From a virus, in the IMG/VR virus record IMGVR_UViG_3300006752_000113, positions 1 through 32,527 of that record: 32,527 bases of DNA; one strand, 5' to 3'. This document shows positions 1 to 32,527 of this stretch, piece after piece; position 1 is the first letter of the stretch; each line of letters starts with the position of its first letter. The notes beneath the pieces were generated by a model, which did not search any database, had not been told where the DNA came from, and saw only the letters and a program-made list of their open reading frames with translations. A program made the translations under genes and the position numbers.

Positions 1-38
1 CACAAGGCACTATAACAACAAAAAGTTATAATCTAAGT

Positions 39-65
39 AAGGAGGCTACGGTCTCCTTTCTTTTT
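39..65 (+). terminator. Intrinsic terminator upstream of gp32
   Basis: AAGGAGGC and GTCTCCTT form an 8-bp stem (one G-T pair) closed by a TACG loop, a stable UNCG-type tetraloop, at 39-58. A T-rich run (TTTCTTTTT) follows. This is the standard rho-independent layout and would end transcription from a gene left of the window before the gp32 promoter at 100-128. Confidence 0.8.
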
Positions 66-99
66 GGCTGAATAAAACCACATTTAGTTAAAATAACAG

Positions 100-128
100 T
101 TGACAAGATAAATAAAGTTGCATATAAT
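100..128 (+). promoter_or_regulatory. Consensus sigma70 promoter with embedded late motif, for gp32
   Basis: TTGACA at 100-105 and TATAAT at 123-128 are separated by exactly 17 bases, a perfect sigma70 promoter with a start expected near 135. The spacer contains GATAAATA (107-114), a one-mismatch match to the T4 late element TATAAATA, which would start RNA near 120. Either start gives a leader of about 50-65 nt with the AGGAGG site before gp32. The stacking suggests that gp32 is made both early and late. Confidence 0.8.
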
Positions 129-185
129 ATAACATATGCTTAGGCATGAAAGTGAAAACATATAACAAGGCTATAGGAGGCACAA

Positions 186-1193
186 ATGGCATCACTCGCA
201 GAAATAAGGGCTAAACTACAAGAGTCCAACAATCGTAACACTGGAAATTCTTCCGGTGGAGACAACGCAATTTACCCACATTGGAATATGCAAGAAGGCA
301 AAGAAGCAGTAATTCGTTTCTTACCTGACGCAGATCAATCTAATACGTTCTTTTGGGCAGAACGTGCAATGATTAAACTTCCGTTTGCTGGAGTAAAAGG
401 CGACACTGACTCACGTCAGGTTATTGTACAAGTTCCATGTATGGAAATGTATAATGATGGAACACCATGTCCGATCTTATCAGAAGTTCGACCATGGTTT
501 AAAGATAAATCTTTAGAAGATATGGGACGTAAGTATTGGAAAAAACGTTCGTATGTATTCCAAGGGTTTGTTACTGAAGACCCGCTAAACGAAGAAAGTT
601 CTCCGGAAAACCCAATCCGTAGATTTATTATTGGACCACAGATCTTCCAGATCATTAAAGGTGCATTAATGGATCCTGAACTAGAAGAACTGCCAACAGA
701 TTATATGCGTGGCGTTGACTTTAGAGTTAAGAAAACTTCTAAAGGTGGCTATGCAGACTATTCTACATCATCTTGGTCACGTAAAGAACGTGCATTAGAT
801 GACGCTGAAAAGGCAGCAATCGAAACGCATGGTCTTTACAACATGTCAGATTTCCTTCCAAAGAAACCTGGTGAGGTTGAGTTAAAGGTTATGAAAGAGA
901 TGTTCGAAGCGTCAGTAGACGGTGAGGCATATGATATGGACCGTTGGGGTCAGTACTTTAAGCCAGCAGGTATGGCGTCACGTACTGGAGATCCTAACAA
1001 GGCATATACTCCAACAACACCAGCGGCTCCGGCAACACCGGCAGCAACTCCTGCAACTCCAGCACCTGAAGCGGCTCCGGCAGCACCAGCGGCTGAGCCA
1101 GTAGCAGAAGCGGCACCAGCAGGTGAAGGCGATGGTTCTAACAGAGCGCAAGACATTCTTGCAATGATTAGAAGTAGAAACGCTAGTAACTAA
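186..1193 (+). CDS. gp32: Single-stranded DNA-binding protein gp32
   Basis: T4-type ssDNA-binding protein (335 aa; T4 gp32 is about 300) that coats ssDNA in replication, recombination and repair and contacts the UvsX/UvsY and helicase-primase machinery. The N-terminus (about 1-20) is the basic cooperativity region. The core follows, with the family region around Cys85-Cys95 and a PWF motif; only two of the T4 zinc-site cysteines are evident, so zinc binding is uncertain. Residues about 275-312 are a low-complexity Ala/Pro/Thr linker before a short C-terminal tail ending in an ILAMIRSRN motif, less acidic than T4's. A strong AGGAGG site lies 5 nt before ATG. uvsX and uvsY follow, as expected for a recombination module. 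Identification rests on family resemblance and context. Confidence 0.93.
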   Translation: MASLAEIRAKLQESNNRNTGNSSGGDNAIYPHWNMQEGKEAVIRFLPDADQSNTFFWAERAMIKLPFAGVKGDTDSRQVIVQVPCMEMYNDGTPCPILSEVRPWFKDKSLEDMGRKYWKKRSYVFQGFVTEDPLNEESSPENPIRRFIIGPQIFQIIKGALMDPELEELPTDYMRGVDFRVKKTSKGGYADYSTSSWSRKERALDDAEKAAIETHGLYNMSDFLPKKPGEVELKVMKEMFEASVDGEAYDMDRWGQYFKPAGMASRTGDPNKAYTPTTPAAPATPAATPATPAPEAAPAAPAAEPVAEAAPAGEGDGSNRAQDILAMIRSRNASN

Positions 1194-1200
1194 TTGTGTA

Positions 1201-1252
1201 TGTGGAAGTTCCGGCTAAAATCTCCGTTCGGTAACCAGCGAGATCTTCCACA
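1201..1252 (+). other. Structured RNA spacer between gp32 and uvsX
   Basis: TGTGGAAG (1201-1208) pairs perfectly with CTTCCACA (1245-1252). Inside, ATCTC (1220-1224) pairs with GAGAT (1240-1244) and stacks directly on the outer stem, leaving an 11-nt bulge (1209-1219) and a 15-nt loop. No T-run follows, so it does not look like a simple terminator. It could be an RNA processing or stability element, or a translational control site in the gp32-uvsX transcript. The function is unknown; what is seen is the complementarity and position. Confidence 0.55.
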
Positions 1253-1281
1253 CCACACTTTAACACATAGGAAAGGTAATT

Positions 1282-2355
1282 ATGGCGAAAGCATTTGATA
1301 TAAGTAAATTCAGAAAGACAATCACTAAGAGCATTGACGGACTTGGTATTGGCTTTAATGATCCAACTGATTGGGTCAGCACAGGAAACTATGCACTAAA
1401 CTATCTTGTAAGTGGTGACTTTAATAAAGGTGTTCCACTTGGTAAGGTAACAGTGTTTGCAGGTGAATCAGGTAGTGGTAAGAGTTACTTCTGTTCAGCA
1501 AACATTGTAAAGGCTGCACAAGAACAAGGCATCTTTGTAGTTCTTATTGACTCAGAGAACGCACTTGACGAAGCGTGGCTACAAGCACTTGACGTAGATA
1601 CTTCAGAAGATAAACTACTTAAACTTAACATGTCAATGATTGATGACGTTGCTAAAACAGTATCAGAGTTCATGAAAGAATATCGTGATATGACTGAAGA
1701 AGAACGTCCTAAAGTATTATTTGTAATTGATTCGTTAGGTATGTTATTAACACCTACTGACGTTGACCAATTCCAAAAAGGTGATATGAAAGGTGACATG
1801 GGTCGTAAGCCTAAGGCATTGACTGCACTTGTTCGTAACACAGTTAACATGATTGGTAGTTACAATGTAGGTATGGTATGTACTAACCACACGTATGCAT
1901 CACAGGATATGTTTGATCCAGATGATAAGATTAGCGGTGGACAAGGGTTTGTATATGCTTCTAGTATTGTTGTAGCTATTAAGAAACTTAAACTTAAAGT
2001 AGACGCAGACGGTAACAAAACTTCACAAGTACATGGTATTAGAGCAGCGTGTAAGGTAATGAAAACACGTTACAACAAACCATTTGAAAGTGTACAAGTT
2101 GAAATACCATACGAAACAGGCATGGATCCGCACAGTGGGTTGATTGAATTGTTCGAAGCAAAAGGATATCTTAAAAAGTCAGGTAATAGACTTGAGTATA
2201 CAAGTCCAGCAACTGGCGAAGTTATGCTAGAATATCGAAAAGCATGGACTGGAGATAAATTACAGATAATTATGGACGATATCATAAATACACCTGTAAC
2301 AGAGACACCTGTCGAGGTCGACGAGGAAGTCTTCGAAGAACAACCAACTGAATAA
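1282..2355 (+). CDS. uvsX: RecA-like recombinase UvsX
   Basis: Strand-exchange recombinase of the T4 UvsX/RecA family (357 aa; T4 UvsX is 391). It forms an ATP-dependent filament on gp32-coated ssDNA with UvsY help and drives recombination-dependent replication. The Walker A motif GESGSGKS is at 61-68 and a Walker B strand (VLFVID, Asp150) follows. A GGQ-containing loop segment (SGGQGF) fits DNA-binding loop 2 of RecA-like proteins. The C-terminus is acidic (VDEEVFEE). An AGGAAAGG Shine-Dalgarno region precedes ATG. It lies between gp32 and uvsY, the expected partners. Confidence 0.96.
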   Translation: MAKAFDISKFRKTITKSIDGLGIGFNDPTDWVSTGNYALNYLVSGDFNKGVPLGKVTVFAGESGSGKSYFCSANIVKAAQEQGIFVVLIDSENALDEAWLQALDVDTSEDKLLKLNMSMIDDVAKTVSEFMKEYRDMTEEERPKVLFVIDSLGMLLTPTDVDQFQKGDMKGDMGRKPKALTALVRNTVNMIGSYNVGMVCTNHTYASQDMFDPDDKISGGQGFVYASSIVVAIKKLKLKVDADGNKTSQVHGIRAACKVMKTRYNKPFESVQVEIPYETGMDPHSGLIELFEAKGYLKKSGNRLEYTSPATGEVMLEYRKAWTGDKLQIIMDDIINTPVTETPVEVDEEVFEEQPTE

Positions 2356-2369
2356 TGGAGTAGAAATCT

Positions 2370-2624
2370 ATGCAATCTGATCTTATTGCTGACATTTGGA
2401 ACGTAGTGTCAGAACATGTTCCTGAGAAGGAAAAACAAGAAGTAGCAAAAAACTTTGTTACTGCTTTAGTGGACCACGGAGTATCTGAAATTGCAATCAA
2501 CGAACTCTTTGGTATTGACACATACTTGGATACTGCAATTGAGTATGTAACTGAAGACGAAGATGACGGCGACACTAATTACGATGAAGACGTCGAAGAT
2601 GCAATTTGGGACGATGAGGATTAA
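2370..2624 (+). CDS. Small acidic conserved phage protein
   Basis: An 84-aa protein of unknown function between uvsX and uvsY. The N-terminal ~55 residues look like a compact helical domain; the last ~25 residues are strongly acidic (repeated Asp/Glu ending WDDED). A GGAG site lies upstream and the stop abuts the uvsY ATG with no gap, so it is co-expressed with the recombinase genes. The acidic tail could mimic DNA or bind a partner such as gp32 or UvsY, but that is inference. Confidence 0.85.
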   Translation: MQSDLIADIWNVVSEHVPEKEKQEVAKNFVTALVDHGVSEIAINELFGIDTYLDTAIEYVTEDEDDGDTNYDEDVEDAIWDDED

Positions 2625-3080
2625 ATGAACTGGTACGATCAAGTTTCTAAAGATATTTCGAAGATACCTGCCGCTGTGCAGTACTACGAAGCAGAATTAT
2701 TACAGGCTAAAAAAGAAACAAATGTTGTTGGACGTCTTGAAAAAGCATCAGCACAAATGCCTGCAATTGTAGAAACTAGATTTGGTCAGTTACAAGAGAT
2801 CGAAGCAATACTCGAATATTTAAACATTGAGCTTCGCCGTTTACGTAGCACACACTTTAGAAAATATGTTGAAAATTATCAACGTCAATTAAGTTCTAGA
2901 GATGCTGAAAAATTTGTAGATGGCGAAGCTGATGTTGTAGACTTTGAAAAAATTATTAACGAGTTTGCATTATTACGTAATAAATGGCTAGGCATTATCA
3001 AAGGACTAGACATTAAACAATGGCAAGTATCTAATATCGTCAAACTAAGAACAGCTGGTTTGGACGACGCAACCATTTAA
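2625..3080 (+). CDS. uvsY: Recombination mediator UvsY
   Basis: UvsY-family recombination mediator (151 aa; T4 UvsY is 137), which helps load UvsX onto gp32-covered ssDNA. The family signature region is visible as LRRLRSTHFRKYVENYQ followed by SSRDAEKFVDGE at about 85-105, then the hydrophobic stretch EFALLRNKWLGIIKGL and a C-terminal RTAGLDDATI. The ATG directly follows the stop of the acidic gene, so translational coupling is likely. It is the last gene of the recombination block; a late promoter begins the next unit. Confidence 0.9.
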   Translation: MNWYDQVSKDISKIPAAVQYYEAELLQAKKETNVVGRLEKASAQMPAIVETRFGQLQEIEAILEYLNIELRRLRSTHFRKYVENYQRQLSSRDAEKFVDGEADVVDFEKIINEFALLRNKWLGIIKGLDIKQWQVSNIVKLRTAGLDDATI

Positions 3081-3102
3081 TTTTCTTTACATAAACTGCG
3101 CA

Positions 3103-3110
3103 TATAAATA
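3103..3110 (+). promoter_or_regulatory. T4-type late promoter TATAAATA
   Basis: An exact TATAAATA ends 5 nt before the ATG at 3116. T4 late elements span about -13 to -6, so the predicted transcription start coincides with the A of the ATG: a leaderless or near-leaderless mRNA heading the sugar-gene run. Confidence 0.75.
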
Positions 3111-3115
3111 CTAGT

Positions 3116-3898
3116 ATGAAAAGAATCGTACTAGTAACAGGCGGGTTTGATCCCTTACACAGTGGGCATATAGCCTATTTCAAAGCAGCCAAAGAACTTG
3201 GTAACGAGTTATGGGTTGGTGTTAACAGTGACGAATGGTTAACAAACAAAAAAGGCATGCCGTTTATGCCTGTACAAGAAAGAATTGCTATTATTAAAGA
3301 ACTTGCTGTAGTAGACAATGTTATTACATTTGATGATGATAAGGAAGGATCTGCATGTGGTGCAATAGAAGTAGCACTTAAAACATCTGAAACAATGCAT
3401 GACATGATAGTGTTTGCTAATGGCGGTGATAGAGGTGAAGGCAATTCACCAGAAGTAACAAAATTTGCTGACAACAAAAGAGTAGAATTTAAATTTGGTG
3501 TTGGCGGAACAGACAAAAAGAACAGTTCAAGTTGGATTTTAGGAGAATGGAAAACACCTAAAACAAAACGCAAATGGGGTTGGTATAGAGTATTAGATCA
3601 TCAACCTGAAAACAATTTTAAAATTAAAGAATTAGTAATTGAGCCAGGTGCATGTCTTTCTGATCAAAGACACTTTCAAAGATCAGAACATTGGTATGTA
3701 CTAAAAGGCAAAGTTAAAATGCAAACAGAGTGGAACAACATTAGTGATACTGTAGAGCTTTTACCCTTAACAAAAGGATATGATATTTCAGTAGGTACTT
3801 GGCATAAAGCAAGTAACCCCACAGATGATTTAACACACATACTAGAAGTTCAATACGGGGAAGCCTGTGTTGAAGAGGATATTGAAAGACGTGACTAA
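3116..3898 (+). CDS. Nucleotidylyltransferase-cupin fusion protein
   Basis: Two-domain sugar enzyme (260 aa). Residues 1 to ~145 are a cytidylyltransferase-like domain with GGFDPLHSGH and the nucleotide-binding HxGH at 15-18 (RfaE-C/TagD class), probably activating a sugar- or polyol-phosphate with CTP or ATP. Residues ~150-260 are a cupin resembling the C-terminal domain of mannose-1-phosphate guanylyltransferase/mannose-6-phosphate isomerase: KWGWYRVLD, then QRH (186), SEHW (190-193) and GTWH (His230) as likely metal ligands. ManC-type enzymes normally pair this cupin with a different nucleotidyltransferase fold, so the combination is unusual. It is the first gene after the late promoter and overlaps the next gene by 8 nt. 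The substrate cannot be read from the sequence. Confidence 0.88.
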   Translation: MKRIVLVTGGFDPLHSGHIAYFKAAKELGNELWVGVNSDEWLTNKKGMPFMPVQERIAIIKELAVVDNVITFDDDKEGSACGAIEVALKTSETMHDMIVFANGGDRGEGNSPEVTKFADNKRVEFKFGVGGTDKKNSSSWILGEWKTPKTKRKWGWYRVLDHQPENNFKIKELVIEPGACLSDQRHFQRSEHWYVLKGKVKMQTEWNNISDTVELLPLTKGYDISVGTWHKASNPTDDLTHILEVQYGEACVEEDIERRD

Positions 3899-4700
3899 TT
3901 GGATTTTTGTAAGCAAGGGTAAAAAAGACCCTTATATAAATCGCTTTGCTAGAGGATGTAATCAACCTGTTCAAGATTCAAACACGTTTGATTATGATGC
4001 TTCTGAAGATCCAATTGTATTACGAGGTATTCTAAAAAAGAAGTGGATGCATAGATGTTGGGAAGATGGCAGAGATTTTTATTATATGGATACAGGATAC
4101 TTTGGTAATGAAGTAAGTCCTAGTAATCCTAATGGTTGGAAATTTTGGCATCGTATTGTAAAGAACAATCTACAACATAATAAACTAATTGACAGACCAT
4201 CTCAGAGATTTGAAGGCTTCGGCAAAAAGTTTAGGCCATGGAATAAGAAAGGTAGAAAGATTCTTATTGCAGCACCAGACGAAAAGCCTATGAAGTTTTA
4301 TGATCTTGATTTAGAAGAGTGGTTAGCAGAAACTGTTAATACACTAAAACAACACACTGACAGACCTATCGAAATTAGACAACGTAATAAACAAAGAGTA
4401 GATAGAATGCTACACAACACGCTAGAAGAAGCCTTAGACGACGATGTGTACGCTCTTGTTACATTTAATAGTAATGCAGCAGTTGAGAGTGTATTTCAGG
4501 GTATTCCGGTATTTACGTTAGCGCCTGTTAGTGCAGCAAACCCAGTCGGACTACAAGACTTATCATTAATAGAAAAACCGTATTATCCGAGCAGTGATAA
4601 ATTATTTGCTTGGGGCTGTCATTTAGCAGCAGGTCAATTTCACGACAGTGAACTACGCACAGGAAAAGCAAGAGCGTATTTGGAGGAACAATGGACTTAA
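3891..4700 (+). CDS. Capsule-type glycosyltransferase-like protein, paralog 1
   Basis: 269 aa, one of five related proteins in this cluster (also at 5389, 6168, 7271 and 10158). Shared features are a TGYFGN/KFWHRIVKN block in the N-terminal half, a short basic-aromatic RPWNKKG motif before a beta strand (ILIAAP), a TDRPIEIR stretch, and FNSNAAVESVFQGIPVF near residue 200. The last block resembles the donor-site half of KpsC/KpsS-type capsule glycosyltransferases. The role is inferred as sugar transfer. GTG at 3891 is chosen because it overlaps the previous stop by 8 nt, the compact style of this genome; an in-frame GTG at 3867 would overlap much more. The stop overlaps the next ATG by 10 nt. 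Confidence 0.8.
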   Translation: MTNWIFVSKGKKDPYINRFARGCNQPVQDSNTFDYDASEDPIVLRGILKKKWMHRCWEDGRDFYYMDTGYFGNEVSPSNPNGWKFWHRIVKNNLQHNKLIDRPSQRFEGFGKKFRPWNKKGRKILIAAPDEKPMKFYDLDLEEWLAETVNTLKQHTDRPIEIRQRNKQRVDRMLHNTLEEALDDDVYALVTFNSNAAVESVFQGIPVFTLAPVSAANPVGLQDLSLIEKPYYPSSDKLFAWGCHLAAGQFHDSELRTGKARAYLEEQWT

Positions 4701-5389
4701 AAGTATTCGTAGGATACGATACTAGAGAAGATATTGCATATCAAGTTTGCAGACACAGTATCTTAACAAGAAATGAAAACGTATCAGTAACACCGTTAAA
4801 ACAAAATGAATTAAGAGAACAAGGTTGGTATCATCGACCTGTAGATAAATTAGCGTCAACAGAATTTACATTTACACGCTTTTTAGTACCAGAGCTTACA
4901 AACTTTGATGGATGGGCATTGTTTTGTGATAGCGACATTATCTTTTTAACAGACATAAAAGAACTATTTGATCAAGCAGATGACAAGTATGCAGTTATGT
5001 GTGTGCAACATGATTATACACCTAAGGAAGGTGTAAAAATGGACGGACAAAAACAAACTATATACCCACGTAAAAATTGGTCAAGTGTAATTTTATACAA
5101 CTGTGGACATCCTAGTAACAAAAAGATTACTATGGATCTTGTAAATGATCCTGCTATTACAGGTGCATACTTACATAGATTTAGTTGGTTAGATGACAGT
5201 GAAATTGGTGAGCTAGGTAAAGAATGGAATTGGTTAGTTGACTGGTATGAAGAAACAGAAGATAGTAAACCAAAAGCAATTCATTATACAGAAGGCGGAC
5301 CTTGGTTTGACAATTATCGTAGATGCACTTACCATAAACAATGGAAAAGAGAATTATTTGAGATGATGAAATTTAAGGTTAATCTTTAA
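4691..5389 (+). CDS. GT-A glycosyltransferase with DSD motif
   Basis: 232-aa protein resembling GT8-like nucleotide-sugar transferases: an N-terminal strand (LKVFVGYDTRED), then FCDSDIIF with the DXD metal/nucleotide-sugar motif at 80-82, and a C-terminal IHYTEGGPWF segment typical of the acceptor-side His in these folds. It would transfer a sugar from a nucleotide donor in the cytoplasm. An SD (GGAGG) lies 5 nt before ATG, inside the end of the upstream gene, and the stop shares a base with the next ATG. It sits between two capsule-type paralogs, so it likely acts in the same assembly pathway. Donor and acceptor are unknown. Confidence 0.82.
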   Translation: MDLKVFVGYDTREDIAYQVCRHSILTRNENVSVTPLKQNELREQGWYHRPVDKLASTEFTFTRFLVPELTNFDGWALFCDSDIIFLTDIKELFDQADDKYAVMCVQHDYTPKEGVKMDGQKQTIYPRKNWSSVILYNCGHPSNKKITMDLVNDPAITGAYLHRFSWLDDSEIGELGKEWNWLVDWYEETEDSKPKAIHYTEGGPWFDNYRRCTYHKQWKRELFEMMKFKVNL

Positions 5390-6168
5390 TGGACAAAATA
5401 TCTCCTGAAGAAATATTGGTAGAAGGATCAGGCAACAAACTAACTGTTGAATCGTCTGAAACTGAAAAGCCAATGGTCATCAGAGGGGTAATCAAAAAAC
5501 AACATGCTGATAACTGTGTAAAAGAGAACAGAGATTATTGGTATATTGATACTGGATACTTTGGAAACTTTCCTAGTCCAGGTAATAAAAAAGGTGGAAA
5601 GAAATGGCATCGTATTGTTAAAAACGAAAACCAACTTTCTACTTTTAGACCCAACATACCAAACGATAGATGGAACATGTTAGTTGAAGATGATCCAAGA
5701 CTAGTGTGGAAAGGATGGAAAAATTACGATAAGAAAATTCTTTTAGTAATGCCTAATCCTAAAGCATGTGTTTGGTATGACATTGATTACGATAAATGGG
5801 TCAAACAAACTACAAAGACTATTAAAAAATACTGCGACTTACCTATTGAAGTAAGAGTAAAAGGTTCACGTACAGAACGTAACTTTGAATATTCAATATA
5901 TGACGCATTTGAAACTGGTGTGTATGCTACTGTCGCAATGAATAGCATGGCAGCACTAGAATCAGTACTATACGGTGTACCAGCATTTGTAAGTGTTCCT
6001 TGTGCAGCATCACCGTTAGCCTCAACCGATCTGAGTCAGCTTAGTAATCCTTACAAACCTGAAGCAGATAAAATATTACAGCACTGTCATAGTTTAGCCT
6101 ATGGACAATTTACATTTGATGAAGTAGAACAGGGCCGTGCATATAAACTAGTGGAGAAATACTCTTAA
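5389..6168 (+). CDS. Capsule-type glycosyltransferase-like protein, paralog 2
   Basis: 259 aa, closest in layout to the gene at 3891: DTGYFGNFPSPGNKKG, KKWHRIVKNENQ, a strand KILLVMPNP, LPIEVRVKG, then AMNSMAALESVLYGVPAF, in which SM replaces the usual SN of the family. The C-terminus carries a LSNPYKPEADK block also seen in paralog 1 (IEKPYYPSSDK). This suggests tandem duplication separated by the DSD transferase. The start overlaps the preceding stop (TAATG). Function as a sugar transferase is inferred from resemblance to KpsC/KpsS-like C-terminal halves; no activity can be assigned. Confidence 0.78.
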   Translation: MDKISPEEILVEGSGNKLTVESSETEKPMVIRGVIKKQHADNCVKENRDYWYIDTGYFGNFPSPGNKKGGKKWHRIVKNENQLSTFRPNIPNDRWNMLVEDDPRLVWKGWKNYDKKILLVMPNPKACVWYDIDYDKWVKQTTKTIKKYCDLPIEVRVKGSRTERNFEYSIYDAFETGVYATVAMNSMAALESVLYGVPAFVSVPCAASPLASTDLSQLSNPYKPEADKILQHCHSLAYGQFTFDEVEQGRAYKLVEKYS

Positions 6169-7274
6169 TGAAACTATTAATGAATGACAAAGAGATTGCA
6201 AACTATTTGTTATCGCTAGTGCCTGTTCCACAAGAACTTTACAAGTTTAATATTCAAGACAGGTATACAGCAACATACATTCAAGACCATATTAGTAAAA
6301 GAGCTAAATGGAAAGATCCTAGACGTGAACTTGATAAAGAAGAAAAGAAAAAGTTCAAAGATAAATTGTTTAAGGCTGTGCGTAGAGATTTAGATGAGTG
6401 GGTAGACGTAGTTAATACCAACAAAGGTCACATACGTAATGCTTACTTTGATGCTATTCATAATAACATAGAATATTTTATTGATGCGTTTGGTATTGAA
6501 AATATATTTGAATCGTATAAAAAGGCTCGTTATAAAAACTTTGTAAAAGGTACAGGGCAATGGGTAGGCGATGGTAAAGATAATACTTACGTTCGTAGAA
6601 GAGATTTTAACAGTTTAGAAGAAGATTGTTTAATTAGAAACACTGTAGGTAACGAAGATTTACTTGTTGGAAAAATTGATAACAATTATCCTTTTTGGTT
6701 TATTGATAGTGGGTACACTAACTTTTTAGAAACAAGCAAAGTATGGCATAGAGTTGTACGTAGTCATTTGCACTACGGTAAGTCATTTGATGCGCCAGCA
6801 GATAGATTAGGTAATTTTAAGACGTTTCCTAATCCTTGGAGAAAGGACGGAGAAATTATTTACGTAATCGAACCTGGTCCTTTTGCAGCAAGTATTATGC
6901 ACGTAGATCTAAAGACATGGAAGTATGATGTAGCAAAAGAGTTACGCAAGTATACAGACAAACGTATTAGATTTAGAAAGAAAGCACCTAAAAAGAAGAG
7001 AAGTAATTTACATAAAGAGCTCTTAAATGACGATTATTACTGTGTAGTGAACATCAATAGTAACGCAGCAACTGAAGCAATATGGGCTGGCGTACCTGCA
7101 ATTACACTAGATAGACACATTACTAATCCAGTTACAAGAAACAAACTTTCAGATATTAATAATTTATATCGAGGTAACTTAGGTTCTTGGTTATGTATGC
7201 TTTCATACTCTCAATACACAAAAGAAGAGCTTATGAATGGTGTAGCAATTAAGAATGTAAAGAGATTACCATGA
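6168..7274 (+). CDS. Capsule-type glycosyltransferase-like protein, paralog 3, with N-terminal extension
   Basis: 368 aa, about 100 residues longer than its paralogs. The N-terminal ~115 residues are charged and helical (KRAKWKDPRRELDKEEKKKF region) with no recognised domain. The rest follows the family plan: WFIDSGYTNFLE, KVWHRVVRSH, a NPWRKDG motif, the strand IIYVIEP, TDKRIRFRKK, and NINSNAATEAIWAGVPAI. The extension could add an acceptor-binding or partner-binding module. It overlaps both neighbours by ATGA/TAATG junctions, so it is translated as part of one polycistron. Confidence 0.78.
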   Translation: MKLLMNDKEIANYLLSLVPVPQELYKFNIQDRYTATYIQDHISKRAKWKDPRRELDKEEKKKFKDKLFKAVRRDLDEWVDVVNTNKGHIRNAYFDAIHNNIEYFIDAFGIENIFESYKKARYKNFVKGTGQWVGDGKDNTYVRRRDFNSLEEDCLIRNTVGNEDLLVGKIDNNYPFWFIDSGYTNFLETSKVWHRVVRSHLHYGKSFDAPADRLGNFKTFPNPWRKDGEIIYVIEPGPFAASIMHVDLKTWKYDVAKELRKYTDKRIRFRKKAPKKKRSNLHKELLNDDYYCVVNINSNAATEAIWAGVPAITLDRHITNPVTRNKLSDINNLYRGNLGSWLCMLSYSQYTKEELMNGVAIKNVKRLP

Positions 7275-8185
7275 CAGTAGCAGTAGCATATTACGGAGGT
7301 ATTCCACCGCATAATAATAATCTAGAGAAACCTATGATCCTAGATAATTTTTTAACTGGAGTACGAAATTCTGGCGATACTGCTATTGCACAAACAGCAA
7401 TGCAAGTTGTACCAAATGCTGATGTTGCACTTATACAAGGCTTTGTACACGAGCATGGAAAAACTGCACCTCATTTAGTTTTAAGAAGAAATGCAGTTGA
7501 ACAACAAATTAATAACGGTAAAAAAGCATTAATTGTAGACAGTAACTTATTCTTAGCATATGATAGCGGAAATGTAAATCGTTATTTAAGATATAGTTTC
7601 AATGGTGTGTTTCCTACAACAGGATTTTACTTTGATACAGATGTTGATCCTAACAGATGGACAAAAATTAGTAGCAAACTAGGTATACAAATGAAGCCAT
7701 GGAGAACAAGTGGTAATCATATTCTAGTTTGTTTGCAACGTAACGGTGGTTGGAGTATGCGTGGGTATAACAGCGTACAATGGGCAAACGATACTATTGC
7801 AACACTAAGAGAGATTACGGATAGACCAATAATTGTTAGAGGTCATCCAGGAGATAAAAAGACTAGATACTTCCCACAACACAAAGACGTATTTTTAAGC
7901 AGTAACCCCAGTATATTACAAGATTTACAAGGTGCTTGGGCAACTGTGCTATATAATAGTAGTCCGAGTGTAGTTAGTGCTATCGAAGGCGTGCCTGTGT
8001 TCTTAACAGACCCACAACCTGAACACAGTCAAAGTCACGAAGTATCTAATACAAAAATAAAAAGAATAAACGATCCTAAACTTTTTGATAGAGAAGATTG
8101 GGTGCAAAAGTTAGCAATGTGTCATTGGAACTTTGAAGAATTAGCCTCAGGTGAGGCATGGCGACACTTTAGGAGATACTTATGA
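7271..8185 (+). CDS. Capsule-type glycosyltransferase-like protein, paralog 4
   Basis: 304 aa. The N-terminal half has a Rossmann-like arrangement (VVPNADVALIQGF, KKALIVDSNLF). Then come KPWRTSGNHILVCLQR, TDRPIIVRGHPGDKK and LYNSSPSVVSAIEGVPVFL. The RGHP element matches the conserved R-x-H-P type motif of KpsC/KpsS-like capsule enzymes better than paralogs 1-3 do. The SN of the family motif is SS here. It is embedded in the cluster with ATGA overlaps. It is predicted to act in glycan assembly; donor sugar unknown. Confidence 0.78.
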   Translation: MTVAVAYYGGIPPHNNNLEKPMILDNFLTGVRNSGDTAIAQTAMQVVPNADVALIQGFVHEHGKTAPHLVLRRNAVEQQINNGKKALIVDSNLFLAYDSGNVNRYLRYSFNGVFPTTGFYFDTDVDPNRWTKISSKLGIQMKPWRTSGNHILVCLQRNGGWSMRGYNSVQWANDTIATLREITDRPIIVRGHPGDKKTRYFPQHKDVFLSSNPSILQDLQGAWATVLYNSSPSVVSAIEGVPVFLTDPQPEHSQSHEVSNTKIKRINDPKLFDREDWVQKLAMCHWNFEELASGEAWRHFRRYL

Positions 8186-8928
8186 TACAGTTAGACAACG
8201 GCTGGTACATGCCAGACAACGAAGTTAAAATGACAAGACATATTCAAGAAGATACCGACATGTCTAACCCTAATTATGAAAGAAAAATTAGACAAAGGAT
8301 CATTGATACTATACCTTTGAAGCAAACATTTGTAGATGTAGGAGCAAATGTAGGTGTTTGGTCAATGGATATGAAAAAACATTTTAAGAAAGTTGTATCT
8401 TATGAGCCTAGTACAAGAGTTCATGAATGTTTAATAAAAAATATAGGTGATGCTGCAAATGTTGAAGTTAGAGATTCAGCACTTGGTGATAAAGAAGTCG
8501 TTGTACAGTTTCATGACGGTATTAAGAACTGCGGAGACAGTAAAATTGCAATGTGGGAGTCACCTGACTTTTATACAGTGCAAGTAAAGAGATTAGATGA
8601 CGAAAATCTTAAAAATATTTCATTAATTAAAATTGATGTACAAGGTTATGAACTTCCTGCAATTTTAGGCATGGAAAAGGTTATAGAAGAACAAAATCCT
8701 TGGGTATGTTTTGAAATTAATAACGATGTAGACACAGCAGTTGACTTTTTTATGAAAAGAAATTATGATCAAGTATACATGAAGTCAAAAAGGGTTATGA
8801 TTATGGCTCCTAAGTCAGGATTTATGGCTCCTGCTAAAAATCACATGGGTAGATACCTAGGCGATGGACCGTATGAAAAATTTAGTGGTAAAAGTGGCAA
8901 GGTAATACCTTTACAGCAAGGAAGATGA
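8182..8928 (+). CDS. FkbM-family methyltransferase
   Basis: SAM-dependent methyltransferase (248 aa) of the FkbM type, which typically O-methylates sugars. SAM-binding motif I is FVDVGANVGVWSMDM at about 52-66, followed by VVSYEPS (acidic ribose-binding position) and the FkbM signature SLIKIDVQGYELPAILG at about 149-165. The region before motif I is short and carries no extra domain. An AGGAG site precedes the ATG, which overlaps the previous stop. The position after four glycosyltransferase-like genes suggests capping or methylation of the same glycan. Confidence 0.88.
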   Translation: MIQLDNGWYMPDNEVKMTRHIQEDTDMSNPNYERKIRQRIIDTIPLKQTFVDVGANVGVWSMDMKKHFKKVVSYEPSTRVHECLIKNIGDAANVEVRDSALGDKEVVVQFHDGIKNCGDSKIAMWESPDFYTVQVKRLDDENLKNISLIKIDVQGYELPAILGMEKVIEEQNPWVCFEINNDVDTAVDFFMKRNYDQVYMKSKRVMIMAPKSGFMAPAKNHMGRYLGDGPYEKFSGKSGKVIPLQQGR

Positions 8929-8929
8929 C

Positions 8930-9349
8930 GTGTCTAAAGCAACAAAAAGAATTTTAAAGAGTGCAGTTAAGACACCTTTTGTTGATTGCTTAGTTATAGG
9001 GCAAGGACTTGGTGTATTTGACGAATTATTTGATTTATTTGGCACTGTTTTTGTATATGACAAAGGTGCACCAAGAGTAAGACGTGCAAATGTTGTATAT
9101 AAGTCAAAATTAAAGGATTGTTTTGTTCCAACTATAACAACAATCTTTATAGATAGAGATTTATTAAAAGTGTTGGACCATATGGGTTCAATTTTAAGTA
9201 ATCCAAGTCCAGATGTTTTCATTGAAGACGAGAAAGTGATAGATAGAGTACAAAGTGCTAATCTTTATAGACATAAGTACAATGCAGTTGCACAGGCTGG
9301 CACTTTTCACGTTTGGACTTGCAAGAAAAACGGAGATTTTTTCCAATGA
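8930..9349 (+). CDS. Unknown protein with Rossmann-like N-terminus
   Basis: 139-aa protein not recognised. VDCLVIGQGLGVFDELFDLF followed by VFVYDKG resembles a nucleotide- or SAM-binding beta-alpha-beta unit, and TTIFIDRDLLKVL could be the next strand, so it may be a reduced methyltransferase-like fold; no catalytic motif is seen. It starts with GTG at 8930, preceded by AAGGA, one base after the FkbM stop. Its end overlaps the next ATG. Co-transcription places it in glycan metabolism by context only. Confidence 0.72.
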   Translation: MSKATKRILKSAVKTPFVDCLVIGQGLGVFDELFDLFGTVFVYDKGAPRVRRANVVYKSKLKDCFVPTITTIFIDRDLLKVLDHMGSILSNPSPDVFIEDEKVIDRVQSANLYRHKYNAVAQAGTFHVWTCKKNGDFFQ

Positions 9350-10158
9350 CAATTAGTGTAGTAACAACATTCCACGCAAAAGGCTTACAACAGTACGGAC
9401 AACGCATGATCGACAGTTTTATCGATAATTGGCCAGAAGAAGTGAAGCTACATGTATACGCAGAAGACTGTAATCCGCGAATTAAGGACCATAATAGAGT
9501 TGTATTGTACGATTTACACTCGTCAGTACCAGAACTTGTAGCATTTAAGAATACATGGAAAGATGTACCTAAAGCAAACGGAGATGTTAGCGGAGATCCT
9601 ATAAGAAGTAAAAGAAGAGACTCAGGTAAAGGATTTAAATGGGACGCAATTCGCTTTGCACACAAAGTTTACAGTATTTTTCACTGTGCAAAAGTGTGTG
9701 ACACACAAAGATTAATGTGGATGGATGCTGATACGTTTTGTCATAGCCCAATTACGTATCAAAGACTAAATGAACTAACACCTCCTAACTTTGATGTGTG
9801 TTTTCTTGGTAGAAAAGGCAAATTTAGTGAGTGCGGACTTTATTCTCTTACACTAGGTAACAAACAAACCAAAAGATTTATGAAAGAGTTTCAACGTGTT
9901 TACGATGAAGCAGAAAATGAAGGTATTTTTCAAATGGCAGAATGGCACGACAGTTTTGTATTTGATGTTGTTCGCCAAAGAGTTAAAATGCACGAATGGG
10001 ATTGGGCAGCAGGACTTGTTACTGGTGAAGGACACCCACTAATTAACTCAATGTGGGGAGCATACCTTGATCATCTTAAAGGAGGTCGTAAGGCTCTTGG
10101 AAAAAGCAAACGTACAGACTTACTTGTACCAAGAACGGAACCATACTGGAACCAATAA
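9346..10158 (+). CDS. DXD-type nucleotide-sugar transferase, paralog of the gene at 15213
   Basis: 270-aa probable glycosyltransferase of GT-A type. An N-terminal strand ISVVTTFHAKG leads to WDAIRFAHKVYSIFHCA (about 99-115) and WMDADTF with the DXD motif at 127-129, then FLGRKGKFSECGLYSL. The gene at 15213 shares the same blocks (QYG/EYG, SVPEL.. FK, RF.HK.Y..HCA, LGR...E.G). The start at 9346 is chosen because it overlaps the previous TGA and begins the beta strand directly. Donor and acceptor are unknown. Confidence 0.82.
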   Translation: MTISVVTTFHAKGLQQYGQRMIDSFIDNWPEEVKLHVYAEDCNPRIKDHNRVVLYDLHSSVPELVAFKNTWKDVPKANGDVSGDPIRSKRRDSGKGFKWDAIRFAHKVYSIFHCAKVCDTQRLMWMDADTFCHSPITYQRLNELTPPNFDVCFLGRKGKFSECGLYSLTLGNKQTKRFMKEFQRVYDEAENEGIFQMAEWHDSFVFDVVRQRVKMHEWDWAAGLVTGEGHPLINSMWGAYLDHLKGGRKALGKSKRTDLLVPRTEPYWNQ

Positions 10159-11009
10159 TGAAATTCAAACTGTGGAAGCAACATGGCGCACTTAACTCTA
10201 AACCTATTTTTGCTGCTTTTGAACGTAGCATTGTATCTTGTGGGCATAGTGTTACTGACTCCGATACTGATAGTGACGTTAATGTTATTTGGAGCGTATT
10301 GTTTAATGGAAGAATGGCGCCTAACAAAGCAGTCTGGGAGCAAAAGAAGCCAACAATAGTATTAGAAGTAGGTGGAATTAAAAGAGGAACCACCTGGAAG
10401 GTAGGAATTAATGGAATCAATAGGGACGGTTATTTTGGTCCTGGTAATAATGATAATAGTCGTAGCAGGAATCTTGGGCTATTTTTAAAACCTTGGCGTA
10501 AAGAAGGCAAATACATTTTATTATGTGGACAGCATGATAAAAGTTTGCAATGGAAAGACATGCCTCGCATGAGTCAGTGGGTAATAGACATTGTAACTGA
10601 AATTAGAAAGTATTCAGATAGAATGATTAAGTTTAGACCGCATCCAAGGTGCCGTTTAGACTCAATTGAAGCATACCTCCCCAACGTACTTAGGCAAGAG
10701 CCCGTTCAATTGATCGGTACGTATGATGATTTCGACATGTCATTCGAAGATGTTTGGGCCACTATAAGCTGGTCAAGCAATCCAGGTATTCATAGCGTCA
10801 TAAATGGTGTTCCTGCATATACAGGCCCATCAAGTTTAGCATACGATGTTAGTATGCAAGACTTATCTACAATCGAAGATCCTATTTTGCCAGACAGAGA
10901 GCAATGGCTAAATGATTATGCATGGACTGAGTTTACTGTCGAAGAAATAGAACAAGGTCTACCACTAAAAAGATTAGAAAATTACCTAAAAACGCAAATT
11001 AACTCTTGA
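10158..11009 (+). CDS. Capsule-type glycosyltransferase-like protein, paralog 5
   Basis: 283 aa, the last gene of the first sugar run. It carries LFLKPWRKEGKYILLCGQ, SDRMIKFRPHPRCR (a clear R-P-H-P motif as in KpsC/KpsS-like enzymes) and SWSSNPGIHSVINGVPAY, the counterpart of the SNAAxESxxxGVP block of its paralogs. The N-terminal half is divergent (VNVIWSVLFNGRM). The start overlaps the previous TAA. A new sigma70 promoter begins after it, so the polycistron probably ends here, although no terminator hairpin is visible. Confidence 0.78.
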   Translation: MKFKLWKQHGALNSKPIFAAFERSIVSCGHSVTDSDTDSDVNVIWSVLFNGRMAPNKAVWEQKKPTIVLEVGGIKRGTTWKVGINGINRDGYFGPGNNDNSRSRNLGLFLKPWRKEGKYILLCGQHDKSLQWKDMPRMSQWVIDIVTEIRKYSDRMIKFRPHPRCRLDSIEAYLPNVLRQEPVQLIGTYDDFDMSFEDVWATISWSSNPGIHSVINGVPAYTGPSSLAYDVSMQDLSTIEDPILPDREQWLNDYAWTEFTVEEIEQGLPLKRLENYLKTQINS

Positions 11010-11034
11010 TCTCTGCGGCATTCTATTATATAAT
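11006..11034 (+). promoter_or_regulatory. Sigma70-type promoter, leaderless layout
   Basis: TTGATC (11006-11011), a 17-base spacer and TATAAT (11029-11034). Only six bases (AGTAGT) separate the -10 from ATG at 11041, so the expected start of transcription is at the initiation codon. No Shine-Dalgarno sequence fits in between. Confidence 0.75.
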
Positions 11035-11040
11035 AGTAGT

Positions 11041-12231
11041 ATGAGATATCACACTTTTACAGAAGATCTATTCATAGATTTCTTGGACACGCTTGAGAGA
11101 AAATATTACTCAATGCAATACCAAGACCGTTCTGCTGCTCATAGTTTTTATGATTCTATACATCAAGGAAAACAATTGACTGAGAAACAGGCCCAATATG
11201 TACTAAAGTTACTGTTCAAGTACCGTAAAGCAGTTGCAGATGAAATTGATTATAGAGATCATATGGAGATGCCTCAGTGGAAACAACCTTTCCGTGTTGT
11301 TGATATGTCTAAGAAAGTATGGATTGAAGAAATTAATAAAAAGCATATGATTGTGCTAAAATTTCCGTTTCATTTTAAAACAGAATTTGATGAGTTTATC
11401 AAAGAAGTTCGGTATGACATGGATAATGAGAATCGATGGGACGGAGAAAGAAAAGTTAGAACACTTTCTTTGTATGGTTACAATCTTGTATTACTCAAAG
11501 AATTTTTAAAAGTTAATGATTTTGAAATTGACCATGAATTTAATGATGTTGTTGAACGTGTAGAAGAAATTTATTGGGATGTAAAGGAGTACAGCAAACT
11601 TAGTAAAATTATTGAAGGTTCAGTTGAATTAAAAAACGCTAGTGACAGTGCCAAAGTATATTTTAGAAAACATAAGACTGGTAAAATAAACTCTGACTTA
11701 GTGTTAGCAAAATCTATGGGTCATATCTTTGGTGGTAAAAATAAAAACATTAACTCATGGAATAAAAAGATTGCAAGTGAAACAGGAAATCACTTTTGGA
11801 TTAAAGATTTGAGTGATTTTATCAAATTGGGTTATTCTGTTGATGGCAGAATTGCAATTATCCTTGATCGAACAGGTGATGTAAATAGTTGGTTATATAC
11901 ATTATGCGATACTATTGATAATTGCGGGTTTGATAGGAGTGATTTTAGAGTATGCTTCAGAGCCAATAAACATGCAGATGGTGATCATTTGAATACATGG
12001 GTTAGAGAACAAGGATTTGGAGGAAAAATTGAAGGTGCTAAGTTTTTAATTTTTAATCAAAAACCTGCAAAGTGGTTGTTCAAAGACGAAAAAGATGTTA
12101 CAATACTAGCAAGTAATAATTTATTTGCAACAGGTACTAGTATGATGAGAAACTTATTTAAAAATCACCCGTGTATTGTATACATCGGCGATATCGAACC
12201 AACAATTCAGGAGCCTTTAATTGAACTGTAA
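11041..12231 (+). CDS. UvsW-adjacent protein, possible helicase accessory protein
   Basis: 396-aa protein not firmly recognised. The segment around residues 130-170 (RWDGERKVRTLSLYGYNLVLLKEFL, then NDFEIDHEF) resembles the small HARP/helicase-N type region found in front of SF2 helicases, where a WDG...W pattern contacts DNA. No Walker A or DEAD motif is present. The second half has a possible Rossmann-like stretch (DGRIAIILDRTGD) and ends with hydrophobic strands (DVTILASNN, CIVYIGDI). It overlaps the UvsW start by 11 nt, suggesting coupled synthesis. It may be a catalytically dead helicase-like partner of UvsW; this is inference. Confidence 0.75.
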   Translation: MRYHTFTEDLFIDFLDTLERKYYSMQYQDRSAAHSFYDSIHQGKQLTEKQAQYVLKLLFKYRKAVADEIDYRDHMEMPQWKQPFRVVDMSKKVWIEEINKKHMIVLKFPFHFKTEFDEFIKEVRYDMDNENRWDGERKVRTLSLYGYNLVLLKEFLKVNDFEIDHEFNDVVERVEEIYWDVKEYSKLSKIIEGSVELKNASDSAKVYFRKHKTGKINSDLVLAKSMGHIFGGKNKNINSWNKKIASETGNHFWIKDLSDFIKLGYSVDGRIAIILDRTGDVNSWLYTLCDTIDNCGFDRSDFRVCFRANKHADGDHLNTWVREQGFGGKIEGAKFLIFNQKPAKWLFKDEKDVTILASNNLFATGTSMMRNLFKNHPCIVYIGDIEPTIQEPLIEL

Positions 12232-13672
12232 ACTTGTTATTAAAGATGAAGTAAACATTAAACTGGAAGGTCTTGATGTTGCAACACGTCGAAAGATTGC
12301 AAACAAGCTCAAGTATGATTTACCGTATGCAAGGCACATGCCAGCATATAAATTAGGTAGATGGGATGGAACTGTTAGTTTCTTTGGTATTGGTGGTACA
12401 GGGTATGTTGCACACTTAGATGTTATTTTACCTGTTATTGACGAGTCTGGATATGAGATAGAAGTTATTGATCAGCGTCAAACTACAGACTTAAAATTTG
12501 ACAAAATTACAGAAAACTACTGGGCTGACAAAGGTAAAGTTTGGCCTAAAGGACATCAGCTCGAAGGACAACCAATTGTTCTAAGAGATTATCAATATGA
12601 TGTTGTTAATAAATTTTTAGATAACCCACAAAGTTTACAAGAAGTAGCAACAGGTGCAGGTAAAACAATTACTACTGCAACACTTAGTCATTTGTGTGAG
12701 CCATATGGACGTACAATTGTAATTGTGCCTAATAAAAGTCTTGTTGTACAAACAGAAGAAGATTATATTAACTTAGGACTTGATGTAGGTGTATACTTCG
12801 GAGACAGAAAAGAACTAGGAAAAACACATACAGTATGTACATGGCAAAGTCTTAATGTTTTAGATAAAAAAGGCAAATATGACGAAGCTCTTACACTTGC
12901 AGAATTTTTAGAAGGCGTTAATGCAGTTATTATTGACGAAGTGCATCAAGCAAAAGCAGATGTACTTAAAAAACTGTTAACAATCAATTTAAAAAATGCT
13001 CCTATACGTTGGGGACTAACAGGAACTGTACCTAAACAAGCATGGGAATTTCAAGGTATACTTGCAGGCATTGGTCCTGTTATTAATCAAGTTACTGCCC
13101 ACGATTTACAAGAAAAGGATGTACTTGCAAAACTAGATATACAAATTTTACAGACAAAAAACATTGAAGAATTTAGAAACTATCAAGAAGAATATACTTG
13201 GTTAGTTACAGACCCAGATAGAATATCGTGGATGTCTTCTAAGATAAAAGAATTTTCGTTAACAGGTAATACACTGGTGCTAGTAAACAGAATTGATACA
13301 GGTAAAAAAATTATGGAACAAATACCTGAAGCAGTTTTTGTTGCTGGTGAAATGAAACTTGCTGATAGAAAGGAAGAGTATGACGAAATTAAAACATCTG
13401 ATGGAAAGGTTATCATTGCTACATATGGTGTGGCTGCTGTCGGGATTAATATCCCTAGGATATTTAATTTGGTGCTTATTGAACCTGGTAAAAGTTTTGT
13501 TAGGGTAATTCAAAGTATCGGTAGAGGCATACGTAAGGCAGAAGATAAAGATTTTGTACAAATATGGGATATTACGTCAACATGTAAATATGCAAAACGT
13601 CACTTAACAGAACGTAAGAAGTTTTACAGAGAAGCGAAATATCCTTTCCAAATAACTAAAATAGACACATGA
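12221..13672 (+). CDS. uvsW: SF2 DNA helicase UvsW
   Basis: UvsW-type helicase (483 aa; T4 UvsW about 500), which processes branched DNA and R-loops and shifts T4 from origin- to recombination-dependent replication. The N-terminal DNA-contact domain includes LPYARHMPAYKLGRWDG at about 34-50. Motor motifs: Walker A ATGAGKT (143-149), DEVH (239-242), GLTGT (265-269), and motif VI QSIGRGIRK (431-439). TTG is taken as the start because AGGAG lies 7 nt upstream and the start overlaps the previous stop; the conserved N-terminus begins right there. A small membrane protein follows with an ATGA overlap. Confidence 0.94.
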   Translation: MNCKLVIKDEVNIKLEGLDVATRRKIANKLKYDLPYARHMPAYKLGRWDGTVSFFGIGGTGYVAHLDVILPVIDESGYEIEVIDQRQTTDLKFDKITENYWADKGKVWPKGHQLEGQPIVLRDYQYDVVNKFLDNPQSLQEVATGAGKTITTATLSHLCEPYGRTIVIVPNKSLVVQTEEDYINLGLDVGVYFGDRKELGKTHTVCTWQSLNVLDKKGKYDEALTLAEFLEGVNAVIIDEVHQAKADVLKKLLTINLKNAPIRWGLTGTVPKQAWEFQGILAGIGPVINQVTAHDLQEKDVLAKLDIQILQTKNIEEFRNYQEEYTWLVTDPDRISWMSSKIKEFSLTGNTLVLVNRIDTGKKIMEQIPEAVFVAGEMKLADRKEEYDEIKTSDGKVIIATYGVAAVGINIPRIFNLVLIEPGKSFVRVIQSIGRGIRKAEDKDFVQIWDITSTCKYAKRHLTERKKFYREAKYPFQITKIDT

Positions 13673-13848
13673 ATGAAGTAAAAAATTATAAGGAAGCAAC
13701 GCCAGAGCAAATACAAAAATGGCACGAAACAGAAGGTAAATGGTGGGCTGACAGAAGCCTATCAATAGTGACAATAGCATCTATAATGCAGTTTGGTAGT
13801 ATAGGTTTTATGCTGTTGTCTTTTTATATCATAGGCAAAATATTTTAA
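13669..13848 (+). CDS. Small single-span membrane protein
   Basis: 59-aa protein whose ATG overlaps the UvsW TGA. The first ~30 residues are polar with Trp-rich WHETEGKWW; a hydrophobic helix follows from about residue 33 to 57 (SIVTIASIMQFGSIGF onward). It is probably an inner-membrane protein with a cytoplasmic N-terminus. No family is recognised. Confidence 0.7.
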   Translation: MNEVKNYKEATPEQIQKWHETEGKWWADRSLSIVTIASIMQFGSIGFMLLSFYIIGKIF

Positions 13849-13851
13849 GGC

Positions 13852-14130
13852 ATGACATCAAATTGTATTACACATCAAGAACTAGCACGGTTGGATAACG
13901 GAGAAGATGTATATGGCACTTACGAAGAAGTAGAGGCATATGCAGAAAAGTCGGACACATGGGTTATTAGATATTATGACCATGTTAATCCTAGCACAGT
14001 TTACAATACTTTTAAATGGGTAGGTAAAGGATTGTCAGACCCATTTAGCGTAAGTGTTCCTTTTGATTATCGAGAAAGTAGAGCAAAAGGCACATTCAAT
14101 ACTAGAGGGGTAAATTTAGACAAATGGTAG
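13852..14130 (+). CDS. Hypothetical protein, 92 aa
   Basis: Soluble, mildly acidic protein of unknown function. It contains TYEEVEAYAEKSDTWVIRYYDHV and an aromatic-rich C-terminal half; no motif is recognised. It begins 3 nt after the previous stop with only a weak AAGG as ribosome site and overlaps the next small gene by 7 nt, so it is probably translated by coupling within the uvsW unit. Confidence 0.7.
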   Translation: MTSNCITHQELARLDNGEDVYGTYEEVEAYAEKSDTWVIRYYDHVNPSTVYNTFKWVGKGLSDPFSVSVPFDYRESRAKGTFNTRGVNLDKW

Positions 14131-14258
14131 GTAGTATTGAAAATAAAATATTAAAGTTAAAAGAAAGCATAGAAGTATGCAAAGCAGAGAAAGTTAATTA
14201 TAAGATTATCGAAAGATTACAACAACGCCTAAAGGAATTAGAAGATAAGATTTCTTGA
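14124..14258 (+). CDS. Small coiled-coil protein, 44 aa
   Basis: A short open frame starting inside the end of the previous gene. The product is almost entirely charged heptad-like helix (ENKILKLKESIEV, then IIERLQQRLKELEDKI), so a short coiled coil is likely. The downstream promoter's TTGACA overlaps its stop codon. Function unknown. Confidence 0.62.
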   Translation: MVGSIENKILKLKESIEVCKAEKVNYKIIERLQQRLKELEDKIS

Positions 14259-14283
14259 CAAATCGCATGTAATCGTATATAAT
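14255..14283 (+). promoter_or_regulatory. Perfect sigma70 promoter with tandem 10-bp repeat
   Basis: TTGACA at 14255-14260, a 17-base spacer and TATAAT at 14278-14283: full consensus. The sequence AATCGTATAT is repeated exactly in tandem (14271-14280 and 14281-14290) across the -10 region. The start is expected near 14290, giving a leader of about 19 nt with AAGGAAA before the ATG at 14309. Confidence 0.85.
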
Positions 14284-14308
14284 CGTATATACAAATAAGG
14301 AAAAATAA

Positions 14309-14818
14309 ATGAGTAGAATTTTGACATTAGATAACAAGGCGTTCAATTTAAATGAACTACCCGAAGAAGTGGAAGAGGACGCAAGATTTAGTGTGCTTGA
14401 TAATAGTGAACCAGGCAATCCAGATTTCTTCTTCATGCCACTTATATTTTTAGAAAGTTTTAATAGTCCAGCAATCTTAATGAATATTGGAGGATATGAA
14501 ATACAAATGCCGCTAGATTGGTGTATGTTAATTGGAGATAGCGATTGTGCTACAGATCCAGAAGTATTACCGTTAACTAGTATTAACGAAAGAGGATTTG
14601 AAGCATTCTGTATGAATCCAATTAAAGGTTATAGGGCTGATTTTCAACCAGTAGAAATAGTAAACATCTACCAAGACGTAAGATGGTTTTTTCCAAAGAT
14701 GAAAAACGGACAACTATTATCAGTTCCATTGCATGACGGTGATAATCCGCCATGTGTTTACTTTGTTAAAGAAATTAGTAGACAGTCAGAACAAGTCGAA
14801 TTGGCTAACTTACTCTGA
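14309..14818 (+). CDS. Conserved marine T4-like phage protein of unknown function
   Basis: 169-aa protein of a type I recognise from marine T4-like phages, with no known activity. The central block FFFMPLIFLESFNSPAILM, GGYEIQMPLDWCMLIGD and LPLTSINERGFEAF looks like a beta-rich, folded domain; the N-terminus (LDNKAFNLNELPEEVEED) is acidic. It has its own full-consensus promoter, suggesting strong early expression and a core role in takeover or replication. Role unknown. Confidence 0.85.
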   Translation: MSRILTLDNKAFNLNELPEEVEEDARFSVLDNSEPGNPDFFFMPLIFLESFNSPAILMNIGGYEIQMPLDWCMLIGDSDCATDPEVLPLTSINERGFEAFCMNPIKGYRADFQPVEIVNIYQDVRWFFPKMKNGQLLSVPLHDGDNPPCVYFVKEISRQSEQVELANLL

Positions 14819-14856
14819 TAATTAAGTATGTATATTAAAATATCTAGGAGTATAAA

Positions 14857-15213
14857 ATGGGTATCAAAGCAGGAAAGATTTGGGGTAACACAGAACTAGT
14901 ACATGCAAATGGTGTACTAGAGTTTCACCGCATTGAGTATAATAAAGGTTTCAAATGTTCTGAACACGAACATCAATTTAAATGGAATGGCTTCTTTGTT
15001 GAGTCGGGCAAAATGTTAATTCGTGTTTGGCAGGACGGAGAACAAAAAGGACTAGTTGATGAAACTATCCTTGAAGCAGGCGACTTTACACAAGTTAAGC
15101 CTGGTAAGATCCATCAGTTCGAAGGACTCGAAGATGGTGTAGCGTTTGAGCTATATTGGGCAGAGTTCAATCATGACGACATTGTGCGTAGAACTGTTGG
15201 AACTAAAACATAA
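14857..15213 (+). CDS. Single-domain cupin protein
   Basis: 118-aa cupin. Motif 1 is SEHEHQFKWNGFFVESGK, with His37 and His39 as likely metal ligands, and motif 2 is GDFTQVKPGKIHQF with His86. Small cupins beside glycosyltransferases are often sugar epimerases or isomerases, but this one is too small to assign. A TAGGAG Shine-Dalgarno site precedes ATG. It is the first gene of the second glycan block and shares its stop with the next ATG. Confidence 0.82.
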   Translation: MGIKAGKIWGNTELVHANGVLEFHRIEYNKGFKCSEHEHQFKWNGFFVESGKMLIRVWQDGEQKGLVDETILEAGDFTQVKPGKIHQFEGLEDGVAFELYWAEFNHDDIVRRTVGTKT

Positions 15214-15965
15214 TGCAGAAACTTGGTATTGTATCAACGTTTAGTGACAAAGGGTATCACGAATATGGAAAACACTTTGTAGAAAGTGTAAGAAAATTTG
15301 TTTCACCTAATATCACTGTTTACATCTATGTAGACAACATTGAAATTGAAAATCCACCACCTAACTTTGTTATTAGAAAGTTAGAGCCGTCAGTACCAGA
15401 ACTTACAGAATTTAAAAAACGTAATGCACACAGAGTGCCTGGTAAGTTTATATATGACGGTGTAAGGTTTAGTCACAAGAGTTATTGTATTTGGCATTGT
15501 GCAAATAATGCTGATGTAGATACACTATACTGGATTGACAGCGATGCCGAGATTTACAATAGTATTACCGAAGAATATCTTAAAGGATTTTTACCTGAGG
15601 GATTATTCACAAGTTACTTAGGAAGACCTCATTATACAGAAACAGGTTTTCTTGCGTTTGACTTGAACCACAAACATGCTAAAGAATTTTTTGATGTGTG
15701 GAAGGAATACTATACGCACGATACAATTTATGATCTAGCAGGGCAATTAGATTGCCATGCATTTGATGCTGCAAGAGAAAGACTTGAGAAAGAAGGCAAG
15801 ATACACAACTATGATATTGCACGTATACGCTTTCCTGGTCTTGGCAAAAATCATTTTAATGCAGCTCTTGAACATCACATTATACACTACAAAGGAGATC
15901 GTAAGTTGAAAAGGGACGAGCAATTAGCTCGAGCAATAAAACGTATGAAGAAAGGAAAAAGGTGA
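15213..15965 (+). CDS. DXD-type nucleotide-sugar transferase, paralog of the gene at 9346
   Basis: 250-aa probable GT-A glycosyltransferase. LGIVSTFSDKGYHEYG at the N-terminus, YDGVRFSHKSYCIWHCA, WIDSDAE with the DXD motif at 109-111, SYLGRPHYTETGFLAF, and a C-terminal HHIIHYKGDRK that may supply the metal-binding His. All blocks align with the gene at 9346, so duplication placed one copy in each glycan block. The C-terminus is strongly basic (RAIKRMKKGKR), possibly for membrane or nucleic-acid contact. Confidence 0.82.
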   Translation: MQKLGIVSTFSDKGYHEYGKHFVESVRKFVSPNITVYIYVDNIEIENPPPNFVIRKLEPSVPELTEFKKRNAHRVPGKFIYDGVRFSHKSYCIWHCANNADVDTLYWIDSDAEIYNSITEEYLKGFLPEGLFTSYLGRPHYTETGFLAFDLNHKHAKEFFDVWKEYYTHDTIYDLAGQLDCHAFDAARERLEKEGKIHNYDIARIRFPGLGKNHFNAALEHHIIHYKGDRKLKRDEQLARAIKRMKKGKR

Positions 15966-16192
15966 TTAAATTGGCAACAAAAGGACTCAATGGACTTAAG
16001 AATAAAAAAGAAAAAGAGTTCATTCAAGACATGGTTAGTAACAGAAGTGCTAACGTAAGAGAAGAATCTCATTACGTAGTAGATATGTACGAAAATGGTG
16101 AACTAGTTGAAAGCAGACCCATTGTTGGACATAGCAAAGCATATGCTAACGACTGTGCAAGAAATTGGAATAGTGGCGTAATTAAAAGATGA
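15962..16192 (+). CDS. Small hypothetical protein, 76 aa
   Basis: GTG start overlapping the previous TGA. A basic N-terminus (KGLNGLKNKKEKEF) is followed by a compact region, HYVVDMYENGELVESRPIVG, then KAYANDCARNWNSG, which looks like a small beta-beta-alpha fold. No family is recognised. It lies between a glycosyltransferase and the epimerase with overlaps on both sides. Confidence 0.72.
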   Translation: MIKLATKGLNGLKNKKEKEFIQDMVSNRSANVREESHYVVDMYENGELVESRPIVGHSKAYANDCARNWNSGVIKR

Positions 16193-17046
16193 AAATTTTA
16201 CTAACTGGACACAAAGGTTTTATAGGTAGTCATTACTACGACTATGTTAAAGATTCACATGACGTAACTGCTTATGATCTAGTGAACGAACAAGACCTTT
16301 GTAAGACAGAAATAGTAGATCAAATGCCACAGGGTGATGTAGTAGTGCATATGGCAGCAACTAATGGAACACGTTTATTTTACGAAACTCCTACACAAGT
16401 TGCATTTAATAATACACTACCAACATTTAATTTAATTAAAAAATATCAAAACACAGACACAAAATTTGTATTCACAAGTACTTGTGAAATATTTAACGGT
16501 GCAATAGATAAAGGTATATATGGCGTGCCAACAGATGAAAATGTTCCTATACATTTTGAGGACATTATAAATCCACGTTGGAGTTACAGTATACCTAAAG
16601 CACTGGGTGAAAACTTAGTAGCAAATGCAGGACTTGAATATCTTATTATTAGATACTTCAATGTTTACGGACCAAGACAGAAAGATCATTTTATCAGTGA
16701 GTTCGTAGAGCGAGTAGCAAAAGGTGAATACTTTATTAAGGGCGATGACACACGCAGTTTCTGTTATATAGACGATGCAGTAAAACTAACACACGAACTT
16801 GTAAAAAATACAAGCAACGAAATTGTAAACGTAGGCAGAGAAGAAGAAAGTCAAATATCAGATGTAGCAAAATGCATCATGGATATTATGGGTGTAGACC
16901 CAACTAAACTAGAGATATTACCTGGACTAAAAGGCAGTGCAAAACGCCGTTGTCCTGATACAAAGAAACTTTTATCAATTACCGAACCTTTTGAGTATAC
17001 ACCACTCAGGGAAGGATTAAAACTAACAGTGGAGTCACTATTATGA
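16189..17046 (+). CDS. NAD-dependent sugar epimerase/dehydratase
   Basis: Extended short-chain dehydrogenase (285 aa) that interconverts nucleotide sugars. The Rossmann motif GHKGFIG is at 7-13, the FTSTCEIF block at about 95-102 supplies the Ser/Thr, and the catalytic YSIPK at 133-137 gives the Tyr-x-x-x-Lys pair. RYFNVYGPRQ (155-164) is the usual substrate-side motif. The likely reaction is 4-epimerisation, 4,6-dehydration or decarboxylation of an NDP-sugar; which one is not determinable. It overlaps the UDP-sugar dehydrogenase gene directly downstream, suggesting consecutive steps. Confidence 0.92.
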   Translation: MKILLTGHKGFIGSHYYDYVKDSHDVTAYDLVNEQDLCKTEIVDQMPQGDVVVHMAATNGTRLFYETPTQVAFNNTLPTFNLIKKYQNTDTKFVFTSTCEIFNGAIDKGIYGVPTDENVPIHFEDIINPRWSYSIPKALGENLVANAGLEYLIIRYFNVYGPRQKDHFISEFVERVAKGEYFIKGDDTRSFCYIDDAVKLTHELVKNTSNEIVNVGREEESQISDVAKCIMDIMGVDPTKLEILPGLKGSAKRRCPDTKKLLSITEPFEYTPLREGLKLTVESLL

Positions 17047-17840
17047 AACTAGGAATCATTGGACTTGGTACAGTAGGTTCAGCAAACAAAGCAGGATTTG
17101 AACATATCGGTCATGAAATTATCGGACACGATATTACACTTGATACACAAATTACAGATATCTTTAATACAGAAATTACTTTTGTTTGTGTACCAACACC
17201 AAGCAAAGAAAACGGTGATTGTGACACAACTATTATTGAAAGTGTAATAGACGAACTTGCAGATATTAATTATAAAGGTATTATTGCTATTAGAAGTACA
17301 GCAGTACCTGGCTTTACACAAAGCATGATTGATAAACACAAGAACTTAACTATTGCATTTGTACCAGAATTTTTACGTGAACGCTGTGCATTAGATGACT
17401 TCTTAAACAATCATAAACTACTTGCAGTAGGTACACATGATATTTGGGTGCATAGAAAAGTTGTTGCAGCACACGGTGATTTACCACAAAATATCGAGCA
17501 TCTAACACCTAACGAAGCAGAAGTACTTAAATACTATAATAACGTATATGCTGCTGTAAGAGTAACATTTGCTAACGTAATGTACGAAATCTGTGAGAAG
17601 TTAGACTGTGATTACAATACAATTAAGAACGCATATATTAAAACAGGAAAAGCAATTGATATGTACTTAGACGTTTATCCTGAGCTACGGGGTTACGGCG
17701 GTATGTGTTTACCTAAAGATACAAAAGCTCTTGCATCATTAATTAAAAAACTTGACTTACCATTTGACTTGTTAGACGTTGTTACGGAGGACAACTCCAA
17801 AGTAAAAAAGACCGTGTTTAATGGGATGAGAGAGAATTAA
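17043..17840 (+). CDS. Short UDP-glucose/GDP-mannose 6-dehydrogenase
   Basis: NAD-dependent oxidation of an NDP-hexose to its uronic acid. The N-terminal NAD domain has GLGTVG (7-12) and VPTPS; RSTAVPG and PEFLRE follow. The central domain has the conserved LKYYNN (Lys163) and the catalytic Cys222 in GYGGMCLPKD. At 265 aa it ends shortly after the catalytic motif and lacks most of the C-terminal UDP-binding domain of the usual 390-450 aa enzymes. The stop is clean and overlaps the next ATG, so this looks like a streamlined phage form rather than a frameshift. Confidence 0.9.
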   Translation: MKLGIIGLGTVGSANKAGFEHIGHEIIGHDITLDTQITDIFNTEITFVCVPTPSKENGDCDTTIIESVIDELADINYKGIIAIRSTAVPGFTQSMIDKHKNLTIAFVPEFLRERCALDDFLNNHKLLAVGTHDIWVHRKVVAAHGDLPQNIEHLTPNEAEVLKYYNNVYAAVRVTFANVMYEICEKLDCDYNTIKNAYIKTGKAIDMYLDVYPELRGYGGMCLPKDTKALASLIKKLDLPFDLLDVVTEDNSKVKKTVFNGMREN

Positions 17841-18001
17841 TGCTTAGTAAAGTAAAGCATTGGGCTGATGTATGTAAAATACATTGGAAAGAGATTATAT
17901 CTCTTGCTATTGCTTTACATTGGATTATGGACTTATTAATTATTATACCATTGTCATTAGCATTAGGCTTTTTCTTTGGTATTCAATTCGGAGAACATTA
18001 A
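17840..18001 (+). CDS. Small membrane protein, 53 aa
   Basis: The open frame begins with the last A of the previous stop and ends with the first A of the next start (TAATG at both ends), strong evidence for a coupled gene. Residues 1-17 are polar. From about 18 to 48 the chain is hydrophobic (IISLAIALHWIMDLLIIIP, then LSLALGFFFGI), enough for one or two membrane spans. It might anchor glycan enzymes, but no function is shown. Confidence 0.75.
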   Translation: MLSKVKHWADVCKIHWKEIISLAIALHWIMDLLIIIPLSLALGFFFGIQFGEH

Positions 18002-18669
18002 TGGATCATCCTATTGTCGACAAACTTGTTAGTTTAGTAGTCTGGCCTAAAGGCACCAAGCCGCATATTTTAGATATAGGTGCAAATCAAGGTCAGTTTG
18101 CAAGAGAGATGAGAGAGTGGTTCGGCAATGCATACATATATTCTATCGAAGCAAATCCTTATTGCGAAAAGAAACTAGGTAAACAAAAAGGTAGCGGTCA
18201 ACTTAACGAGTATGAAATTGTTGCACTTGGAAAACAAGAAGGCGTATTAGATTTTTTTTATTCTGAAAGAAAGCCTGCAGGCAAAGGTGCTAGTTTTTAT
18301 CCAGAGATAGAGCAAGGTGATTTATTATCTATGCAAGTGCCTGTAAGAAGATTAGATGATGTAATGTTAGGTAAACACTTTCATTTAATTAAAATTGATG
18401 TACAAGGTGCAGAAAAAGATGTTATCGAAGGCGGAAGAACAATAATTGATAAAGCAAAATATGTTATACTTGAACTTGCAATTAAACCTTATAACGAAGG
18501 TGCTCCAACAGGAGTAGAGATGATAGAATTAATGAATAGTTTAGGATTTGGTTTGACCAATTGTATTACTGAACATAGAAGTTCAAACAAACAAGTATTA
18601 CAGATAGACGGATTGTTTGAAAAAGGAATTGAAAACGCTACACAACCAATGGAGTATTTTAGTGTATAA
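18001..18669 (+). CDS. FkbM-family methyltransferase
   Basis: 222-aa SAM-dependent methyltransferase. Motif I is ILDIGANQGQFAREM at about 23-37, followed by IYSIEANP (Glu at the ribose position) and the FkbM signature LIKIDVQGAEKDVIEGG at about 126-142. ATG at 18001 is chosen over an in-frame upstream start because it follows the small membrane gene by TAATG overlap and the methyltransferase fold begins there. It probably O-methylates a sugar in the glycan made by this block. It overlaps the next gene by 8 nt. Confidence 0.88.
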   Translation: MDHPIVDKLVSLVVWPKGTKPHILDIGANQGQFAREMREWFGNAYIYSIEANPYCEKKLGKQKGSGQLNEYEIVALGKQEGVLDFFYSERKPAGKGASFYPEIEQGDLLSMQVPVRRLDDVMLGKHFHLIKIDVQGAEKDVIEGGRTIIDKAKYVILELAIKPYNEGAPTGVEMIELMNSLGFGLTNCITEHRSSNKQVLQIDGLFEKGIENATQPMEYFSV

Positions 18670-19408
18670 ATTGCATTACGAAAAGCAAGTTCATTCACAG
18701 AACGGTGAAGACGGTATTATTGAAATGATGACTAATTCTATCATTAATCCAGACAAAACATTTTTAGAAATTGGTTGGGGTGATGGCGGAACAAATATGA
18801 CCAACTACTTACAATATGAAAAAGATTGGAGCGGTGTAGGTGTTGATGCCAAAGAAGATCCTAAAGGTAAAGAGCGATTTACAGATAAATTTAAGCACAT
18901 AGCGTCTAAAGTTTATCCACACAACGCACAAGAATTTATGAAAGAAGTCCCTTATAACTGCGACTTTTTTAGTTTAGATATAGATAGTTTCGACTATGCT
19001 ATTGCACACGAATTATTTTTAAACGGCGGTTTTAGACCCAAAACAGTATGTGTAGAGTTTACAGATCAGTTTGGTCCTGACGTTGTTGCAAGTTTTCCAT
19101 ACGTATCTAGTATGCCTTGGAAGATACTTAGGAAAGGAAAGTTAACCACATCAGGCTGTAGTTTACAGAAGTGGAAACTATTCTTTGAACATTTTAACTA
19201 CTCGTACTTTGGGTTTGACTCGAGCAGCACTAACTGTTTCTTTTATAATCCACAAGAACTTGTTCCGGCACACTTAGAGAATTTGCCTATATTGGCAAAT
19301 GCAGAAATGCAATATACCGATGACAGCAAAATGGTTGAAAATATTAATCAATCAGCTGCATGGAAACCGTTAGTGAAACAGATTTACACTGACGACTTAG
19401 GACTATGA
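18662..19408 (+). CDS. FkbM-like methyltransferase, divergent
   Basis: 248-aa protein with SQNGEDGIIEMM near the N-terminus, FLEIGWGDGGTNMTNYL (motif I-like), GVGVDAKED (acidic ribose position) and FFSLDIDSFDYAIAHEL, a variant of the FkbM D-I-D/V signature. This layout matches a subgroup of FkbM-like proteins in glycan clusters. GTG at 18662 is chosen because GGAG lies 7 nt upstream; an ATG at 18617 would add 15 residues and a 53-nt overlap. The C-terminal half is rich in aromatic residues and Ser. The target is unknown. Confidence 0.78.
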   Translation: MYKLHYEKQVHSQNGEDGIIEMMTNSIINPDKTFLEIGWGDGGTNMTNYLQYEKDWSGVGVDAKEDPKGKERFTDKFKHIASKVYPHNAQEFMKEVPYNCDFFSLDIDSFDYAIAHELFLNGGFRPKTVCVEFTDQFGPDVVASFPYVSSMPWKILRKGKLTTSGCSLQKWKLFFEHFNYSYFGFDSSSTNCFFYNPQELVPAHLENLPILANAEMQYTDDSKMVENINQSAAWKPLVKQIYTDDLGL

Positions 19409-19433
19409 AAACACAACAACAAAGGAAAACTAT

Positions 19434-19622
19434 ATGTTACACAAAATTAGTGATATGTGCAACAAAGTTGACGTCATACACAGAAAATCTGAAGAGCTAA
19501 GAAAACTAAAGTATGACACACCAAAAGATGCACGAGACAACACACAGATTGACTTCCTCATTCAAGACATTCAAACACTGTGTCGAGAAATTGCATACGA
19601 TCGCGGCGAGTACAACAAATGA
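19434..19622 (+). CDS. Small helical protein, 62 aa
   Basis: Charged, helix-rich product (VDVIHRKSEELRKLKYD, FLIQDIQTLCREIAYDRGE) that may form a short coiled coil. AAAGGA precedes the ATG. Its TGA overlaps the ATG of the next methyltransferase. No family is recognised. Confidence 0.72.
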   Translation: MLHKISDMCNKVDVIHRKSEELRKLKYDTPKDARDNTQIDFLIQDIQTLCREIAYDRGEYNK

Positions 19623-20170
19623 TATCAACTGATTATCAAGAAATGCTTTCGCTTATTCATAGCGGAACAAAGTTTGGAAAGCGTTCTAAAATACCAGAAC
19701 ATTTAAAAAAGTTTATATCCAAACAAGCAATTAGATCTATGATTGATTTTGGTTGTGGTAAAGGACAATTAATTGACGTGTTAAAACACAACTACCCTAG
19801 TATAGATATTATGGGGTATGATCCTGCCAATCCAAAATTTGATGTACCTTTAAAGAAAGTTGATTTAATATTTTCAACTGATGTACTAGAACATATTGAG
19901 CCCGAACATCTTGATGCAACACTAGAAGAAATAAAAGAACACAGCACATACATATACCATTTGATCAGCTGTGCGCCTGCCAAACTTATACTGCCAGATG
20001 GGCGCAATGCTCATCTAATACAACAACCTCCAGAATGGTGGAAACAGAAGCATTTGGCTATGGGCTACGAAGTAATTAAAGAAGAATATAGAGAATTTAA
20101 CAAATATTCAAAACAACTTGGCAAAAATATACCAGTTAAAAATTACTTCATTATGGCTAGGTTATCATAA
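19619..20170 (+). CDS. Class I SAM-dependent methyltransferase
   Basis: 183-aa methyltransferase of the Methyltransf_11/23-like group. Motif I is MIDFGCGKGQLIDVL at about 39-53, followed by IMGYDPANP (Asp for the ribose) and the motif IV/post-I region VDLIFSTDVLEHIEPEHL. The ATG at 19619 overlaps the previous stop; an upstream in-frame start would overlap the small gene. It is the third methyltransferase within 2.2 kb. Unlike the FkbM pair, it is not a typical sugar O-methylase family, so a small-molecule or lipid-linked target is also possible. Confidence 0.85.
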   Translation: MISTDYQEMLSLIHSGTKFGKRSKIPEHLKKFISKQAIRSMIDFGCGKGQLIDVLKHNYPSIDIMGYDPANPKFDVPLKKVDLIFSTDVLEHIEPEHLDATLEEIKEHSTYIYHLISCAPAKLILPDGRNAHLIQQPPEWWKQKHLAMGYEVIKEEYREFNKYSKQLGKNIPVKNYFIMARLS

Positions 20171-20177
20171 AAAACAC

Positions 20178-20206
20178 TTGCATTTATTTGCTAAAGATAG
20201 TACAAT
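20178..20206 (+). promoter_or_regulatory. Sigma70-type promoter, leaderless layout
   Basis: TTGCAT (20178-20183), 17-base spacer, TACAAT (20201-20206). ATG of the lipoprotein gene begins 6 nt after the -10, so transcription should start at the ATG itself. There is no room for a Shine-Dalgarno site. Confidence 0.68.
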
Positions 20207-20212
20207 ATAACT

Positions 20213-20371
20213 ATGATTAGACTTTTATTTGTAGCCATTATTCTATTACTTCCGGCTTGTAGCACAACTGTAGCAGTTTTGGATGTTACAGCAAGTACTG
20301 CCATTTATGCAGGAAAGACAGTAGTAAATACAATAGATATAGTTACGCCAGATATTGTTAACAAGGACTAG
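20213..20371 (+). CDS. Tiny lipoprotein, 52 aa
   Basis: A signal peptide (MIRLLFVAIILLLPAC) ends in a lipobox LPAC with Cys16, so the mature product is about 37 residues anchored in a membrane by lipid. The mature part (STTVAVLDVTASTAIYAGKT region) is small and uncharged. Phage lipoproteins of this size act as outer spanin subunits or superinfection-exclusion proteins; neither can be chosen here. It sits first in a unit headed by its own promoter. Confidence 0.78.
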   Translation: MIRLLFVAIILLLPACSTTVAVLDVTASTAIYAGKTVVNTIDIVTPDIVNKD

Positions 20372-20372
20372 A

Positions 20373-20834
20373 ATGTCAAAATTAAAACTAAATGAAATAC
20401 TAGCATCTGTGGATATGAATGCAAAACATATCTGGGATGAGCTTACAGAAGAACAACGTAAGAGTGTTGTTTTCTTCACGCTTAATCGCTATATAAGCAA
20501 CGTACAAGGGTCTAGAGAACTAAAGGAGCATTATGTACTGCTAGGCAATGAACGCTTTAATAAGAACCTTTTCCTGCTGTTAAACAAGCATAATAAATTA
20601 CTATGGCAACTAGCATGTAGTTGTGGTCATGAAGAAAAGAATATTCATAGACACGAATGGTTAGGACTTAAAAGAGAAAAGAATAAGAAAGAAGAATTTT
20701 TAAAGAAGATATTTCCTGACATGAAAAGTGCAGACATTTCTGCATTAGCAGTAATGACAGATAACAAAGAAATTAAAGATCACTGTAGAGGTCTTGGTTG
20801 GGATAAGAAACAGATCGATGCAATTAAATTATAA
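20373..20834 (+). CDS. Conserved phage protein, possible clamp-loader (gp62-type) subunit
   Basis: 153 aa, helical and basic. The layout IWDELTEEQRKSVVFF-TLNRYIS, then HNKLLWQLACSCG and a C-terminal DKKQIDAIKL resembles small marine T4-like phage proteins sometimes labelled clamp-loader small subunit, the partner of gp44 that loads the gp45 clamp. Resemblance to T4 gp62 itself is weak, and the usual neighbours gp44 and gp45 are not in the window. The ATG at 20373 follows the lipoprotein stop by one base. It overlaps the zinc-finger gene by 17 nt. The gene is solid; the role is tentative. Confidence 0.6.
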   Translation: MSKLKLNEILASVDMNAKHIWDELTEEQRKSVVFFTLNRYISNVQGSRELKEHYVLLGNERFNKNLFLLLNKHNKLLWQLACSCGHEEKNIHRHEWLGLKREKNKKEEFLKKIFPDMKSADISALAVMTDNKEIKDHCRGLGWDKKQIDAIKL

Positions 20835-21501
20835 ATGTGATTACTGCGGCAAAGCATTTGCAAAGGAGAAAACTTTGTTTGTGCATGTGTGCGAGCCTAA
20901 AAGGAGGCACTTAGCAAAGAATGAAAAGCATGTGCAGTATGGCTTACTGACATTTAAAAAGTTTTACGAATTTAATCAACCAAGTGCAAAACCTAAAACG
21001 TTTGATGACTTTGTTGGTAGTCCTTATTATAATGCATTTGTTAAGTTTGGTAGTTTTATGGTTAATACAAATCCTATATACCCAGAAAGGTTTTTAGAGT
21101 TTGTAGTTAAGAGTGGCATCAAATTAGATCATTGGTGTAGAGATGAATTGTATGACACATACATAAAGGAATTATTAAAAATAGAACCAGCTGATGGTGC
21201 TATACAACGTAGTGTAAAAACTATGATGGACTGGGCAGATAACAACGAAGCGGAATGGAATCATTACTTTAGTTACTGTAATTTAAATAGAGCAACACAT
21301 GATATTAAAGAAGGAAAGATTAGTCCTTGGATATTATTAAATTCAAAGGCAGCTAAGGACATGATGCAAAACATGTCAGATGAACAATTAAATATTATTG
21401 GGCCTGTTCTAGATCCTAAGTACTGGATGATTAGATTTAAGAAACTTCCAGCAGATGTAGAACTAGTAAAAGAAGTAATCAAAGAAGGTAACATATCGTG
21501 A
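20818..21501 (+). CDS. Zinc-finger protein, 227 aa
   Basis: Starts with a single finger: CDYC at residues 7-10, then a His/Cys pair in FVHVCEPKRRH, giving a C2HC or C2H2-like site, followed by a basic patch that suits nucleic-acid binding. The rest (KTFDDFVGSPYYNAFVKFG, WCRDELYDTYIKELL, AEWNHYFSYC, ILLNSKAAKDMM) is a well-ordered helical domain of unknown family. The ATG at 20818 is chosen because the finger begins there, although it overlaps the previous gene by 17 nt. The gene order with the neighbouring genes suggests a replication or transcription role. Confidence 0.78.
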   Translation: MQLNYKCDYCGKAFAKEKTLFVHVCEPKRRHLAKNEKHVQYGLLTFKKFYEFNQPSAKPKTFDDFVGSPYYNAFVKFGSFMVNTNPIYPERFLEFVVKSGIKLDHWCRDELYDTYIKELLKIEPADGAIQRSVKTMMDWADNNEAEWNHYFSYCNLNRATHDIKEGKISPWILLNSKAAKDMMQNMSDEQLNIIGPVLDPKYWMIRFKKLPADVELVKEVIKEGNIS

Positions 21502-21677
21502 CAAAGACTAGAAAATTATTAAGCGGAAAAGAAGTACCACAACTTGAAAGAGTTGCTAACCTTAGTATAATAACAAAGTGTCCTGAGAAGTGGAAAATTG
21601 TTGATATGGAAACAGGACAAGAATACGTTGCTAGTGGAACACTTGAACTCTACAAGCAATGGAAAAGGATAAAATGA
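21498..21677 (+). CDS. Small hypothetical protein, 59 aa
   Basis: GTG start overlapping the previous TGA, TGA overlapping the next ATG. The basic N-terminus (TKTRKLLSGKEVPQLERV) leads into a compact segment with WKIVDMETGQEY and LELYKQWKRIK, consistent with a tiny beta domain plus helix. No family is recognised. Confidence 0.68.
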   Translation: MTKTRKLLSGKEVPQLERVANLSIITKCPEKWKIVDMETGQEYVASGTLELYKQWKRIK

Positions 21678-21760
21678 TAATAGCAATCTTATTTTTACTA
21701 TCATGCTACGCATTGCCGATATATATGTTAGTAAAAATGAATAACGAAGAACCAAAGTAA
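21674..21760 (+). CDS. Micro-membrane peptide, 28 aa
   Basis: ATG overlaps the previous stop and the TAA overlaps the next ATG. Residues 1-21 are hydrophobic (MIIAILFLLSCYALPIYMLV) with a polar tail KMNNEEPK. LLSC resembles a lipobox loosely. The two-sided overlap supports a translated gene, but it is very short. Confidence 0.5.
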   Translation: MIIAILFLLSCYALPIYMLVKMNNEEPK

Positions 21761-22326
21761 TGCCAGATATAGATATAGATTTTGTAGACAGACAGAAAGC
21801 TCTAAAACATTTTAAGCATATTAGAGCAAGTCGTGTTGAAAACGGTAAACTAGTAAAACACAATACTGGTGTGTATATGCATGAGGTTCCTGTTAGTGCT
21901 GAATTAAATTTGTGTAGTGTTCCGCATAAAGAAGCAGAAGATAAAGGTTATTTTAAATTAGACTTTCTTAATGTAAGTATGTACAAAGATGTACGTAATG
22001 AAGAACACTTGCAACAACTAATAGATAAAGAACCTATATGGGATCTATTACAGCATGACGATTTCACAGATTTATTGTTCCATGTTAACGGTCATGGCGA
22101 TATATTACGTAAGTTAAAGCCAACAAGTGTAGAGCAACTAGCAGCCGTACTTGCCATTATAAGACCTGCTAAACGCCATTTAGTAGATGAGAGTTGGAAT
22201 ACTATTATGCAAGAAGTGTGGGAAAAGCCAACAGATGGTGCATACTTCTTTAAGAAATCACATGCTACTGCATACGCAGTTGCAGTTAAAGTGCAAATGA
22301 ATTTGCTGTCAGAAGTAAAAGAATGA
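21760..22326 (+). CDS. Miniature DnaE-like (Pol III alpha) polymerase-core protein
   Basis: 188-aa protein resembling pieces of bacterial DNA polymerase III alpha joined together. MPDIDIDFVD at 1-10 matches the catalytic PDFDxDF motif. HNTGVYMHEVPVS (34-46) matches the TGVH region. YFKLDFLNVS at 64-73 matches KFDFLGL with the third catalytic aspartate (Asp68). KPTSVEQLAAVLAIIRPA at 120-137 matches the KPTRFEDLIAxxALYRPG block, and FKKSHATAYAV at 164-174 matches FNKSHSAAYAL. Full DnaE is over 1,000 aa; PHP, fingers, beta-binding and OB parts are missing. Whether it polymerises, or binds nucleotide or regulates replication, is unknown. Similar poorly annotated proteins exist in marine T4-like phages. 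Confidence 0.8.
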   Translation: MPDIDIDFVDRQKALKHFKHIRASRVENGKLVKHNTGVYMHEVPVSAELNLCSVPHKEAEDKGYFKLDFLNVSMYKDVRNEEHLQQLIDKEPIWDLLQHDDFTDLLFHVNGHGDILRKLKPTSVEQLAAVLAIIRPAKRHLVDESWNTIMQEVWEKPTDGAYFFKKSHATAYAVAVKVQMNLLSEVKE

Positions 22327-22439
22327 AATATTTGATTATATTAATACTGTTATCAGGTTGTGCTGCAAAGGATATTAATTTCAATCCATGGACAACTGTA
22401 TTAAATCAAATCATAAAGGCAGAGGGAGACAAAAAATGA
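22323..22439 (+). CDS. Tiny lipoprotein, 38 aa
   Basis: Signal peptide MKYLIILILLSGC with lipobox LSGC (Cys13) leaves a mature peptide of about 26 residues (AAKDINFNPWTTVLNQIIK region). It overlaps the DnaE-like gene by ATGA and the next membrane-protein gene by ATGA, so the three are co-translated. It could be an o-spanin-like or exclusion lipoprotein; not assignable. Confidence 0.68.
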   Translation: MKYLIILILLSGCAAKDINFNPWTTVLNQIIKAEGDKK

Positions 22440-22882
22440 AACACGTAATAGCATGGTTTGGATTAGCGTTACCTTGGTTGCTTATGTGGCAATTTGATTT
22501 TGCATACGAAACTTGCTTTGGCGATAGTTGTTATTATATTGTAGATATAATTATGATGACTTCGTTGGTTGTTGGTGTAATCTATTTCCTTTGGGTATAC
22601 AGAGAACAGTATAGAATTTTTCACAAGTATGCAAGTATGGTAAAAGATTGGTTAACGCCAAATTGGTGGGCCGCAGAAGCCGCACAAAAGATTTCAGACA
22701 AAACAGGTATGCAAGATAAAGCTGAAAACTCTAGATTTAGAAAATGGCTAGACAAGAAAGAAGCGTCACTAACAGGTTGGAAATGGTTACTGTTTCAAGT
22801 TGTTCGTGCTGTAGTTGCAATAGGATTAATAGAATTAGTTTTCAGTTTAATGGGAATGACTATTTTACCTTGGAGGATGTAA
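22436..22882 (+). CDS. Membrane protein, 148 aa
   Basis: At least three hydrophobic spans: about 3-19 (VIAWFGLALPWLLMW), 33-51 (YIVDIIMMTSLVVGVIYFLW) and 119-141 (LFQVVRAVVAIGLIELVFSL). A charged, partly helical cytoplasmic or periplasmic loop lies between the second and third (VKDWLTPNWWAAEAAQKISDK). The ATG at 22436 is preceded by GAGGGAG and overlaps the lipoprotein stop. A lipoprotein plus polytopic partner suggests an envelope function such as superinfection exclusion or lysis control, by context only. Confidence 0.75.
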   Translation: MKHVIAWFGLALPWLLMWQFDFAYETCFGDSCYYIVDIIMMTSLVVGVIYFLWVYREQYRIFHKYASMVKDWLTPNWWAAEAAQKISDKTGMQDKAENSRFRKWLDKKEASLTGWKWLLFQVVRAVVAIGLIELVFSLMGMTILPWRM

Positions 22883-23211
22883 TGAGAGTAAGTATAGATG
22901 ATATAGGTGGTGTAATTGCAAAACAGGACGATCGTTATATTGTAAAGGACAATACGACACTAAAGAACTTAATTTTAAGTAGTACGTTCTTAGAAGCAAA
23001 CAAAAGCACAAGCGGACACTTGCATAAAGGACAAGAAGAAGTTTACTTTTTTATTAAAGGTAAAGGTAAAATGGAATTAGATGACGACACTATTACTGTA
23101 CAAGAAGGTGATGTTGTATTAATTGAAGATGGTGTATTTCATAGAGTACACAACACAGGCGATTACGGTTTGTATTTTGTTTGTGTGTTTGACGGGAAAA
23201 GGAATCATTAA
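22882..23211 (+). CDS. Single-domain cupin protein
   Basis: 109-aa cupin_2-like protein. Motif 1 GHLHKGQEEVYFFIKGKG supplies His46, His48 and a Glu; motif 2 EGDVVLIEDGVFHRVHN supplies His87. The barrel accounts for nearly the whole chain. The start at 22882 overlaps the preceding TAA, and an SD (GGAGG) lies 6 nt upstream. It is coupled to the 2OG-Fe(II) oxygenase gene by a TAATG overlap, so the two may act on the same small molecule or sugar. Confidence 0.85.
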   Translation: MRVSIDDIGGVIAKQDDRYIVKDNTTLKNLILSSTFLEANKSTSGHLHKGQEEVYFFIKGKGKMELDDDTITVQEGDVVLIEDGVFHRVHNTGDYGLYFVCVFDGKRNH

Positions 23212-23747
23212 TGGAAAACTTTATTCATACATTTCAGATAGGCGAAAAGGTTTGTGATGATCTAATTGCATATCATGCTGAAAAAGATGAATACAAGTCT
23301 GCAGGAGTTGCAGGTGGTATTGTAGATCATAATATTAAAGAATCTACAGATGTAATTTTTTACAATAGTAGTACTGATCCAAGAATACAACGATACTTTC
23401 AACAATTGCAAATGGGTTATGATCAATATATTGAAAAGTATAATTTACAACAGTTGTATCTTAAGACAGAGGATCATAATTTAATTCAACACTATCCAGT
23501 CGGAGGCGGATTTAAAGTTTGGCACTTCGAAAGAGATAGAGGTGACGAAGCACGTCAGTTAGTTTATATGACATATCTTAATGATGTACCAGACGGCGGT
23601 ACAGCATGGAAGTATCAAAACTTTGAGTGTGAAGCAAAGAAAGGCTTGTCAGTTATTTGGCCAAGCGACTTTACACATACACACAAAGGAATTGTATCTG
23701 AAACATCTGAGAAGTGGATTGCAACCGGATGGTTCAATTATTCATAA
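23211..23747 (+). CDS. 2-oxoglutarate/Fe(II)-dependent oxygenase
   Basis: 178-aa protein of the prolyl-4-hydroxylase-like 2OG-Fe(II) superfamily. The core shows LIQHYPVGGGFKVWHFERD with H105-x-E107 as the first iron ligands, LVYMTYLNDVPDGG, and SDFTHTHKGIVS with the distal His at 156 or 158, then a basic residue (Lys168) at the position that binds 2-oxoglutarate. The acidic ligand is Glu rather than the usual Asp. Such phage enzymes hydroxylate unknown targets. It is the last gene before a late promoter. Confidence 0.85.
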   Translation: MENFIHTFQIGEKVCDDLIAYHAEKDEYKSAGVAGGIVDHNIKESTDVIFYNSSTDPRIQRYFQQLQMGYDQYIEKYNLQQLYLKTEDHNLIQHYPVGGGFKVWHFERDRGDEARQLVYMTYLNDVPDGGTAWKYQNFECEAKKGLSVIWPSDFTHTHKGIVSETSEKWIATGWFNYS

Positions 23748-23770
23748 AATAAACATTTTTTATAATCTTT

Positions 23771-23778
23771 TATAAATA
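23771..23778 (+). promoter_or_regulatory. T4-type late promoter TATAAATA
   Basis: Exact late-promoter octamer in the gap after the oxygenase gene. Start expected near 23784, giving a leader of about 58 nt to the ATG at 23842, which has a CAGGAG ribosome site. Unlike several other late motifs here, it is leadered. Confidence 0.7.
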
Positions 23779-23841
23779 GCACGTATAGAACACAAAATGC
23801 ATAAAAAAATAATTTTTTATGCCCTAATTTTTCAGGAGATA

Positions 23842-23970
23842 ATGGTGGTAAGATTTATCAATGAGTTGAGAGCTCGTTGTACAGGCGAAACGTGCGATCG
23901 CATCGCAGAAGTAGTACTCATGTTGGGGACATTGATCACAATGTATGTGGCAATGCTTCCGATTATTTAA
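23842..23970 (+). CDS. Small membrane protein, 42 aa
   Basis: CAGGAG lies 4-5 nt before this ATG, which decides the start over an in-frame ATG at 23797. The N-terminal half is polar with two cysteines (RARCTGETCDR); the C-terminal half is a hydrophobic helix (VVLMLGTLITMYVAMLPII). It is driven by the late promoter at 23771 and its stop overlaps the end of the minus-strand gene. It could be a lysis or virion-assembly micro-protein; function not shown. Confidence 0.68.
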   Translation: MVVRFINELRARCTGETCDRIAEVVLMLGTLITMYVAMLPII

Positions 23971-24341
23971 CTAGAAGGTTTTCTAACTAGCGTAATTGAT
24001 TTACGCTTAATCCTCTTTGTAATGATAGCATTAAGACTAGTAACAGGGCCTAGTATGACCTGGACGTCCTTGCTGGTAAAGTTTCTAATAGCGTACTTAA
24101 AAGGTTGGATTTCATTTGATAAAAAGATATTAATAGGAATTTGTCTGTTGCTTTCCCACCACCATGCTTCGCCCAGTTCAATAAATTTTTCCTGATCTTT
24201 CTTGGATTTTAAATTTTCGTAGTCGTAGAATGATGTAACGTTATTATCTTGATTTATAATGATTCCGACGTACTCTTTTTCGGCGTGTTTTAGAACGCTT
24301 ATAAACGGAAAGTTCTCTTGTAAATTGTCAGTTATTCTCAT
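23967..24341 (-). CDS. Conserved hypothetical protein on the minus strand
   Basis: 124-aa protein, one of only two minus-strand protein genes seen. It has a well-mixed soluble composition: FPFISVLKHAEKEYVGIIIN, EKFIELGEAWWWESNRQIPINIFL, and a basic C-terminus KRIKRKSITLVRK. The layout with the WWWESNR and IPINIFL blocks is of a type I recognise in marine T4-like phages without a function. An open frame extends upstream to 24563, but the start at 24341 is chosen because that extension lies inside the opposite gene and is low in sense. A minus-strand TATAAATA at 24386-24393 would give it a 39-nt leader. Confidence 0.8.
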   Translation of the reverse strand: MRITDNLQENFPFISVLKHAEKEYVGIIINQDNNVTSFYDYENLKSKKDQEKFIELGEAWWWESNRQIPINIFLSNEIQPFKYAIRNFTSKDVQVILGPVTSLNAIITKRIKRKSITLVRKPSS

Positions 24342-24354
24342 TTGTTCTCGTTTC

Positions 24355-24362
24355 GATAAATA
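24355..24362 (+). promoter_or_regulatory. Late promoter variant GATAAATA, leaderless layout
   Basis: GATAAATA (one mismatch to TATAAATA) ends exactly 5 nt before the ATG at 24368, predicting a transcript that starts at the start codon of the probable virion protein. Confidence 0.65.
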
Positions 24363-24367
24363 TACAT

Positions 24368-25273
24368 ATGCAAAGTCATTCAATATATTTATATCCAAAT
24401 CTACTCGACGTCTATGATAATGGCGTTGCAGGTGCTTGGAAAGTGGAGAGAAAACGTATGGTATACAATAGAGGGCTGATGGCTTATCGTAGTGTCGATA
24501 ATAGAATTGATCTACAGGTAAGAAACAGCGATGAAAAGAAATATAATATAACAGGATCAACAATCGTGTTTAATATTATAAACAAAGAAAATAGCGATTT
24601 AGTGCTTAGTAAAGATTGTTCAGTAGACGACTTAACACTTGGTAGAGTGTATGTTGTACTAACAGCAGCTGAACTACAAGAACTAGAGCCAGGATTTTAT
24701 AACTATAGCATCACTAAAGAAGTAAGACAAACAGTTGACTCCACCGACTATAAAGTTACTTCGAGAACTCCGCTATACTTTGATCCACACTACGGTGCAA
24801 TGGGTAACTTAGAAATTATGGGTGACGTGCTAGGTACTCCTTATAACACTATAGAAGTTTATAAGTTTAAGAAAGATATTGATTGGGATTCTGTAGCAAC
24901 ACTACCAAGCGACACACCACAGTTTAACAATCCAAGACCAAACTATAATCAAACTAATACTTCTAATCAAATATATGATGAGTATCATTACAGCAGTATT
25001 GTAGATCTTAAGCCAAATATGCAAAGTCCAAATAGTTTACACACTCTACAGTTTTATTTCAAAAACTATGAAGGGCAAGTAATTATTCAAGGCAGTTTGG
25101 CTGATGGCGGCTCGCCAAGTGCAGACAGTTGGTATGATTTACAAACATTTGACGTCACAACAACAGATGGCAATTTGTTTAAAAACCAAACTGGAAAGCA
25201 TAATTGGTTTAGAGTTAAACACGAACCAACCCAAGATAATACAGGTTCTTTGGATAAAATCTTAGTAAGATAG
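24368..25273 (+). CDS. Probable virion (baseplate or fibre-type) structural protein
   Basis: 301 aa, beta-rich with few charged helices. The first ~125 residues (RIDLQVRNSDEKKYNITGS, TIVFNII, VYVVLTAAELQELEPGFYNYSI) resemble the N-terminal domain of baseplate-upper-protein-type phage proteins. The C-terminal part (HTLQFYFKNYEGQVIIQGSL, DSWYDLQTFDVTTTDGN) looks like a jelly-roll or fibronectin-like head. It stands alone between a divergent gene and the primase and has its own late-type promoter, as expected for a virion gene. Specific identity is not known. Confidence 0.7.
   Translation: MQSHSIYLYPNLLDVYDNGVAGAWKVERKRMVYNRGLMAYRSVDNRIDLQVRNSDEKKYNITGSTIVFNIINKENSDLVLSKDCSVDDLTLGRVYVVLTAAELQELEPGFYNYSITKEVRQTVDSTDYKVTSRTPLYFDPHYGAMGNLEIMGDVLGTPYNTIEVYKFKKDIDWDSVATLPSDTPQFNNPRPNYNQTNTSNQIYDEYHYSSIVDLKPNMQSPNSLHTLQFYFKNYEGQVIIQGSLADGGSPSADSWYDLQTFDVTTTDGNLFKNQTGKHNWFRVKHEPTQDNTGSLDKILVR
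24386..24393 (-). promoter_or_regulatory. Minus-strand late promoter TATAAATA
   Basis: TATTTATA on the + strand reads as TATAAATA on the minus strand, inside the start of the virion gene. RNA would begin near 24380 and run into the minus-strand gene starting at 24341. Together with the plus-strand GATAAATA at 24355 it forms an overlapping divergent late pair. Confidence 0.5.
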
Positions 25274-25274
25274 G

Positions 25275-25302
25275 TTGACATTACCCACAAAGATGTTATA
25301 CT
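25275..25302 (+). promoter_or_regulatory. Sigma70-type promoter, leaderless layout, for primase
   Basis: TTGACA (25275-25280), 16-base spacer, TATACT (25297-25302), then 6 bases (AATACT) to ATG at 25309. The predicted start is at the ATG, and no ribosome site is present. Confidence 0.72.
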
Positions 25303-25308
25303 AATACT

Positions 25309-26319
25309 ATGACTCTGGTATTAGATAAATTTCGAACACTCGTGCCTTCACGTGCTAAAGCTAGTCCTTCAGGTTGGACAAGTTTTAACGCACCGTGTTG
25401 TTCTCATCGAGGTCATTCTCCAGACAAACGTAAGCGTGGCGGTTTGAAATTTGATATGGGTGTAGTGTATAACTGCTTTAACTGTAAGTACAGTGCAAGT
25501 TGGGAACCAGGTAGACCTTTATCAAATAAGTTCAAAAATTTATGTAGATGGTTAGGTGCTAACGAAGATGATATCAATCAAATGATATTTGAAGCACTTA
25601 AAACTGAATCACCAGAGTACACTCCGCGAGAAGTTTCTAGCACAGTTACGTTTACGCCTAAAACATTACCAGAGGGTGCTTTAGCAATACGTGATTGGTT
25701 AGAAGCTGATCTCAACGAGGATGAAGAAGCTAGTCTAGCAGAAGTAGTTAAGTATCTACTAGAAAGAGATTGTGATCCTGTTAGCAAACACTTTTATTGG
25801 ACACCACTTGAAGGATACAAAGATAGAGTCATTATCCCATTTTGGTACAAAGGAAGTATTGTAGGATCAACTGCTAGGAAAGTTAAAGATGGCAGACCTA
25901 AATACATTTCCGATCATCATCCACACTTTGTCTATAACGTTGACGAACAAAAGGAAGATCAGAAATATATATTTGTAACAGAAGGACCGTTTGATGCACA
26001 AGCCATTGGCGGTGTAGCGTTGCTTACTAATAATATTCACGAGCAACAAGCAAGGATTATTAATAGTTTAGGTCAAGAAGTTGTCGTTATCCCAGATCAG
26101 GATAGTGCAGGTGTCGAGCTCATTAACAAGGCTGATGAGTGTGGTTGGCATGTTGCTTTTCCTAACTGGGGTAGTGATGTAAAAGATGTTGCTGATGCAG
26201 TTAAACGTTACGGTAAGTTGTTTGTACTAGTAGACGCAATGAAAACAGCAGTGCAAGGCTCTATTAAGTTGAGTGTTGCTAAAAATAACTTTGAACATAA
26301 GTTGGAGAATATGCAATGA
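25309..26319 (+). CDS. DNA primase, gp61/DnaG type
   Basis: 336-aa primase that makes RNA primers for lagging-strand synthesis with the gp41 helicase (encoded at 28322). An N-terminal zinc-binding region has Cys30/31, His33/36 and the CFNC pair at 56-59. The TOPRIM catalytic core shows FVTEGPFDA with Glu225 and VVVIPDQDSAG with Asp263/Asp265. The region between (RVIIPFWYKGSIVGSTARK, KYI) matches the DnaG RNA-polymerase fold. T4 gp61 is 342 aa, a good length match. Its own promoter precedes it. Confidence 0.93.
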   Translation: MTLVLDKFRTLVPSRAKASPSGWTSFNAPCCSHRGHSPDKRKRGGLKFDMGVVYNCFNCKYSASWEPGRPLSNKFKNLCRWLGANEDDINQMIFEALKTESPEYTPREVSSTVTFTPKTLPEGALAIRDWLEADLNEDEEASLAEVVKYLLERDCDPVSKHFYWTPLEGYKDRVIIPFWYKGSIVGSTARKVKDGRPKYISDHHPHFVYNVDEQKEDQKYIFVTEGPFDAQAIGGVALLTNNIHEQQARIINSLGQEVVVIPDQDSAGVELINKADECGWHVAFPNWGSDVKDVADAVKRYGKLFVLVDAMKTAVQGSIKLSVAKNNFEHKLENMQ

Positions 26320-26438
26320 AGCGTGTTAAACAATGGTTCATACAGAAATGGGATTGGCTTGTTGACAAGTACTATGCTTGGAAACTTAAACGTATGAATA
26401 AAAAGAACAAGAACAAAGACCCGTTTATCTACAAGTAG
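26316..26438 (+). CDS. Small basic amphipathic protein, 40 aa
   Basis: ATGA overlap with the primase stop. Tryptophan- and lysine-rich: VKQWFIQKWDWLVDKYYAWK, then a KRMNKKNKNKD stretch. It could bind membrane or nucleic acid as an amphipathic helix. No family is recognised. Confidence 0.6.
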   Translation: MKRVKQWFIQKWDWLVDKYYAWKLKRMNKKNKNKDPFIYK

Positions 26439-26460
26439 TATGGTAGAAAGGATAATAACA

Positions 26461-26697
26461 ATGAAGAATGAATTTCAAATAGGGATGTTTGAACTACTCA
26501 AGAATCTACTAAAAGGAAACAGTGCTGTATTAGCGTTAATTTATACACTAGGACACATTGTAATAGCCATGACGGTAGTCAGTTTACTAACTGGCGCAAG
26601 TATTTGGGAAGCAGGATTAGTTGCTCTGGTTGAGCCAACTATTAATGGTTTCTGGTTTTATATTTTACATTCACTATGGAAAAAATATAACACATGA
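26461..26697 (+). CDS. DUF2061-like membrane protein
   Basis: 78 aa with two hydrophobic helices: AVLALIYTLGHIVIAMTVVSLL and AGLVALVEPTINGFWFYIL, ending HSLWKK. This matches the DUF2061 pattern of small two-span proteins (a wide family with no known function). ATG at 26461 is chosen because AAAGGA lies 7-8 nt upstream; an upstream ATG at 26440 lacks a ribosome site. It overlaps the carbamoyltransferase start by ATGA. Confidence 0.75.
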   Translation: MKNEFQIGMFELLKNLLKGNSAVLALIYTLGHIVIAMTVVSLLTGASIWEAGLVALVEPTINGFWFYILHSLWKKYNT

Positions 26698-28160
26698 TAA
26701 GTTGGGGTATTTCTGCTAATAGTCACGATGCGGCACTTGCTGTATTCAAGAACAAAGAACTTTTGTTTGCGAGTCACAGTGAGCGTTTTAGTGGCATTAA
26801 GAATGATCCTCATCTTGATAAAAATTTATTAAACTACGCTCTTCACTATGGAGAGCCTAATGAGGTACATTGGTATGAAAACCCAACTAAAAAATCTTTA
26901 CGACAACTTTATGCAGGTCAAGGATGGAACTTTCGAGAGAATAACGTTCGACAATATCTTGACCGGTATGGAGTGGATTGTGATGTCCGTTATAATAGCC
27001 ATCATCGCAGTCACGCTGCTGCTGGTTATTTTACCAGTGGCTTTAATAACGCTACTGTTTTATGTATCGATGCGATTGGAGAATTTGAGACGTTAACTGT
27101 CTGGGAAGCACAAGGCAACGATATGAAACAAGTGTGGAGTCAAAAGTATCCACACAGCATTGGACTTTGGTATAGTGCAATGACTCAACGTATTGGTCTT
27201 AAGCCTAACGAAGATGAATATATTTTAATGGGTATGGCTGCATACGGTGATAAAGGAAGATTGTATCACGCTATACTAGATGAATTTATTGATGTTAAAT
27301 TTAAGAACAATAAACTAACTGTAAGACTAAAACAAAACTTGCATAGAGGTTGTAAAAATTGGAGACCTGATCTTAAAACAGAACAAGACATGTACGACAT
27401 TGCAGCCGCTACGCAATTAATATATGAACAATCATTACTTGAAATATTGTTGTATTGTAAATACAAGTGCAAAAGCAAAAACTTAGTTCTAATGGGAGGC
27501 TGTGCATTAAACTGTAGTGCAAACGGACAAGCACAAAGATTGTTTGATAACGTTTGGATTATGCCTAATCCTAGCGATGCAGGTAGTGCAGTAGGTGCTG
27601 TTCTTTCAACTTATAACGAACATATAGAATTTAAATCGCCTTACTTAGGCTATAATATAGAAGGGAAGTATCCAGTTGAAAAAACACTCAACGCATTATT
27701 ATCCTCCGGTATATGTGGAGTTGCTAACGGTCGTGCTGAATACGGTCCTCGTGCTCTTGGCAATCGTAGCCTTTTTGCTGACCCCAGAGGAGAGCATACT
27801 AAAGACAGAGTTAATGACATTAAAAAACGACAAAAATTTAGGCCATTTGCACCAGTCGTCCTCGAAGAACATGCCAGCGAATTGTTTGATGGACCAATGG
27901 GGCCTTATATGCAGTATACCGCCCGTTGTAAAGATACAGACAAGTATCCTGCAATAGCACATGTTGATGGTACATCAAGAGTTCAAGTAGTTAATAAGAA
28001 GCTGCACACGGGCTTGTATGAGCTTCTAAGACGGTGGAAAAGCGCCACAGGATGCCCTATGTTATTAAACACAAGTTTAAACATTAAAGGAAAACCTATG
28101 GTAAATGACAAAGTGGACGCAAAAGAGTTTGCTCTAAAGTATGGAGTGAGTGTATACTAA
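26694..28160 (+). CDS. Carbamoyltransferase, NodU/CmcH family
   Basis: 488-aa enzyme predicted to transfer a carbamoyl group from carbamoyl phosphate to a hydroxyl of a sugar or other acceptor via carbamoyl-AMP. The N-terminal Kae1-like domain has ISWGISANSHDAALAV, SERFSGIK and the metal-binding NSHHRSHAAAGYF (His103, 104, 107), then CIDAIGE (Asp126). GGCALNCSANGQ and PSDAGSAVGA follow, and the C-terminal YrdC-like/carbamoyl domain carries GRAEYGPRALGNRS and KFRPFAPVVLEE. It is shorter than the typical ~570 aa but keeps the main motifs. It lies between primase and helicase, away from the glycan blocks, and could decorate the same product. Confidence 0.93.
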   Translation: MISWGISANSHDAALAVFKNKELLFASHSERFSGIKNDPHLDKNLLNYALHYGEPNEVHWYENPTKKSLRQLYAGQGWNFRENNVRQYLDRYGVDCDVRYNSHHRSHAAAGYFTSGFNNATVLCIDAIGEFETLTVWEAQGNDMKQVWSQKYPHSIGLWYSAMTQRIGLKPNEDEYILMGMAAYGDKGRLYHAILDEFIDVKFKNNKLTVRLKQNLHRGCKNWRPDLKTEQDMYDIAAATQLIYEQSLLEILLYCKYKCKSKNLVLMGGCALNCSANGQAQRLFDNVWIMPNPSDAGSAVGAVLSTYNEHIEFKSPYLGYNIEGKYPVEKTLNALLSSGICGVANGRAEYGPRALGNRSLFADPRGEHTKDRVNDIKKRQKFRPFAPVVLEEHASELFDGPMGPYMQYTARCKDTDKYPAIAHVDGTSRVQVVNKKLHTGLYELLRRWKSATGCPMLLNTSLNIKGKPMVNDKVDAKEFALKYGVSVY

Positions 28161-28190
28161 TAACATAATTACGTATGAGAGAAGATAATA

Positions 28191-28322
28191 ATGAGTAAGA
28201 AAAGAAACAAATTTGAAAGAAAGCTAGACGAATATAATCATACAATGGAATTGATTAGAACTATCGTTCCAATTATTGTACTAGGCTTACAAATTTATAT
28301 TATAATAGAGTTAATAAAGTAA
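28191..28322 (+). CDS. Small membrane protein, 43 aa
   Basis: A polar basic N-terminus (KKRNKFERKLDEYNH) is followed by a hydrophobic span (ELIRTIVPIIVLGLQIYIII). AGAAG precedes the ATG, and its TAA shares a base with the helicase ATG. Likely an inner-membrane protein. Function unknown. Confidence 0.66.
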   Translation: MSKKRNKFERKLDEYNHTMELIRTIVPIIVLGLQIYIIIELIK

Positions 28323-29755
28323 TGGCAAAAAATTACGATTACGAAGTACAAAAAGTTTATCTAGAAATGATGTTAGCAGATGCTGAGACATTTGTTAGAT
28401 GTCAAGGTATATTTGATAGTACTTTGTTTGATAGAAAATTGCAAGAAGCGGCTGAGTTTGTAAACATGTATACTAAAGAGTATAACGTGTTGCCTGACTA
28501 TGACATGGTTAATGCAAGTTGCAAAACAGATTTAAAACATCCAGGTGAAGTTAAAGAAGGACACACAAATTGGTTAATGGATGAGTTTGAAAGTTTTACA
28601 AGACATAAAAGTTTAGAACGTGCAATTTTAAAAAGTGCTGACTTACTAGAACAAAACGAATATGGTGAAGTCGAAGGACTTGTAAAAGAAGCAGTACAAA
28701 TTGGACTAGCACGTGACATGGGTACAGATTACTTTTTAGATCCTAAAGCAAGACTTATGGGACTTAAAGATAAGAACGGACAAGTTACAACTGGTTGGGA
28801 TAGTTTAGATAGAAAACTGTTCGGCGGATTTAACAGAGGCGAACTGAATATATTTGCAGGTGGTTCAGGTGCAGGTAAAAGTTTGTTCTTAGCAAACTTA
28901 GGTGTTAACTTTGCATTAGAAGGTCTTAACGTTGTTTACTTAACACTAGAACTTAGTGAAGCACTTGTTAGTATGCGTGTTGATAGTATGGTAACAGGTA
29001 TTAGCACAAGAAACATTTTTAAAGATCTTGATGATGTAGAAATGAAAGTTAAGATGATTGGCAAGAAAGCAGGCATGATGCAGATCAAATATATGCCTAG
29101 TGGAAAGACTGCTAATGATATTAGAGCGTATCTAAAAGAATATGAAATTAAAGCAGGCAAAAAAGTAGATGTATTATTAGTAGACTACTTAGACTTGCTT
29201 ATGCCAATAGGTAAAAAGATTAGTGCAGAGAACTTGTTTGTAAAAGACAAGTATGTATCTGAAGAGCTACGTAACTTAGCAATGGAACTGCAAACTGTAT
29301 TTGTTACAGCGGCACAGTTGAATAGAGGTGCAGTAGAAGAAGTAGAGTTTGATCATTCACACATTAGTGGTGGACTTAGTAAGATTCAAACAGCAGATAA
29401 CGTATTTGGTATTTTTACAAGTAGAGCAATGCGTGAAAGAGGCAGATATCAAATACAATTAATGAAAACACGTTCAAGTAGTGGTGTAGGACAAAAAGTC
29501 GATTTAGGCTTTGACATTGACACGCTACGTATTGTAGACATAGATGAAGATGAACAAGAGTCTACAAACGGAGAACGTTCAGGCAATTCAAGTATTATAG
29601 ATTCAATCAAAAGAAAAACAGCAACCACAGGCGAAAGCAACACACCCACTGATGATCCAACAGATGGCGCATCGGTCGGTAAGATTAGAGGCAAGGTAGA
29701 ATCAACCAAGCTGAGAGAAATTTTATCGAACATGGGTAGTGATGAAGAATACTAA
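28322..29755 (+). CDS. gp41: Replicative DNA helicase gp41 (DnaB-like)
   Basis: Hexameric 5'-3' helicase (477 aa; T4 gp41 is 475) that unwinds the fork and works with the gp61 primase. The N-terminal helical domain spans about 1-140. The RecA-like motor follows with TGWDSLDRKLFGGFNRGEL, Walker A GGSGAGKS at 180-187, VVYLTLELSE (catalytic Glu region) and Walker B VLLVDYLDLL with Asp288. The tail is Ser/Thr/Gly-rich, then SNMGSDEEY. It overlaps the next small gene by 14 nt. Confidence 0.95.
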   Translation: MAKNYDYEVQKVYLEMMLADAETFVRCQGIFDSTLFDRKLQEAAEFVNMYTKEYNVLPDYDMVNASCKTDLKHPGEVKEGHTNWLMDEFESFTRHKSLERAILKSADLLEQNEYGEVEGLVKEAVQIGLARDMGTDYFLDPKARLMGLKDKNGQVTTGWDSLDRKLFGGFNRGELNIFAGGSGAGKSLFLANLGVNFALEGLNVVYLTLELSEALVSMRVDSMVTGISTRNIFKDLDDVEMKVKMIGKKAGMMQIKYMPSGKTANDIRAYLKEYEIKAGKKVDVLLVDYLDLLMPIGKKISAENLFVKDKYVSEELRNLAMELQTVFVTAAQLNRGAVEEVEFDHSHISGGLSKIQTADNVFGIFTSRAMRERGRYQIQLMKTRSSSGVGQKVDLGFDIDTLRIVDIDEDEQESTNGERSGNSSIIDSIKRKTATTGESNTPTDDPTDGASVGKIRGKVESTKLREILSNMGSDEEY

Positions 29756-29993
29756 AGTAAAAATACACGAGTGGCGCACCTATGCTGACCAAACCGCCGA
29801 TGCACAATACGACATTGATTGGCCTGATGTACAAAAAGCAATTGGCAAAGATCATTGTGCTTGGTTATTAGCACAAGACCCCGAAGACGTTCAACTCATG
29901 TTAGAAGTAAAAGGCAGTGGTCAGAAACGTCTTGTCGCAGATTTCTATAACAATAAGACACTTGTTACATATCACCTAATGTGGGCTAAATAG
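29742..29993 (+). CDS. Hypothetical protein, 83 aa
   Basis: Soluble acidic protein starting inside the helicase tail (ATG 29742, with a GTG one codon earlier as alternative). It contains WRTYADQTADAQYDIDWPDV and LLAQDPEDVQLMLEV, then a basic C-terminal strand. No family is recognised. The downstream late motif overlaps its end. Confidence 0.68.
   Translation: MKNTKVKIHEWRTYADQTADAQYDIDWPDVQKAIGKDHCAWLLAQDPEDVQLMLEVKGSGQKRLVADFYNNKTLVTYHLMWAK
29985..29992 (+). promoter_or_regulatory. Late promoter variant with TAAATA core, leaderless layout
   Basis: GCTAAATA ends 5 nt (GTAGT) before ATG at 29998. The CTAAATA core is a late-promoter variant seen in marine T4-like phages. The spacing matches the 3116, 24368 and 31737 genes. 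Confidence 0.55.
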
Positions 29994-29997
29994 TAGT

Positions 29998-30705
29998 ATG
30001 CGCATTGTAGAACTACTCAACGAAGAAGTCATGACCGTTAACAAGAAGTTAAACCCAGTCTTATGGGAAGGCGGTTCTCTTAAACCTGAAATAAGAGAAA
30101 AACTTATTGAGATTGCAAAAGTGTTCCAAGAGTTTATAGGTGTAGAACTAGATGTAGCAGACTATACACTAACAGGTTCAAACGCAAACTTTACATGGAC
30201 AGAGTACAGTGATTTAGATTTACATATCATTGTTCGCGGCATGCCTAGTGATGAACAAAGAGAACTGTATAATGCAAAGAAAGCATTGTGGGCAGAAGAA
30301 CATAACATACGCATTAAGAACTTACCCGTAGAGTGTTATGTGCAAGGTGCTAAAGAACCACATCATTCAACGGGTGTTTACAGTTTAAGTGGTAACAAAT
30401 GGCTTGTTGAGCCTAAGAAAGTTAAGCCAAACATTAATGACGCTGCTGTAAGTGCAAAGAAAGACAGCATACAGCACGACATAGAAGCAGCATTAATATC
30501 TAAAGACTTACCTAAGATGCGTATAGCAAAACAAAAGCTGACCAAGATGCGCAAAGCAGGACTTGAAAGAGCAGGCGAATTCAGTGTAGAAAATATTGTA
30601 TTCAAACAACTGCGTAATTTAGGCATGATTGATCAACTCAGTGATGAAATACGTGACCTAGAAGATGCACAGTTAAGCCTAGAACAAGCACCAGAATTAG
30701 TATAA
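29998..30705 (+). CDS. Nucleotidyltransferase-fold protein
   Basis: 235 aa. Residues ~57-80 show LTGSNANFTWTEYSDLDLHII, the G-S followed by D-x-D pattern of the pol-beta/MNT-type nucleotidyltransferase fold (GS at 60-61, DLDLH at 71-75). The rest is helical and charged, with a basic segment around 165-190 (SKDLPKMRIAKQKLTKMRK). The enzyme may transfer a nucleotide to RNA, protein or antibiotic-like substrate; the substrate is unknown. It is headed by a late-type motif. Confidence 0.75.
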   Translation: MRIVELLNEEVMTVNKKLNPVLWEGGSLKPEIREKLIEIAKVFQEFIGVELDVADYTLTGSNANFTWTEYSDLDLHIIVRGMPSDEQRELYNAKKALWAEEHNIRIKNLPVECYVQGAKEPHHSTGVYSLSGNKWLVEPKKVKPNINDAAVSAKKDSIQHDIEAALISKDLPKMRIAKQKLTKMRKAGLERAGEFSVENIVFKQLRNLGMIDQLSDEIRDLEDAQLSLEQAPELV

Positions 30706-30720
30706 CTCTATACTAAAAAA

Positions 30721-30728
30721 ATTAAATA
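30721..30728 (+). promoter_or_regulatory. Late promoter variant ATTAAATA
   Basis: TAAATA core with AGTAGTAACAG following. RNA would start near 30734 and give a leader of about 23 nt that contains AAAGGAC before ATG at 30757. Confidence 0.45.
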
Positions 30729-30756
30729 GTAGTAACAGAATAAAGGACAGAGCGCA

Positions 30757-31203
30757 ATGCTTAAGGTTATTAATACCTGTGACGAATGGGTATCACAAAT
30801 CATAAAAGACGATCCAGTAAGACCACATTTAACGGCTGATTATCGAATCAACGAAGTAGCAGAAATGTTTGGTCTTTACGATGATAAAGAATATTTAGGT
30901 AGTGTTTGTTGTGTACGTTATACCGATGGTATTCCTAACAGTGTAAACGATATGACAGAGCGCAGTAGCATGTTCAGTGACACTGCTGTATTCTATACTA
31001 TTTGGAGTTACAGTAAAGGAAGTGGTAGACAGTTAATCATTGACGCTTCTAACTGGATCATTGAAAATAGACCACAGATTAAAAACCTAGTTACACTAAG
31101 TCCTACAACTGAAATGGCTGAACGCTTTCATTTACGCAATGGTGCTGTTAAATGGCGTATCAATGAAGATTCAGTTAATTACGCCTATCAATTAAAAGCC
31201 TAG
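30757..31203 (+). CDS. GNAT-like acetyltransferase-fold protein
   Basis: 148 aa with GNAT features: strands YLGSVCCVRYTDGIP and AVFYTIWSYSKGSGRQLI, in which SKGSGRQLI resembles the acetyl-CoA pyrophosphate loop (Q/RxxGxG/A), then LVTLSPTTEMAERFHLRNGA, the usual helix after strand 5, and WRINEDSVNYAYQL. The target is unknown. An AAAGGAC site precedes the ATG. Confidence 0.65.
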   Translation: MLKVINTCDEWVSQIIKDDPVRPHLTADYRINEVAEMFGLYDDKEYLGSVCCVRYTDGIPNSVNDMTERSSMFSDTAVFYTIWSYSKGSGRQLIIDASNWIIENRPQIKNLVTLSPTTEMAERFHLRNGAVKWRINEDSVNYAYQLKA

Positions 31204-31227
31204 GGATAACTACAGTCAAAGGAATTT

Positions 31228-31416
31228 ATGGCTGGAATAAAAAAGCGTGGGCTTGTTACTAGACATCATATCAGAACACATGACGACCGTGAAGTTGTAC
31301 CTTGCAGACTTGTAGGATCTAATGGCGGTAAAGGTGTTATGGTAGCACAGTACAAAGACACAAGAGACCTTGTACTAGATGCAGAACAAAAACCCGTTAT
31401 GTATAATCGCTGTTAG
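31228..31416 (+). CDS. Small basic hypothetical protein, 62 aa
   Basis: Basic N-terminal half (IKKRGLVTRHHIRTHDDR), then a short beta-like segment (EVVPCRLVGSNGGKGVMVA) and a C-terminal ending Asn-Arg-Cys. An AAAGGA site lies 6 nt before the ATG. It ends 20 nt from the convergent minus-strand gene. Function unknown; nucleic-acid binding is possible from charge. Confidence 0.68.
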   Translation: MAGIKKRGLVTRHHIRTHDDREVVPCRLVGSNGGKGVMVAQYKDTRDLVLDAEQKPVMYNRC

Positions 31417-31435
31417 TTACATTAGGCTTATAGAA

Positions 31436-31573
31436 TTACTTGTTCTTGCGTAGCTTACGCAATCGCCCCCATCGACGTGTAGTAACTCCTTCTACAATAT
31501 TTTTTGTGAGTTTTCTTCTTTTACGAGCTTGTGTGCTGCGATGCAGTCTAAGAGACTTACCAACTTTTTTCAT
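31436..31573 (-). CDS. Very basic micro-protein, 45 aa
   Basis: Minus-strand open frame starting 27 nt downstream of the tRNA 3' end, with AGAGGG about 8 nt before the ATG. About 19 of 45 residues are Lys or Arg, in patches RKRRK (17-21) and RRWGRLRKLRKNK (33-45), with few acidic residues. It probably binds RNA or DNA. Its position behind a tRNA on one transcript suggests RNA binding or host takeover, but only composition and context support that. Confidence 0.66.
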   Translation of the reverse strand: MKKVGKSLRLHRSTQARKRRKLTKNIVEGVTTRRWGRLRKLRKNK

Positions 31574-31599
31574 AACTAGTTCCCTCTATAATACAATTC

Positions 31600-31676
31600 T
31601 GGCGCGGCTAAAGAGATTCGAACTCCTGACCTTAGGTTCCGCAAACCTACGCTCTATCCAGCTGAGCTATAGCCGC
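31600..31676 (-). tRNA. tRNA-Arg, anticodon GCG
   Basis: 77-nt cloverleaf read on the minus strand. Acceptor GCGGCTA pairs perfectly with TAGCCGC, then discriminator G and encoded CCA. D-arm GCTC/GAGC with GG and A20 in the loop (an Arg identity base). Anticodon stem TAGGT/ACCTA with loop TTGCGGA, anticodon GCG for CGC/CGU. T-arm AGGAG/CTCTT with loop TTCGAAT. A sigma70-type promoter lies 5' of it. GCG is unusual because bacteria normally read CGU/CGC/CGA with an ACG (inosine) tRNA; this tRNA may supplement a codon shortage. Confidence 0.92.
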
Positions 31677-31687
31677 CTATATTAATA

Positions 31688-31716
31688 ATTATACCACATT
31701 TACGCAAAGAAGTCAA
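31688..31716 (-). promoter_or_regulatory. Sigma70-type promoter for tRNA-Arg and the basic micro-protein
   Basis: Read on the minus strand: TTGACT (31711-31716), 17-base spacer, TATAAT (31688-31693). Start expected about 7 nt downstream, just before the tRNA acceptor stem. It is divergent from the late motif at 31724-31731. Confidence 0.8.
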
Positions 31717-31723
31717 CTGTTAT

Positions 31724-31731
31724 TTTAAATA
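31724..31731 (+). promoter_or_regulatory. Late promoter variant TTTAAATA, leaderless layout
   Basis: TTTAAATA ends 5 nt (CTAGC) before ATG at 31737, again placing the expected RNA start at the initiation codon. The 5-nt tract CTAGC is close to the CTAGT before the 3116 gene. Confidence 0.58.
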
Positions 31732-31736
31732 CTAGC

Positions 31737-32090
31737 ATGACACAAGAACAGGTCTTATTTGCCATTATATCTTGGATAGTGCTTACAACTGTAGTGTATA
31801 CGGTGGTAGGTTGGAAGAACATACGCAACTGTTATGCTATGTGGTTCACTCGAGAGTATTGGACAAACTATAATATAATCGAAGCAGCAAGTTGGATAGC
31901 CAAGGCCATCATAATCATACCGGGTCTGATATTTGGCATTCAAATTTGGCAGTTCTATTTTGTAGCACTTTTTACAAGCCTAACGTTAATTTGGGCCAGT
32001 AACAAGAAGCTGCTGCCCACGCTGGTTGGATTCAACACACTATGGATATGGCTGAGCATGATGGTTATAGCACAGCAGGTAATACAATGA
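31737..32090 (+). CDS. Membrane protein, 117 aa
   Basis: Mostly hydrophobic with about four spans: 7-25 (LFAIISWIVLTTVVYTVVGW), 52-70 (WIAKAIIIIPGLIFGIQIW), 72-88 (FYFVALFTSLTLIWASN) and 95-115. Aromatic-rich loops lie between. It overlaps the next membrane-protein gene by ATGA, so the two probably work as a pair. No family is recognised. Confidence 0.75.
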   Translation: MTQEQVLFAIISWIVLTTVVYTVVGWKNIRNCYAMWFTREYWTNYNIIEAASWIAKAIIIIPGLIFGIQIWQFYFVALFTSLTLIWASNKKLLPTLVGFNTLWIWLSMMVIAQQVIQ

Positions 32091-32389
32091 ATATAGTATT
32101 TTGGACGGGCTTCGCAGTAATGGTATTAAACGAAGGGTTTGTGATCATGCGACACGTACACCCTTGGTTTGCATGGCAAAGAGAACGATTAATCAGAACA
32201 TACGGTGCAAAATGGAAACGTTTTCATGCCACACTGGACTATGTATGGATAGGTGGTGTAACTGTGGGCGTAGCACTTGACTACACCAATTGGAAGTTCT
32301 ATGCTACTGTGCTGGCCGTGTTCTGGGGATTTGTTGCTGTAAGTGTGTATCTCCCTCTGCTCATCAAAAAGATAGCCGCGAAGCGGTAA
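32087..32389 (+). CDS. Membrane protein, 100 aa
   Basis: Hydrophobic spans at about 3-18 (IVFWTGFAVMVLNEGF), 49-65 (YVWIGGVTVGVALDY) and 70-92 (FYATVLAVFWGFVAVSVYLPLL), with a basic cytoplasmic-type loop (RERLIRTYGAKWKRFHA) and end (KKIAAKR). ATG at 32087 overlaps the previous TGA. Its final codons run into the first GCGAAGC hairpin repeat. Function unknown. Confidence 0.74.
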   Translation: MNIVFWTGFAVMVLNEGFVIMRHVHPWFAWQRERLIRTYGAKWKRFHATLDYVWIGGVTVGVALDYTNWKFYATVLAVFWGFVAVSVYLPLLIKKIAAKR

Positions 32390-32441
32390 GCTCAAAAAGC
32401 TGCGAAGCAGTTCGCGATTTTTAAAGAAGCTGCGAAGCAGC
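32376..32441 (+). repeat. Three GCGAAGC mini-hairpin repeats
   Basis: CCGCGAAGCGG (32376-32386), then AAGCTGCGAAGCAG twice as an exact 14-base direct repeat (32397-32410 and 32427-32440), the last extended to a perfect GCTGC-GAA-GCAGC. Each is a stem closed by the GAA loop of the unusually stable d(GCGAAGC) mini-hairpin. The first overlaps the end of the membrane-protein gene. Confidence 0.8.
32402..32422 (+). terminator. Possible terminator within the repeat cluster
   Basis: GCGAA (32402-32406) can instead pair with TTCGC (32411-32415) around a GCAG loop and is followed by GATTTTT, a weak intrinsic-terminator layout. It competes with the second mini-hairpin, so the fold is ambiguous. Confidence 0.4.
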
Positions 32442-32527
32442 GTAGCGATAGCGCAGCAAAACGGTAGCGACATCACTGACCCCGTGACTGTTCACTAGAG
32501 TTTCACCTAGTGTAATCCCTGACTGAA
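32442..32527. other. Non-coding window end with inverted repeats
   Basis: No convincing gene on either strand. CACTAG (32493-32498) and CTAGTG (32507-32512) form a perfect 6-bp inverted repeat around an 8-nt loop. TCAC/GTGA pairing is possible around a C-rich loop just before it. AGCGA-type short repeats occur at the left side. It may be regulatory for a gene beyond the window. Confidence 0.45.

Follow-up and report, generated by a model that had tools for sequence, protein, structure and literature searches.

Accounts of leaderless initiation mostly concern bacteria, archaea and individual phage genes. To our knowledge, leaderless starts, although well known in some bacteria, have received little description where replication and structural genes of T4-type jumbo phages are concerned, and among the matches listed from the open-licence literature none dealt with a systematic use of leaderless genes by T4-type phages. 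The Thermus phage P23-45 reportedly makes leaderless middle and late transcripts, which were used for its temporal classes, and phage lambda, which is temperate, offers the case of one repressor gene, cI. The cI mRNA is translated as a leaderless mRNA (PMC9031893), but this is one gene, whereas the clade studied here involves replication and structural genes; the host group of P23-45, Deinococcus-Thermus, is described as rich in leaderless genes (PMC3160421). The same source describes the TA-led bacterial genes, in which a -10-like TANNNT box located approximately 12 bp before the start codon replaces the Shine-Dalgarno (SD) site (Zheng et al. 2011, PMC3160421). Our clade shares this computational signature, with sigma70 -10 elements at d=6 and TAAATA at d=5, where d is the number of nucleotides between the end of the promoter element and the start codon. 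It differs in that these are T4-type phages and in that a second class carries a phage-type late box, which would be outside the model of a Pribnow-based search.

T4 late promoters, served by the gp55 sigma, are described as having a TATA box roughly one helical turn upstream of the start and no conserved -35 (PMC2988020). The clade may resemble them in its late TATA box and in the absence of a conserved -35, and it encodes a gp55 homolog. In T4, however, most of the ATGs that follow TATAAATA stand at d=23-29, whereas TAAATA stands at d=5 in the clade, where the first two bases of the T4 box are unconserved; a leadered late class is also present in the clade beside the d=5 peak.

The window, that is, the whole stretch of viral DNA analysed, is 32,527 nucleotides long. 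A sequence-only reading had claimed that three sigma70-type -10 elements in it end 6 nt before an ATG (11041, 20213 and 25309), that four TAAATA motifs end 5 nt before an ATG (3116, 24368, 29998 and 31737), and that all seven starts lack an SD site. Both spacings are exact in the sequence, and no SD site is visible upstream of any of the seven. The genes concerned are the following.

25275..26319, + strand: DNA primase gene (25309-26319) with TTGACA-16-TATACT, then 6 nt and ATG (from sequence and ortholog spacing)
11006..12231, + strand: gene for a 396-aa protein (11041-12231) with TTGATC-17-TATAAT, then 6 nt and ATG (from ortholog spacing)
20178..20371, + strand: 52-aa lipoprotein-like frame (20213-20371) with a weak TTGCAT-17-TACAAT, then 6 nt and ATG (from ortholog spacing)
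3103..3898, + strand: nucleotidyltransferase-like gene (3116-3898), head of the sugar run, with a late-type TATAAATA, then 5 nt and ATG
24357..25273, + strand: virion-protein-like gene (24368-25273), TAAATA 5 nt before ATG (from the ortholog survey)
29987..30705, + strand: gene for a 235-aa protein (29998-30705), TAAATA 5 nt before ATG and overlapping the stop of the upstream gene (ambiguous)
31726..32090, + strand: gene for a 117-aa hydrophobic protein (31737-32090), TAAATA 5 nt before ATG (weakly conserved)

The -10 elements lie at 25297-25302 (TATACT, primase), 11029-11034 (TATAAT) and 20201-20206 (TACAAT), and the TAAATA core of the 3116 promoter begins at 3105. The 396-aa protein is without a match in PHROGs, and the 52-aa frame is shorter than the 60-aa threshold of the ORF listing.

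Within the window alone, the evidence for both classes is weak. TAAATA-N5-ATG was found four times against a shuffle mean of 0.74, with four or more in 9/1000 shuffles, a modest excess; the sigma70 type at d=6 was found three times against a mean of 1.05, with three or more in 91/1000 shuffles, which is not significant. The sigma70 score allowed at most three mismatches and was passed by 11041, 25309 and an internal ATG at 9996; the promoter of 20213, with four mismatches, fails it. These figures are what speaks for chance in AT-rich DNA, or for a post-hoc choice of motif and spacing. The relatives turn the pattern into a strong one. In a clade set of 210 partly overlapping sequences (3.4 Mb), TAAATA before gene-like ATGs peaks at d=5 (48 families), with 33 families at d=4, as against 0-3 families at d=0-3 and 2-4 at d=9-15; the maximum for sigma70 promoters is at d=6 (17 families). 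Past the sparse d=9-15 range, both classes show a second, broad hump made up of leadered genes. The empty range matches that of Lactococcus cremoris, for which no measured leaders of 4-14 nt are reported (PMC10986495).

A ranking of all hexamers at distances 0-19 before ATG, in which the motif is not presupposed, gave the top place in the clade to TAAATA at d=5 (273, compared with a mean of 13). The combination did not appear in the 22 highest rows given for T4, PA5oct, Atu_ph07 and Syn9. For T4 it reached 10/225, above the T4 mean, without any of the ten coinciding with a called gene start; for Syn9, TACAAT at d=6 was among the listed rows (5 against 0.5). ATG-anchored composition logos of script-called genes gave a mixed picture. 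In a scan of the whole collection, at least 120 stretches matched TTGACA-N17-TATAAT-N6-ATG. The family-level peaks at both predicted spacings, together with the unprejudiced hexamer ranking, leave chance as the least probable of the explanations weighed here, although the single sites 31737 and 29998 may be due to it. Identical stretches were counted once in the family peaks, the hexamer ranking, the distinct orthologs and the SD, position -1, upstream-frame and terminator counts; L082, L083 and L087, which are the same contigs as L001-L003, were kept in the family peaks and later counts.

In the ortholog surveys, each gene was taken to begin at the in-frame ATG closest to the aligned start, and matches with too little upstream sequence were left out; the counts per site include the window itself. 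The -10 of primase loci lies at d=5-8 in 85/87 (d=6 in 66), and that of the 11041 family at d=5-6 in 15 of the 16 orthologs, out of 20 matches, that had enough upstream sequence; in both counts clone-like contigs were taken separately and L082, L083 and L087 were left out. The 20213 frame has d=6 in 4/4 distinct orthologs. The arrangement extends to distant isolates, whose helicases are approximately 52% (PA5oct) and 42% (SCTP-2) identical: the likely primase start is preceded by TTGACA-17-TATAAT-6-GTG in the Pseudomonas phages PA5oct and PAC2, and by TTGACA-16-TAGCAT-6-ATG, with a weak -10, in the Salicola phage SCTP-2. PA5oct showed no TAAATA peak at d=5 in the parts examined.

Among the late-type genes, d=5 is found for 3116 in 24/26 distinct orthologs, for the tail tube in 51/52, and for the terminase in 68/80, with d=4 in five and d=6 in one; clone-like contigs are separate in the last two counts, and the 80 terminase rows include PA5oct and T4. 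That transcription would start at the A of AUG, as had been proposed for all seven sites, is supported by the spacing in relatives, but not evenly. The 24368 gene is leaderless in a minority of its distinct orthologs (6/59), TAAATA being farther upstream in the other 53, and 31737 has d=4 or 5 in only 4/12. Site 29998 is ambiguous because its TAAATA doubles as the final codons and stop of the upstream gene (GCT AAA TAG); its 55 orthologs, with clone-like contigs separate and L082, L083 and L087 left out, have d=5 in 11, d=4 in 19, an SD site in 23 and neither in two. The spacing there may be a coding coincidence or reflect translational coupling.

Other genes of the window serve as leadered contrasts.

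100..1193, + strand: gp32-like ssb gene (186-1193) with a consensus sigma70 promoter, TTGACA-17-TATAAT, and a leader carrying AGGAGG before ATG
14255..14818, + strand: gene 14309-14818 with a consensus sigma70 promoter 25 nt from ATG
30723..31203, + strand: gene 30757-31203 with TAAATA 28 nt before ATG

The reading of 30757 as leadered is upheld by its relatives, TAAATA lying 20-35 nt upstream in 28/38 distinct orthologs. The sigma70 promoter of 14309 was not seen before distant orthologs of that gene, and the survey of 23842, with a query short of the whole gene, gave only two distinct matches.

Close and leadered promoters also differ in what surrounds the start codon. With a spacing of 4-11 nt, SD sites precede 3/231 late and 1/50 sigma70 starts of the close class, versus 136/236 and 78/93 of the leadered class. 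The strength of this contrast depends on the spacing allowed: at 3-12 nt the close counts become 32/231 for late genes, 27 of them in a family of 193-aa virion proteins, and 2/50 for sigma70, and at 3-14 nt the late count rises to 46/231, including 12/12 of a 111-aa family. These additional motifs of the late close class sit upstream of TAAATA and could be used by a read-through RNA. ATG outnumbers GTG/TTG by 231 to 6 in the close late class, versus 11 to 28 in the gap and 236 to 36 in the leadered class; for sigma70 the counts are 50 to 4 (close) and 93 to 2 (leadered). An AUG preference appears in the late class only. A pyrimidine occupies position -1 in 192/229 late and 43/47 sigma70 close starts, versus 136/234 and 54/89 leadered ones. 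Codons 2-5 showed no consistent difference between close and leadered genes. The proposal that leaderless starts are a systematic strategy is supported: both spacings recur over many families, and SD sites are scarce at starts so spaced but common before leadered genes.

The sequence upstream of the promoters bears on two further explanations. The first is that the close promoters exist but that longer read-through mRNAs are the main templates for translation, through coupling or with a leader, the spacing reflecting genome compactness. In 102/229 late and 25/47 sigma70 close genes, a same-strand upstream frame of at least 60 aa has its end within the promoter element or beyond it, and these genes could thus be translated by coupling in a read-through mRNA; TAAATA overlaps the upstream stop in the 193-aa virion family, as at 29998, and the SD-like motifs of the 193-aa and 111-aa families lie just upstream of TAAATA. 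On the other hand, a terminator lies within approximately 14 nt upstream of TAAATA in 56/231 close versus 2/236 leadered genes, and directly precedes the promoter in 43/43 terminase and 10/12 tail tube genes, with three others making up the total. Two of these hairpins folded with -15.9 and -22.6 kcal/mol, and for each 0/200 shuffles were as good; the stretch before the copy of 3116 in G021, a contig containing the region of the window, held no unusual hairpin when folded (z 0.24). Compactness, moreover, predicts neither a peak at a single distance nor a nearly empty d=9-15 range. Finally, across five sequences of the clade, of which the window and G021 overlap, 10.6-12.2% of called genes have a close promoter, but 0/224 in T4 and 0/150 in Syn9, in a census that left out G015, a part of PA5oct and a part of Atu_ph07. 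We consider it unlikely that read-through accounts for the pattern.

The second is that TAAATA-N5-AUG is no promoter but an element of translation or an operator in the RNA, for example a site for a RegA-like repressor, and the fixed position of the element relative to AUG would fit this. It is nonetheless very improbable: TAAATA stands 16-34 nt upstream of other genes, often with an SD site, and farther upstream in most orthologs of 24368, terminators abut it in two families, and a second, unrelated promoter class, sigma70, behaves alike.

Regarding the factor that might read the late box, a gp55-family sigma (phrog_12791) was found in 6/21 clade contigs, several of them large, and in 6/6 isolates; it is not in G021, which is a fragment. 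Across 56 late sites aligned on the TAAATA core, which was the search term, A reaches 55% at -12, position -13 shows no preference, and no strong -35 was present. Related isolates encode phage copies of S21 (4/6) and IF3 (3/6), of which none was found in the 21 clade contigs, mostly fragments. As to the host, the sole confirmed terminase relative in genome contigs was on a 7.6-kb contig of a MAG labelled Betaproteobacteria TMED41 (65% identical, TAAATA at d=7), too weak a link for naming one.

Taken together, sigma70 and a gp55-type late sigma very probably produce leaderless mRNAs, or mRNAs with leaders of 0-3 nt, from primase, terminase and tail genes, among others. The latter wording is the safe one because the spacing varies by 1-2 nt, and since some promoters are at d=7, leaders of 1-3 nt are possible. 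In the mechanism we propose, approximately 11-12% of called genes in the clade would be expressed in this way. The sigma70 set would comprise primase, the 11041 family, often the DnaB helicase and some small proteins, with the -10 placed 6 nt (5-8) before AUG; the late set would comprise terminase, tail tube, head-tail adaptor, virion proteins and the 3116 sugar gene, with TAAATA placed 5 nt (4-7) before AUG and read by the gp55-type sigma. RNA polymerase would start at the A of AUG or no more than about 3 nt from it, ribosomes would initiate at the 5'-terminal AUG without an SD site, and the remaining genes would be leadered and often SD-led. The 5' ends, the temporal class, the sigma that reads TAAATA, a 70S-binding ribosomal route and any regulatory benefit are elements that we infer from sequence.

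In SCTP-2 and PAC2 the annotated start of the primase is approximately 100 nt downstream of the likely one, so that annotation would be affected in cases such as these. More broadly, common aquatic T4-type jumbo phages would carry a conserved leaderless arrangement of many genes, essential ones among them, that spans host-type and phage-type promoters. It is possible, though we advance it tentatively, that SD-led and leaderless translation operate side by side in the clade as two programmes, set gene by gene and across both promoter classes, which would perhaps lower the dependence of primase and structural genes on SD recognition or IF3 when the host ribosome is altered in infection. The clade would thus be natural material for testing the benefit of leaderless mRNAs in infection.

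The sequence-only reading had proposed that seven genes of the window have promoters placed to give leaderless mRNAs, and the spacings it described are indeed present: three sigma70-type -10 elements end 6 nt before an ATG, and four TAAATA late boxes end 5 nt before one.

11041, sigma70-type
20213, sigma70-type, ahead of a 52-aa frame
25309, sigma70-type, primase
3116, late-type, nucleotidyltransferase-like gene heading the sugar run
24368, late-type, virion-protein-like gene
29998, late-type
31737, late-type

The -10 hexamer usually occupies positions -12 to -7. The T4 late box is described in an excerpt as lying about one helical turn before the transcription start (PMC2988020). Given these positions, transcription from both promoter classes would start at the A of AUG or right beside it. 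The window by itself is only suggestive: compared with shuffled sequence, the spacing stood out modestly for the late class (4 sites against a mean of 0.74, with 9 of 1,000 shuffles reaching 4) but not for the sigma70 class (3 against 1.05, reached by 91 of 1,000), and the 20213 promoter is too weak to count among the three scored sigma70 sites. The 31737 site is kept in only 4 of 12 distinct orthologs. In the stretch leading up to it (31600-31737), a minus-strand tRNA-Arg with anticodon GCG has a promoter-like site near 31693, diverging from the late box. The frame at 20213-20371 has a lipobox-like N-terminus (LLPACS) and perhaps encodes a small lipoprotein.

The window is a T4-type jumbo phage fragment with a gp32-like ssb, UvsX, UvsY, a helicase, a primase, a DnaB-type helicase and a run of sugar genes; by helicase identity, its closest isolates are PA5oct (52%), Atu_ph07 (50%) and Phosso (50%). 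Its region is contained in the 91.8-kb IMG/VR contig G021, where the primase is 100% identical and the four late sites lie at a single constant offset. Relatives are abundant in IMG/VR, where at least 596 loci matched by helicase and 559 by terminase; the best 80 of each were retained. The resulting clade set of 210 sequences, with identical stretches taken once, comprised the window together with 89 loci from the helicase and primase searches, 40 further pieces and 80 terminase loci; as its contigs are mostly fragments and closely related, counts are not independent events and family counts are the better guide. The leader of the gp32-like ssb gene (window 100-186; orthologous loci L188-L267) is conserved. 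In many orthologs it has TAAATA between the -35 and the -10, a -10 within a short palindrome and AGGCAT-like repeats before the Shine-Dalgarno (SD) site; in near relatives, the leader also contains a frame of 9 codons (MLRHESENI) that begins 7 nt past the -10.

The 80 helicase loci contain TTGACA-N17-TANNNT 258 times; an ATG follows at 6 nt in 84 cases, at 5 nt in 2 and at 7 nt in 9, with a second broad hump at 25-33 nt. Across all 210 sequences, ATG-led frames of at least 60 aa sorted into 173 TAAATA families and 73 sigma70 families; 48 had an instance at 5 nt from TAAATA and 17 at 6 nt from the sigma70 element, the corresponding numbers being 0-3 and 0-1 at distances of 0-3 nt, and 2-4 and 0-3 at 9-15 nt. 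Among all hexamers at distances of 0-19 nt, TAAATA at 5 nt holds the top place for the clade (273, for a mean of 13), in a ranking where many other high rows resemble homologous coding or SD stretches and z values are not probabilities. The top rows for T4 and Atu_ph07 are SD motifs. A strict sigma70 pattern at 6 nt gave 52 matches in 21 clade contigs (none in G019 or G021) and 8 in 13 isolates, against 2 and 1 for the reversed control.

The spacing is also conserved gene by gene. The primase -10 ends 6 nt before the start in 66 of 87 loci, 5 nt in 8, 7 nt in 9 and 8 nt in 2, the two remaining loci being Atu_ph07 (28 nt) and, by elimination, PA5oct (GTG start). TAAATA stands at 5 nt in 68 of 80 terminase loci (4 nt in 5, 6 nt in 1, a near-miss in 2 and none in 4, two of them PA5oct and T4), 51 of 52 tail-tube genes, 8 of 9 head-tail adaptors, 61 of 61 genes for a 193-aa virion protein and 61 of 80 for a 793-aa one (7 nt in 18 of 80); these late functions were assigned by PHROGs on the G021 copies, with a weak match for the 193-aa protein. 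The same distance is found in 24 of 26 distinct orthologs of the 3116 gene, and the helicase promoter lies at 5-7 nt in 50 of 86 loci. The 24368 gene occurs in both arrangements: among 59 distinct orthologs, 6 are of the leaderless type and lack an SD, and in 53 the box lies farther upstream (mostly 18-23 nt), 37 of these with an SD. Several of the orthologs displayed, whether leaderless or leadered, have a TTNTTCTCAT-like stretch ahead of the late box.

When an in-frame upstream stop and frames of at least 80 aa were required, late promoters gave 231 instances (43 families) at 4-7 nt, 11 (9) at 9-15 nt and 236 (67) at 16-34 nt; sigma70 promoters gave 50 (12) at 5-8 nt, 7 (6) in the gap and 93 (38) leadered. 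Measured leaders of L. cremoris, as excerpted, are bimodal too, with none of 4-14 nt (PMC10986495). An SD at 4-11 nt was present in 3/231 late and 1/50 sigma70 close starts, versus 136/236 and 78/93 leadered ones. Wider spacings gave 32/231 and 2/50 versus 145/236 and 79/93 (3-12 nt), and 46/231 and 2/50 versus 149/236 and 79/93 (3-14 nt). The additional motifs sit upstream of TAAATA; the 193-aa virion family supplies 27 of the 32 late close matches at 3-12 nt, and a 111-aa family adds 12/12 at 3-14 nt. Position -1 is a pyrimidine in 192/229 late and 43/47 sigma70 close starts, versus 136/234 and 54/89 leadered ones. ATG outnumbers GTG/TTG by 231 to 6 in the late close class, versus 11 to 28 in the gap and 236 to 36 among leadered starts; for sigma70 the figures are 50 to 4 (close) and 93 to 2 (leadered). 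These counts hint at the preference for AUG that leaderless mRNAs should show in the late class, and give no such hint for sigma70.

The main alternative is that close-promoter genes are coupled to the upstream gene or translated from read-through RNA. An upstream frame ends in or after the promoter element in 102/229 late and 25/47 sigma70 close cases, which makes coupling possible there; at 29998 and in the 193-aa virion family, TAAATA itself overlaps the upstream stop. Terminase and tail-tube genes have a hairpin with a T-run whose end falls immediately ahead of TAAATA; in G021, the 57 nt upstream fold at -15.9 and -22.6 kcal/mol, and none of 200 shuffles was as stable in either case. RNA initiated past this terminator has room for a leader of no more than about 10 nt; a read-through transcript would contain the hairpin, and these families have no SD there even at the widest spacing. 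By a simple rule, a terminator precedes the promoter in 56/231 close versus 2/236 leadered late instances, and since 53 of the 56 are terminase (43/43) or tail-tube (10/12) genes, with 3 others, the argument rests on two families.

Leaderless-type starts account for 5/41 called genes in the window, 11/91 in G021 (which overlaps it) and 15/141, 26/243 and 19/159 in the clade contigs G004, G007 and G002. The same rule, which tolerates an in-frame ATG as far as 40 codons into the called gene and may thus let in a few false positives, gave 0/224 in T4, 0/150 in Syn9, 1/171 in part of Atu_ph07, and 1/96 and 2/46 in parts of PA5oct. TAAATA at 5 nt is above its mean in T4 (10/225), none of the 10 being a called gene start; Atu_ph07 and PA5oct have one such start each. 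In Syn9, TACAAT at 6 nt is among the top-listed hexamers (5 vs 0.5), so weak use of close promoters outside the clade is possible. Among isolate primases, those of Atu_ph07, Vibrio 2.275.O, SE_PL and PBECO4 have a promoter farther upstream or an SD, that of Phosso starts 10 nt past the upstream gene, and those of PA5oct, PAC2 and SCTP-2 have a promoter 6 nt ahead of the likely start. The primases of SCTP-2 and PAC2 (L392, L394) are annotated as starting some 100 nt downstream of the likely leaderless start.

A gp55-family late sigma (phrog_12791), which probably recognises TAAATA, turned up in 6 of the 21 clade contigs and in each of the 6 isolates searched. The 56 late sites examined lack a strong -35 and have A in 55% at -12 and T in 82% at -1; the search itself fixed the hexamer and the ATG. 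Of the same number of isolates searched for translation factors (6), PA5oct, Atu_ph07, SCTP-2 and Phosso carry a phage S21, and Atu_ph07, 121Q and Phosso a phage IF3; neither was found in the 21 clade contigs, which are incomplete, and this is a correlation and no evidence of cause. According to a review, raised IF3 inhibits some leaderless mRNAs, a low level can stimulate them, and one study found it required (PMC9031893, excerpt).

As excerpted, the literature describes leaderless genes as well known in bacteria (PMC3160421, PMC5397173), and individual phage cases, such as lambda cI, are known (PMC9031893). The AR9 paper, citing another work, states that phage transcripts 'are often leaderless', but AR9's own leaders measure 26-491 nt (PMC5312081). 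The literature searched did not describe a systematic set of leaderless genes driven by a T4-type late promoter. Leaderless initiation itself being known, what would be new in these phages is the predicted leaderless class of many genes with such a promoter.
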